A DNA stretch of 64,000 bases, taken from NCBI GenBank assembly GCA_022414725.1, contig CM039462.1, positions 178,804,098 through 178,868,097 on the forward strand, read 5' to 3'. The notes below the pieces were generated by a model. It saw only the letters and a program-made list of their open reading frames with translations. It had not been told where the DNA came from and made no database searches. The position numbers were made by a program, and so were the translations under genes. Shown here piece after piece: positions 1 to 64,000 of this stretch. The stretch's first letter is position 1, and every line of letters begins with the position of its first letter. Origin of the DNA: Microglena sp. YARC. Taxonomy: Eukaryota; Chlorophyta; Chlorophyceae; Chlamydomonadales; Chlamydomonadaceae.

Positions 1-1624
1 AATCATATAGGTTTTCTAGGCCTTTCATGACTGACGAGAGTTGTTTCATCATACCCACGCACACAAACAGAGTATAACATCATACAAACACATGGCTACT
101 CCCACTCCCTCCCTCAATCCCAGCTGCATAATAATAAGGCCTCATTCTTCTCTGTAGACTCACCATAATTGATCAGGGAATCTATGATGTGCAAATATGT
201 GTACGAAGGGCGGAAGAGGTGATCCTCGGGATGAGCGCATGTGGCAGTCATGTGCAGGGGGGAAGGAGGGCCGGGCCCTAGAGGACAGGGTCTAGTGCGG
301 AGTTCTGGTCCCGGCCTTTGGTCAGCTTGTGGGGGCAGGCCCTGGAGAGGTCCAGCAATCCGATGAGTAAGAGTGGTGATTGACCGAGGGATACTGTCAG
401 GCCGTCTGCCCAGCCCCAAGGAGATGTTATTGGTCACGAAGGACAACATGCAGTGGAGGGGAGAGAGGAAGGCTCCAGGAGACTGAGCTGGCGAGGCTTC
501 GGGAAATTCGGCTAGCGTTGTCACCCCGCAAAGATCACCCTTGGGAAGGCGGCCGAAGAGTATGTCCAGCCTCTTTGCAGCGACATCAGCCTGCGGGGTG
601 AGGAATCGATAATGCGGAGGTTAGAGAGTTCGCACATCGGTGCTCAAGCATAACAACAACCGTGTACGTCAGGTCGGGCGATCATGATCGCGATCATCTC
701 AAGTTCAGATGAATCCACCAATCAAGGGCATTGAACCCCCGGCAGCGGGCGATCGGACAAAGCAGCAGAAGTCGCAGCAACGGATCAGGGCCGTCCAGAT
801 ACACGGGCAAACAATCAACGGAAGGGGCTTTACACAACTTTAACTACAGGAGCAAGATAAAGCTTTCGTCCTCGGTCCTAGCAGAGATGGAAGAAAAAAT
901 AACGCACCGTTTGCTGTCCGGCTGTAACAACAAAAACATCCAGTCTGGGAAGATGATCAGGCCGCCATGGGGACCGGACAAATCATCCTGGGGGAAGTCC
1001 AGTAAGTAACTTGGGGGTGCGCCAGAAGCCGCACTGAAGATCCCAGAAGTGCTTGTGAAAGCGACGAAAGTCCGATTTATAGCCAGAGCGTTGCGGAATT
1101 GGTTGCAGTTTGGTAATGGGTTCCGGTCCCGAATTTCAGACGTCACTACAATCAAGTGAAGGGTGTAAGCGTATGTCAAATTGTCAAGAATATGACTTGT
1201 GGTGCGAGGTGCAGATAGTTGCGAAAGTATCACAGCTCCAGCATCGCTCCTTTTCTCTCTAGACTTGTAGGAGGCACTCATGCAAAGAAACACTGGGTCG
1301 ACCTGGGCGAACAAATAAATTGTTACCATTCTGCCCGGTCAAACGCCGGAGGATCTGAGACCATGCCAGGGCCGCCAGGGCTAGCCAAGGGAGACCCACC
1401 CTTACAAGAGAAAACCCTCGATACGAATTGAATTGAAATTTTAACTCGAAACTAAACTCGAACGTGCAGCCTTTTTTAACAGGGACAGCCTAACAGTAAC
1501 GAAAAATCCTGCAGGACACTGGTACACATCTTTTAAAGGAATGGTCGCAGCACGTAAAAAGGATGACCACCCCAGGAGGTGGGTCTCCAGACAAAAACCA
1601 GCAACACCGAGGATACAGTTCGAA
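1..1624. other. No gene recognised
   Basis: The open frames here are short, overlap on both strands and show no family motif. No RNA gene or repeat array is evident. It may be decayed repeat sequence, because the dispersed repeat starting near 1625 continues from it. Confidence 0.4.
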
Positions 1625-2214
1625 TGTACTGATAGGTGATACAGCAAGTGACTTTAATTAGCAGCATTCCTGGGATCAGTTTTTTGTACGTCTGTATGTT
1701 ACAGTACAGGGGTAGGCCAAATAGGCTGAAGGGACTTGCCCAACCGTGAGTCCGTGAAAGGAAGGGCTTCACAATATTTTGTGTGTATAAGAAGCCATAC
1801 GCAGCAGTAACAGTTGCATTCTGTCTGGTCTAAGGCTGACAGACCATGAACTCACAAATTCAATTTAACTAATGCTGCAGATGAACTAAAACATCTGCAT
1901 AGCACGAATAGCTACATATCTCCGGGCCACTGTCGCTAACGAATATTTTGGGGTTCAGTTTACCAGTGCTTTTTTTAATGCAGTCCTTATCATCTTGAGG
2001 TTGGGCAAGTATGTATAGCCTATTTGTTGAAGACGGCAGTGTACCACTCGGACATCTGAATGAGTGGTACACTGCCGTCTTCAACACTATTTGGATACGC
2101 CTTTACCGGCTAGACGATACACACACGCGCCACACTGATGCCTGATACAGCACGTGACTTGAAGGACGAGCAGTCCCTGGACCAAGACCCCAGACCTGGT
2201 AGAAGAAACAATAC
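1625..2214 (+). repeat. Dispersed repeat R1, left part
   Basis: Segments of this stretch recur at 7587-8112 and 21205-21370. Shared stretches are a block reading CAGGGGTAGGCCAAATAGG followed by GGGACTTGCCCAACCGT, a block TTGCATTCTGTCTGG, and a GTGACTTNAA...AGCAGC block. Reverse-oriented fragments occur near 16085 and 33930. No coding potential or terminal repeats were found, so the class is unknown. The copia element at 2220 is inserted in or beside it. Confidence 0.6.
2025..2086. repeat. Perfect 25-bp inverted repeat (hairpin)
   Basis: Arms at 2025-2049 and 2062-2086 are exact reverse complements, separated by a 12-base loop (2050-2061). The arm begins TGTTGAAGACGGCAGTG. It could form a strong cruciform or RNA hairpin. 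It lies inside dispersed repeat R1, and no promoter or terminator context supports a specific role. Confidence 0.85.
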
Positions 2215-2219
2215 ATAAA

Positions 2220-2467
2220 TGTTGTAGACCGCATTATATCCCGGCTACTGAGTGGCTCAGAGCAGCCAGTGTCTAGTCACTGCCTTGCTCTGCACTGTGC
2301 CCGTGTCTGATATGACCACGTGCACCGCCGTGCAGTACTACTGTACTGCCACCGGCTTCTATATCATCTCCGCTACTGCGGCATCTAGTTATCAATTACT
2401 ATACTGTGTAACTATCTCAGTGAGCTATTATCTCCTGTGTCTGCAGTCTCCCCTACAGAATACTTAA
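2220..2467 (+). repeat. 5' LTR of copia element
   Basis: This 248-bp repeat begins TGTTGTAGACC and matches 7329-7581 almost end to end. It lacks a 5-base TGCTC-type duplication present in the 3' copy. The end at 2467 was chosen because it makes the flanking ATAAA target duplications line up. Confidence 0.92.
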
Positions 2468-2997
2468 GGTTGTGGTTAGCCCTTATTCACGCACATTGAT
2501 CTATCATGCTGACCACCTCGTTTTGTAGCAAGTCGTCTCGACGAGACCCAGTCTCATTTGCCGCTACTAATCTGAAGCCCGCAGCGCCGCTACATCAAAG
2601 TCCGCTCTGCCGCTGCTGAGGAAAGTCCGCATATTAAGTTCACCATTGAAGAGAGCACGTCCGAGCTGCAAGTCTCTTTCCTCTGTGTCTCAACATACGA
2701 CTAACACCAGCGAGAATTGGAGATCTCGAGAAGAGACTCCAACGCAACCGAACAGATCGGTCTGCCAGTGAACACCCATCAGCTCCACTACTCCAGGCGT
2801 CCTTTGAGCAAATCACCCAAACTCCACCGCCCTGCCCAAAGACTCCAACAAGACTGCGACACACATCGCTCCATCCTCAATCCCCAATACCATTATCTTG
2901 CCTATGACCCTTGTAACCTGCGACCAAGATAGTCCCATCTCCATCCCGCCCCCTCATCTAATAGATCTGGCCGACAGGCTTATTCAAATTCTATCAA
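2468..2997 (+). other. copia leader / untranslated region
   Basis: This stretch between the 5' LTR and the first gag-like frame has no convincing protein. A 71-codon frame at 2717-2932 has no family similarity that I can see. Confidence 0.5.
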
Positions 2998-3309
2998 ATG
3001 ATGGGGCAGATCAACGATGACATGCCCTGGCGCCACCCCTTCCCTAGCGTCACCCCTTGCTGGCGAAAACCCTTCGTCTACAATGGGACTGATTTCAAAT
3101 CCTGGGACATCATCATGACTTCCAAGATCAATGGTATGATCTCCCCTATCTCTTCAGTGCATATCAACGAGCACAAATCCTCCCACAAGTCCCTCCTCCT
3201 TGCATCCTGCTACATCATGAGGCACTTGATCCCATCCATCAGACTGCATGTCCTACACCATTTTCAGACCCTACAGCTATGATGGCCTACCTCAGATCAG
3301 AATTCCCAT
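2998..3309 (+). pseudogene. copia gag remnant
   Basis: The 94-codon frame contains YNGTDFKSWDIIM, which resembles the N-terminal gag motif of plant and algal copia elements (a short acidic or polar segment, then F-x-x-W). The frame stops at 3282, while an overlapping frame starting at 3279 continues toward the protease. Usual copia gag is roughly 250-350 residues with a CCHC zinc knuckle. None is visible, so most of gag appears deleted. The MITE at 3318 follows directly. Confidence 0.6.
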
Positions 3310-3317
3310 CCCCTGAT

Positions 3318-3513
3318 CAGGGTACTACTAAGCGAGCGCGGCAGCGCGGTGCCGCGATGCCTTTTTGAGCTCCTTTGCGCGTTTCGCGCAGTTTTTTCAC
3401 CCCCCTGTGGACGCAGCGCGCAGTTTTTTGCGCTTATTGAACTAAAAAGCGCTGACCAATTTGACGTCTGTGCGCTTTTAGTGCTGACCAATTTGGCAAG
3501 AAGTAGTACCCTG
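3318..3513. mobile_element. hAT-type MITE inside copia
   Basis: This 196-bp insert has perfect 12-bp terminal inverted repeats (CAGGGTACTACT at 3318-3329, its complement at 3502-3513) and a perfect 8-bp target duplication CCCCTGAT (3310-3317 and 3514-3521). An 8-bp duplication with CAGGG-type ends is typical of the hAT superfamily. It has no coding capacity, and internally a TGACCAATTTG motif is repeated. Insert plus duplication is 204 bases, a multiple of three, and the protease frame continues across it apart from the insert itself. Confidence 0.88.
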
Positions 3514-3521
3514 CCCCTGAT

Positions 3522-3704
3522 ATCCATCATGCTCTTGGTGCAATCCCATCCCACAGCACAGAAATCAGCAAGAACTGGATTCTGGACACTGGAGCCACTA
3601 ACCACATGATTGGCAATCCTGACCTTCTATGTGACATCACGACTGTGGTCCCCATCTTAGTCAGGACTGCAGCTGGCACAATAGTCATAACGAAAGTAGG
3701 ATGA
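3522..3704 (+). pseudogene. copia aspartic protease fragment
   Basis: The frame reads WILDTGATNHM, with the catalytic D-T-G-A motif at 3585-3596. This is the retropepsin-like protease of copia polyproteins, which cleaves the Gag-Pol precursor. The frame is closed by TGA at 3702-3704. It lies just downstream of the MITE and before the GAG-pre-integrase domain. Confidence 0.85.
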
Positions 3705-3749
3705 GCATGCATCCTGGGGGGCAGGGGCAACATCATCATTCTCAGGCGG

Positions 3750-4193
3750 GTGCATCTTACCAACAACAAAGACACACCTAACCTGCTCTCATCCAGTGTG
3801 GCAAGCAAAGCAAACCCCACCATGACCATCAACATCAACAGGTCCATCACTGACAAGGAGCCCTATCTCACCGCATACAAGAGCAGAAACCTCTTCCGCA
3901 TCCCTACCCGTGACCCTTTGATCCGTGGCCCTCAAGGCATTGCTATGGCAGCAGTCACACAAAACACTTTAGAATCTGCTCTACTCTGGCACTCACGCAT
4001 GGCACATGTTTCGTACCCAGCCCTCAGCCGGCTCGCCTCAGAAGACCAGGCCATAGGCATGAACACTACCTCCAGAGAATTCAATAAAATGAAAATCACC
4101 CCCTGTGAGATCTGCATTCTGTCCAAGATGGACAAGAACCCTTATCCCATTTCTCACACACGTGCATCAGGCCCTCTGGCCATCCTCATTTAG
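3750..4193 (+). pseudogene. copia GAG-pre-integrase domain
   Basis: The frame contains LWHSRMAHVSYPALSRLA followed by CEICILSKM. Together these form the H-H-C-C zinc-binding GAG-pre-integrase module that precedes the copia integrase core. It ends at a TAG at 4191. Between 4194 and 4371 several stops and at least one frameshift remove the start of the integrase core, including the region of the first catalytic aspartate. Confidence 0.88.
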
Positions 4194-4371
4194 ACATGAG
4201 CAGGAAAATGCGTGTACCTAGCCTCAATGGAAGCTTGTACTTCCAAGGTATCCTAGATAACAACTCCAAGTACTCGTAATAGTAACCTTCCATACAACCA
4301 AGGACACTGTCCCCAGAGACACGTTTACACGCTATGAGCACCAGACTGGCAACAAAATTGGCAACGTCGTC

Positions 4372-5385
4372 ATGGACAATGCCAAAGAGCACACTTGCAT
4401 AGAGTTCACCACGTGGTGCAAAAACAAAGGCATCACCCAAGAGGTCACTGTCCTTGGAAATCCATCCACCAATGGGGCTGCTGAACGTCTGAACCGCACT
4501 TTACATGACAGTTCAACAGCACTACTGCTGACCTCCAAGTTCCCTAACAGGTACTGGGCTGAAATGGTCAAGACTGCCAACACCATCAGGAACCTCTCAC
4601 CCACCAGGAACTCAGACAAGACTCCCTATGGGATGTTCTACGGAACTAAACCCAAGGTAGATCACCTCATAATCATTGGCTGCACGGCCTACGTCCACAT
4701 CCCTGTAAAGTACAGAGACTTCAAGTTTGCACCCTCAGCCAAGATCACCAGACTAGTTGGATACTCTGACAACAACAGAAAGGCATACAGGGTGGTAGAC
4801 GAAAACCACAAGATCTATGATGCCAGAGATATCACTTTCAATGAGCATGAGAACCTTGCAGGACTCAAAGGTTTCCCAGGTCCAGATGACACAGCCCTGA
4901 GAGAATATGTACCAGCCATCCCCACTGAGCCAGATCTAGACCACATACCACTACCACCTGCCCAACCATTCAGGCAACATCCCAACAGAACCACACAAGT
5001 CTGGGGGGACATCTCTATGGAACACAGCTATGATACCTCACTCACTCCCAACACTGTCAAGCAGGAAAGCATCCATCCACAGCACTGTGCACCAAATCAG
5101 CCAACTCACAGTGAACATGACCCCTCTGAGCATGTCCATGAGCATAATCCACCTGAGCATGAGCATGAGTATCCTCCCCCCCCCCCCCCCCCCCCACCAG
5201 ATCCCAACACCATGGCAGGATCTGACCCCCTGGCCAATCATCCCACCACTCATGTTACCACTGACCCTGTCCTGGACATCACTCCTCCTGACCCACCTAG
5301 AAGATCAGACAGAGCCACTAGGCAACCAGACTTTCTCAGCTGTCTGGCAGCCTCTGAAGGTCCTATCCCCAGGAATGAAAAATAA
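4372..5385 (+). pseudogene. copia integrase core and C-terminal region
   Basis: The 337-codon frame begins in the core (MDNAKEH, second catalytic D) and contains NGAAERLNRTL with the catalytic glutamate. Next come the KTPYGMFYGTKP and GCTAYVHIP segments typical of copia integrase. The C-terminal half is Pro/His-rich, with a poly-C run near 5175-5196 that encodes polyproline. The first catalytic Asp lies upstream in the disrupted segment. A frameshift separates this frame from the reverse transcriptase at about 5386-5411. Confidence 0.92.
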
Positions 5386-5411
5386 GCTCTCTCCAGTGAA
5401 TACGGTTCTCT

Positions 5412-5744
5412 GAAGAATGGATCGCTGCCATGACAGGAGAACTCACTGCCCTCTCAGTCATGAAAACCTGGTCACTGTCAGAACTCCCACCAAGATCCAA
5501 AGCCATTGGTACCAAGTGGGTCTTCGACCTAAAACGTCTAGTCTCAGGGGAGATTGACCGCTTCAAGGCAAGACTGGTGGCCAAAGGGTATGCCCAACGC
5601 CCAGGCATGGACTATGATGAACTGTTTGCCCCAGTTGCCAAGCTGGCAACTATCCGTTTCATCCTGTCCATGGCTGCAGACCCAGCAGCCCATCTAGCCC
5701 AACTGGATGTATCCACTGCCTTCCTGAATGGCATTGTTAGTTGA
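5412..5744 (+). pseudogene. copia reverse transcriptase, N-terminal part
   Basis: The segment contains AIGTKWVFDLKR, ARLVAKGYAQRPG, FAPVAKLATIR and LDVSTAFLNG, the RVT_2 signature series of copia elements. The frame ends prematurely at a TGA at 5742. A 4-base insertion in the run GTTAGTTGAAG near 5735 shifts the frame, and the domain continues at 5728-6936 in the next frame. Confidence 0.93.
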
Positions 5745-6936
5745 AGAAGAGATCTACTGCACTCAGCCCCCTGGGATTGAGAAGGACCACAGGGTCTGCC
5801 GCATGTGGAAATGTCTCTATGGCCTAAAGCAGGCATCTCGACAGTGGTACGTCAAAGTCAAGGAAGACATGATGGGCATTGGATTCAAAGAAGTGGATGT
5901 TGACCAAGGCCTCTTCATACTGCCTGGACCATCCAACAGACCCCTCATATGGGTCCTTCTCTGGGTAGATGGCTTCCTGCTCCTCTCCTTCAGCAAAGAC
6001 ATCCTCCAGAAGTACAAAGCTGCCATCATGGCCCTCTACGCAACCAGAGATCTTGGAGGACCCTCTGTTTTTGTTGGGTATGAGATCACCAGGAACAAAG
6101 CGGCTGGTACTCTCCACATCTGCCAGTCACGTTTCACAAAGCAACTCCTGAAGTCCCACAACATGCTGGTCGAACCTGGAGGCACCAGATTTTCTATCCC
6201 CCTCCAACCTGACGCTCTGCTTCCCTACCATGAGAAGGGCACCCTAGAGTCAGGACTTCCCCTTGCACAAATTGTAGGGTCCCTCAACTACCTGGCAGTC
6301 AACACAAGGCCAGCCATTGCCCAAGCTGTTAACCGACTTGCCAGGCACAGTGCCCACCCCCTGCACAACCACATGGAGGCAGCAAAAGGTATCCTGAAGT
6401 ACCTAGCATCCACCCCAGACCATGGCATCACCTACACAAACTCCAGAAAACTGCTGACTGGATACTGTGACTCTGATCATGCAGCCTGCCCCATCACCAG
6501 AAAGTCAACCACAGGCTGGGTCTTCCTCAATCAAGGAGGAGCAATAGCATGGGCATCCAAGATCCAATTCTCAGCCACAGCACTCTCCAGCACAGAGGCA
6601 GAATACATGGCTGCCAGCTCTGCAGCACAAGAAGCTATGTGGCTCAGGAAACTGCAATTCTGTGCCACAGGTATCATTCCTCCAGCACTCACCATCAATG
6701 GCGACAACCAAGCTGCTCTGAGTGCATGGAACCAAGAAAAGCTCTCCACCCGCCTGAGGCACATGGAGACAAGGTACCACTTCCTCAAAGAGGAATCCAA
6801 GAAGCAAGGCATCAGGCTCAACTGGATCCCTACTGCAGCAAACATGGCACACATGTTCACCAAAGCACTGCCCAGAAACAATTTCTGTGATTTCAAGACT
6901 CAGATTGGCTACCTGAACAATGCACACAGGCCTTAG
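5728..6936 (+). pseudogene. copia reverse transcriptase C-part and RNase H
   Basis: The 402-codon frame continues RT with EEEIYCTQPPG and CLYGLKQASRQWY, followed by RNase H (GYCDSDHAACPITRKSTTG, then ALSSTEAEYMA). The RT catalytic box, normally YVDD, reads WVDG here, so the second metal-binding aspartate is lost. The RNase H acidic residues appear present. The frame ends with TAG at 6934-6936. Confidence 0.94.
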
Positions 6937-7315
6937 ACACCCTGCCTGCCCCCTTGAGATAATGAACCTCATACATATTTATCCACCTGGATAAATACTA
7001 CGCCGCGGCACCTTCTCCACCTGTCAATTTAACTTGATGAATCTCCTGATTTAGACCTTGCCATATACTTCACTCCCAAATCACGGGGGGGGGAAAGTAC
7101 ACAGTCAGAATGTTCACGACAGGAATTTAGTAGTTAAGCCTAGCCAGTACCTCCCTGCAGCTTCTCCCTCACATCTACCTTTGATCCTGCAGCTTCCCTA
7201 TAGCTCCTCCCTTAGCAGTCAGATTGACCCTGCAGGTATGCCACTTTTATATTTGTTATTTTCTCCATTAAGCCCCTCAGTTAACTCGAGGAATTCTTGA
7301 CTACAAGAATACCTT
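6937..7315 (+). other. copia 3' untranslated region
   Basis: Non-coding stretch between the polyprotein stop and the polypurine tract. It contains a short G9 run near 7085. No additional gene is seen. Confidence 0.6.
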
Positions 7316-7328
7316 GAGTGGGGGGAGA
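7316..7328 (+). promoter_or_regulatory. Polypurine tract of copia element
   Basis: GAGTGGGGGGAGA directly abuts the 3' LTR start. This is the expected position and composition of the plus-strand priming site. Confidence 0.85.
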
Positions 7329-7581
7329 TGTTGTAGACCGGATTATATACCGGCTACCGAGTGGCTCAGAGCAGCCAGTGTCTAGTCACTGCCTTGCTCT
7401 GCTCTGCACTGTGCCCGTGTCTGATATGACCACATGCACCGCCGTGCAGTACTACTGTACTGCCACCGGCTTCTATATCATGTCCGCTGCTGCGGCATCT
7501 AGTTATCAATTACTATACTGTGTAACTATCTCAGTGAGCTATTATCTCCCGTGTCTGCAGTTTCCCCCACAGAATACTAAA
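7329..7581 (+). repeat. 3' LTR of copia element
   Basis: This 253-bp repeat matches 2220-2467 at about 96 percent by eye. A 5-base duplication in CTCTGCTCTGC accounts for the length difference. It is followed directly by the ATAAA target duplication (7582-7586). Confidence 0.92.
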
Positions 7582-7586
7582 ATAAA

Positions 7587-8112
7587 TAATAAAGCATTGT
7601 AAAGTTGCATTCTGCACGGCCCAAGGTTGATAATCTATTGACTAATACATCCAATATGACTAATGATGCACCGATATATTTTGCGGCAAGTGACTTTAAT
7701 AAGCAGCGGTCCCGATATCAAATGTGCTTTTTGTAGTATGTGTATGTATGTAAGTTACAGTCCAGGGGTAGGCCAAATAGGCTAACGGGACTTGCCCAAA
7801 CCGTGACAGGATGGGTTAAACATAAAAACATTGATTAACTGAACCCCAAACAACCGTTTTACCAACGGGGCCCCAGAGTCTGCGCTACCGTGCTAATCTA
7901 AGTATACAATTACGTAGAAGAAACAACAAGCACAACAACAAGCACGCAGCAGTCAGAGTTGCGTTCTGTCTGGCCCAAAGCTGATAGACCTGATAGGGCT
8001 GTCTGATAGGGCTGATAAGGCTGATAAGTCTGATAGACCATGAACTCATACATTCAAAATAACTTATGTGATATAGCAAGTGACTTGAACGAGCAGCGGT
8101 CCCGGGACCAGA
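7587..8112 (+). repeat. Dispersed repeat R1, second copy
   Basis: It shares blocks with 1625-2214 and 21205-21370, including TTACAGTCCAGGGGTAGG and GACTTGCCCAA. A duplicated half begins near 7947, with GTTGCGTTCTGTCTGG. The copia element lies between two R1 stretches. No coding content. Confidence 0.6.
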
Positions 8113-8487
8113 AGGTAGAAGGAAATTGAAAATTCATACGCAGCGTCGCCTGCGACGCTAAAAAATGGCCGAGAGTGATCGCGTGGGAGGGACAGGTGGC
8201 AACGGAAGCGAGTTAGTTACGAGACCATTGCCGGGCTTCATCACGGTCAGACGGATGGATGGACGGACAAATGGGTAACACTGGGGGCTCCCGCCAAAAA
8301 ATCATACGCCTTACCTCGGGGCGTGAGGTTGAAGGAATCTTCCCATTCGCTTGTACTGGGGAATGGTTACTATAAGTTTGGGTTTCGCAGACCGCTACTA
8401 CGTCTGAGCTTGGACTACCGCGCGACAGAACGGAGGAAACTTTTCTACCTCTTCCAAGGCAGCAGGTCTGGGATTTGGGAACCTGGC
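8113..8487. other. No gene recognised
   Basis: GC-richer stretch with a short GCGTCGCCTGCGACGC palindrome near 8142-8157 and a GGATGGATGGACGGAC run near 8250. Nothing codes. Confidence 0.4.
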
Positions 8488-8552
8488 AAGGGCTCGAACC
8501 GCAGACCTCTTAGTTTGATGGGTTCTGCTGAACCAACCAGCCTGAGCTCGAT
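8488..8552 (-). mobile_element. tRNA-like SINE head (second type)
   Basis: Read on the minus strand, it has an A-box-like TGGTTGGTTCAGCAG and a B-box GGTTCGAGCCC at tRNA-like spacing. No acceptor stem closes, so a functional tRNA gene is unlikely. It is probably a tRNA-derived retroposon head. Confidence 0.4.
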
Positions 8553-8623
8553 AGAAGGTAGAATAAACAACGATAAGGCTTCATTCAAATTTGCATTATA
8601 TCTGGCTACCTCTAAAACAAAAA

Positions 8624-8856
8624 CGATAACGCCTGGTGGGGGATGGTATTAAGGGAGCCCCGTCTTACGGCGGTTGACAGCAACTTTACCTGGACACAGC
8701 TACCATGGCGGTTGACAGCAACTTTACCTGGACGCAGCTACCATGGCGGTTGACAGCGACTGCGAACACTAAAGTGCAGCTGTAGGGATCCAAACCCAGC
8801 ACCTTCTTCGTTCCAACAGAATAATCAACCAGTGATCCATTCGTTGAAACGGGATT
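8624..8856 (-). mobile_element. tRNA-derived SINE copy
   Basis: On the minus strand it starts with the family head CCCGTTTCAACGAATGG, has a B-box-like GGGTTTGGATCCC, runs through the family body (TGTCAACCGCCATGGTAGC) and ends in CACCAGGCGTTATC. The body segment is tandemly triplicated inside this copy (8660-8755). Other copies lie at 20950, 36946, 57340 and 60943. Confidence 0.78.
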
Positions 8857-8869
8857 TGCTACCTCTATA

Positions 8870-9010
8870 CTATAATACACACACAGACACAAACACAGAC
8901 AGATGAACACAACCCTTAACACACACACACAAAAACGTGCACATACATACACACAGACACACACAAGCACACACACAAACACACACACACACACACAAAC
9001 ACACAAATTC
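8870..9010. repeat. CA-rich microsatellite
   Basis: Imperfect (CA)n with interspersed CACAAACACA. It lies just downstream of the stop of the minus-strand YigZ/IMPACT gene. Confidence 0.9.
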
Positions 9011-9030
9011 TGCCTGGCTAACCCCACAGT

Positions 9031-9212
9031 TCAATCATCCTCTGATGCAGTGACCAGCTCAGGGACCACTTTCCCCCCGGTGGCGTTTGACATAACGGCG
9101 ATCAGTTTTTCAGCATTCTGTGATTCCACGTTGATCTCAAGCCTTACTAGCCCTGACTCCAGGTACTCTTCATTCAACCGCTCACAGTTGAACTTATCAA
9201 TTTGGTTGTACA
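9031..9212 (-). CDS. YigZ/IMPACT exon 5 (C-terminal DUF1949-like domain)
   Basis: On the minus strand the exon follows an acceptor CCCTTGCATGCAG and encodes YNQIDKFNCERLNEEYLES, then VRLEINVESQNAEKL and NATGGKVVPEL, with a stop at 9031-9033. The pattern of a tyrosine-led helix, EEYLESG, a V-x-L strand and T-x-G near the end matches the ferredoxin-like C-terminal domain of YigZ proteins. The first codon needs one base from exon 4. The acceptor is copied about twenty times upstream. Confidence 0.82.
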
Positions 9213-9257
9213 CTGCATGCAAGGGTGGAACAACAGTGAGTGCGGGTGAGTGTGTTT

Positions 9258-9304
<47 letters not shown>

Positions 9305-9379
9305 TGTGTGTGGTGTGTGTGTGTGTGGTGTGTGTGTGTGTGGTGTGTGTGTGTGTGTGTGTGGTGTGTGTGTGTGGTG

Positions 9380-9410
<31 letters not shown>

Positions 9411-9549
9411 TGTGTGGAGGGTGGACCTCAAGCGTACTAGTTTGACTCGTGTTTGTGGGGTGGTGGTGTAGACTGCGGGAAGGTGGGACAACGGTGTGTG
9501 TGTGTGTGGTGTGTGTGTATGTGTGTGTGTGTGTGTGTGTGGTGTGTGT

Positions 9550-9590
<41 letters not shown>

Positions 9591-9846
9591 TGTGTGTGGT
9601 GTGTGTGTGTGTGTGTGGTGGGTGTGTGTGTGGAAGGGTGGACCTCAAGCCGTACTAGCCTTGACTCGTGTTTGTGGGGTGGTGGTTGTAGACTGCAGGG
9701 AAGGTGGGACAACGGTGTGTGTGTGTGTGGAGTGTGGGGGTGTTTCTGGTGTGTGGGTGTGGGTGTGGGGTAGGTGGGGGCTAGGTGTGTGTGTGTGGGG
9801 GGGGGGGGGCGGAGTAGACTGCATGGAAGGGTGGAACAAGGTGTGT

Positions 9847-9883
<37 letters not shown>

Positions 9884-11168
9884 GGGGGGGGGGGGAGGGG
9901 GGGTAGACTGCATGGAAGGGTGGAACAACGGTGGGGTGTATGTGGGGTGGTGGGGTGTGTCTGGTGTGTGGGGTGGTGGTTGTAGACTGCAGGGAAGGTG
10001 GGACAACGGTGTGTGTGTGTGTGTGGAGTGTGGGGGTGTTTCTGGTGTGTGTGGCGGGGGTGTGTGGGGGTAGGGGTGTGTGGGGGTGGGGTGGGGGGGA
10101 GGGGGGGTAGACTGCATGGAAGGGTGGAAAACGGTGGGGGTGTATGTGTGTGGGAGTGGTGTCTGGTGTGATGTGGGGTTTGTGGGTTTATAGACTGCAG
10201 GGAAGGTGGGACAACGGTGTGGGTGTGTGTGTGTGGAGTGTGGGGGTGCTGGTTGTGTGTGGGGGTGTGTGTGGGGTAGGGGTGTGGGGTGGGTGGGTGG
10301 GTGGGTGGGGGGGGGGGGTGTAGACTGCATGGAAAGAGGGTGGACACAGTGTGTTTGTGTGGTGTGTGTGTGTGTGTGTGTTGGGGGGGGTGGGGGGGGG
10401 GGTAGACTGCATGGAAGGGTGGAACAACGGTGTGATGTGTGTGTGGAGTGTGGGCGGTGTGCTCTGTGTGTGTGTGGGTGGGTGGTGGTAGACTGCATGG
10501 AAGGGTGGAAACAAATGGTGATCAAACTCTATTACAACATCTTTTTCATGTGTGTGCGTTGGAGTGTGTGTGTGTGTCTGGTGTGTGTGTCATTGTGTTG
10601 GTGGTTGGTAGACTGCATGGAAAGGGTGGAACAAACGGTGTGGGGTGGTGTGGTAGAGTGTGGGTGTGTATCTGCCTCAAGCCTTACTTGCCCTGACTCC
10701 AGGTACTCCTCAGTCAACCGCTCACAGTTGAACTTTTCAATTTGGTTGTAGACTGCATCGAAGGGTGTAACAACGGTGTGTGTTGAAGAGTGTGGGGGGT
10801 GGGGTGGGGTGTGTGGGGGGGTGGTGGGTGTGGGGGTGGGGGTGTGTGGGGGGGTGTAGACTGCAATGGGAGGGTGAGAACGATGGTGATTGTGTGTGTG
10901 GAGTGTGGGGGTGTGATGTGGTGTGGGTGGGTGGTGGTAGAACTGCATGGAAGGGTTGAACAACCGTGTGTGTGTGTGGGGGGGGGGGGTGTCTGGGTGT
11001 GGTGTGGGGGTGGTGGTGGTAGACTGCATGGAAGGGTTGAAACAACAGTGTGTGTGTTGTGTTGTGTGGTGTGTGGATGTGCAGAGTGTGGGTGTGTGTC
11101 TGGTGTGTGTGGGGTGTGTGTGGGGGTTCAGACTGCATGCAAGGGTGGAAACAACGCTGTGTGGTGTG

Positions 11169-11207
<39 letters not shown>

Positions 11208-14200
11208 CGTGGAGTGTGTGTGTCTGGTGTGTGTGTGTAGTGTGTGTGTGTGTGTGTGTGGGGGGGGGGGGGGGGTAGACTGCATGAAAGGGTGGAAACT
11301 GTGTGGTGTGTGGTGTATGTGTGTGTGGGGGGTGGGGTGGGGTGGGGAGTAGACTGCATGAAAGGGTGGAACAACTGTGTGTGTGTGATGTATGTGGTGT
11401 GTGTGGGGTGGGAGGTTGGGGATGGGGTTGTAGAACTGCATGAAAGGGTGGAACAACTGTGTGTGTGTGGTGTATGTGTGTGTGGGGGGTGGGGGTGGGG
11501 ATGGGGTTGTAGACTGCATGAAAGGGTGGAACAACTGTGTGTGTGTGGTGTATGTGTGTGTGGGGTGTGGGGGCTGGGGATGGGGGTTGTAGACTGCATG
11601 AAAGGGTGGAACAACTGTGTGTGTGTGGTGTATGTGTGTGTGTGTGGTGTGTGTGTGTGTGTGTGTGTGTTGTGTGTGTGTGTGTGTGGAACAACGGTTT
11701 TAGAGCAGGGCTGAAAAAAGACGAATGATTCATCACACACTTGTTTCATCCGCATGCATACACATGCTTGATTCACACTTTCATCACACACATGATTCAC
11801 TCACATGCATAAACAAGCGTGATTCACACTTTCATTACACATATGATTCACTCACATGCACACACAACCATTCACATGATTCACCGACGCAACGCACAAG
11901 CATGATTCACACATTCATACTTTCAGCACACACATGATACACCTGCTCACCCAAGTGATTCTCACATTCATACTTTCAGCACACACGTTATACACCTGCT
12001 CACCAAAGTGATTCACACATTCATACTCTCATCACACACATGATACACCTGCTCACCCAAGTGATTCTCACATTCATACTTTCAGCACACACGTTATACA
12101 CCTGCTCACCAAAGTGATTCACACATTCATACTTTCATCACACACATGATACACCTGCTCACCCAAGGGATTCACACATTCATACTTTCAGCACACACGT
12201 TATACACCTGCTCACCAAAGTGATTCACACATTCATATTTTCATCACACACATGATACACCTGCTCACCCAAGGGATTCACACATTCATACTTTCATCAC
12301 TCACGTTATACACTTGCTCACACAAGTGATTCACACGTTCATACTTTCATCACACACGTTATACACCTGCTCACACAAGTGATTCACACGTTCATACTTT
12401 CGCCACACACATGATACACTCACATGCACGTACACAATTCATACTTGTACCTCACCCACATTTACCAATGATGTCAATGAGCACATGCATGAGCAGCTGC
12501 TTCTTAGCTTCTTTCACATACGTGTACCTCACCCACCTTTACCAATGATCCATAAACATATCCATGAGCAGCTGCTTTTTTAGATTTCGTGTACCCACCC
12601 ACACCCCATTCGTGTACCTCACACATCGCACCTTTCGTGTAGCTCACACACATCGCACCCTTTTGCGTTACCTCACCACCGACCCTTTCGTGTAGGCTCA
12701 CACATCGCACCTTTCGTGTAGCTCACACATCGCACCCTTTTGCGTACCTCACCCACCGCTTTCGTGTAGCTCCACACATCGCACCCTTTTGCGTACTCAC
12801 CACCGACACCTTTCGTGTAGCTCACACATCGCACCCTTTCGTGTAGCTCACACATCGCACCCTTTTGCGTACCTCACCCACCGCCCTTTGTGTAGCTCAC
12901 AATGCACCCTTTTGCGTATCACCCCGACCACCCTTTCGTGTAGCTTCACACATCGCACCCTTTTTGCGTACCTACCCACCGCACCCTTTCGTGCACCTCA
13001 CCCACCGCACCCTTTCGTGCACCTCACCACCGCACCCTTTCGTGCACCTCACCCACGCACTTCGTGTACTGCACCCATCATGAGCAGCTGATTCTTGAAT
13101 TTTGTGTACTCACACCTTTACCATGATGTCCATGGGCAGATCCATGAGCAGCTGCTTCTTAGCTTTTCAATCCCATACACACACGCATACCCACCTGATC
13201 TCCCCCAGCCCACCACCTCCACAAACACACACACATGCTCTCCTTACCCCCCCCCCCCCCCTCTTCACCCACCTTGACCAATGATGTCATTGGCAACATC
13301 CATGAGCAGCTGCTTCTTGGCTTTCACAACCCGCAGTGTTTGTCCTTGTCCATGCTTTTGGGCTTACCTAGTAATCAACAACACTCACCACCTCAACCTC
13401 ATCCAACTACTAACTCATCCTCCCCCCACCAGGTAGCCCGCAGTGTGGGTCCTTGTCCACTACCTAACCCACTTTCCCAATGATGTCCATAGGCACATCA
13501 AGCAGTGCTTCTTAGCTTTTGTGTACTCACATCGCACTACCTTTCGTGTACCTCACCCACCGCACCTTTTTCGTGTACTGATCCATCCATGAGCAGCTTG
13601 CTTCTTGGCTTCCATGTAATTCACCAAACATGTACCTCACCCACCTTTACCGTGATGTCATAGGCACATCCATGAGCAGCTGCTTCGTTGGCTTCCACAA
13701 CGGTCGGGATCCTAGCGTAGAGCCTCCCTTGCAGCTTCCCCCACATTACCTTTACGATGATGTCATAGGCACATCTCATGATCAGCTGCTTCTTAGCTTT
13801 CACAAACGTGCGGGATCCTAAGCGTAGAGCCTCTCTTGCGGCCCCCCCATATGCCCTTGCCAGCCCTCCTGTGCCCAGCTTCACACCACCAAAAATCCTG
13901 GTTACGAAAAGGGAAAGGAGGAATAAGAGCGGTAGTAATGTCAGAAGCTGCATATTTAGCCAGCTTTGACACCTCAAAAATCTGGTTACGAAACGGGAAA
14001 GGAGGACTAAGAGCGGTAGTAATGTCAGAAGCTGTATATTTAGCCAGCTTGACACCAGGCTTGACACCCCATAACTCTAGTGAGGAAAAGGGAAAGAGGA
14101 GGAGAGTAGTTCATTGTTGTTAACAGTCAATCCCCAAGCTTGACACCACAAAATCCTAGCAAAGAAAAGAGAGAAATGATCTAGGTGTCGTCGTGCCAGA

Positions 14201-17200
14201 AGCTGTATCATTGATTCAATGTTTAGCCAGCTGGCACGAAAAAATACTGGTCAGGAACGGGAAAGGGAACTGAGAGAGGTAGTCATGTCAGAAGCTGTAT
14301 AATTTGCCAGCCTACTGTGCCCAGCTTGAACCCGAAAATCCTGGTTGGGAAAAGGAAGAAATGACTCAGAGTGGTAGTCGTGCCAGAAGCTGTATCATGT
14401 ATTCATTATTTAGCCAGCTAGACAAAAATGTGGTTAGGAAAAGGAAACAAGGATTAAGAGCGGTAATAATGATTATTTAGCCAGCTTGACACTAGGCTTG
14501 ACACCACTAAAAATCCTGGTCAGGAAAAGGGGAAAAGACTTAAAGTAGTTGCATTGTTGTTAACTATCAATCCCCCCAGCTTGGCACCACCAAAAATCCT
14601 GGTTAGGAAACGGGAAAGGAGGACTAAGAGCGGTACTTATGTCAGAAGTTACATATTTAGCCAGCTTTGACACACAAACATCCTGGTTAGGAAACGGGAA
14701 AGGAGGACTAAGAGCGGTCGTAATGTCAGAAGCTGTATGTTTAGCCAGCTTGACACTAGGCTTGACTCGGCCAAAAATGCTCCTTAGGAAACAGGAAAGG
14801 AGGACTAAGAGCGGTAGTAATGCCAGAAGCTGTATATTTAGCCAGCTTGACACTAGGCTTGACACGGCCAAAAATGCTCCTTAGGAAACAGGAAAGGAGG
14901 ACTAAGAGCGGTAGTAATGCCAGAAGCTGTATATTTAGCCAGCTTGACACTAGGCTTGACACGGCCAAAAATGCTCCTTAGGAAACAGGAAAGGAGGACT
15001 AAGAGCGGTAGTAATGCCAGAAGCTGTATATTTAGCCAGCTTGACACTAGGCTTGACACGGCCAAAAATGCTTCTTAGGAAACAGGAAAGGAGGACTAAG
15101 AGCGGTAGTAATGCCAGAAGCTGTATATTTAGCCAGCTTGACACTAGGCTTGACACGGCCAAAAATGCTCCTTAGGAAACAGGAAAGGAGGACTAAGAGC
15201 GGTAGTAATGTCAGAAGCTGCATCATTTACGGTAGTTAGGAAAAGGGACAAAGGACTAAGAGCAGTAGTAATGTCAGAAGCTGCATATTTAGCCAGCTTG
15301 ACTCCACCCAACATCCTGGCCAGGAAAAGGAAAAGAGGACTGAGAGTAGTTGTATTGTTGGAAGCTGTAAATGCCCCCAGCTTGACATCCCCACAAAACC
15401 AGGTCAGGAAAAGGAGAAAAAGGACTCAGAGTGGTAGTCGTGTCAGAAGCTGTATCATGTATTCATTATTTAGCCAGCTTGACACCACCCAACATCCTGG
15501 TTAGGATACGGGAAAGGAGGATTAAGAGTGGTAGTCGTGTCAGGAGCTGCATCATTTATTCATTATTTAGGCAGCTTGACACCAGACTTGACACCTCCAG
15601 AAATCCTGGTTATTGAAAAGGGAAAGGAGGACTGAGAGAGGTAGTCATGTTGGAGCTGTATAGATATATACAGCTTGACATCGCCAGAAATCCTGGCAAG
15701 GAAAAGGGAAAAGAGAGGACAGAGAGTAGTTGTGTTGTTGGAAGTTGTATATTTACCCAGCTCGAAACCACAACGAAATCTAGAGCTGATCTTATCTGAG
15801 GTTTGGAAAGTCCTTATAGTCTTTGGCACCTTTTCTGCCCCCTGTGGCACCTCACACCCACAATGCACCCTTTCAAGCCAAGCCAACAAATTAAGGGGTC
15901 TTTGGCACCCTTTCTGCACCCCCTGCGGCACCCTCACACCCACAATGCACCCTTTCAAGCCAAGCCAACAAAATTAAAGGGGTCTTTGGCACCCTTTTCT
16001 GCACCCCTGCGGGACTAGTATCACCTTACGTGCACCCGTATAAGCCAAATAAAAGGGTGACGACCCCCCCAAATTTGCAGTATTTAGCCTATTTGGCTGG
16101 ACCTGGACCTGGATTTACTGCTGGGCGGCAAAATACATATAAACATAGGGAACGGCAATTTGATATCATATGATATCATGTCATGTCATCTTATGATATG
16201 ATGCTGGCAGTCTGTCTAAGCTAAAGTGATCATTTACATAGAATCTCAAATGATACAATTTGTATGATATCATACTTGCCTTTGTTCAACATCATATGAT
16301 ATGCCGGTCTCTAGATATACGTGGCTTATCTAGTTATCTCACATACCTGGTTACCAACACAGTTTTCCAAACACTAATATTAGTTCCCCCCCCCACACAC
16401 ACACACACCCTCCCCCCCACACACCACACCACTATATCTACCTGGTTACCAACACAGTTTTCCAAACACTAATATTAGTTACCCCCCCCCACCCCCCCCC
16501 ACCTCCCACACACACACCACTATATCTACCTGGTTACCACACAGTTTCCAAACACTAATATTAGTTTACCCCCCCCCCCCCACACACAACACACAACACA
16601 GCCACCAACTATGTCTACCTGGTTACCAACACAGTTTTCCAAACACTAATATTAGTTACCCCCCCTCACCCGCCACACACACACAACACACACCACTATA
16701 TCTACCTGGTTACCAACACAGTTTTACAAACACTAATATTAGTTACCCCCCCCACACACACACCCCACACACACACACACCCACCCACCCACACACACAT
16801 ACTACATACACACACCACTATATTACCTGTTTACCAACACAGTTTTCAAACACTTATATTAGTTACCCCCCTCCACCCCCCCCCACACACACACACACAC
16901 CACACACACATACACAACCACTATATATCTACCTGGTTACCAAACCAAATTTTCCAAACACTAATATTAGTTACCATCCCCCCCCCCCCCCACACACACA
17001 CACCACACACACCACTATATCTACCTGGTTACCAACACAGCCACTCCCTGCAGTTCTTCACCATCCAGAGCAGTAAGTATGGGCCGTCCTGCAGTGCCTG
17101 TAAAGGAGCATGCCATGGTGCCAAGGTAAGGCAGTATACTGGTGTGTGTTGTAGTGCTATGGTGCATGTTGTAGTGCCATGGTGCCAAGGTAAGGCAGTA

Positions 17201-20200
17201 TACTGGTGTGTGTTGTAGTGCTATGGTGCATGTTGTAGTGCTATGGTGCATGTGTACTAGTGCCATGGGGTGCCAACGGGTAAACCAGCAGCTATACTGG
17301 TGGGTGTGTTGTAGTGCCTATGGGTGCATGTTTGTAGTGCCATGGTGCCAAGGTAAGGCAGTATACTGGTGTGTGTTGTAGTGCTATGGTGCATGTTGTA
17401 GTGCCATGGTGCCAAGGTAAGGCAGTATACTGGTGTGTGTTGTAGTGCTATGGTGCATGTTGTAGTGCCATGGTGCCAAGGTAAGGCAGTATACTGGTGT
17501 CGTGTGTTATGGACGCCCGTTAGTGCAGAAGTTGAGTGGTAAAATGTGCATTGTAGTGCCATGGTGCGAATGAGTGTAATGTTGTGGTGCTTAGCAGGTA
17601 TCTGTTGGTGCTGGTGCAGTGTCTGTCTGTAGTGCCTGTAAAGGAGCGTGCCATGGTGCCAAGCTAAGGCGAGGTTGGGTGGTTATAAATGGGTGATAAA
17701 ATTGGGTGATAAAATTGATTGGGGGGTAAAATGGGTGCAAAAATGGGCGGCAAATTGGTGGTAAAGCATAGGGGGCGGTGAATTGGGGGAATAGTAACGT
17801 GTGTGTGCCGTGTGATGAGTGAAGTGGAAAGTGTTTTGGGCGGTGCAAATTGGGGGCATATTACAAATGGTCATTTCGGTTTCATAAGATAGTTCATTTG
17901 GTATAGATTTGATCGCCATGCACCAAGGCAAGGCGATATCTGGTGCGTATTGCAGATATGCCATGGTGCATGCTGTAGGTGGCCAAGGTAACGTTGGTGT
18001 GCCGGTGCGAGCTTCGTAGTCCATGGTGTGTGTTTGTAGTGCCATGGTGCAATGCTTTGTGGTGCCAAGTAACGTGGTGTCCGTGCGAGTTGTAGTGCAT
18101 GGTGTGTGTTGTAGTGCCCATCGGTGCATCGTTGTGCCAAGGTAACGTGGTGTGCCGGTGCGAGTTGTAGTGCTCCATGGTGTGTGTTGTAGTTTCCATG
18201 GTGCATGCTGTTTGTGCAAAAGGTAACGTGGTGTGTGTATATAACAGTGCGAGTTTGTAGGCCCATGTGTGTGTGTAGTTCCATGGTACATGCTGTTGTG
18301 CCAAGGTTAAATGGATTGGTCGAGTTTGCCATGCTCCACCTGGTGTGTGATCGTGTCTTAAGTGCATCCGTTTCCGCTCCCCTTGCGTTTTTAGCGCACT
18401 CGCGCTCGCTTTTGGCAAAACTGTGCAATGTAGCTGCCAGTGGTTTTGCCTGTGACAACTCGTGTCTCTCTAATTAACGTGGCTGTGCGTCGTTTTGTCA
18501 GGTGCCATTTGTCACTGGTGCATGCTCCATGTGTGCATGCTGTGTGCCAGGTCGTGCCCGGTTTCAGTTGTAGTGCCCATACACGTGAAGTTGTAGTGCC
18601 ATGTTGCTGTGTGCAAGTGTGTATCTGCCATAGCTGTTTGTGCCAAAGTTTGGGCTCCGCCGTTGTGCAGTGCTCTGTAGTGCCAGTGGCAAGCTGTTGT
18701 GGCCAACTGTGCTGGTGCGCAGTTGTAGTGCTCATGGTGCTGTGTTGTAGTGACATGGTGCATGCTGTTGTGCCAAGTTAACGTGGTGTGCGTGCAGAGT
18801 TGGTAGTGCCATGTGTGTGTGTTGTAGTGCCATGGTGCAAGCTGTGGTGCCAAGTTAACATGGTGTGTGGTGTGCCGAGTTGTAGTGCCATGGTGTGTGT
18901 TTGTATGTTGCATGCTGTTGTGCCAAGGTAACTGTTGTGCGTGCGAGTTGTAGTGCCATGGTGTGTGGTAGTGCCGGTGCAAGCTGTGGGTGCACGTGTG
19001 TGCTTGGTGCGAGTGTAGGGCCATGCGTGTTGTAGTGCCTGGTGCATGCTGTTGTGCCAAAGGTAACGTGCTGTGCGTGTTGTTGCCATGGTGTGTGTTG
19101 TAGTGCCATGGTGCAGCTGGTGCCAAGTTTAAGTGCTTGGTGTGTAGGTGCCATGGTGTGTGTTGTAGTGCCATGGTGCATGCTGTTGTGCCAAGTTAAC
19201 GTGGTGTGCGGGTGCGAGTTGTAGTGCCATGGTGTGTGTTGTAGTGCCATGGTGCAAGCTGTGGTGCCAAGTTAACGTGGTGTGCTGGTGCGAGTTGTAG
19301 GGCCATGGTGTGTGTTGTAGTGCCATGGTGCATGCTGTTGTGCCAAGTTAACGTGGTGTGGTGCGATGTTGTAGTTGCCATGGTGTGTGTTGTAGTGCCA
19401 TGGTGCAAGCTGTGGTGCCAAGTTAACGTGGTGTGCTGGTGCGAGTTGTAGTGCCATGGTGTGTGTTGTAGTGCCATGGTGCATGTGTGCCAAGGGTAAC
19501 GTGGTGTGCTGGTGCGAGTTGTAGTGCCATGGTGTGTGTTGTAGTGCCATGGTGCAAGCTGTGGTGCCAAGTTGCAACGTCGGTGTGCTGGTGCGAGTTG
19601 GTAGGTGCCATGGTGTGTGTTGTAGTGCCATGGTGCATGCTGTTGTGCCCAAGTTAAACGTGGTTGTGCTGGTACCGTGCGAGTTTGTAGTGCCATTGGT
19701 GTGCTGTTGTAGTGCCATGGTGCACAGCTGTGGTGCCAAGGTACACGTGGTGTGCTGGTGGCGCAGTTGTCAGCTGCCATGGTGTGTATTGTAGTGCCAT
19801 GTGCATGCTCGTTGTGCCAATTAACTGTGTGGGTGCGTGCGAGTTGTAGTGCCATGGTGTGTGTTGTAGTGCCATGGTGCATGCTTTGTGCAAGTAACGT
19901 GGTGTGCTGGTGCGAGTTGTAGTGCCATGGTGTGTGTTGTAGTGCCATGGTACATGCTGTTGTGCCAAGTTAACGTGGTGTGCTGGTGCGAGTTGTAGTG
20001 CCATGGTGTGTGTTGTAGTGCCATGGTACATGCTGTTGTGCCAAGGTAACGTGGTTGTCTGGTGCGAGTTGTAGTGCCATGTGTTGTAGTGCCCCATGGT
20101 AACATGCTGTTGTGCCACGTGGCTTGCCGGTGCGCGTTGTACATGTGCCATGGTGTGTATTGTTGCTCATGTTTGTGCATGCATGTTTGTGCCAAGGTAA

Positions 20201-23200
20201 CGTGGTTGTTGGAGTGCATTGTAGTGCCATGGTTTGTGTTTGTAGTGTCATGGTGTGTGTTGTGTTGGTCGCGGTTGTAGTGCCATGGTGTTTGTTGTAT
20301 TGCCATGTTGCATGTTGTGGTGCCAAGGGAACGTGGTGTACTGGTGCACATTGTAGTGCCATGGTGCGTGTTGTAGCGCCATGGTACATGTGTCGCCAAG
20401 GTAACGTTGTGTGCTGGAGCGTATTGTAGTGCCATGGTGAGTGTTGTAGTGTCATGGTTTATGCTGGAGTGAACCTATTGACCCATTATGTCCCACGAAA
20501 CAATCCCCCACCCCCCCGACCAACTGCAATGCAATGTGGGCTTACTAGAGTCACCAGGGTACACGGTTGGTGGGGGGGTTCACTGCATTGAATCTAAATT
20601 TGGGGGTCTTCGCACTCTTTTTATTGGGCTTAAACAGTTTGTTATTATTATTATTATTCTGGGTGCCGTAGGGGTGCAGAAAGGGCACCAAAGATCCCCC
20701 AAATTCATATTCAAATGCAGTGACCCCCTCCACCAACCGTGTACCCTGGTGACTCTAAAACCTCCCAGCTGCATCAGGGATGTTTGGTTCATATCTGAAA
20801 GTGGCCTTTTCAAACATATAATGCAATTTGTATACTATAATATGATATCTTACTTGCTGGCGATGTCAAGCTGGATATATCTATCTACATTCAACTCACT
20901 ACTCACACCCAAGTGGCCTTTTTAAACATGCAATATAATGCAATTTGTTAGACCAGATCGCTAAAGGATGAAGAGTCGGGGGTTCGTCTCCCCCTTCGGT
21001 CGCTCTTTGGCGTTGCAGGTCCGTTGTCAACCGCGATGTAGCTTGTCCAGTTGAGGTAGGAGACCACTCCCACCCGCGTACGACGGGCTCCCTTAACACC
21101 ACGCCCCATCAGGCGTTATCATTACTTAATGCAATTTGTATACTATCATATGATATCATACTCGCCTTTGGTCAACATCATATGATATGCCGGTCCCTAA
21201 ATACATGTATGTATGTATGTATGTATGTTACAGTCCAGGGGTAGGCCAAATAGGCTAAAGGGACTTGCCCAACCGTATAGGAAGGGCTCAAAAAGAAAAC
21301 ACACTGATGAACTGAGCCCCAAACAATCGTTCAACCGACAGGGGGCCTGAGTTTGTGCTACAGTGAAAATTTAATTCTACAATTAAATTAAATCATCATC
21401 TCAGCTGGGATGATAATTTAATTGTGCGATTATTATCGCATTTTAATAAATTGTATTAAGTATTTCCACCCTTCAAAGGAATCAGGATTCCCTAAATACA
21501 TGTAATGATAGACCACCACACCTATGAGTCAGTTTTTGTTCAAATCTGAAAGTGGGTTCTTTCTAGCCTTATGGTATAGGCCTCCTCCAGGGACAGCGTT
21601 TCATAGCTTTTTACAGCTTTTTAGGGCCATTAAGGGCAAACTATTTTATAGCGGAAATTTGGCCAATACGGTCAAAGTAGCGATCGCTATAAATATAGCG
21701 GAAAAACATCCACGAGCTGCATCCAACCTACCGCTCTATATTCAACCCCCCATCACCTGTACCCCACCACCTCCATCACCACCCCACCACCCAACCTACC
21801 CCACCCACCCACCACCTAATCCCACCACCCGTACCACCCACCCCACCCCACCACCCGTACCCCACCACCCCACCACTCCACCACCCCATACCCTTGTGAC
21901 TGTGATACCTCCCAGCTGAATCCAACCTTCTGCTCTACACTCTACTGCAGTGAACCCCACCACCAACCCCGCACCCTTGTGACTCTAAATCCTCCCAGCT
22001 GTATCCAACCTACCGCTCTACATTTAACTCACTACTCACACCCAGGTCCCCAGAGTAACCGAAATCCCGTTTCGATGACTGGCTCAATGGTAGAGCAAAT
22101 CGAAACAAGAACCCCAACATGCAAACCACCTGCCGCCCCCTCCCAGCCTTCGCCCCCCCCCCCCACCCACCCACCCACCCACCCACCCACCCACCCACGG
22201 CTCGTTTTTCTACTAAGTGGATGGTTTTGGTAGAATAGCTGTACGTGGATGACGCAACGGTAGAAAAACTATAGGAATGCTTGTAGGAGGGTATGGTGCA
22301 ACCCATTGTTTTGGCTAAGAAATCATTCCAAAATTACATCACATGTTTCAATAATCCAACTTTTCTTAAATTATTTATCTGTCATTTTTACTTTTAATGC
22401 TGACTTTTCTTCTAATGTCGAACTAATGTTTTCTACTCTCAATGGAAAACACATAAGAAAACATCATATGTCTCAACAATCCCACTTTCCTTCTAATTAT
22501 CACTTTGCCAGTTCATTTCGAGCATTAACTTTTCTTTGAATGTTTAAGTAATTGTTTTGTTCCTTTAATCTGCCCCTAGTGCTGAACCTATGCCCTCTGG
22601 AGTTTCTTGATGTTAATTTTCTGCATCCATTTATCAGCATGTATGCTGATGTAGCCAGTAAGAAGGAAGATCCATGGTATGGTTGCAGAAAAATATTCTG
22701 ATTCATGTGGCTGCAAATTATCTAGAAAATTCCATGCACGCACACCAGGGTTGCTCAGGGAAATTTTACAGCCCAACCAACCAATTTCATGGCCTGCGTC
22801 TTGAGACGCAACCGACCCAAAACCGACCCATAGCCTGCATCCTGCAACGCAACCAACTCAACGAAGCAGTGTCTGCGACGCAACAGACCCTCCGATGCTG
22901 CGTCTGCAACGGAGAACGCAGCGCCCTGAACAGCCCTGACACACACCTCACACCCCCTACCCCGCCCGCCGCAGGTATGTTTTGTATGCTAATACCATAC
23001 ATACATCCATGCCTCCCCACCCCATCCCCCGTGCAGGCATGTTATTGTATGATACTGCCAAACATACATCCATGCACCCACCCCACCCCACCCCACCCCC
23101 CATGCAGGCATGTTATTGTATGCTACTGCCATACATACATCTATGCACCCCACCCCACCCCACCCCCATGCAGGCATGTTATTGTATGCACTCCCATACA

Positions 23201-25931
23201 TACATCTATGCACCACCCCACCCCACCCCCATGCAGGCATGTTATTGTATGCTACTGCCATACATACATCTATGCACCCCACCCCCACCCACCCCCCAAT
23301 GCAGGCATGTTATTGTATGCTACTGCCATACATACATCTATGCACCCCACCCCACCCCACCCCCCATTGCAGGCATGTTATTTGTATGCTACTGTCATAC
23401 ATACCTCCATGCCAATCTCATCTCATCTCTGCTGCACAGAGAATATATTGCCTCCTGTACCAGCATTATTGCCACACGTTGCATGAAGGAGTCCCTACCG
23501 CCTGGAGGGTGACACTTACTATGGCTTGCCATGGTGACTTTTCCCCAGCTGCGGCATAGGGGGGGTCCCCCTTAACACCTTGCCCCTCCAGGCGTTAATC
23601 TTTTTTTTCTACATGCCCCCCAACCCCCAACCCCCTTGCAGGCATGTATCATAGGCTACTGCCATACATACATTCATGCCCCCCCCCACACACACCAACC
23701 ACCACACACACACACTCCCATGTACCCACCAATCAATGCATACATGCAATAATCCATCCGCCAAGATCATCAACCCCCGTACAAACATTTGTGGCCACCC
23801 CAACCCATGCTAATAGTGCACTCTACTTGCTTGTATTTAAATGGGCGCTTACCCGTCGTTTTAGTGCTCGTGTGCAATGCACCCCTCGTGTGCAATGCAC
23901 CCCCCTGCAATGCACCCCCGACCACCCCACCCACCCACGCATACATGCATGCACATACATACATCTGCCCATACATGCATCGCACCCACCCATTCATGCA
24001 TAACGTCCACCCATGCATCATGTACACTTTTCGGCGCAGAAATGAGTTACCCCCCCCCCACCCCCACCCCCACCCCACCCCCATCACCATCACCACCACA
24101 CACACACCACACACCACCACCACCTACCCTAGCTACTGCCCTCTAACCTACCTAAGCTGATGAGCGTATGCATGCTGCCCGCTCATTCATATACCCAGCA
24201 TATATGCAACGCACAATTAGGTACCCACCAAATTCCCAACAACCACCAGGCTATGAACCCATCAATCAATGCCCTTAGCTACTGCGACCCATGCCTGCTG
24301 CTGCCCATGGTGGCTCCCGCTGCTCCTGCTGATTTTTGCTGCTGTCATCTTAATTTTTAGCCTTGATCGAATTCGATATGCCAGAGTTCTTCTGCAGCGT
24401 CGAGACTAAATTCGCAGGACGATTTGACGAACTGGTTGACTTCGCTCGAAAACTGGCTAGCTTCCCTCGAAATCAGAACCAGCAGCTGTCTACTTTAAGC
24501 TCTTCCGGAATACAAGAAGCTATAAGAGGCGAAGGGTTAAGAAAGTGCTTTCGAGCGGCCCAGCACCGCGAGGGCTAGGCGCTATCTTGTTCGTGCTGAT
24601 TATGGACGTCTTGTTGAAAATAATAGAAAATTATCGGCCTTGTCGAAAAAAGGAAAGTAACCATTATATTTTTCCTTGTAACAAGGCGCGTGCATTAGAC
24701 CACGGGCATTTGTTTGTTTAGAAGCGCGACGGTCTGACAAAGCCTCGCGAGTAATGATAGGCGCCCTCGGGTCCCTGACACGTGACGGGCGATAAGTGGA
24801 CGCGGGCCGGTAGGAAAGTATTCTACGCCCGGGACCCACTTAGCAGAAAAACGCAACTAACCCAACCACACCACCACACACACACACAGTACACACACAC
24901 ACACACCACCACACAACACACCCACACCACACAGTACACACCACACACACACACACAACCACACACACAAACACACACCAAACACACCGCACACACACAC
25001 AAACACACACACACACACAACCCACACACACACAGTACACACACACACACACACAACACACACCCACCCAAGTACACAGTACACACAAACAAACACACAT
25101 AAACACAACACACAAAACACACACACAGTACACACACACACACACCACACACACACACACACACATCCACCATACACACATCACCACACACACACCAACA
25201 CACATCAATCAGTACACACACACACATTCAGACACACAGAACACACCACACCAGTCACAAACACACACACACACACAACACACACACACCACAATACCCA
25301 CACCTCACACACAACACACACACACACACTACACACACACACACACACACAGTACACACACACACACACACACAACACACACACACACACACACACCACA
25401 CACACACACACCCACCACACAACACAACACACAGCACACACACAGTAAACAGTCACACACACACACCAACACACACACACCAGTACACACACACACACAC
25501 ACACACACACAACACACACATCAGTACACACAACACACACACAGTACACACACAACACACACACCAACACACACACCACACACCACACACACACACACAC
25601 ACAACACACACACATCAGTAAAACCACACACACACAGTATTCACACACAAGTACCCACACACACACACACACACACACATCAGTACACACACACACGGCA
25701 GTACCCACACACACACACACAAACACACACACAAACACACACCCATACACACACACAGCACACACACACACTGAAGTACACACACACACACCAGTACACA
25801 CAAGTCACACACAGTGGGACACACACAGTACACACGTCAGGACATTAGACACGACACACCAGTACACCACACACACACACACACACGACACACACACACA
25901 CTAGTAACAACACACACACACACACACACAC

Positions 25932-25966
<35 letters not shown>

Positions 25967-27437
25967 CACACACACACACACACACATTTACCACACACAC
26001 ACACAACACACCAGTACACACACACCACACACATACACTTGCACGCAGTCACACAGCACACACACACAACAGTCAGTACACACAGCCACACACACACACA
26101 CGACCTTATCACACATTACACACACACACACACACACACCAGTCACACACACACACACCAGTACACACACACACACACCAGTTACACACACACACACACA
26201 CACCAGTACACACACACACCACACCATTACACACACACACACACACCAGTACACACACACACACACACCAGTACACACACACTACACACATACCACACTA
26301 CACACCAGTCTACATAACACACACACACACACCAGTACACACACACAGTAACAACACACACACACCACACACACTTTAGTACACACACCGACACACCAGT
26401 ACACACACACACACACCCGCAGTACACACACACACACCAGTAAACACACACACACACAACACAGTACACACACCAGTACACACACACAAACACACCAGCA
26501 GTACACCAACACACACACACCAAGTACACCATACACACACACACCAGTAACACACACACACACCCAGTACACACACCGACAGTACACACACACCAAGTAC
26601 ACTACACACACACATCACACACAGTACACACACACACCAACCACACACACCAGTACACACCACAAAAACACCAGTAAACCAGCCACAACACACACACAGT
26701 CACACACCAGTACCCAGGATTTTACTAGGTTTTAAACATTATCCAGAGCTTCTAGAGAAAATCATCCATCCCCGCCCACCACCCAACCACCCAACCCACT
26801 TTCGTGCCAACACCTGCCCCCCCCTCCAGCTCCCCCCCCCCCACTCCACCCACACACCCACACATAAATGAATATCAACCTAACCCCAGGTTCGCCATCA
26901 TCAGAGCTTCGGCATGAGAAGTCATCTATTCCCCCCCACCACCACCACACACACACACACACACACACCTGCCAACGCCTACCAAACCCCTCCCAACCTA
27001 CCCCCAGGTTTACGTCATCGGAGCTTCGGTAGGGGAAGTCATCCATCTACCCCCCCCCCCTACCCACCCACACACCTGCCAAGACCCTACCACACCCCTC
27101 CCAACCTACTCCCAGGTTCGCCATCATCAGAGCTCCTGCAGGAGATGTCGTTTATCCTGTCAGCCCAGCGGCTGCGTGAAGATTTCAGATCCGAGACATC
27201 CGAGAGCAGCCCACACCCCCCATCCCATCTCCCCCCACCTCCACCTACATCCATCCCCCATCCCACCACCACCTCTCCCCTCCCTCACCCCTATCCATCC
27301 CCGCCCCCATGCCCCCCCTCCATTCCCCCCCCCGTCCCCACCCACCACCTGCCAACACCTACCAAAGCCCTCCCAACCTAGCCCCCAGGATTTTGGCCAT
27401 CACCAGAGCTCCTGTAGGAGAAGTCATCCCCCCCCCC

Positions 27438-27472
<35 letters not shown>

Positions 27473-27516
27473 GCCAACACCTGCGCCGCCCCCTCCAAGC
27501 CTTCACCCCCCCCCCC

Positions 27517-27564
<48 letters not shown>

Positions 27565-29077
27565 ACACACACCACACACACAACACATGTGCCAACACCT
27601 GCTCGCCCCCCCCTCCCCTTCACTCCCCCCCCCCCACACACACACACACCACACACACACAAATTCACACACACACACACCACACACCACCACACACACC
27701 ACACACACACACACACACCCACACACACACACACACCACACACACACGACACACACACACACACACACACCATCACACACACACACACACACACATCATA
27801 CCAACCTACTCCCAGTTTTGCCATCATAAGAGCTTTCGGTAGGAGAAGTCATCTATCCCCGTACAGATCCCACACCCACCCACATACCAACACCTGCCGC
27901 CCCCTCCCCAGCCTTCACCCCACCCCTCCCCCACCCCCGCCCCCACCCACAGAGAAGTCATCCAAACAAACATACACACACTCAAGTACAAATCATGCAT
28001 ATTGACCCTACCCCCAGGTTCGCCATCATAGAGCTTCGGTAGGAGAACGTCATCTATCCCGTACGACCCCCACCCACGTTCCACATATCCCACCTACACT
28101 GCCGCCCCCTCCCGCCCTTCACCCCACCCCCGCCCCACCACCCCAGAGAATCATCCAAACAAACCCATACACACACATCAGTACAATCATATACACACCA
28201 TATGACCTACCCGCCATGCCATCATCAGAGCTTCGGTAGAGAAGTAGCTATATACCCTCCTGTCCTCCACCACCACACACATCGGGAGTCAAACACACAC
28301 CTGCAACACCTACCAACCCCCTCCAAGCCTACTCCCCCACTCAGGTTCGCCGTCATCAAAGTTACGTAGATTGAGATCTATTTGCTATCTGTGTATGCCC
28401 AGGAGCGCTGTTTCGGATCCAAGCCTCAGTCAGCCCACCCCCCCACCCTCATCCACCTCCGCCCTACCCAATCATCCATGCCCCTTCCCTGCCCCAATCC
28501 ATCCCCTCCCCCAGCCCAACCCACCTCTGCCAACACCTACCAACCCCCTCCCAACCTACCCCCAGGTTTGCTATCATTTTAACTTCGGTAGGAGAAGTCA
28601 TCCATCCCCGCTCCGCCCCCCCCCCCCCCCGCTCCCCCTCCTGCACCACCCACACCTTGTGGCAAACCACCTTGCCACCCCCTCCCGATCCTTCCCCCAC
28701 CACACCACATCACAACCGTACCCACACCACACACACACGCGCAAGACACACCCACACACCACACACACCACACACAACACCCACACACAACAGCAGCACA
28801 CACACACATACACATCGGCCAACATACCCCAGGTTCGCCATTCATCAGAGCTCCTGTAAGCAGAAACATCGTAATGCGTCCTGTAAATGCCCAGCAGTTG
28901 TGTGAAGCCTTCGGAATCCCGATCGCGTCCGAGTCCACACCCACACCCCATCATCCATCCCAAGTTTCCACCACTCATCCCCCACACACACACACACACC
29001 CACATGCTATCACCTACCAACCCCTCCAGCCTTCCTCCCCCCCCCACACACACCACACACACAAACAACACCACTCT

Positions 29078-29108
<31 letters not shown>

Positions 29109-32100
29109 CATCAGCACACACAGATGAATATCAACCTTACCCAGGTTCGCCATCATCAGAGCTCCTGTTAAGAGAAGTCACTTCTATCCGATATGCCCAG
29201 CAGTTGTGTGAAGACCTTCGATCCGATGCTTCTTCAATCAGCTTGTTTGGCTTGCTTCGGGGATGTGATGGGCCAGCTGTTGCTGTGAACCTGCCATGGC
29301 AGAACGCATAAATCTGAAAACCCTGTATTTGCCCCTCTTACAGGGGAGAGAAGCTAGAAAAGGGTGGAATGTAATTTATATAGCCTAGGAATGGGGGAAA
29401 AGGTCAAAACAGAAGTCCTAGGTACAAGTCCAAGGTAAAACTGATGAATACAAAAGGGATGTGTATATGGGCCAGGCTGTTGCTGGTGACCCTGTGTGAT
29501 GCAACACGGGGAAAGAGTGAGAAGCTGTGGTGAGTGTAAATATGAAATCATATGGGCATCGGCTGTGCTGTGTAAACCTGTGTGGAATCAGATGAAGTAA
29601 AGGGAGAATATAGCCTAATACGTTCAGGGTCAATTCATTTGTACAGATTTGTAAAATGATAAACAATAGTGTTTTATTAATAAAGGGGGCTTGGTGGGGG
29701 GGAAATGGGCAGGCTGTTAGCTGTGAACCTGTTTTTGGTGAAAACAAAGAATGTCTAGTAATCAGATCAATGATACAAAATGAATGAATATTTGCTTCTT
29801 GTACCCTAAAACTTGGATCAAATTGGATATTTGATTCTTGTACCCTAAAACTTGGATCAAATTGGATATTTGATTCTTGTACCCTAAAACTTGGATCAAA
29901 TTGGATCTTTGATTCTTGTACCCTAAAACTTGGATCAAATTGGATATTTGATTCTTGTACCCTAAAACTTGGATCCTAGAACCTTATAGGGTAAATACAG
30001 AAGGGGACATGATGGGCCAGGCTATATGTGTGAACCTGCGTGGAATAAATGGGAGAGAGGAATATAGCTATGAAACACCCTTATACGCAGAAGGCACAAC
30101 AAATAATTAATTAATGATATAAATGAATAATATTAATGATATAAATGATATTAATTGAATGCGTAACTGGGTGAAATATATACTCTTTCTTGGATCCTTC
30201 AACCTTATGATGCAAATGAATAACTGGGCGAATATAGAAGCGGATATGACAGTTTGAGAAACTATTGCTTGGAGTTGTATACTGATGAGAAGAGGAAGAA
30301 AAATTGAAGGGGAAATTGAAGGGGGGAATTAATTTGAGTTGTATACAGATTTCTCAAAAATATTTGAGAATATTTGAGAATATTTGAGTTGTATACAGAT
30401 AAGTTTTGAGAAGATTTGAGTTGTATACAGATCAGATTTGAGAAGATTTGAATTGTATACAGATTTCTCAAAACGATTTGAGAACCTATTGATTGGAGTT
30501 GTATACAGATGAGAAGAGGAAGAAAATAGCTTAATGTTGTAATCGAGCACCCTGCCATATATGCACAATCAAATATAACGGGATTTTAAACCTAAGCTTG
30601 GTGAATACCGAATTTACATTTAAAATTTAAAATTTTGGAAAGTAGGTTTACGCCTACACTTGGTGCATTCAGAATTTGGATTTAACCCAAACAAAATTCA
30701 GTTCAAAATGGGATGTGATGGACAAGGTTGTTGTTGGAGCCTGTGTGGAATAAAGAGTAAAAGGAAAAGTAGCAATGAGACACCTTTATATGGTGTGTTA
30801 AGCAGAAGGGGATGTGATAGGACAGGCTATTGTTTGAGCCTGTGTGGAATAAACAGAAAAAGGAAGACTTGCTGTGAGACACCTTAATGTGTTCAGCAGA
30901 ATGTGTTGTGATGGACAGGCTGTTGCTGTGAACCAGCAGCCAGCAGCCAGCACCAAGAACACCAGCACCTACCTACACACACCAGCTCACCAGCACCCAC
31001 CGACCCACACCAGCACCCAGAACCCAGCACGCAAGCAACCACCTACCCACACCAGCACCCAGCACACCAGTACTCAGCATCCAGCACCTAGCACCCAACA
31101 CTCAGCACACCAGCACCTAGCACCCATCACCCAGCACCTAGCACATCAGCACACCCTTGTCCTTAGCATGGTTGCATGCCACATACTAGCATATGACTCC
31201 CCATTACAAAAATAACACACACACAAACACATGAACACACAAACCAACACACACACAGACAAACACACATAAACACACAGACAAACACACATAAACACAC
31301 ATACAAATACTAAAACACGTAAACGCACAAACCAACACACACACAAACACACACAAACGAACAACCCACACAAAAACACAAACCAACACACACACAAACA
31401 CATAAACACACAAACCAACACACGCACAAACACCCAAACCAATACACACACAAACACATTAACACACAAACAAACACACAAAAACACACACAAACATACA
31501 CACAAACACACCCAAACACACACACAAACAGACACACACACACAAACACATGCAATGCAATGCACACACAAACACACAAACAATCACACACACTCACACA
31601 CACACAAAAACATATAAACACACACAAACAAACACTCACACAAACACACACAGACACATAAACACACACAAACACATAAACACATACACAAACACATAAA
31701 CACACGCAAACACAGACACACACAAACACACAGACAAACACACACTCACGCAAACAAACACAAAAACACACGAATACACACACAAACACAAACAAACACA
31801 TAAACACACACAAACACACACTCACACACAAACACAACATAAACAAACACACAAACTGTCACACAAAACACACACACACAAACACACAGATAAACAAACA
31901 CACAAACAACCACACATACACACACATAAACACACACATAAACAAACACAAAAACACACACAAACACACACATAAAACACAACACACACACACAAACACA
32001 CACACAAGCACACAAGGAAACACAAACAAACAAACAAACAAACAAACAAACAAACAAACAAACAAAACAAAACAAACAAACAAACAAACAAACAAACAAA

Positions 32101-33125
32101 CAAACACACGAACAGAAACAAACACACACACAAGCACACAAGGAAAAACAAACAAACAAACAAACAAACAAACAAACAAACAAACAAACAAACAAACACG
32201 CACACGAACAGAAACAAACACACACACAAGCACACAAGGAAACACAAACAAACAAACAAACAAACAAACAAACAAACAAACAAACAAACAAACACGCACA
32301 CAAACAGAAACAAACACACACACAAGCACACAAGGAAACACAAACAAACAAACAAACAAACAAACAAACAAACAAACAACAAACAAACAAACAAACAAAC
32401 AAACAAACTCACACGCACAGAAACATACACACACACAAACAAACATTTAAAAAAATCTCAAACACACATAAACACACACAAAAACACATTAAAATGCACA
32501 AACACACACACAAAAACACATACACACTCACACAAACAAACATGCACACAGACAGAAACAAACTCACACACACAAAAAACTCTCTCACACACACACATAA
32601 ACACACACACAAACACACATAAACACACACAAACACACAATAAAAACGCACACACACACACACAAGCACACAAGCACACAAGCACACAAGCACACAAAAA
32701 CACACACAAACACTCACACAAACGCACACGCACACACAAACACACACATAAACAAACGCACACAAACACACACACAAGCATAAACAAACAAAAACTCACT
32801 TGCTCTTCTGCACTTCCGTCATCTGCTGCACAGGCTGTGCCAACGTCCAGAAGCCATCCACGCCATCTTCCTCTCCGACCACGTCTCCATCCTTGCTGGC
32901 TCCAACCTTAGCGGCATATCCACGGTACCGTACTGGGTACCGCCCGCTGTACTCCAGGTACCCCCCGTACCCAGGGTGTTCAGTACGCCCACTAGACCCA
33001 CTATGCCGATGGAACCCAGGGCATGCACATTTGGGCCGGTCGTTCGTAAGGACCGCGACCGACGGCGATGGTCGACCATGCAGGAGACGATGGTGGGTGC
33101 CGATGAAGCGTGCAGTGCGGTGCAT
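9031..33125 (-). CDS. YigZ/IMPACT (UPF0029) family protein, five-exon gene
   Basis: Five exons on the minus strand encode, in order, KSK-FTATA, HNCWAYR, SSDDGEPG, TAGRPIL, VTR-IFGGVKLGTGG, LARAYGGAAREAL and a C-terminal DUF1949-like segment. This is the ordered signature of the YigZ/IMPACT family. In animals and yeast, relatives (IMPACT/Yih1) bind GCN1 and restrain GCN2; the bacterial role is unclear. No RWD domain is seen, so it resembles the short YigZ type. Exons: 32800-33125, 29141-29290, 17025-17097, 13756-13897, 9031-9212. Phases fit at exon 1/2 (AA|G) and exon 3/4 (AG|G) but are one base off at 2/3 and 4/5. Exon 2 has two compensating single-base indels. Either the sequence has indel errors or the gene is decaying. 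The start codon is uncertain. Confidence 0.85.
9213..11700 (-). repeat. Acceptor-side array of exon 5, GT-rich
   Basis: About 21 units, each with GTAGACTGCATGGAAGG-type sequence followed by GGAACAACGGTG and a variable (GT)n/(G)n filler. On the minus strand each unit reads TTCCACCCTTCCATGCAG then TCTACAACC. That is the exon 5 splice acceptor plus the first nine exon bases. Units near 9425, 9641 and 10676 carry longer exon pieces. Unit length varies from about 75 to 180 bases because of the microsatellite filler. Confidence 0.88.
10676..10752 (-). pseudogene. Partial copy of YigZ/IMPACT exon 5
   Basis: Preceded by an acceptor (TTCGATGCAG), it encodes YNQIEKFNCERLTEEYLES and stops matching after V-R-L-E. 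It differs from exon 5 at several positions (D to E, N to T, L to Q) but stays in frame over its 77 bases. It has no matching downstream half, so inclusion would truncate or alter the protein. Confidence 0.85.
11720..12435. repeat. About 60-bp tandem array
   Basis: Units of the form CACATTCATACTTTCAGCA...CACACGTTATACACCTGCTCACC are repeated about nine times, alternating two subtypes. They lie inside the exon 4/5 intron. No exon sequence was recognised in the unit. Confidence 0.85.
12440..13749 (-). repeat. Donor-side array of exon 4
   Basis: On the minus strand, at least seven copies contain GCTAAGAAGCAGCTGCTCATG, the GACATCATTG exon end, then the donor GTAAAGGTGGGTGAGG. They lie near 12445-12510, 12525-12580, 13120-13170, 13270-13325, 13480-13520, 13560-13610 and 13640-13720. 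Between them, short units repeat the intron start GTGGGTGAGGTACACG and ACGAAAGGGTGCGATG many times (12590-13080). The copies thus span the 3' end of exon 4 and its donor. Confidence 0.82.
13756..13897 (-). CDS. YigZ/IMPACT exon 4 (signature exon)
   Basis: Begins after the acceptor TTTTCGTAACCAG and encodes IFGGVKLGTGGLARAYGG, then AAREALRLGSR and CAYDII. This is the most conserved block of the family. The codon split AG|G with exon 3 restores VTR-IFGG. The end is uncertain: GTAAAG at 13750-13755 or GTAATG at 13744-13749 could be the donor. The intronic copies end in ATTG|GTAAAG, which would give the phase that exon 5 needs; here that G is missing. Confidence 0.88.
13898..15770 (-). repeat. 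Acceptor-side array of exon 4
   Basis: Around twenty units carry, on the minus strand, CCTCCTTTCCC-type pyrimidine tract, CTAACCAG, and GATTTTTGGTGGTGTCAAG. That is the exon 4 acceptor plus about 20 bases of the exon, followed by CTGGCTAAATATACAGC. A near-identical 97-bp block is repeated about five times at 14720-15200, where the acceptor has become CTAAGGAG. Units elsewhere diverge and vary in length. Confidence 0.88.
15820..16045. repeat. About 75-bp tandem repeat, three copies
   Basis: Three copies of a unit containing TTTGGCACCCTTTCTGC and AATGCACCCTTTCAAGCC. It lies inside the exon 3/4 intron. No exon match was seen. Confidence 0.8.
16140..16325. repeat. Dispersed AT-rich repeat R3
   Basis: Contains ATCATATGATATCATG palindromes and CATCATATGATATGCCGG. 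Related copies occur at 21118-21205 and 57890-58115. Class unknown. Confidence 0.6.
16330..17024 (-). repeat. Donor-side array of exon 3
   Basis: Seven to eight units. On the minus strand each contains CTGTGTTGGTAACCAG (the last 16 bases of exon 3), then the donor GTAGATATAGTGG, and farther on CTAATATTAGTGTTTGG. A variable CA/C-rich filler follows. The real exon end is the last unit, at 17025. Confidence 0.9.
17025..17097 (-). CDS. YigZ/IMPACT exon 3
   Basis: A 73-base exon between the acceptor ATGCTCCTTTACAG and the donor AG|GTAGAT. It encodes TAGRPILTALDGEELQG, then VAVLVT with a split arginine codon. T-A-G-[KR]-P-[IM]-L is a hallmark of the family. The first two bases (GC) need one base from exon 2 to make the glycine codon before T-A-G. 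Confidence 0.9.
17098..20470 (-). repeat. Acceptor-side array of exon 3
   Basis: Several dozen units of about 50-65 bases, dominated by GTTGTAGTGCCATGGTGC and GTGCCAAGGTAACGTGG. On the minus strand they derive from the stretch just upstream of exon 3 (CTTGGCACCATGGCATGC) joined to GGCACTACAAC, which resembles the exon start GCACTGC. A clear intermediate at 17625-17670 still has CTCCTTTACAG followed by GCACTAC. 17670-17900 is a non-repeated insert. Splice-site identity is weaker here than in the other arrays. Confidence 0.7.
20546..20757. mobile_element. Foldback (MITE-like) element
   Basis: Inverted arms of about 65 bases: TAGAGTCACCAGGGTACACG at 20546-20565 and its complement ending at 20757, continuing imperfectly through GGGTTCACTGCATT and AATTTGGGGG. 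The arms enclose a (TTA)n core. No coding capacity. Arm fragments recur at 21950-22025 with CCTCCCAGCTG next to them. No clear target duplication beyond TA. Confidence 0.65.
20950..21126 (+). mobile_element. tRNA-derived SINE copy
   Basis: A truncated tRNA-like head with B-box GGGGTTCGTCTCCCC is followed by the family body (TTGTCAACCGCGATGTAGC, TTGTCCAGTTGAGG) and the tail CCCTTAACACCACGCCCC plus AGGCGTTATCATTACT. It lies within the 12-kb exon 2/3 intron of the minus-strand gene. Confidence 0.75.
21118..21375. repeat. R3 then R1 dispersed repeat copies
   Basis: 21118-21205 carries the R3 block with CATCATATGATATGCCGG. 21213-21370 carries R1 with a (ATGT)n run and CAGTCCAGGGGTAGGCC. No genes. 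Confidence 0.6.
21376..22970. other. Intronic low-complexity and unique sequence
   Basis: Part of the exon 2/3 intron of the minus-strand gene. It holds CCACC-rich stretches (21755-21900), a SINE head (22064-22116), a (CCCA)n run (22155-22200) and unremarkable sequence to 22970. No exon was recognised. Confidence 0.5.
22064..22116 (+). mobile_element. SINE head fragment
   Basis: CCCGTTTCGATGACTGG followed by an A-box CTCAATGGTAGAGC. It is the same head as in the full SINEs, but the B-box and body are missing. Confidence 0.55.
22975..23440. repeat. About 60-bp tandem array with CATGCAGGCATG
   Basis: Seven units of GCAGGCATGTTATTGTATG, TACTGCCATACATACATC and a C-rich CACCCCACCCC filler, plus a diverged unit at 23625-23690. 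On the plus strand each has a pyrimidine-rich tract ending in GCAG, which looks like an acceptor, but no adjoining exon was found. Confidence 0.85.
23441..24861. other. Intronic sequence, no exon seen
   Basis: Contains a SINE-tail-like fragment near 23568-23603, C-rich and CATGCAT-rich stretches, and 24362-24840 with balanced composition. A 71-codon open frame at 24363-24578 shows no family motif. Confidence 0.4.
24862..26720. repeat. CA-rich array with CAGTACAC spacer
   Basis: About 1.9 kb of (CA)n broken at short intervals by CAGTACACAC and CACCAGTACAC. On the minus strand this is (GT)n with ACTGGTGTG. The long cysteine/valine frames here are microsatellite translations. Confidence 0.92.
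26725..29140 (-). repeat. Donor-side array of exon 2
   Basis: About eleven copies read, on the minus strand, GATGACTTCTCCTACCG, then AGCTCTGATGATGGCG, AACCTGGGG and the donor GTAGGTTGG (exon end S-S-D-D-G-E-P-G). They lie near 26890, 27005, 27113, 27385, 27810, 28015, 28205, 28345, 28565 and 28825, with a decayed one near 26725. The copies near 27113 and 28825 extend farther upstream into the HNCWAY region but are mutated. CA- and C-rich filler separates them. The number of G before GTAGG varies, which changes the phase. Confidence 0.9.
29141..29290 (-). CDS. YigZ/IMPACT exon 2 (HNCWAYR, DDGEPG)
   Basis: After the acceptor CTGCCATGGCAG the exon encodes FTATA, then KLIEEASDRRSSHNCWAYR, then RSSDDGEPG, and ends at GG|GTAAGG. 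H-N-C-W-A-Y and S-D-D-G-E-P are family signatures. Between FTATA and KLIEE the frame reads GPSHPRSKPN, but the alternative frame gives WPITSPKQAK, which fits the family. Intronic copies keep an extra C (GCCTGG) there. So two opposite single-base changes are present in this copy. The end phase (2) does not match exon 3 (needs 1); copies with GGGG would match. Confidence 0.85.
29775..29975. repeat. 39-bp tandem repeat
   Basis: About five near-identical copies of TGTACCCTAAAACTTGG plus ATCAAATTGGATATTTG. It lies between two acceptor copies of the exon 2 array. Confidence 0.9.
30326..30520. repeat. Short tandem repeat, GAGTTGTATACAGAT
   Basis: Six copies of GAGTTGTATACAGAT with TTGAGAA-type spacers. 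Confidence 0.85.
30926..32793. repeat. CAGCACC, CA and CAAA repeat tract
   Basis: 30935-31150 is CAGCACCCAGCACC-rich. 31208-32790 is (CA)n with four (CAAA)n blocks at about 32025-32405, separated by a repeated spacer (ACACACAAGCACACAAGG). This forms the 5' part of intron 1 of the minus-strand gene. Degenerate copies of the donor start GTGAGTTTG can be seen near 32405 and 32570. Confidence 0.9.
32800..33125 (-). CDS. YigZ/IMPACT exon 1
   Basis: The frame from ATG at 33123-33125 ends WTLAQPVQQMTEVQKS plus AA|GTGAGT. Family proteins begin with a similar T-L-x-x-P-V...K-K-S-[KR]-F, and the split codon AA|G supplies the lysine before F-T-A-T-A of exon 2. The first 70 or so residues are Arg/His/Gly-rich with no domain. 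They could be an organelle-targeting extension or untranslated leader, and a later start is possible. Confidence 0.72.
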
Positions 33126-33712
33126 CCTCGAGGCTAGGGGGTCTAGACTGCGATCGATGGCGATGCTGGGACGTTGAGGGGGCTACGATAGTGGTTGCCG
33201 ACTAGCCGTGCGATGCGGCGCATGCTCCAAGCGTTGCGTTGGTTTTACTCCGGTTGATGGAGTCCTAGGGTGTTGAGACCATGCTGTCGGTAGGTCAACA
33301 GGTGTTACAGGTAGTTAGGTTTCATCGGGTTTGATCAGGTTCGAGGTTCGATCATGCAAAGGCGTTTTGGCGTAGTCTGCCCAGTCTGCCCCCCCCCCCC
33401 CCCCCCCCCCCCGGTCTGCCACCCTGCCCCCAGGGCCTGGCCCAGCCCCCCCCCTCAGCAACTTAAGTGTTCTGTGCGTGTGGGGTCTTTGCGTGTTAAC
33501 CCTTTTTATGTTTCATTTGTATATCCCATGTGAAGAAGGATCCATCCCCTTGGATGTGGGTTGGAGTTAGGCCATGTAACAATTAATTTAGTGGTAGTAC
33601 TGTAGTGCATGGCTATATTGCAAGCTGGGACTTCTATTCCCATGCCTCACATCGGATGTAAATAGGCCATTAGCCTATTAACATTCCACGCACACTGCTA
33701 GAAAATAAAAGA

Positions 33713-33775
33713 AAAACGCCTGGTGGGGCTTGATGTTAAGGGGGCCGTCCTGTACGCCTAAGCTGGGTACTGCCA
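33713..33775 (-). mobile_element. SINE tail fragment
   Basis: ACGCCTGGTGGGGCTTG followed by TTAAGGGGGCCGTCC matches the 3' end of the SINE family in minus orientation. The head is missing. Confidence 0.6.
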
Positions 33776-34552
33776 CAATAAACACACTGCCACTCTATCA
33801 GGCTGCAACTATAAATTAGAAAAGGGAACGGACCAAGTTGCGAGATTTGTTTGGGTAGCCACATGGCATGTTTGCGGGTAGATATGGAGTACATATCCAT
33901 GAGAGGTAGAGCTGCCAGGTGTGATTTAGCCTATCTGGCTACCCCTGGACTGTACAAATATTTACACACTGAAATAAGCTTATCAATGCTGTTGAAAATC
34001 GCAAATACTTACTTTCCAGGGACTGACTCAAGCTGTCTGTCAGATACTCGGATGATCCGCTAAGAAATCAAATGTACAGATATCGTTATATATTATTATG
34101 GCGATGCTCGATTCCTCGAATCCTCTAATTATCCGTTTTCTAATTTTTTGATTTTGACTGTTATCTTAGTCTTTATTAGTTTTACATCTAGTTATATTTT
34201 TTAACTAGAAACCTTAGTTGAATAGCTGTAACTTATCAAACCCGTTATATATTAGTAGGATATCCAGTAGTCCAGAGTACTTAGGGTTCTATCGCTCTAG
34301 GCATTTTACAACTCCATATGATGATGTTTTGTGCATGTGTATTCATTCGTTTTTATTAAAAACCATTCAGTAATAACAGCAGTTGACATGTACAAGGCCG
34401 AGGAGATAAGCGCGAGGAATCCAGGTTCACATGGATGGAAACCCTAACCGGTACGCTTTCTTCTGTGTGTATTACCCTCTTGGCGGTTTGTAACAACATC
34501 TATATTTATATCATCAAATACCGGTATAAGCACGAGCAATCCAGGTGCACGT

Positions 34553-34748
34553 CATAGCTTTTCTTTTCGGCTACCAGTAGCAGCTTCTAGGCAGCTCCCT
34601 AACTCACCCACTGCCCCAAACACATATTGACATATATCAACTGTCTAGAGTATTGATGACGTAAGTGTCTAGGTGCAATAGACTGCGCCTGGTTTGCTTT
34701 GATAGGCTGGCAGGGGAGCTGCTGCTCGTAGCTGAACATAAAAGCTAG
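34553..34748. mobile_element. Long-TIR MITE (Mutator-like), copy 1
   Basis: The ends carry inverted repeats (TAGCTTTTCTTTTCGGC...AGCAGCTTCTAGGCAGC, complemented at the right end). It is flanked by 9-base near-duplicates GGTGCACGT (34544-34552) and GGTGTACGT (34749-34757). It is related to 56631-56830. Long inverted repeats and a 9-bp duplication fit Mutator-like MITEs. Confidence 0.65.
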
Positions 34749-34999
34749 GGTGTACGTACAACGTAGTAGGAATTTACCCCCCCCCCCCCTCCCCCCCCCC
34801 CCCCCATACATGCACAACGATATATTCCTCTACTCTATTCTTTGATGTTTCAACTTCACACACTTCGAACGTAAAATTATCCACAGATACCTCCAACCCC
34901 CACATAGCTGCCACGCCTGCCCTCCATCTCAACATCGGTGCCGCACCTGCCCCTCGTCCCACCACAGCCACGCATGCTCGCCCCCACGGCACACCACAG

Positions 35000-35190
35000 C
35001 CGTGCAAGCCCACAGCACAGCCATACGTGACATGTGCTGCGGGCATGCCCACCCCCATAGCACAGTCATGCATGCCCCACCCCACAGCACAGCACAGCTA
35101 TGCATGCATGCACACCCCCACAGCACAGCCATGCATGCCCAATCCCACAGCACAGCACAGCCGTGCATGCCCACCCCCACAGCACAGCAC
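35000..35190. repeat. CAGCACAGCCATGCATG array
   Basis: Five or so units of about 30 bases with CCCACAGCACAGCC and CATGCATGCCC. Confidence 0.85.
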
Positions 35191-35990
35191 AGCCAAGGTG
35201 CAATTCAAGGCGCGGAACGGGGCGCCGAAAGTCCGCATACTTCTTTGGAGGTGCCGAAATGGGTTTGAAGGCTCGTTACGCAAGCTGCCAACCATGCATG
35301 CATGTGAGGTACACCTCATCACAGGTCCCGATCGCACAGTTCGCCATGGACTGCCCTGACGTTGTCGGGTCCCTGGCTTGAATGGCAGGCGTTTAGCGTA
35401 GGTTCAAGAATGTTAAAATTTCGAAGTCCGCGTCATCAGAGAATGTTCCATAGGATCAATTGATTGCAAAAGTCAATGTGCTAGGGGAAATTAGCTGGCC
35501 GGTGGCGCACATCAGCGCATCCAAGTGACTCCGGGGAAAACCACGGGGAAAACCATGTGGAAAACGTTGAAACCAGGGGAGAAACCAGGGGAGAAACCAC
35601 GGGGAAAACACACCAAACATGTGTGATGCGTTTGATACGTGTGTAATACACCAACCAGCTACGCACCATCTTCGCACCTACGGGAAAACAAAAACCTTAT
35701 TCGCGACTTTCGTACACACCGCGCACTCACCACTCGCTGCACCACAAACAGGGGGGGCCACCGACTCCAAACGCAGCCCAACGGTAGCATCCCGGAAGGG
35801 CCATCGACGCCCAACCGAAGCGTCCCAGAAGGGCCAACGACGGCCCAACCGTCGCGTTGACGGATCCCCTCCATTTTCTCATCGAGGTGAGAAGCTCCCG
35901 GATCGTCAATCGTGTCAGACCTGCCTCAGTTTGTCGTGTCTGTCAGTGTCTGTCGTGTCTGCCCGCTGTACCCATGGCCGACGCCCGCGC
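35172..35990 (+). repeat. Dispersed repeat R4 blocks
   Basis: Two blocks, 35172-35265 (AAGGTGCAATTCAAGGCG, AAAGTCCGCAT) and 35878-35990 (GAAGCTCCCGGATCGTC, CCTCAGTTTGTCGTGTCTG), recur joined and in inverse orientation at 46628-46845. Block order differs between the two places. Confidence 0.6.
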
Positions 35991-36658
35991 CCGGCCTCCA
36001 GTGAACGGAGACCGTTCTGTCTGTGTCGCGCCGATTTGTCTTGAGTAGCCAGCACCCCTCTGTAGTAGTCCACGAGCCGAGCGCTTGGCGCTAGCCTTCA
36101 AGCCTCCCAGCGCACAGTCTCGCACGGTTTCCACGGTTCCTCCCACAGCGTGCGGTTCGTCCCTGTCCAGCGGCGTCCCCGAGCTTGACCGGTGTTTTCT
36201 AGTTGAGGAGTCCCCAGCCAGTTGGGTGTCCCTAGCTCGAACCGCTCCTCCGTGCTCGGTCCTCGATGCACCTCGATCCTCCATCATTGTGCTTCGCGAC
36301 GGTGCATGCAGTTTGAATGAGAAAGGTCGGCAAGCTTGCCAGTGTTTCTTGCTGCTTGCTTTCCTCCCCCCCCCACCCCCCACCTCCAAACCCCCACCCC
36401 CCAACCCCCTACGAAATAAAGACGAACCACACTGACAAGGTACCTGTATCCGTATTGATGAATCCTGTCGTCTCACCCCCGCCTGCAATTGCTCAGGACC
36501 CTGTCTAGCTATCTGCTTGCTCTCTTGCTGCTGCCCTAGCTCTCTGTCTCGACCCTTGCCAACTAGGGCCCCTGCTTGCCCACTGCTCTGGCTGATCAAC
36601 ATCCACTCTGCTTAGGTGGCACATGCGCACTTTCTCAGACCACACATATTTTTGCCAC

Positions 36659-38454
36659 ATGCAGATGATGCCCTTCAAAGCTTCCGCAATGCCCTGGGCT
36701 TTCATGGTTCTCCTTTTGGCTGCCAGCGCCAATGGTGCAGGCCGTATGTTGCAACAAGGTGCTAGCGCTGGCGGTGGCAGTGTGGAAGTCAAGCTGCCAC
36801 CCACCAGCGGTACTGCCAAGTCTCCACCTACAGTCGAGCTTGGAGATGCAGAGGCTTTCACTGTGCTCTCCTATGCGACAGTGACGAACACGGTGGGTAG
36901 CTAGTGCGCTGCATGCAACTGCGATGGCTAATCATAAAATATTTGTAATGCTAACGCCTGGTGGGGCGCGGTATTGAAGGAGCCCCATCTTACAGTGTTA
37001 GGCAGTGGGCTGGTTCTTTACCTGGACTAAGCTACCATGGCGGTTGACAGCGACTTAGAAAACTGAAGCGCACGTGTAGGGATTCGAAGCCGACACCTAT
37101 GCTTGTATACTAGCTGACCTTCATATGGTGGAGCCTGTATGGTCCCTGGTTCATTAACTGCCCAAGATCACATTTGCTGCAAGCATCCTGTTTGCCTTGT
37201 ACATGTACAACTGCTGCCTCGTTGCCTCACAGTTGTGTGAGTAGGGTGTAGGAGTTATATTCTGCCTTGTACATGTACAATCTGCTGCCTCGGGAGTGTT
37301 GGGGTGGTATTCTGCCTTGTACATCACCCCTCAGTAGGGGTTATATTCTGCCATGTACATGTACAATCTACTGCTTCGGGGTCTCATAGTTGTGTGAGTA
37401 GGGTGATATTTCCATCACTTTCCACTACTCATGACTGTGCTCTGCTCATTCCCGCTGTTTCGTAGGGTCCAACTGACATCGGTGGGTATATTGGTGTCGC
37501 CGCCGGCTCAGCTGTTACAGGCGAAGACACTATGACCTACACATACTCCGACACCACCGCATTCCCCAACGGTGGCCGTGCAAACACCTCCTACGCTGCA
37601 TCAGCCAAGTTAGATGTTACGACAGCTTACAATGACGCTGCGAGCCGTACAGCCAATGTGGTCAACATCAATCAAGTTGATGTGGGAGGGCTCACCTTCA
37701 CCCCCGGTTTGTACAAGACCACCACGGCGCTGGAGGTCTCAGCAGGCGACTTGACCCTATCAGGCGAAGGCAATTCAAGCGGCGTGTTCATTTTCCAGAT
37801 CAAGACGACTTTTGAAGTGAGTGTACAGAATGCATGTGTCATACAAATACGTCAGTCAGTCCATTATGCATCCTATCTGTTGCTCAGCTTGAATTGAATG
37901 TGCATATATAATGTGTGTAGCAGCGAAGTATATTAAACAGTTCACTGGTCCATTCTATCTGTTGCTCTGAAGTGAGTGTACATACATAATGGGTGTGCCA
38001 TGAAAATAAATCAGAATGCTCACTGACCCATCCTATCTGTTGCTGTAAATGAGCCTTTGAAAAATGAAATATCTGTCGCTGTAAATGCCCCTTTAAGGGG
38101 GTTGTTATTGCCCCCCTGATTATGCCATCGACGGAGGAACAGCTGCTAACTATATATTCCTTTCCCTCATGTTCCCAGGTGAGGACTGGTCGCAAGATAA
38201 TCCTGACTAATCAGGCCCAAGCCTGTAATGTCTTCTGGCAGCTAGGCAGTGCTGGTCTATTTGAGGTTGACTCCGAGGTGGTGGGCACCGTCCTGGGAGA
38301 GTCCAAGGTGGTTCTCCAGACTCGTGCCAAGATTGAGGGCCGCTTGTTCTCCAACAATGCAGCTGTCACCCTGGACAGCAACGAGGTTGATTTCCCGGAT
38401 GAGGAAACTGGAACCGGTATTATTAACCCTGGGCCAATAGTCATTAATCCATAA
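36659..38454 (+). CDS. Ice-binding protein, DUF3494 family, intact
   Basis: Three exons: 36659-36892, 37466-37816 and 38179-38454. All junctions are phase 0 with GT-AG introns, giving about 286 residues. The N-terminus (PWAFMVLLLAASANGAG) is a signal peptide, so the protein should be secreted. The rest matches the DUF3494 beta-solenoid ice-binding fold: AEAFTVL near the start, GPTDIGGYIGVAAGSAVTG, LTFTPGLYKTTTAL, GDLTLSGEGNSSGVFIFQI, NQAQACNVFWQLGS and GRLFSNNAAVTLDSNEV. In polar algae, fungi and bacteria these proteins bind ice and limit recrystallisation; activity here is inferred. ATGs at 36623 and 36665 are alternative starts. Intron 1 carries a SINE that the paralogue at 47984 lacks. Confidence 0.93.
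36946..37112 (-). mobile_element. SINE copy in ice-binding gene intron 1
   Basis: Minus-oriented body and tail (AACGCCTGGTGGGGCGC, CCATGGCGGTTGACAGC), with a B-box-like GGCTTCGAATCCC near 37079-37090. The head is truncated. The paralogous intron (48359-48604) has no such insert, so it arrived after the gene duplication or was lost from the other copy. Confidence 0.75.
37190..37410 (+). repeat. Tandem repeat in ice-binding gene intron 1
   Basis: Three to four units containing TGCCTTGTACATGTACAA and TGCTGCCTCG, with GTGTGAGTAGGG between. A single unit is present in the paralogue near 48498-48535. Confidence 0.85.
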
Positions 38455-39699
38455 AGACTAAGTGATCATGTTGAAATCAAGCGTGAAGGGAATATATATT
38501 GAGTTCCCGGAGTGCTGGCCTGATGATGACTGGATAAAGACTGCTGTCTGTTTGTTGCAATGGATATGGATGTGAGTACTCCAGTTCATCGTAGGAAAAG
38601 TGTGGTAGTGCGCAGCGCGTAGCATGTGCAATTTACGTTGGGTGCATATTTGGCATTGTGCATTGGCATTTTGCGACTCTGTTCAAAGCTATTATCAAGT
38701 GCATATGTGGCGGCCTGTCCTTTCGATTGATTGATTTCCATTTGGTGGGTAGACTTCCTGACAGATTTATTCTTTGCTATTATCAAATGAAGTTGAGTGC
38801 GGTATGTCAGGGTGAGACTGTGAGTGGTCCATTGGTGATAGGTGCCATAGGTGAGTCTCGATTGGTCCGTTTAACCATGTGGAGTCAAGTGTACTCAACA
38901 GTGTTACGTAGGAACATTTCTCATTTGGTGATACAAACCCGATTGTTTTTCTGGTCAACCAATAGTCTGACGATAATATCTCTGTTATCCTCAAACTGGT
39001 GGTTAAAGTATTGGATAAAAACCAGTGCAGAAGTTGGTTAGTTAGGTATTTGACTTCTAATAGATATTTGGTGACCATTGCATCATGAGTTGAATACTTT
39101 CGTAAACCCTATGGTTTGGACAGATCCAACTCAAATATCCTGGGTCAGTTCCGCGGACCCATATTGTTGACGGTTATGTAGCGGTTTTGTACCACTACAC
39201 CTCAATTGTTCTGCTATTGTACCGTTGTAGCGGTATTGTACCACTACACCTCAATTGTTCTGCTATTGTTCAATTGTACTGCTATTGTACCGTTGTAGTG
39301 GTTTTCATCGGTACATGACGGAGACTAAGTTTTAGCCTTCACGGTGTAGATGTCCACCAATGTGCTTCTGTAGCATAGTACGGGCAGCAGGTATGTCATC
39401 CCACTGCTGCTCCCTATTTATATAATACTATACAACGAGCTTCCTACCATGTAACGTATTATACTATGCAACTTCCTCTCTACTCTGCTAACAAGTCTGT
39501 GCTACGCAGACCCGCACAGGATATGGACCCTGTCACGGGATGATATGATTTGCTCTTACTGCACTACGGCAGTAGACAATGTTGCAGGACAGCTACACCA
39601 AAGATAATTCAACACTTTTTCAACTCCATTTCTATTTTGAGTTATTGACCCGCAAGGGACCCGACTTCCAGGTGACCCTTAGGGGCACCCTACTGTTTC
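38455..39699 (+). other. 3' flank of ice-binding gene, duplicated
   Basis: No gene. Large parts correspond to 53815-54900 downstream of the second ice-binding gene (for example TAGGAACATTTCTCATTTGG and CAATGTTGCAGGACAGC). The duplicated segment therefore includes more than 1 kb of 3' flank. 39180-39300 has a short tandem repeat (TTGTACCACTACACCTC). Confidence 0.7.
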
Positions 39700-40275
39700 G
39701 CGTCTCCATTGCATAGGTCTAAGCCCCCTAGGGACCGGCCAACTGATAAATGCACACGTCCCATTGTCCCTTTGAAGGATTTAGTGTGCCACCTATGTGA
39801 TTGTGAAACCGATCAAGATGAACACCATATGTTCAATTCTCGCAGCGGTCGGATAACCTTGGAGCGCCCTTTTTCACTTACGGATCTCAGGGTTGTGGAC
39901 GGGACGTGGTGTCTTCATTTGTCGTTTCCCTCCTGTAGTCCTGTCCTGTGGACTCTAGGGACCTGGAGCATTTCTAAAATTCTGAAAATCGCATCTCCGT
40001 GCCTCTTGCAGCTCATTTCATCGGCTCATTGTGCTTGATGACAAGGAAATCTGCTGCTCTAGTACCTGCAGGTTGCGCAGTAGTAACTGTAACCTCTGGA
40101 GTAATCTGCCTGCATGGAACTTGGGGGAGTCAGTGAGCTATTAAGTTCATTAGCCTTACAGGCCACCAAGTCGAATAATAATGCCATGCTATATTAATTC
40201 TTCACCCTCCAAATTTTAAATTGTTCGGATAGGTAAGCAACAGCTTGTGCATCTTTCACCAAGGAGGCTGACATT
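39700..40275 (+). repeat. Dispersed repeat R5, copy A
   Basis: Corresponds in inverse orientation to 43805-44400. Shared blocks include GTGGACTCTAGGGACCTGG, GCTCATTTCATCGGCTCATT and ACCAAGGAGGCTGACATTGC. A B-box-like GTTCAATTCTCGC / GTTCGATTCCCG lies in each copy, suggesting a tRNA-related retroposon, but no ends were defined. Confidence 0.65.
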
Positions 40276-40339
40276 GCTACTTGTCTCACATGAACCCACC
40301 CCCTGGGCCGACTTCCAGAGGACCCACCAGGACCCCCTA

Positions 40340-40885
40340 CTATTTCCACCTTGCTGCTCCCCATCGACACGCATGCACATGGACATCTCCTCCCCATGCT
40401 GCTCCCCGTGCTGCTCACCATCGACACGCATGCACATGAACAAACACACACACACATATATACACATGCACACATCACACAGACACACACGCACACACAC
40501 GGACACACGCACACACTCAGACACACGCACACACTCAGACACACAGCACGCATACACACACAAACGCGCACACATGGATACACACACAAGCACACACACA
40601 TACATACATACACACACAGACACACGCAAACACGCATACACACACACGCACAAACACCCACACCCACACACAGACACATACCCGCACACACACACATACA
40701 CACACACACGCACGCACGCACACACACATACACACACGCATACACATGCACTCAGGCACACCCACACATACACACACACTCACACACAAACAAACACGCA
40801 CACGCACACACATTCATCTACACACACACGGGCAGCATGGGGCGGAGATGTCAATGTGCATGCGTGTCGATGGGGAGCAACATTT
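40340..40885. repeat. CA array enclosed by an inverted repeat
   Basis: A (CA)n/(CACACG)n tract (40440-40830) is flanked by inverted copies of a 45-50 base segment: GCTCCCCATCGACACGC...CATGGACATCTCC on the left (40350-40400) and its complement on the right (40836-40885). A second direct copy of the left arm lies at 40405-40440. Confidence 0.8.
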
Positions 40886-41284
40886 GATGCTTTGGGGCCA
40901 GTGCAATCACCAGGGCTCATAATCAGTATCACATGCGAAGAACTATTCCGCGCCACCCTGTTCATCTTGGAATTGAAAAGATGACTCGGAGAACGATCCT
41001 CTGTTCCTTGCGACGTGTACGTGCATCAGACGTAGCGGACGCTGCCCCCCTGGAGAACGGGCGATGGCGGGTCTGGAAGGTTCTCCCCAGCCATGGATAC
41101 CCAAATACCCAGCAAGGGAACAAGGAACACAGCATACAGCAGAAATAACATAGTTTCGCAAAGAAACAGAAAAAGGCATTAGGAAGCAAACAAATATGAA
41201 AGCGAAATCGAAAAGCAGAAATTAAAAGGTCGAACCTGTTCATGGGCGCACTACAATCGCGTTACTTTCGATGCGTACTGCCCT
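40886..41284. other. No gene recognised
   Basis: Unremarkable sequence between the CA array and the palindromic minisatellite. No conserved frame. Confidence 0.4.
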
Positions 41285-42270
41285 ATCTGTCTGTCTCACC
41301 CCCCCTAAAATAGGGGGTCCTTGCTGGTGGAGGGTCTGTACCCCTAAATTATTGGGTGCTTCCAGGTCGAGGTTACCTACTAAAGTCGAGGGGCTCTACC
41401 TACTAAATTAGTAGGTGCTTCCTGTTCGAATGCCTGCACCCACTAAATTAGTGGGTCCTTGCTGGTGGGGGGTCTGTACCCACTAAATTAGTGGGTGCTG
41501 TCTATTCGAGGGTCTGTACCCACTAAATTAGTGGGTGCTGTCTGGTCGAGGGTCTGTACCCACTAAATTAGTGGGTGCTTGGTGGTCGAGGGGCTCTACC
41601 CACTAAATTAGTGGGTGCTGTCTGCTCGAGGGGCCCTACCCACTAAATTAGTGGGTGCCTGGTGGTGGAGGGTCTCTACCTACTAAATTAGTGGGTGCTT
41701 GGTGTTTGACACTTTGACGCGTGACTGACAAAAAAAAACTGTCAAAATTCCATTACCACTAAATTTGTGGGTAGATTTTCCATTCCTACTAAATTAGTAG
41801 GTCTCTTAGCTGCTGGTGGGGGGTCACTACCCACTAAATTAGTTGTTGGTTGCTGGTGAAGGGTCACTACCCACTAAATTTGTGGGTGGTTGCTGGTGGA
41901 GGGTCACTACCTACTAAATTAGTCGGTGCTTGCTGGTGAGGGGTCGCTACCCACTAAATTAGTTGGTGGTTGCTGGTGGGGGGTCACTACCCACTAAATT
42001 AGTAGTTGGTTGCTGGTGAAGGGTCACTACCCACTAAATTAGTTGGTGGTTGCTGGTGAAGGGTCACTACCCACTAAATTAGTTGTTTGTTGTTGGTGGG
42101 GGGTAACCACACCCTAAATTAGTGGGTGGTTGCTGGTGAAGGGTCACTACCCACTAAATTTGTGGGTGGTTGCTGGTCGAGGTGCTCTGCCCACCAAATT
42201 GTCCTGCGATTTCATAACCACTAAATTTGTGGGTAGAATTTCAAAACTACTAAATTTGGGGGTAGCTTAT
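41285..42270. repeat. Palindromic 40-bp minisatellite
   Basis: About 22 units. Each is centred on ACCCACTAAATTAGTGGGT, a 9-bp inverted repeat around one A, followed by a GC-richer linker (GCTGTCTGGTCGAGGGTCTG or GGTTGCTGGTGAAGGGTC). Variants with changed arms include CCTACTAA/TTAGTAGG (41393, 41763) and CCCCCTA/TAGGGGG (41301). In the second half many units have a mismatched arm (TTAGTTGGT). Confidence 0.9.
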
Positions 42271-42287
42271 CGAACAACCTAGTTACT

Positions 42288-42385
42288 AAAGCGCACCCCC
42301 GTAAGGAGTCGAACCCCGCAATAGTTCGACCCCGCAACAGTTCAAGTTCAAGTTCTACCATTGAGCCAGTCGTCGAAACGGGATA
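42288..42385 (-). mobile_element. SINE head fragment
   Basis: On the minus strand: CCCGTTTCGACGACTGG, then A-box CTCAATGGTAGAAC and B-box GGGTTCGACTCC, with small internal duplications (TTGAACTTGAAC; GGGGTCGAACTATTGC). The family body is absent. Confidence 0.6.
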
Positions 42386-43804
42386 ACCCATGCGATACTA
42401 TTCTGTACGGCAAGGTCTTCGTACTAGCCATGCTATGGTGTGGTGTCTATTCTAGCCGTGTTGCATCTGATTGCATTCTGTACTCAGGAGTCTGATGTAA
42501 TAGCAGGATTTTTTTCGTTTTTGAAGCCCCCATTTCCATAGCTATTATGCTTCCGGAGCCATCTGGCTAGTCTCCGTTTGTAGCTATTCATAGCTGATCT
42601 CAATTTGGCTTCTTGCAACATTCTAACTTATAATTTAACTTGGTCGAGGACGGCCGAGCTTATAGCCATTCAGGTGATGATTTGGGAAGCACACTTTGTA
42701 CTTCGGACTTGGTTCCCAGAATCTCAGGCCAATCATCGAGAATTCTCGCGAGAATTCTCAGATTTCCAGGCCAAATTCTTGAGTTCGTGTACGAACTCCG
42801 GGTTCTTCAGAAACCTTGAACCCAAATCATCCGCTGAATTGCTATAAGTGGATCTAGGTCTGTTCTAGGTTTCCCCCCAATACACACACACTCCATAAGT
42901 TCAGATGATTTATACCCTGCACTACTGCTTACCCCCACCACTCTCCAGTCTCCACCAGAACCTTGCCCTTCTCCCCCCACCCCCACCACCACCACACACA
43001 CCACGACCCAACCACCCACCAACATGCACATACTCCCCTCCTCCCACCAATCTTCCTACCGACCTTGCGCTTCATTTACGGCGAGCTTTGATCATGCAGT
43101 AAGACAAAGACCAGGTTGCGAATTCAGCCTACCTGATTGAACCGAGTTGCGAAGTGTTGATTCCGCTCAGTGTACCGGAACTGCGTAATCACAAATCTAA
43201 ACGCCTAGAGCTTCTGCTTTGCGCGCAGTTACCCACTCAGTTGGGGTTTTAAGCTTTCCAATCGAGTCAATCGGCCTACGCAAGTTAACTCAGTGCATGG
43301 CCTTCAATACATATGTTTGGCCATGACCCATAGGGGGAACAGTCTTCCTCTTATCAGGGAGCATCCTTGAAATATTCGACAGTTAAGAATGTGATATTGT
43401 CCTTGAGAACAGCAACGAGGCTGCAGCTCGCACTCGACCCCTCTTATGTAACTACCAGAATGGGTTTGACCTCTACTAAACAGCGAGAATTACCACGGGT
43501 GCGGGACCCTAGTTGGTCGAACGCGTTGACAGCTCAGCACTCGCTAGATCGGTAAGCCTTCGACTAGGATAGAGCCCGGATAGAGCCCTCAAACAACACA
43601 GTGAGACACTGGGACAAAGCGTGTGACATTCTGTTCACAGTTATGCGCAATTGTTATCGCCTGTGTTACCGGTATGTAATTCAAATCATCGCACCCATCC
43701 TAAATATCGAATATTTGGCACCCAACAGGCCTACGCGCCCGGCGCCCTTTTGATGTAAAATAGTAGAGGGCCCTGGCGGGTCCCCTGGAGGTCGGCCACG
43801 GGGG
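42386..43804. other. No gene recognised
   Basis: Short frames only. A CCACCAC-rich stretch at 42940-43040. Nothing with family motifs. Confidence 0.4.
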
Positions 43805-43884
43805 TGGTGTAATGTTCGTCAGCAGTGGCAGCCTCCTTGGTGATGGATGCACAAGCAGTTGCTTACTTACCCGTTCAATTTAAT

Positions 43885-43932
<48 letters not shown>

Positions 43933-44400
43933 CAAGAATCTATGTAGCATGGCATGGCATTATTATTCAACTTGGTGCCCTGTAAGGCTAATGAACTTAT
44001 TAGCTCACTGACTTCCCGAAGTTCCATGGAGGCAGGTGCAGCAACTCCCGAGGCTACAGGTGCTACTTCGCAACCTGCAGGAACTAGTGCGAAAGAGCAG
44101 ATTTCCTTGGCAAGCACAATGCGCTGATGTAATGAGCTACGAGAGTCACGAAGAAGCGAATTCTTCAAGGGGAAAACGTAGACGTGCTCCAGGTCCCTAG
44201 ACTGAGTCCACAGGACAGGAGGGAAACGAAAAATGAAAACGCCGCGTCCACAGTCCGCAACCCTGAGATACGTACGCGAAAAAGTGCCCTCAGAGGTAAT
44301 CCGCCCCCGACGGGAATCGAACACGAGTCGGTAAGATTTCAGGCCAGTCAGATTGACCGGCAATCGTGACCGGCGTTCTTGGGAAATGTGAAGATTTGAT
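43805..44400 (-). repeat. Dispersed repeat R5, copy B
   Basis: Inverse copy of 39700-40275. It contains a G-run of about 42 bases (43889-43931) where copy A has ordinary sequence. The 233-codon minus-strand frame (43932-44633) spans most of it, but has no family motif and is not conserved in copy A, so it is not called as a gene. Confidence 0.65.
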
Positions 44401-45239
44401 GATGTGAAAAACAGCACGATTTCGCGTAAGTATCGCATAGGTCTGTCCCTGAAATTCAAATGTATATGTAGGTTTCTGGCCTCTCTGTTTTCGGCTGGCC
44501 TCCCCCTTTCCTTCATGGGGTGTCTATGGTTATCATCCTTGACACTCCGGTCCTTTTCTGCAAGTTGGCTGTGTCGGGTTGTCTTGTGCTTTCTTCCTTT
44601 GAGGGCATTATCGCTGCATATTAAGGTGCTCATAGCGCATGCCCTTGGGTGGTATTTAGTTCTTTTAGTTTGGCCTTCCTCTCTTGTGGTTGGTGGGCTT
44701 GGTGTTCTGGATTGCTTACTTTTGCATCCCTCCCCTTTCCGCTCTCCTTTACGCCTCTAGTTTGTTTCCTTTTGGGGGACTTGACCTAGTTTGTTTTCAG
44801 GTTTGTGGGGGTGCCTTCAAAACCCTCGTGCTTCCGTGTTATAAAATTGGATGGTCGGCAGGCTGTGCTGCTGTCCAGTCTCGGCAGTGATTTGCTGAGT
44901 TTATGTAACGAACCCTCTCTCTCTCTATATATATATATGCCGCGAATCAGTGGCCCTGTTGTTTCGCACACCTGTCTTCCTTCAGGTTAACAGTCGTCTC
45001 ATTATTCCAGGCCCGACGCTCGAGTCGGCATAGACTCACGGCTGTGCCCAAGGCAAGGTGATCTACACGTCGTTTTCAACGCGCTGGAAGGATGGGTGGA
45101 GCACGTTCGCAGCGTTATAGGAAGGGCTCCATTCAAATGAGTAAGGTCGCAGGAATATTGAAGACTAGGTAAGCAGCTTTGGCGACAGGTTGGACAAGCT
45201 TGTGGGCAGAGTGCCTGGAGGAGCGAAGGTTCGTTACCA
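44401..45239. other. No gene recognised
   Basis: T-rich plus strand with (CT)n(TA)n near 44910-44940. No supported gene. Confidence 0.4.
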
Positions 45240-46030
45240 CTTCTTCTTTGCACTGACTCATGAAGTAGCATGGATGGATGGTAAGGTTCGGTGTGTAAGG
45301 GTGCCTTGCAGCATGGATTAATGGGTGGGTTAAGGGCCTCTGATGGTGCCTTGTAGCATGCATGGATGCGTAGTGTGTGTGAGGGTGAGTGAGGGTGCCT
45401 TGTAGCATGGATGGATGGGTATGGGGAGGGGCTTTGATGGTGCATTGTAGCATGGATGGATGGTTTGTGGGAGGGACTCTGTTGGTGCCTTGTAGCATGG
45501 ATACATGGGTAGGGGGAGGGGCTGTGCTGGTGCCTTGTAGCATGAATGGATGGGTAGGGGGAGGGGCTGTGCTGGTGCCTTGTAGCATGGATGGGTAGGG
45601 GTAGGGGCTGTGCTGGTGCCTTGTAGCATGTATATATTGTCAGGGGGTGTGGGTGAGGGTGTGGGTGAAGATGCCTTGTAGCATGCATGGATGGGTAGGG
45701 TGTGTGTTTGAGGGTGTGGGTGAGGATGCCTTGTAGCATGCATATAGGGGTAGGGGGTGGGGCTGTGAGGGTGTGGGTGTGGGTGAAGATGCGTTGTAGC
45801 ATGCATGGATGGGTAGGGGTGGGGCTGTGAGGGTTTGGATGAAGATGCGTTGTAGCATGCATGGATGGGTAGGGGGGGAGGCTGTGAGGGTGTGCGTGAG
45901 GATGTCTTGTAGCATGGATGGATGTGTGGGGGGTGGGGCTGTGCGAGTGTGGATGAAGATGCGTTGTAGCATGCATGGATGGGTTGGGGGTGAGGCACTG
46001 CCATGGACGTGTAGGTAGTGGCAGGGCCTT
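45240..46030. repeat. 55-60 bp tandem array (TTGTAGCATGGATGG)
   Basis: About 14 units of TTGTAGCATGGATGGATGG-type sequence followed by GGGAGGGGCTGTG and GGTGCC or GAAGATGC. On the minus strand this gives a 352-codon frame that is repeat translation only. No exon was found beside it. Confidence 0.88.
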
Positions 46031-47819
46031 CCCTTGGCTATATGGTTGATTATTGTGCACATCGCCGCGTCTGTATGTGTGGGTGGTGGTGAGGCACTCC
46101 CATGACTGTGTGAATTACACCACCACCACAGACCCCCTCCACTCCTCCTAATGCCACATAATGTTTTGTTTTAGTTGTGTGGTCGTGTGGATAGATGTGT
46201 CTACAAGGCCTGGATGGGTGTGGGTGGGTAAGAGTTGAGTTTGACCTTCCATTTTGAGGATTTGGGTCGGTGTTGATTGATTTGTGGATGCCATGATTGC
46301 ACGGTGTAAATATTTAATCCTTCCTTTCTTGGTGTTCGATTTCCATGAGGATATAATGCACCTGCTTTTGTAAGTGTGATAGAATCAATGTCGGGTGGAG
46401 CCTCTCAGATAAATCCGAGCTGGTGTATAGACATACTGATCCTAGGTTACATAATGGTTTACTGAGATATTGAAAATTGGTTTGAGGTGTAGTCTGCTGA
46501 CTCCTGGAAGTACTTAACCAGTTCGCCTGCTGGTTAAACATGTCCTTGGTGTTTTACTTAAGTGTTCTGGAGTAATTACACTTGTACGAACTCGGGTGTG
46601 GAGTACACCTGGCTTCTGATCTCACTCTTGCATCTTGAGTGATTGGCCGTGGGGGCACCTCCAAAGAAGAATGCGGACTTTCGACACCCCGTTCCGCACC
46701 TCGAATTGCACCTTGGCTGTGCTGTACTGTGGGGGTGGGCATTGGGTATGGGTACACCGGGCAGACACGACAGACACTGACAGACACGACAAACTGAGGC
46801 AGGTCTGACAGGATCGACGATCCGGGAGCTCCTCACATCGATGGGGTGTGTTTTCGTTTGTGTGTTTATGTGTTCGTATTTGTGTGTGTTTGTGTGTGTA
46901 TGTTTTAGTGTGTGTTTGTGTGTGAGTTTTTCTTCTTCTTTGTGTTTGTGTGTGTGTGTTTGTTTCTTTGTGAGTGTGTTTGTTTATGTATTTATGTGTT
47001 TGTGTGTGTGTGTGTGTGTGTTTGTTTGTGTGTTTATGTGGGGTTGCAATATGGCGCACACGATGGAGTCCTCGGATTTTGGTGCATGGATCACGTTATG
47101 GTAAAAAAACAGTTCTGCCATCCCCCCCTAGGTTGTCCAAGTACCTAAGTCTCCCTTTGCCGTCCCTGGAGGCGGCCAGAAAAATGTTTAAAATATATAT
47201 AAAAACCAGACCCAGCAGACACTCCAACACGCAATTAAAAAACAAAACGGTGCACATGGCCTGTTTGTAAATCATGATTCAGCAACAGTTCAGCTACACT
47301 TCCCCTTGTATGTGGTCGGTCTGGTCACTGCCCCTTCAGGTCTATCTGGCTGGCTTCAACTGCTTGACAAGCTTCCGCATGTATCTAGCTCCTTGGTCTG
47401 CAGCTCACACAGACCAGTTGGCGCCACCTCTCGACCATGCATTTGGAGGGGGGGGGACTGGGATGGCTGGGGTTGGGTTGGGTTGGGTTGGGGGGGTTGG
47501 GGGTTGGGGGGGGGTTGGGGTTGGGGGGGGGGGGGGGGGCTGAGAATTCTGGGTGGTCCCAGAATCTCATTTGGAGTGGGCTGTGTGTGGGGTGGTGGGT
47601 TTGGGTTTGTGTGTGTGTGTGGGGGGGGGGGGGGGGGGGGGGCTGCGGGGGTATACATGAAATGCTCCGATTACGGCCTTATCTGTCCTACACTCCTACA
47701 TTATGGAACAAATGATATTGCTGACAGACCATGTCTATCAGGTATTGTTGGGGGTGCGCTTACCTTGACCTATGGTCAACTGTGCTTGGGGGCATGATTA
47801 GGTCCTTGCACAGCTAGGT
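46031..47819. other. Mostly gene-free upstream region of second ice-binding gene
   Basis: Contains the inverse R4 copy (46628-46845), a GTTTGTGTG-rich tract (46850-47040), and G-runs with GGTTGGG repeats (47449-47545 and 47620-47642). No supported gene. Confidence 0.5.
46628..46845 (-). repeat. Dispersed repeat R4, joined copy
   Basis: On the minus strand: GGAGCTCCCGGATCGTCG, CCTCAGTTTGTCGTGTCTG, then CAGCCAAGGTGCAATTCG and AAAGTCCGCATTCTTC. The same blocks occur apart and in the other order at 35172-35990. Confidence 0.65.
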
Positions 47820-48200
47820 GCTGCGCACCACTGCCGCTACCGCCACCGCCGCTGCTGACCTAACCCACCGCTGACACCGCCGCAGCTGCAGCCACCTTAA
47901 CTGCAGCCACAGCCACAGCCGCAGCCACCACCACTGCCGCCGCTGCTGCTGCTGCCGCCGCCGCCGGATCTGGCCGCAAGCTGATGCAAACAGATGCTCC
48001 TGCTGCCCACCCTCACCTGCTGCCCACCGCCGCTACTGCTGCCACAGCCACTGCCGCAACTGCAGCAGCTGTTGCAGCCACCACCGCCGCCACCGCAGCT
48101 GCCATCGCCGTAACCACCGCAGCAAGCGCAGCAACTGCTGCCACCTTGACCGCAGCTACAGCTACAGCGGCCGCCATCACCTCTGCCGCCGCTGCCAGCG
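47820..48200 (+). repeat. GCC/ACC trinucleotide tract
   Basis: Imperfect (GCN)n and (CCACCG)n encoding Ala/Thr/Val in the forward frame. It precedes and enters exon 1 of the second ice-binding gene. Confidence 0.85.
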
Positions 48201-49019
48201 CCACCGGTGCAGGCCGCAGGCTGCAACAAGATGCTGGTGATGACAGTGTGGATGTCAACCTGCCACCCACCAGCGGCACTGCCAAGTCTCCACCTACCGT
48301 CGAGCTTGGAGATGCAGAGGCTTTCACGGTGCTCGCCTCTGCGACAGTGACAAACACGGTGGGTAGCTCACGCCGTATGAAACTGCGATGGCTTATCAGG
48401 AAATGCTTGTATACCATTCGATACCTTGATATGGTGGAGCCTGTCTGGTCCCTGGTTCATTAACTGTGCAAGATCATATTTGCTGCATGCATCCTGTTTG
48501 CCTTGTACATGTACAATCTGCTGCCTCTTTGCCTCACAGGTTATATTTCCACCACTTTCCAGTACTCTGACTGTTCTCTGCTCATTCCCGCTGTTTGCTT
48601 GTAGGGTCCAACTGACATCGGTGGGTACATTGGTGTGTCTGCCGGTTCGGCTGTTACAGGCGAAGATACCATGACCTACACATACTCCGACACCACCGCA
48701 TTCCCCAATGGGGGCCGTGCTAACACCTCCTACGCTGCGTCAGCCAAGTTAGATGCAACGACAGCTTACAACGATGCTGCGAGGCGTACAGACAATGTGG
48801 TCAACATCAATCGAGTTGATGTGGGAGGGCTCACCTTCACCCCCTGTTTGTACAAGACCACAACAGCGCTGGAAGTCTCATCAGGCGACTTGACCCTATC
48901 AGGCAAAGGCAATTCAAGCGGTGTGTTCATTTTCCAGATCAAGACAACTTTTGAAGTGAGTGCACATAATGCATGTCTATCATATAAATAAATCAGTCAG
49001 TTCACTGACGCATCCTGTC

Positions 49020-49385
49020 TGTTGCTCTGAAGTGAGTGTTCGTGCATAATTCGTTACTGTCACCGGCTGACACAGAAAATAAATCCAACAGTCCACTGAG
49101 GCATCCTATCTGTTGCTCTGAAGTTAGTGTACACACATAATGCAGCGTTATATAAATAAATCAGACAGTCCACTGACACATCCTATCTGTTGCTCAGAAG
49201 TGAGTGTGCACATATAATGCCCGTGGCATCGAATAAGTGAGACAGTCCACTGACACATCTTGCCTGTTGCTTTGAAGTGAGTGCATAGTTCGTTACTGTC
49301 ACAGAAATAAATCAGACAGTTCACTGACCCAACCTATCTGTTGATCTGAAATGAGTGTACATAATGTGTATAACAAACAGACAGT
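49020..49385 (+). repeat. Donor-like tandem units in intron 2 of second ice-binding gene
   Basis: Five units of about 75 bases with CATCCTATCTGTTGCTC and TGAAGTGAGTGTACA. The last part copies the exon 2 end and donor (TTTGAA|GTGAGTG at 48956). The intact gene has about two such units (37880-38045). Confidence 0.75.
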
Positions 49386-49514
49386 CCACTGACCCATCCT
49401 ATCTGTAACTGTAAATGACCCCCCTGATTATGCCACCGACGGATGTACAGCTGCTAACTATATATTCCTTTTCCTAATGTTCCCAGGTGAGGGCTGGTCG
49501 CAAGATAATCCTCA

Positions 49515-49748
49515 TATCAGCATGAATAGCGGTGCTCTCGCTTGTTTTATGTCTTGGTGACTCCTTGTGTACTCCCATAGAACTATCGGTCCTGACAGTA
49601 CTATGTCAGCTTCCTGTTGACTGCGTCATCGGTTCTTCTGACACGCGCTGTCTAGCCTGTACCCTGATCAGGTTCCAGGCTACCGCCCCCTTTCCTCCAC
49701 TGGTGCCCCTTAATGGGTCTCCTGTGCTTGTAACTTATTCTCGTCTCC
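49515..49748 (+). repeat. 5' LTR, second copia-like element
   Basis: Begins TATCAGCATGAATAGC and ends TTCTCGTCTCC. It matches 53485-53718 with about three substitutions. The usual TG...CA ends are not obvious. Confidence 0.85.
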
Positions 49749-51200
49749 GCATTTATAGATTGGCGTGCTGCACACACAAAGTCCACTCTCCGGAGTGTTA
49801 TCCAAGCTGATAGGTTATACGGCCCTTCATTTACTACCACTGCTTTGCGATGCAACTTCCGCGAGGGCCTCCCGCCATTTTGAGAAACTCCATGACATGG
49901 ATGGTCTTTCCAGGATGCGCGGGATGCGCAGTATCATTCTCAGCGATGGCTGCGACCAATCCTTCCAAACGAGGAACGGCTCCTCTTGATGATTGGCTAG
50001 ACGTTTGTGCACCAGCTGCCTCTGCTAGCGGTCATGAGAGTCCTTCCGCCATCGTGGAAGTAACCCCCCCCGGTCATTCCTCCATCTTCTCTTCTTTTCC
50101 TCTCCCTGCCGTCTGTCGCCTCCTCCCGTCTGTCGTAGATGACTGTGACGTGCAGACTCAAGTCGGCGACTAGCCTGGACATCGGTGGAGATACCCCGTC
50201 TTCGTCTGCTCGCGTCCTTGACGTCGCTAACCTTACTCCGGTGTTTGAGGCTCTGCCTGCATACCGGAGGTTGCCAAGCCGACCAAGCTCCCTGCTGATG
50301 TCTACGTCGTCTTTGCCCCCTTTGCTCTGCCCTGCCGACGGTCGGCTCCTGGCATGAGCTTGCGCTCTAGTGGCTCTGTGCTACCTTCTGGAGAAATTTT
50401 TCGATCAAACTGGCGGATCGCCGGCACTGCCGTAGGATTCGCCAGAGGAGGACGACCTACGCGTCTGGACCTGGAGATTCTGGAGGTGGTAGGAAGCATG
50501 GGGGTATGGTCAGCACCACTACGGGTGCTGCTCCCTCTACCCCCCAACCGGGTGAGTCGAGCGATAGAGGGGGGGACTTGGGGTTGACTGATCATCGACG
50601 GCGGGATATTAGGACCTTTACATGCCTCGGCTCTGCTCTTCGCATCCTAGCGATAAGTGTTCGAATTCTGCCCTTGCGATTTGCGATTTTCTGCCATTGG
50701 TGCGATTTTCTGCACCAGGTGTGACTTGCTGCACTGTCAATCTCGTCTCCTTTTTCCCATACCTCTAATCTCGACTACGACCTTACGCTTCCCCACCTTC
50801 TGTGATCCCAGGTCTCGCAGCGCCGGACTTCGCCCATGCTACAGGCCGCAGTGGACGCCGTCCTGGCCCTAGTCCACCTGCCGTGGAGGATCTTTGGCAT
50901 GATATCTTGGTGGATATTTTTCTCTCTTAGGCTCCTTGTGACCCCTGGGTGCGTTCCGTGGTTCGTCAGAGGTTACTACTTTGTCTTCCCGTGCCCCTGG
51001 TTCCCCCCTTAGGTGTATGCCTTAGCTACGTGAGTTTGGGTTCAAGTGTTTGAGTTCTGATAGGGCTTAGGAATTTTTAGTTAAGTGGTATAGAGGCGTG
51101 GTTGATCTCGATTAGTTGGGGCATGCATGAGTTGTTGATGATGACACTGCTCAGCATGGTGCTAGTATGTTATCTTTGCAATCGCGTGTTCATCTAGGGA

Positions 51201-51385
51201 GACAAGACTCCTTCGGAGCTTTTCTTTGGGGTTGCACCTGATGTGTCGTTGTTGCGTTTGTTTGGTTGCCCTTGCTATGTAATCTTAGTATTGGGCAGTC
51301 ACGCAACAAGCTAGTTAGACAGACATTATTTGGTAGACTGGTTGGGTATTCCCTGGTGAGTAAGGGTTATTATATTTTGGGTTTC
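51201..51385 (+). pseudogene. copia integrase fragment
   Basis: Reads DKTPSELFFGVAPDVSLL, RLFGCPCYV, then KLVRQTLFGRLVGYS and KGYYILG after a small gap. These match the K-T-P-x-E-L-[WF]-x-G...F-G-C-x-x-Y and G-Y-S...K-G-Y segments of copia integrase. The surrounding frame is not open. Confidence 0.8.
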
Positions 51386-53484
51386 CAATGTTGCGCCAGT
51401 TAGTAGTGAGTAGTGATGTACTCTCTATCTCCAGTTCAGTTCTAAACTGTCTTTCTGGGTTCTCCCATTAGTATGGGTCCCTGTGCCCGCTTGCATCCCT
51501 CCTGTCATCAAACGGTGATATGTTATGTGTTACCGGTTATTCCCTACGCCCTTTAACAACCCCAATTGTTGTTGGCTGGCCTGGCTGGATGTATCATTGT
51601 TGCATTCTAGACCAGGGCCTGATCTTGCTGTATTGTGTGTGAAGTTTTAGGCGGGTGGAGTTGGATATCCAACTATAATCTTAGCCGAATCTCAGGGGGT
51701 TGCCAGGCCCTCCTCTGTGCCACGTTTTAGCGGTGAAGCTTTAGGATTTAGACAGCCTTCGATCATAGTGGTACCTGGATCAGGTCCATTGACTAATAGT
51801 CGCCAACCTCCGACCACCTCGGATGGCTCGCGGGTGTCGATAATTTCCGACGCCTCCTGTCGTCCCTGGTGGATTACTCGGGTCAAGCCCATGTGATGAT
51901 GTAGCCGTTGCCGAATGGGTAAGTGATGATCTTGAACACTGGTCTAGCTTGATACTGCGTATGGCTGGGGTGTTACAGTCAACCCAGGATTCATTGTTTT
52001 AGGTGCTGCTGGTTCTCATACGTAGGTTAACATGGCCCTATGTGTGAGTGCCTATTCCTCAGCACCTCCTAGACTGACTTATAGGGTAGTCTAGATTGGT
52101 GGAGCGTTACGACGCTTTTGTTTAGGCAGCTTCCTTTCAGCTGTCTTTCTTGGTTTTGGTGGAAGGTGGTACTTAATTCAGACCACCGTTATAGCGTCTT
52201 GATGGTTTCTGACTCTTAGTTCCATAGGCAGATGGTTCGTTCGGTGGAGCTCATCATAGATTAGCTATTTCTTTTTACTCACACTGTTTTTAGATCACCA
52301 AGCCCCTCATGTGATTGGAACTTTTTGTGGAGTGTAGTAGTTGTTTCCCTTCGGATTTTACTGTGAATTGGTGGGCTGGGTAATCTTGCAGTTGTACTTG
52401 CAGATGTACCGCCGCTCACCTCTTTCTTGTTTTCCGAGTGTATTTCAAGCGCCCTTTCAGTCCATCCTTTGCAGTAAATTCTTTGAAGTCCTTTTTATGC
52501 GTTTACTATTTTTCAGGTGGACAATAGGTTTTATGTACTATGGTTGTACATCTACCCTTCTATTGTTCATTGAACTGTGTTTCCTTTGTTGGTTACAAGT
52601 TTCTTAAAAATTTTAACTTCGCATCCTTTGGATTTTTTCAGTTGCTGCAGGTTTGGTTTGCTTTAGTTAGGCGCTTGGTTTGTCTTGCGTGCACAAGTTC
52701 TTTGCGGTGCGATACCCACCTCTTAGACTGTTTTTCGTTAGTGCCGTAGCTGGGGATTTATGATAATTAACTTTCATAAATCTTCTTACTTCCATCTTTG
52801 GGTAAGAAACCAGTTCATCATGGTTTTTTCATCCCAACCTAGTCATGAATTCTGTGCTAAGAATAGTTTTGAAGGTAGTGGATTTTTCCATCGACTTTTT
52901 TTTTTCCATCGTAGTCTTTAGTGTCCTCTTGTCTGCGTCCTTTAGGCTTTGATTCTCTCGTGTGCTGCGCTCACACGATATTTCAATCCGTCTCTTTGGT
53001 TATCATTGATTGGCGTTAGGTTCCTATTCCCGGATCGGGTTTTCTGTACCGTTGTTCCCCAACTTTGATATACGATTTTTTCAGTCTTCTCTTTAGGTTA
53101 AGTTCTCGGTTCTTTCAGTCACCGTTGTTCCCCTTCCTTTGGTATTAGGATTGATTTCTGTTTGGCCTCCCTGTGATTTTCTGGTTTGGTGCCTACTATT
53201 CTGGATGAATAGTATTTTTGCGCTTACCATGGATGGTTACATTTCCATTTTGGTCTCAGCTCAGCTCGGTATGACCCAAGTTTTTTGCTGCTACATTTTC
53301 GGAGTACTACAGTGGTTTTTGGTTCATCCTTTCTCATCCTTTTATTTTAGACAAGGCTTTCTTCTGGTTTCCTGTTTTTCCGCCGTTCCTTAATAATTTT
53401 TGTTTGCTACCAGTTTATGGTTCTATGTCCCCAGTGCCATAGGTGGAGTACTAGTATTGTATGTCACCTGCGTCATAGGTGGAG

Positions 53485-53718
53485 TATCAGCATGAATAGC
53501 GGTGCTCTCGCTTGTTTTATGTCTTGGTGACTCCTTGTATACTCCCTTAGAACTATCGGTCCTGACAGTACTATGTCAGCTTCCTGTTGACTGCGTCATC
53601 GGTTCTTCTGACACGCGCTGTCTAGCCCGTACCCTGATCAGGTTCCAGGCTACCGCCCCCTTTCCTCCACTGGTGCCCCTTAATGGGTCTCCTGTGCTTG
53701 TAACTTATTCTCGTCTCC
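53485..53718 (+). repeat. 3' LTR, second copia-like element
   Basis: Second copy of the 234-base terminal repeat, preceded by a purine-rich CATAGGTGGAG that may be the polypurine tract. Host exon sequence (AACAATGCAGCTGTC) follows at once. Confidence 0.85.
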
Positions 53719-53784
53719 AACAATGCAGCTGTCAACCTGGATAGTCACGAGGTTGATTTTCCCCAGGAGGACACAGCTATGATT

Positions 53785-54125
53785 AACCCTGGGCCAATAG
53801 TCATTAATCCTTAAAGGCCAAGTGATCATGTTGAAGCGTTAAGGAAATATATGACATTGAAGTTTTCACGCAGTGTTGACCTGATGTAGACTGAATATAA
53901 ATTGCTGTCCGTTTGTCGCATTGGATAAGTATGTGTACTCCAGGTCAGTTCAGCCTGGGCCAATAGTTATTAATCCATAAAGGCCAAGTGATCATGTTGA
54001 AGTGAGAAGGAAATATCTGACAATGAGGTTTTCACGCAGTGTTGACCTGATGTAGACTGAGTATAAATTGCTGTCCGTTTGTCGCATTGGATAAGCATGT
54101 GTACTCCAGTTCAGTGTAGGAAAAA
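53785..54125 (+). repeat. Tandem duplication of ice-binding gene 3' end
   Basis: About 165 bases spanning the last codons, stop and 3' untranslated region (GGGCCAATAGTCATTAATCC onward) are repeated at 53957-54125 with minor changes. Confidence 0.85.
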
Positions 54126-56279
54126 TGTGTGTTAGCGTGCAACGTGTAGCAAGTGCAATTTTGACGTTGTGTGGATATTTTGCATTTTGCATAAGCATTG
54201 ACTGATTGGTTCGTGATTGATGGCATTGGTGATTCATGATTGGTCCATGTTACCTGTGGAGTGTGCTTGGCACTTCGGGAGTGTAACGTAGGAACATTTT
54301 TCATTTGGTGTGTAGTCATACCTGATTGTTTTTCTGGCCAACAACTTGATCACCAACAGTCTTACGATAAGATCTCTTTGTTATCCTCAAACTGGTGGTT
54401 AGGTAATGGACTGAACAGTTTACCTGTGCAGGAAAGGGTTGCTCCGGGATTTGGCTTAATTTTCGTTACCATTACAACATGCGTTGAATACTGTCGTGAA
54501 CCCTGTGGCTAATGTCCAGATTTGAACAGATGCAACTCTATTATCCTGGCACAGTTGCGCCAACCAATACAGTTATAGTCTTCGTAGTGTAGCTTTAGCG
54601 TAGGACACGCAGCACATATAACATTCCATTACTCCCCTTATATATTTTTCTATGCAACTAGCTTCCTACAAAGAAACATATATTATACTACGCAACTAGC
54701 TTCCTGCTGCTATGTCGCAACTAGCAAGTCTACGCTACACTGCAACACTGACCTTCACAGGATATTGACCTTGTCATGGGACGATATGACTTGCTCTTAC
54801 CGCACAGCGACAGGACACAATGTTGCAGGACAGCTACACCAAAGATAATACAACACGTACTCAAACCCACTTCTAGTTGAGTCTTTGACCCGCAGACTTG
54901 TAATGGATGCTGCCAATGGAAAACATATACAGTACTTTGGATTAACAACTGCAAAAGGAACAAACTGCATTCTAACCGACACTACGGGAAAACTCAGCAA
55001 TGAAGGAAAGGGTGATAAGAACACAATCGGGGAAGTCCAATTATCCAATAACGACTAATCTCCAAGTTTAGTCACCTTTCAAGCCCTTAGCAATATCGTA
55101 GTGAAAGTACAGGCGCATCACGTTTCCATTCAATACCGGTAATTGTGGTGCAGTACAATACCGGAATATCATTTCACAGTAAAAGTGTAACTTCACACAC
55201 GTCTGTCTGTCTGAGTAGGGTTGTGTTCAAAACATTACAGTTACGTGTCAAGCACAGATTAGGGATCTGAGAAGTTGCAAATGTATATTTTGGTTCATGA
55301 AACGTAGTTTCTTAGAGCACTTACACCTCAAGGCTTGGGATTGACGGATTGAACATATATTTGACTCATTTAACGCAGGTTTTGAGAACAATTACTTCTC
55401 AAAACGTAACTTATGAAGTACCCTTGAACAACCCTACTATCGACTATCCCGACTATCGACTACCGAGCAGGGCAGTTAAACACGTACGTCAGCATGCCAA
55501 CAAGCACATTCAGAGGGACGAACGCGTGTTTTCACGCACACTTTCACTGGTGAATGCGTGTTTACACGCACATTTGGGGGGGCCTCTGCGTGTGCTGCAT
55601 AAACCGGGATTTGAACAACCCTGCTACCTCTGCCTGCTACCGAGCAGCTTCGTATGACGGACTTCCGGAGGGGTGCTGGCCGTGGCCAGCATGCCGGGGC
55701 TTCGGAGCCCCTGGCTAGAGGCACTACAGTACCTCTCGGTTGTTTTCACGACAGTGATCGATGGTCAGGTTGTTTCCCTTCTGTGCATGGGTATAGCGCC
55801 CGCTCCTTTGGCCCAATCACTGCGCTTTCTTTTTTATTTTATGTCCCGACTATTCCCTGTGCGCGTCTGCCTACCTAACACCTTCTAGCTGTCCTACATT
55901 TCGCGAAACTTGTGCCAAGGCTCTTTCTCCTCCTCCTGAACCTCCTGAACCTACTTATTAGCTACATCGTGCATCGTCCTTCTTAGAAACGAGTCGCGAT
56001 GGCCACAGCGAGGCAGCGGTTACTGAAGGTATGTTGGGATTGCTACGTGTCACGTCTGGTATGTTGGCACAACCGCTGGATGGCATGCGCAGCACCAGGT
56101 GTTAGGGGTTTAGACAGAAGCAGAGACGACGCACAGAGTCATAGCTGAAGGGACAATGCGCTGCATCTTGAGCGATGAACGGTTAGCCATCCGAAATGGG
56201 TTCATGGCTTCAAGGGATGTCTGAAGCATTGCAACAATAATCTACGGGCCTTGCAAACCCTAACCAGTTCCTTCTGACA
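54126..56279. other. Gene-free flank
   Basis: The first 800 bases correspond to the 3' flank of the intact ice-binding gene (38600-39650). Beyond about 54900 the sequence is unique, with no supported gene; short open frames at 55349-55888 have no motifs. Confidence 0.5.
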
Positions 56280-56910
56280 TGTTCTCCATCCTATATTGTG
56301 TATCTGTTCCAAACTGCATTTGCATGGGTAAGATCATGTAACTTGCCCTTCCACCAAGTGCATAAAATCAACAACAAGCATCCAAGGACTGTCCCAACCA
56401 CTACCTTTTGCCAAGTCTGAAGTCCTGAATCGCAGATCTGTACCAAACTGCATTTGCATGGATAGTATCATGTGACATGGGCTTCAATCAATAGCCTTCA
56501 GTCAACAGTACGTATCCAAGGATTTTGCAAACCCTGCCCACTTCCTTTTGCCATGTCTCAAGTCCTGTATTGTGGATATTTACCAAACTTCATTCGCATG
56601 GGTAGTATCAAGTGACTTGCGCTTCATCCAGAGCTTTTCTTTGTGGCTACCAGCAGCAGCTTCTGAGCAGCTCCCTGAGCCAGCCACTTGGTCAAGCCCC
56701 AATATTTTGTTGCACTAGAAAGATGATTCTGTCAGCTTACATGTGCAATACGTTGCTTTAGGTTTGGCTGAGTAGCAAGCCAGGGGAGCTGCCTAGAAGC
56801 TGCTGCTAGAAACTGAAAAGGAAAGCCATGGCTTCAACCAATGGCATAAAATTAACAACTAGAATCCAAGGACCGTCCGTACCCTGCCCGATTCAAAGTG
56901 GGATCACCCT
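56280..56910. repeat. About 145-bp tandem repeat, three copies
   Basis: Units contain CCAAACTGCATTTGCATGG, ATCAACAACAAGCATCC and CCTTTTGCCA. The third unit is split by the MITE at 56631-56830. Confidence 0.8.
56631..56830. mobile_element. Long-TIR MITE (Mutator-like), copy 2
   Basis: Inverted arms of about 45 bases (AGCAGCAGCTTCTGAGCAGC at left, GCTGCCTAGAAGCTGCTGC at right). It is flanked by GCTTCATCCA (56621-56630) and GCTTCAACCA (56831-56840), a 9-10 base target duplication with one mismatch. It interrupts a tandem repeat unit, which confirms the ends. Confidence 0.75.
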
Positions 56911-56984
56911 ACAGCTGTCTGCACCTAGTTAACACCCTAGGGGTGTTTATTAAAAGCCTGCAAGGTTGGGACCTCTGAAAGATG

Positions 56985-57330
56985 TGTAACTCTTGGGGAC
57001 CTCTGAAACATGTGAAACACCTCCTAACAACGTGATAAGGCTTAACAATGAGGGTGATAGGCTTACAAATGTGAAACACCTCTTAATAGTGTGATCAGGC
57101 TTAACAATGAGGGTGATAGGCTTACAAATGTGAAACACCTCTTAATAGCGTGATAAGGCTTAACAATGAGGGTGATAGGCTTACAAATGTGAAACACCTC
57201 TTAATAGCGTGATAAGGCTTAACAATGAGGGTGATAGGCTTACACATGTGAAACACCTCTTAACAACGTGATAAGGCTTAACAATGAGGGTGATAGGCTT
57301 ACAAATGTAAAGTACCTCTTAGTAGGGTGA
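56985..57330. repeat. 59-bp tandem repeat
   Basis: Five to six units of GTGAAACACCTCTTAATAG, CGTGATAAGGCTTAAC and AATGAGGGTGATAGGC. Confidence 0.92.
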
Positions 57331-57339
57331 TAACCGGGT

Positions 57340-57549
57340 AGCCCTTTTCAGTGATACGATTGGTCTAGTGGTACACCAAAGCGCTAAATTGAAGAGGGGT
57401 CGGGAGTTCGATTCCCCCTACGGCCACCCCTACCGTTGCAGGTAGTTGTCAACCGCGATCGTAGCTTGTCCAGTCGAGGTGGTAGACCGTTCTCTGCCCG
57501 CGTACAACGGGTTCCCTTAATACCACGCCCCACCAGGCGTTATCATTAC
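57340..57549 (+). mobile_element. tRNA-derived SINE with target duplication
   Basis: The best-defined copy. The tRNA-like head has A-box TTGGTCTAGTGGTAC and B-box GAGTTCGATTCCC. The family body (TTGTCAACCGCGATCG, GCTTGTCCAGTCGAGG) and tail (CCACCAGGCGTTATCATTAC) follow. Perfect 12-base target duplications TGATAACCGGGT lie at 57328-57339 and 57550-57561. A duplication of this length fits LINE-driven retroposition. Confidence 0.88.
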
Positions 57550-57561
57550 TGATAACCGGGT

Positions 57562-59160
57562 GCAGACAGCCGTAGGGTCAACATGCATGAGAAGTTAAGC
57601 CGTAGTTTGGTGTGTGTCATGTAGTTTGTGGGCTGTGGTGGCGGGCTGTGGTATGGTGTGTTGGTGGGCTGTGGTGGTGTGGTGGTGGGCTTTGGTGTGG
57701 CGTGGCGTGTAGGCTGTGTGACAAGCTGATAGTGTGAGTGTGCCTATGCAATAAATACACATGCATGGGAAATACTTTTTGTGTGTGCGACGCATCGCAA
57801 ATTGGGCGACTCAGTGATACCCCATGATTGGAAATGCTGTGCTGTTATCTTGTTAGGGCAGTGCTGCTGGATGTTGGAATGTCTGTAGGGGACGGCAATA
57901 TGATAGAATGTGATATGATATGATGCAGGCAGTCTGACTAGACTAAAGTTACCATTTATAAACAATATCATATGATGCAATTTGTTTGGTATCATATGAT
58001 GCTAGCAGTCTGACTAGGCTAAAGTTACCATTTATGTACAATATCATATGAATAATATGATGCAATTTAAACTCGCCTTTGGTTAACATCATATGATATG
58101 CCGGCCCCTAAACGTATGGCCCAAATGGGTTTTGGGCTCAGCAAAGTTTTAAGTACAAAATAGTGTAACATATGTCATCCATGTGCAAAATGCCTGTTTT
58201 CTAAGCCTCCCCCCCCAAAATCCTGGGGGGCTACGCCTCCCGGACCCCCTTAATAAAGGAGCGCTTAGCGCCATAGAGACGATGCTACCGCACCGTCCCA
58301 GACTGAGGCTTGGGTCGATACCAAAATGGCCTCAATAATTATGAAAAAAGACACAGCAAAGTTTAGTGAACTTGGGTCTCAATCAGGAATGCCATGGGCC
58401 ATTTAGTACAGCTGTTCAAGAAGGGCTTACTCATGTTCATGAAGATGAAAAACTCCACCACCAATACCAACATCCCACCACCAACACCACCACCAAGAAC
58501 CACCACCAACAGCAACACCAACACCATCACCAACACCAACACCAACAACACCAACAACACCAAGTTAAGGGATCTTGAGGGAAGTTAACGCAAGCGGAAC
58601 GACGTATGTACGGAGACGGGGCAGTGACATTAGTGAAGTGGGCTATTAATTCAGGCTCTTTCAGTCTAGTTCAGGCTACTTCGGGCTATTTGTAGGCTGT
58701 TACAGGCTATTTCAGGTCGTGGTAGGCTATTGGTAGGCTGTGTAAAGGAATTTCAGGCTATTTCAGTGGTGGACTGGAGTAGGCGAAGTAGAAGTTAAGT
58801 TGAGTTATGTTCTACCTTGCCTTGTTCTGTTAATTGAGCCATTGTTTTTTAATTTCGTGCGACGCGTCACAAATTGAGCAACTTGGGCAATTTCGTGCGA
58901 CGCGTCACAATTTCAGCGACCAAACCTTGCGAGGCGCGAACGCGGAGCCCTAAGGTGTCTGGGGGGCATTGCTGACTAGTTTTTCCCAGACCCATGCGTC
59001 GCCATGCATTTTCGTTCCTTCAGTGATGCCCCGCGGCTTCTTCCTGTGCCTTCTACATATTTATGCATATTTATATATATTTATAGGGATTTCAATATCC
59101 TACTGGTCTCCAAGATTATCGTACCATATATCGTGCGATGACAATATCGTACGCACCTGT
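57562..59160. other. Gene-free region upstream of PEX4 exon array
   Basis: Contains GGTGTG-rich sequence (57640-57720), an R3 copy (57890-58115), a CACCAA-rich run (58455-58560), CAGGCTATTT repeats (58660-58770) and two copies of TTTCGTGCGACGCGTCAC (58853, 58891). The first PEX4 exon should lie here or upstream but was not recognised. Confidence 0.45.
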
Positions 59161-59955
59161 GGCATTTATTTATCTGTCTCTTGGTCTTGTAGGAATACAA
59201 GGAATGGCATTTAGTTATCTGCTTGTTGATCCTGTAGGAATACAAGGAATGGCATTTAGTTATCTGCTTGTTGATCCTGTAGGAATACAAGGAATGGCAT
59301 TTAGTTATCTGCTTGTTGATCCTGTAGGAATACAAGGAATGGCATTTAGTTATCTGCCTGTTGATCCTGTAGGAATACAAGGAATGGCATTTAGTTATCT
59401 GCTTGTTGATCCTGTAGGAATACAAGGAATGGCATTTAGTTATCTGCTTGTTGATCCTGTAGGAATACAAGGAATGGCATTTAGTTATCTGCTTGTTGAT
59501 CCTGTAGGAATACAAGGAATGGCATTTAGTTATCTGCTTGTTGATCCTGTAGGAATACAAGGAATGGCATTTAGTTATCTGCTTGTTGATCCTGTAGGAA
59601 TACAAGGAATGGCATTTAGTTATCTGCTTGTTGATCCTGTAGGAATACAAGGAATGGCATTTAGTTATCTGCTTGTTGATCCTGTAGGAATACAAGGAAT
59701 GGCATTTAGTTATCTGCTTGTTGATCCTGTAGGAATACAAGGAATGGCATTTAGTTATCTGCTTGTTGATCCTGTAGGAATACAAGGAATGGCATTTAGT
59801 TATCTGCTTGTTGATCTTGTAGGAATACTCAGCATGGTATTTATTTATCTGCTTGTTGATCTTGTGGGAATACTCGGCATGGCATTTATTTATCTTTTTG
59901 TTCATCTTGTAGGAATACAAGGAATGGTATTTATTTATCTGCTTGTTGATCTTAA
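59161..59955 (+). repeat. 45-bp array carrying the PEX4 exon acceptor
   Basis: Seventeen units at exact 45-base spacing (unit boundaries from 59191 to 59911). Each contains TTGTTGATCCTGTAG, an acceptor, followed by GAATACAAGGAA, identical to the first 12 bases of the PEX4 exon at 60709. Most units are identical; the last three diverge. The array is open in one plus frame (15 codons per unit), but in the exon frame each unit ends in TAG. Confidence 0.92.
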
Positions 59956-60706
59956 ACACCCACTCCACCTTGACCCTACCACTTACCCCCGCCTCCCCCC
60001 AACCACCCAACTCAACCACCCAAGCACCGAACCCAAGCACCCACCCCAAGCACCCACCCAACCTCCCACCCAACCTCCCACCCAACCACCCACCCCAACA
60101 CCCACCCAACCTCCCACCCCAACCACCACCCCAACCTCCCACCCCAACCTCCCACCCCAACCTCCCACCCCAACCACCCACCCCAACCTCCCACCTCAAC
60201 CTCCATCCCAACCTCCCACCCCAACCTCCCACCCCAACCTCCCACCCCAACCTCCCACCCCAACCTCCCACCCCAACTCCCACCCCAACCTCCCCCCAAC
60301 CTCCCACCCCAACCTCCACCCCAACCTCCCACCCCCAACCACCCACCCCAACCTCCCACCCCAACCTCCCACCCCAACCACCCACCCCAACTCCCACCCC
60401 AACCTCCCACCCCAACCTCCCACCCCAACCACCCACCCCAACCTCCCACCCCAACCACACCCAACCTCCCACCCCAACCTCCCACCCAAACCTCCCACCC
60501 AAACCTCCCACCCAAACCTCCCACCCAAACCTCCCACCCAAACCTCCCACCCCAACCTCCCACCCCAACCTCCCCCCAACACCCACCCAAACCTCCCACC
60601 CAACCTCCCACCCCAACCACCCACCCAACCAAACCAACCAACCACCCCAACCAACCAACCACCCCAACCAACCACCCTAACCTCCCACCCCAACCAACCA
60701 CCCCAT
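59956..60706 (+). repeat. CCTCCCACCCCAA minisatellite
   Basis: About 750 bases of CCTCCCACCCCAA and CCACCCA units, ending in CCCATAG directly before the PEX4 exon. As a very long pyrimidine tract it may act in acceptor recognition. The long Pro/Thr and Gly/Trp frames here are repeat translations. Confidence 0.9.
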
Positions 60707-60708
60707 AG

Positions 60709-61201
60709 GAATACAAGGAAGCTAGCAAGCAGAAGACCTGTGATACTGGTATCACCCTTATCCCTAATGAGACCAACCTTTTCATGTGGCGCGCCTTGCT
60801 GAAGGTGGGTTCTGGATCTGTGTGATACTGTAGCAGATGTGTGATACTGGTACCACCCTCATCCCAAATGAGAACAACCTTTTCATGTGGCGCGCATTGC
60901 TGAAGGTGGGTTCTGAATCTGTGTGATACATGCATGCCTCCAGTAATGATAACGCCTGGTGGGGTGTGGTAGTAAGGGAGCCTTGTCTTACAGTGGTAGA
61001 GAACAGGCTGCTACTTGACCTGGACAACGCTACCATGGCGGTTGACAGCGACCACGAAAACTAAAGTGCACCTGTTGGGATTTGAACCCAGCACCTTCTT
61101 CAGCCCAGCAAAATGATCAACCATTGAACCATTCGCCAAACCAGGATGCATGTCTACATATATGCATACACACATGAATGGTAGAAAGATACCCTCCCCC
61201 T

Positions 61202-61237
<36 letters not shown>

Positions 61238-63799
61238 TATCATCATCATCATCACGATCGCCTCTATCGCCACCATCATAATCACCATCACTACCAGCAG
61301 CAGCTTGGAGATCCATGCGTGTATACATGTTGTGGATGTAGCATGCATGTATGAATGCATCCACACATGATACTGATACATGCGAGTATTCACGATTTCG
61401 GGTATTATGAAGCCTCTTGATTAGTACCAGCAGCAGTGCCAGAAAGATACCCTCTCATCATCATCATCATCATCATCATAACCATCATCATCAACAACAT
61501 CATGACCATCAACATCATCATCAGCATCAGCATCAACAACATCATCATCACCACCACCACCACCAACACCACCAACATCATCGTCAGCATCAGCATCAAC
61601 AACATCATTATCACCACCAACACCACCAACATCATCGTCAGCATCAGCATCAGCATCAACAACATCATCACTACCAACACCACCAATACCACCAACATCA
61701 TCGTCAGCATCAGCAGCAACATCATCATCATCACCACCAACACCACCAACATTATCGTCAGCATCAGCATCAGCATTAGCATCATCGCTGCCAACACCAC
61801 CAACACCACCAACATCATCGCCAGCATCAGCATCAACAACATCGTCATCATTACCAACACCACCAACACCATCGTCAGCATCAACAACATCACCATCACC
61901 ACCAACACTGCCAACATCATCATCATCATCAGTATCAACAACGTCAGCATCATCAGCATCATTATGGACTTAAGTATATTTATCTTGCAAGGCCCACCAT
62001 TACAGTACAGTACAGTACAGTACAGTCAAATCAAATCAGATCAAATCAAATCAAATCACATCACATCACATTACATTACATTACATTACATTACATTACA
62101 TTACATTACATTACATCACATCACATCACATCATATCGACAGGCCATTGGTGGCACAAGACAAGCCCGCTTCACAACATCTAGGAGGGGTCTTCCAACAC
62201 ATATTCAGAAAAAGAAAGGCAATATTGCAGCAAGCAAGCAAGGCCCTTTGGATGCTCCCTTTTGCGGTTGGAATCTTTGAGCTTGCGCTCGTGAACAATG
62301 CCCTTAATTTATTTGATTTTAATATTCCTTTGCGATCTGAAAAATGAATTTATGTTAATCACGAATTGCTTCACTCTCAACTTGATTTACTTGATTTCAA
62401 TTATAATTATTAAAACACAAAAACACAATTTAAATTATGTTAACAATCACAATCACAAATTGTTTTAATCACAATCACAAATCAAATGTTAAATTTTAAA
62501 ATATGTTCACGATCACAAATCAAATTGTTTTATTCGCAATCACAAATCACAAATTGTTTTAATGTCCACAGGGCCCAGCAGACACTCCCTTTGTGGGTGG
62601 CATCTTTGAGATGGCAATCAATGATGTCCTTCAGGGATATTTGTTTTCGGAATACGAGACCCCGTTTTGGCTGAAATTGCCGCAATAAGAAACCTAAAAA
62701 AAGTAAAAGTTTTTTTTACTGACATTGACTAAGAATGACCCAAATCGACCAAAATCAGAATAAGGATCCTGTTTTGGGAGGAAAATAGGGAGGAATACAA
62801 TAAAAAGGAATGAGATTTCCTCTTTTTGATTTGAAACAAATATCCCTGATGTCCTAGAGCTGTTCACTTCATGTACTTGATTTTAAATATATAAAAAAAA
62901 TGAAATTAGATGAATCACAAATTGCTTTAATCTCCACAGCGCCCAACAGACACTCCCTTCGTGGGTGGGACCTTTGAGATGGCAATCAATGATGTCCTTG
63001 AGCTGTTCACTTCATTTACTTGTTTTGAATCATTACATAAAAAAGAAAAAAGAAAATTATATTCAATACAAATTGCTTTACTCTCCTCAGGGCCCAGCAG
63101 ACACTCCTTTCAAGGGTGGGACCTTCGAGCTGGCAATCAATCAGTGCCCCTGAGCTGTAAACTTCATTTACTTGATTTTAATTAAAAACAAAAAAATGAA
63201 TACAAATTACTTTACTCTTCACAGGGCCCAGCAGACACCCCCTATGAGGGGGGGACCTTTCAGCTGGCAATCAATGATGTCCTTGAGCTGTACACTTTAA
63301 TTAATCAACTTCAGTCATTACTTCAAAATTGTAAACGTAACTTCAAAACAACAAATATGGAAATTAAGCTGTTGTACTACTCACTCCACAGGGCCCAACA
63401 GACACTCCCTTTTACTTGTTTTGAATTATTATAAAAACAAACACAAATTATATTATATTAAATACAAATTGCTTTAATCTCCACAGGGACCAACATACAT
63501 TCCCTTCCACTTGTTTTGAATTATTATTAAAAACACAAATTTAAATTATATTAAATATGAATTCCTTTAATCTCCACAGGGCCCATCAGACACTCCCTTT
63601 TACTTGTTTCGAATTATTATAAAAAAACAAAATATGCCATATTAAATCTAAATTGCTTTAATCTCCACAGGGCCCAACAGACACTCCCTTTGAAGGTGGG
63701 ACCTTCGAGCTGGCAATCAATGTACCTGAGCAGTACCCTTTAGCGCCACCCGGAGTACGGTTCCTCACTCGGATCTTTCACCCCAACTTCCACTTCAAG
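60709..63799 (+). CDS. PEX4: PEX4-like ubiquitin-conjugating enzyme E2, partial
   Basis: Two exons are recognised. 60709-60804 encodes EYKEASKQK, then [16 protein letters not shown] and ends AAG|GTGGGT. 63671-63799 encodes [36 protein letters not shown] and HPNFHFK, and ends AAG|GTAGAT. Both are phase 0. The fold is the E2 N-terminal half (helix 1, the W-x-x-x-[IL]-x-G-P strand, and the P-x-x-P-P...HPN segment). The run VPEQYPL-PP-VRFLT-IFHPN-HFK matches the peroxisomal E2 PEX4/UBC21, which ubiquitinates the import receptor PEX5. The first exon and the exon with the catalytic cysteine are not seen; the latter must lie beyond the window. Assignment to PEX4 rather than another E2 is by motif only. 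Confidence 0.85.
60805..60942 (+). pseudogene. Second copy of PEX4 exon end and donor
   Basis: 60837-60905 repeats the exon: after CTGTAGCAG it encodes [17 protein letters not shown] and RALLK, ending AAG|GTGGGTTCTG like the original. Changes are I to T and T to N plus silent differences; the frame is open (23 codons). It could serve as an alternative exon or be a decoy donor. Confidence 0.85.
60943..61145 (-). mobile_element. tRNA-derived SINE copy in PEX4 intron
   Basis: Minus strand: head TGGTTTGGCGAATGG with A-box GGTTCAATGGTTGA, B-box GGGTTCAAATCCC, body CCATGGTAGCGTTGTCC, tail CCACCAGGCGTTATCATT. Flanks ATGCATGCCTCC and ATGCATGTCTAC may be an imperfect target duplication. Confidence 0.85.
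61195..61965. repeat. ATC/CAT trinucleotide tracts
   Basis: 61205-61260 is (ATC)n. 61455-61965 is (CATCAT)(CACCAC)(CAACAC) with a higher-order unit ACATCATCGTCAGCATCAG repeated about seven times. The poly-His, poly-Ile and poly-Met frames are artefacts. Confidence 0.92.
62003..62137. repeat. Pentanucleotide tracts
   Basis: CAGTA, AATCA, CACAT and TTACA five-base repeats follow one another. Confidence 0.95.
62242..63670 (+). repeat. Eight upstream copies of the start of PEX4 exon 63671
   Basis: Each has CTTTAATCTCCACAG or a variant, an acceptor, followed by GGCCCAACAGACACTCCC (G-P-[TA]-D-T-P). Starts are near 62242, 62572, 62940, 63091, 63225, 63392, 63487 and 63580. Copies at 62572, 62940, 63091 and 63225 keep 60-80 exon bases (GGTFEMAIN), then GATGTCCTTGAGCTG, a diverged form of the exon's GTACCTGAGCAG. 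Copies at 63392, 63487 and 63580 keep only about 25 exon bases and jump to TACTTGTTTTGAATTATT. The copy at 62242 is the most decayed. None has the rest of the exon. Confidence 0.92.
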
Positions 63800-64000
63800 G
63801 TAGATTGCTATAATTACAACAACAATATTATCTCCATAAGTGCCTAAGTCCGACCCTGAGTGGTACGGATGGTTTTCACCTATTACCTCAAGTCCAAAGA
63901 AAACATTATTTTGCTAATAAGTTACCTAACCACATCAGTTCAACATATAAGTACTCAGAGTTGGGTTCTTTCAGGTTGTGGAAAGCAGGCGAAGCAAAAC
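63800..64000 (+). other. PEX4 intron, window end
   Basis: Begins with the donor GTAGATTGC. No sequence resembling the expected next E2 exon (T-G-E-I-C-L-D) is found. TTCTTTCAG at 63967-63975 is a possible acceptor but what follows does not match. Confidence 0.55.

Follow-up and report, generated by a model that had tools for sequence, protein, structure and literature searches.

Tandem copies of exon-intron junctions in the introns of a green alga

Minisatellites that repeat an exon-intron boundary already carry a name. In amphioxus, as the extracts of two papers used here describe them, such 'mirage' minisatellites occur in Adh3, the globins BflGb6 and BflGb9, troponin C and PGBD5, with a unit that spans the boundary at a donor or an acceptor and with AG or GT in many of the units (PMC3087553, PMC3902484). 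The extracts of the first paper give six and three units for two BflGb6 haplotypes, one duplicate for BflGb9, a 108-bp triplication for PGBD5 and a range of 10-160 bp for the units; RT-PCR suggested normal splicing (PMC3087553). They also name the Rogers model, in which introns are gained through tandem duplication of AG/GT-containing segments (PMC3087553). For chlamydomonadalean genomes, the consulted part of a study notes tandem repeats and reports long introns in the core-Reinhardtinia, with medians of 198-343 bp (PMC8226300).

Here, we follow up an initial annotation of a 64,000-nucleotide stretch of a green-algal genome (the window), which had proposed that introns are lengthened from both ends by arrays of their own splice junctions. 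Overall, that reading is partly supported. The initial annotation knew of no named system of this kind; one exists, the amphioxus mirages of PMC3087553.

Junction copies inside the window

The window set comprised 22 junctions and 11 introns from an IMPACT/YigZ gene, a UBC-fold (PEX4-like) gene and two ice-binding genes, IBP1 and IBP2. IMPACT lies on the minus strand, with exon ends at 32800 (exon 1 donor), 29291/29141 (exon 2), 17098/17025 (exon 3), 13898/13750 (exon 4) and 9213 (exon 5 acceptor); its introns 1-4 measure 3509, 12043, 3127 and 4537 nt. By GT-AG, exons 2 and 3 join out of frame, and the copies vary in a G-run at that point, which could be a homopolymer error. TRF arrays are present in the window, and Rfam and ARAGORN runs on it returned no matches. 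The features are as follows.

9031..9212, minus strand: IMPACT exon 5, encoding the C-terminal part, with its stop at 9031 (from exon placement and homologues)
9213..11690, minus strand: array spanning the IMPACT exon 5 acceptor, 21 copies
11903..12419, minus strand: 53-bp tandem array in IMPACT intron 4, 9.8 copies
12456..13749, minus strand: array spanning the IMPACT exon 4 donor, 5 copies (lenient count)
13750..13897, minus strand: IMPACT exon 4
13898..15680, minus strand: array spanning the IMPACT exon 4 acceptor, 19 copies of an 84-97 bp unit with 20-41 nt of exon
16337..17024, minus strand: array spanning the IMPACT exon 3 donor, 7 copies with some 16 nt of exon
17025..17097, minus strand: IMPACT exon 3
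17098..20458, minus strand: IMPACT exon 3 acceptor side, one clear spanning copy about 528 nt away
26872..29140, minus strand: array spanning the IMPACT exon 2 donor, 8 copies with at most 86 nt of exon
29141..29290, minus strand: IMPACT exon 2, with HNCWAYR and SSDDGEPG (from exon placement and homologues)
29291..30915, minus strand: copies spanning the IMPACT exon 2 acceptor, 4 lenient, 1 strict
32800..32920, minus strand: IMPACT exon 1, 3' end; donor without copies
36705..38453, plus strand: IBP1 ice-binding gene, start approximate
37817-37985, plus strand: IBP1 exon 2 donor, about 2 weak copies
48956..49366, plus strand: array of 5 copies at the IBP2 exon 2 donor
55999..56028, plus strand: UBC-fold (PEX4-like) gene, exon 1
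59204..59930, plus strand: copies of the UBC exon 2 acceptor, 45-bp unit, about 15 copies
60709..60804, plus strand: UBC-fold gene, exon 2
60805..60915, plus strand: copy of the UBC exon 2 donor, 74 nt of exon at 89%
62580..63670, plus strand: UBC exon 3 acceptor array, 7 copies with at most 72 nt of exon
63671..63799, plus strand: UBC-fold gene, exon 3

In a strict test of all 22 junctions, using words of 16+16 nt and allowing at most 8 edits, the junction's own intron held at least one copy in 8 cases. With ten shuffles for each junction, mean copy numbers were 0-0.1 and the maximum was 1, and neither the other introns nor the reverse complement held any copy. By this test, the IMPACT exon 1 donor, the UBC exon 1 donor, exon 3 donor and exon 4 acceptor, and 6 of the 8 IBP junctions were without copies. 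A lenient count, with pattern lengths fitted by hand at 12 chosen junctions, found 8, 7 and 5 copies at the IMPACT donors of exons 2, 3 and 4, and 4, 2, 19 and 21 at the acceptors of exons 2 to 5. In the UBC-fold gene it found 1 copy at the exon 2 donor, 7 at the exon 3 acceptor and 17 at the exon 2 acceptor; of these 17, about 15 belong to the array, and shuffles averaged 2.7 with a maximum of 6. The exon 2 donors of IBP2 and IBP1 had 5 and 2. At the IBP1 donor and the IMPACT exon 3 acceptor no more copies were counted than the highest shuffle gave (2), and one of the two IMPACT copies, far off, is probably due to chance; the IMPACT junction was also recovered by the strict and the exact-junction tests (one copy), the IBP1 donor by neither. 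The lenient count thus places copies at 12/22 window junctions: 7/8 in IMPACT, 3/6 in UBC and 1/4 in each of IBP1 and IBP2. The initial annotation had named these seven IMPACT junctions, and they are borne out, the exon 3 acceptor weakly; the exon 1 donor has no copies. The same pattern does recur, as it had said, in the PEX4-like and ice-binding genes.

The copies differ in how much exon they carry. Those of the exon 5 acceptor of IMPACT consist of intron end, AG and mostly 5-10 nt of exon, with one that carries 77 nt at 95% identity. Exon 4 donor copies carry up to 103 nt, the nearest at 85% identity, and the exon 3 acceptor copy sits in a long 64-81 bp array whose sequence resembles the intron end. 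The true UBC exon 2 acceptor is 780-1504 nt downstream of its copies. Between IBP1 and IBP2, which are paralogues and not haplotypes, intron 2 holds about 2 versus 5 extra copies, and exon 2 is 92% identical; the best match to an IBP has 85% identity. When, as an independent check, 15 exon pieces were compared with all 11 window introns, all 20 matches at E <= 1e-3 fell in the exon's own adjoining intron and on the correct side, with none antisense and none between genes.

Junctions elsewhere in the genome

Our outside sample consisted of 20 other loci with UBC-fold genes in the same 568-Mb genome. From 51 UBC matches, 32 exons were examined and four intronless genes served as a control, the rest (including those of the window) being omitted; exact positions at an AG or GT were obtained for 27 acceptors and 26 donors, and the others were dropped. 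Spanning copies were found at 29/53 exact GT-AG junctions, in 15/20 loci, as expected from the earlier claim that the pattern extends through the genome. Inside the window the exact-junction test gave 8/22; window and outside loci together give 37/75 exact junctions with copies and 170 spanning copies in total, and both boundary types are affected (acceptors 20/38, donors 17/37). The junction arrays are therefore confirmed as real and as reaching beyond the window, in an outside sample of one gene family.

A copy lies within 2.5 kb of 18 of the 32 exons, and polarity is strict: upstream copies derive from the exon's 5' half (48/48), downstream copies from its 3' half (48/48), with no antisense copy in the exon-versus-flank test of the 20 loci. 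When flanks were swapped for a random quarter of pairs, 239 tests gave 5 matches, three of them between close paralogues and two unexplained. The 1.5-kb flanks of the four intronless genes held no copies; they were not relied on as an intergenic baseline (8/489), the cluster there perhaps being an unusual insertion. Spacing in 31 exon-sided arrays is estimated at 72-477 nt, with a median of 158. Nine further exons chosen by eye (6 UBC-fold, 3 from neighbouring genes) were kept out of all counts. Copies were found in 3/9, all UBC, and in none of the three neighbouring non-UBC exons, whose genes we take to resemble RFC (two) and PCNA (one).

Origin of the arrays

The arrays are probably 'mirage' minisatellites at genome scale, arising by local tandem duplication that ignores splice sites and whose products are filtered by coding. 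Short stretches, with a spacing mostly of about 70-260 nt, would be tandemly duplicated at a high rate whether or not they hold a splice site, by slippage or unequal exchange. Duplications inside exons would mostly be purged because they break the protein, and those within introns or over one exon-intron border would be tolerated. If the exon-proximal splice site stays in use, then the extra border would become part of the intron as a tolerated, neutral decoy, and repeated rounds may lengthen introns, for the most part out of sequence from their own boundaries and interior.

The exonic parts of the copies are free of coding constraint. Across 111 copies, mismatches to the exon at codon positions 1/2/3 run at 8.2, 7.8 and 13.5%, against 8.8, 3.6 and 46.2% in seven paralogue exon pairs, and 78/83 indels are not multiples of three. 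Copies also accompany longer introns (Spearman 0.63 for 22 introns, values that mix the lenient rule in the window with an exon-only rule at other loci). By length, junctions with copies number 4/16 below 1 kb, 0/6 at 1-2 kb (three introns without copies at either end) and 18/22 at 2 kb or more. To this extent the proposal of lengthened introns stands; growth specifically from their ends is not supported. We profiled local near-copy coverage around 78 junctions, taking approximate exon ends for the UBC loci and, wherever the neighbouring exon was not known, a placeholder for the intron length. Coverage is 0.44 across the junction and 0.43 over the adjoining 50 nt of intron, rises to 0.50-0.64 (about 0.52) deeper in the intron, and falls on the way into exons, with values of 0.39, 0.30, 0.18 and 0.22. 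Coverage at the junction is no higher than in the intron interior, so the junction is not favoured.

These figures weigh against a process, linked to transcription or splicing, that targets boundaries for duplication and extends introns from both ends, which we consider unlikely. Arrays are far more frequent in introns than in non-intron DNA, and 10556 of 23216 IMPACT intron nt lie between a junction and its farthest copy (distances from the lenient count), as such targeting would have it. However, the profile lacks enrichment at the junction, arrays free of exon sequence lie within introns (the 53-bp one at 11903-12419, for example, matched none), and 21/48 random genomic 130-nt segments have local copies too, of mixed polarity, which fits the prediction of a splice-blind process. 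The longest exon overhang per acceptor array at exact junctions is also broad, 9-107 nt, with no fixed unit edge.

Splice-blind duplication does not cover everything. Array density in introns is about 3-5 times that of non-intron DNA: for complex sequence, coverage amounts to 0.61 in the window introns and 0.12 in window intergenic/TE DNA, five genes show 0.56 upstream of the last exon versus 0.20 after the stop codon, and random genomic stretches reach 0.33. A composition-keeping shuffle gave 61/375 windows with low-complexity windows in and 41/1886 with them out. The intron excess counts against wholly position-blind duplication and falls outside our best explanation. Further points against that explanation are the restriction of the outside sample to UBC-fold genes, the copy-free exons of the three neighbouring genes and the three copy-free introns of 1-2 kb. 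We raise only tentatively that duplication prefers transcribed introns, tied to transcription or splicing, with intron growth across the genome mostly by self-copying of boundary and interior sequence and not by transposon insertion.

Many decoy splice sites are left behind, as the initial annotation had supposed, with AG retained in about 94% and GT in about 90% of copies. Could these be maintained by selection, to delay or regulate splicing or to set intron length? AG retention compares with 89% in neighbouring exon columns (P 0.055) and 79% in intron columns; for GT, the neighbouring exon columns are kept about as well (P 0.30). Both P values come from rounded figures. Since AG is slightly better kept than the adjoining columns, some weak retention of decoys is possible, and an array is kept in introns of both IBP paralogues. 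Functional decoys nevertheless seem very unlikely: retention is near that of the neighbouring exon columns, codon positions 1 and 2 mutate about equally, indels break the frame, and copy number and overhang vary between junctions. That repeats collapsed or expanded in assembly or sequencing is highly improbable; the out-of-frame IMPACT join with its variable G-run would suit it, but copies are mostly diverged (69-100% identity) in a pattern that fits drift, the reading frames of neighbouring exons stay open for as much as 351 nt, and copy-bearing loci occur on all six contigs sampled. Introner elements are intron-associated repeats in algae, known in introns of some green algae and dispersed between genes, yet their insertion beside junctions, or that of other splice-site-carrying transposons, can be practically dismissed, as the arrays match their own exon and junction, the same element was not found at unrelated sites (no between-gene matches in the window, 5/239 in swaps, three between close paralogues) and no exon copies are antisense.

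In favour of the proposed duplication process, none of the 31 exon-sided arrays contains a whole-exon copy with both splice sites, where about 4.4 would be expected under random breakpoints; a seeming whole-exon duplicate among the nine further exons proved to be an acceptor copy taken for an exon. An apparent clustering of acceptor overhangs near 59 nt was rejected because exon starts were inexact, and with exact junctions it gave way to the broad spread above. The ends shared by 48 exact two-copy duplications are longer than chance predicts; many of these duplications belong to larger arrays, and breakpoint microhomology was for that reason not used.

Comparison with described systems

Roughly half of the junctions examined have their own copies alongside and are presumably still spliced correctly, which makes this genome a natural test of splice-site choice: the spliceosome would have to single out one site from as many as about 20 look-alikes. 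Decoy copies may also mislead gene prediction in genomes of this kind, being taken for exon ends.

The consulted literature on satellite DNA and long introns of chlamydomonadalean algae, PMC8226300 included, does not describe boundary-spanning arrays, and many introns of our alga exceed 2 kb, against the core-Reinhardtinia medians of 198-343 bp. With the Rogers model, as extracted from PMC3087553, the alga shares tandem duplication within a gene that touches splice signals; the model makes new introns, whereas here existing ones are enlarged. The closest likeness is to the amphioxus mirages. On the extracts at hand, both systems are tandem direct repeats with units of minisatellite size that span the boundary, affect both boundary types and keep AG/GT in many units. 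They differ in organism, a green alga and not amphioxus, and in extent: a handful of genes there, and here 37/75 exact junctions, with arrays of as many as about 20 units, many spacings beyond the 10-160 bp given for amphioxus and many arrays in introns of about 1-12 kb. What was a curiosity of a few amphioxus genes may thus be a major driver of intron growth in this alga.

Junction copies in the window

The window, 64 kb of a genome of 568,105,699 bp (2390 contigs, with contig 1 at 195 Mb), carries four genes whose junctions we placed using reading frame, GT/AG and homologues. IMPACT/YigZ has five minus-strand exons, separated by introns of 3509, 12043, 3127 and 4537 nt. Its protein is 50% identical to the one from Dunaliella salina and 51% to that from Tetrabaena socialis, its best named matches; a chlamydomonadalean green alga is therefore the most likely host. 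The ice-binding protein has a EukProt protein as its top match (85%), with Chlamydomonas sp. ICE-MDV proteins (52-57%) among the next. The gene that the initial annotation called PEX4 indeed has a UBC fold, as its exon 3 matches PF00179 at 52.8 bits (PEX4-like). At the exon-proximal GT, IMPACT exon 2 joins exon 3 out of frame (window 29141 and 17098), and the intronic copies of this donor vary in G-run length at the join; a sequencing error, an unusual splice site or damage to the gene could each account for this. In the ice-binding paralogue IBP2, a retrotransposon-like insertion interrupts exon 3, about 140 nt of which are absent between the flanking matches, and IBP2 therefore looks broken. 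Other repeats in the window are as follows:

2219-7581: Copia-like element, judged by eye from its reading frames; its terminal repeats share 94% identity across 254 columns
9261-9632: very long CA/GT-type array in an IMPACT intron, besides the junction arrays
24867-26650: a second such array
31215-32776: a third such array
49515-53718: the retrotransposon-like insertion in IBP2 exon 3, 234-nt direct terminal repeats, 98.7% identical

Seven IMPACT junctions had been proposed to border tandem arrays containing that same junction. Using lenient, hand-fitted patterns, we found self-copies at all seven, including 19 at the exon 4 acceptor and 7 at the exon 3 donor; copying of the exon 3 acceptor was weak, with a single clear spanning copy. 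These patterns, fitted to 12 chosen junctions only, brought the lenient count to 12 of 22 window junctions, two of which (the exon 2 donor of the other ice-binding gene, IBP1, and the IMPACT exon 3 acceptor) had two copies each, no more than the shuffle maximum. A strict test of all 22 detected copies at 8, with shuffled introns averaging 0-0.1 copies, and none in other introns or on the opposite strand. When the exons were compared with all 11 window introns, each of the 20 matches fell in the exon's own adjoining intron and on the proper side, with no antisense matches and none between genes.

UBC-fold loci elsewhere in the genome

Junction copying also occurs outside the window, as the initial annotation had supposed, here within one gene family. 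A genome search for UBC genes gave 51 exon matches; we took 20 ten-kilobase loci and found at least one copy for 18 of the 32 exons tested. Upstream copies derived from the exon's 5' half in 48/48 cases and downstream copies from its 3' half in 48/48, and none of the 32 exons had antisense copies. Of 239 tests with swapped flanks, 5 gave a match (three between close paralogues), and random 130-nt genomic segments had local copies in 21 of 48, with mixed polarity (antisense in 3/48). With splice sites set by eye at GT and AG, and at least 8 nt required on each side of the border, spanning copies were present at 29 of 53 outside junctions (15 of 20 loci) and 8 of 22 in the window, 170 copies in total. 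At one outside locus, L015, the 72-bp unit keeps CAG|GTAAAT intact in all ten copies aligned. Nine further exons chosen by eye included three with copies, all UBC; the three among the nine that came from non-UBC neighbours lacked copies.

Four intronless UBC genes had no copies in their flanks. On contig 5 (~40.78-40.86 Mb), loci L001-L004 hold at least four intronless UBC genes within ~80 kb. Their flanks are nearly without arrays (8/489 windows), and the cluster might represent retrocopies or an integrated foreign region.

Where duplication falls

We measured coverage as the share of 32-nt windows of complex sequence that have a near-copy at most 700 nt away, exon ends in the UBC loci being approximate. 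Coverage was 0.44 across junctions, 0.43 in intron nucleotides 1-50, 0.50-0.52 at 50-1200 nt and 0.64 beyond; going into exons, it was 0.39, 0.30, 0.18 and 0.22. The junction is thus not special for duplication, and the earlier proposal that introns grow from both ends is not supported, as junctions reach 0.44 against 0.43-0.64 within introns. In 111 copies, the exonic part differed from the true exon by 8.2% at the first codon position, 7.8% at the second and 13.5% at the third; for paralogous exons the figures were 8.8, 3.6 and 46.2%; we infer that the position-3 excess in copies fits silent changes of the exon itself. Indels in these exonic parts broke the frame in 78 of 83 cases, and the parts are free to mutate. 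Decoys, the AG and GT inside copies, are not purged, since their retention (AG ~94%, GT ~90%) is not below that of neighbouring exon (89% and 87%) or intron columns (79% and 85%). If selection keeps them, it does so at most weakly.

None of 31 exon-sided arrays contained a whole exon, versus ~4.4 expected with random breakpoints (P 0.002, simple model). Copies occurred at 4/16 junctions of introns shorter than 1 kb, 0/6 for introns of 1-2 kb and 18/22 for those of at least 2 kb; with two detection rules pooled, junction copies correlated with intron length over 22 introns (Spearman 0.63, P 0.0015). Collectively, the flat junction profile, unconstrained copies, lack of whole exons and link to intron length fit a model in which tandem duplication would be blind to splice sites, and duplications that break the protein would then be removed.

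This model leaves the concentration of arrays in introns unexplained. Arrays occupied 1033/1693 complex windows of the window's introns versus 200/1690 intergenic or transposon windows. Across five genes, they occupied 240/429 windows upstream of the last exon versus 122/600 after the stop codon, with the intron side higher in all five. Local tandem duplication coverage of introns was about three to five times that of post-stop or intergenic sequence (the window and UBC loci L011, L022 and L024). Sixteen random 3-kb genomic stretches gave 608/1831 windows, and their shuffles 41/1886. Transposon insertion may have diluted arrays between genes; alternatively, the duplication process may have a link to transcription.

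Relation to known boundary-spanning arrays

No title among the matches listed from open-licence PMC full texts concerned boundary-spanning arrays in algae or genome-wide, and the portions consulted of algal genome papers, including that on Haematococcus, discuss repeats or intron lengths, with boundary copies not found there. The closest known system is the amphioxus 'mirage', a minisatellite whose unit spans an exon-intron boundary. Its description calls the mechanism unclear and reports RT-PCR results that suggest normal splicing (PMC3087553); a second paper adds PGBD5 to the list, with citations for Adh and troponin C (PMC3902484). Mirages affect both 5' and 3' boundaries, vary in unit number among haplotypes and retain AG/GT in many units (PMC3087553).
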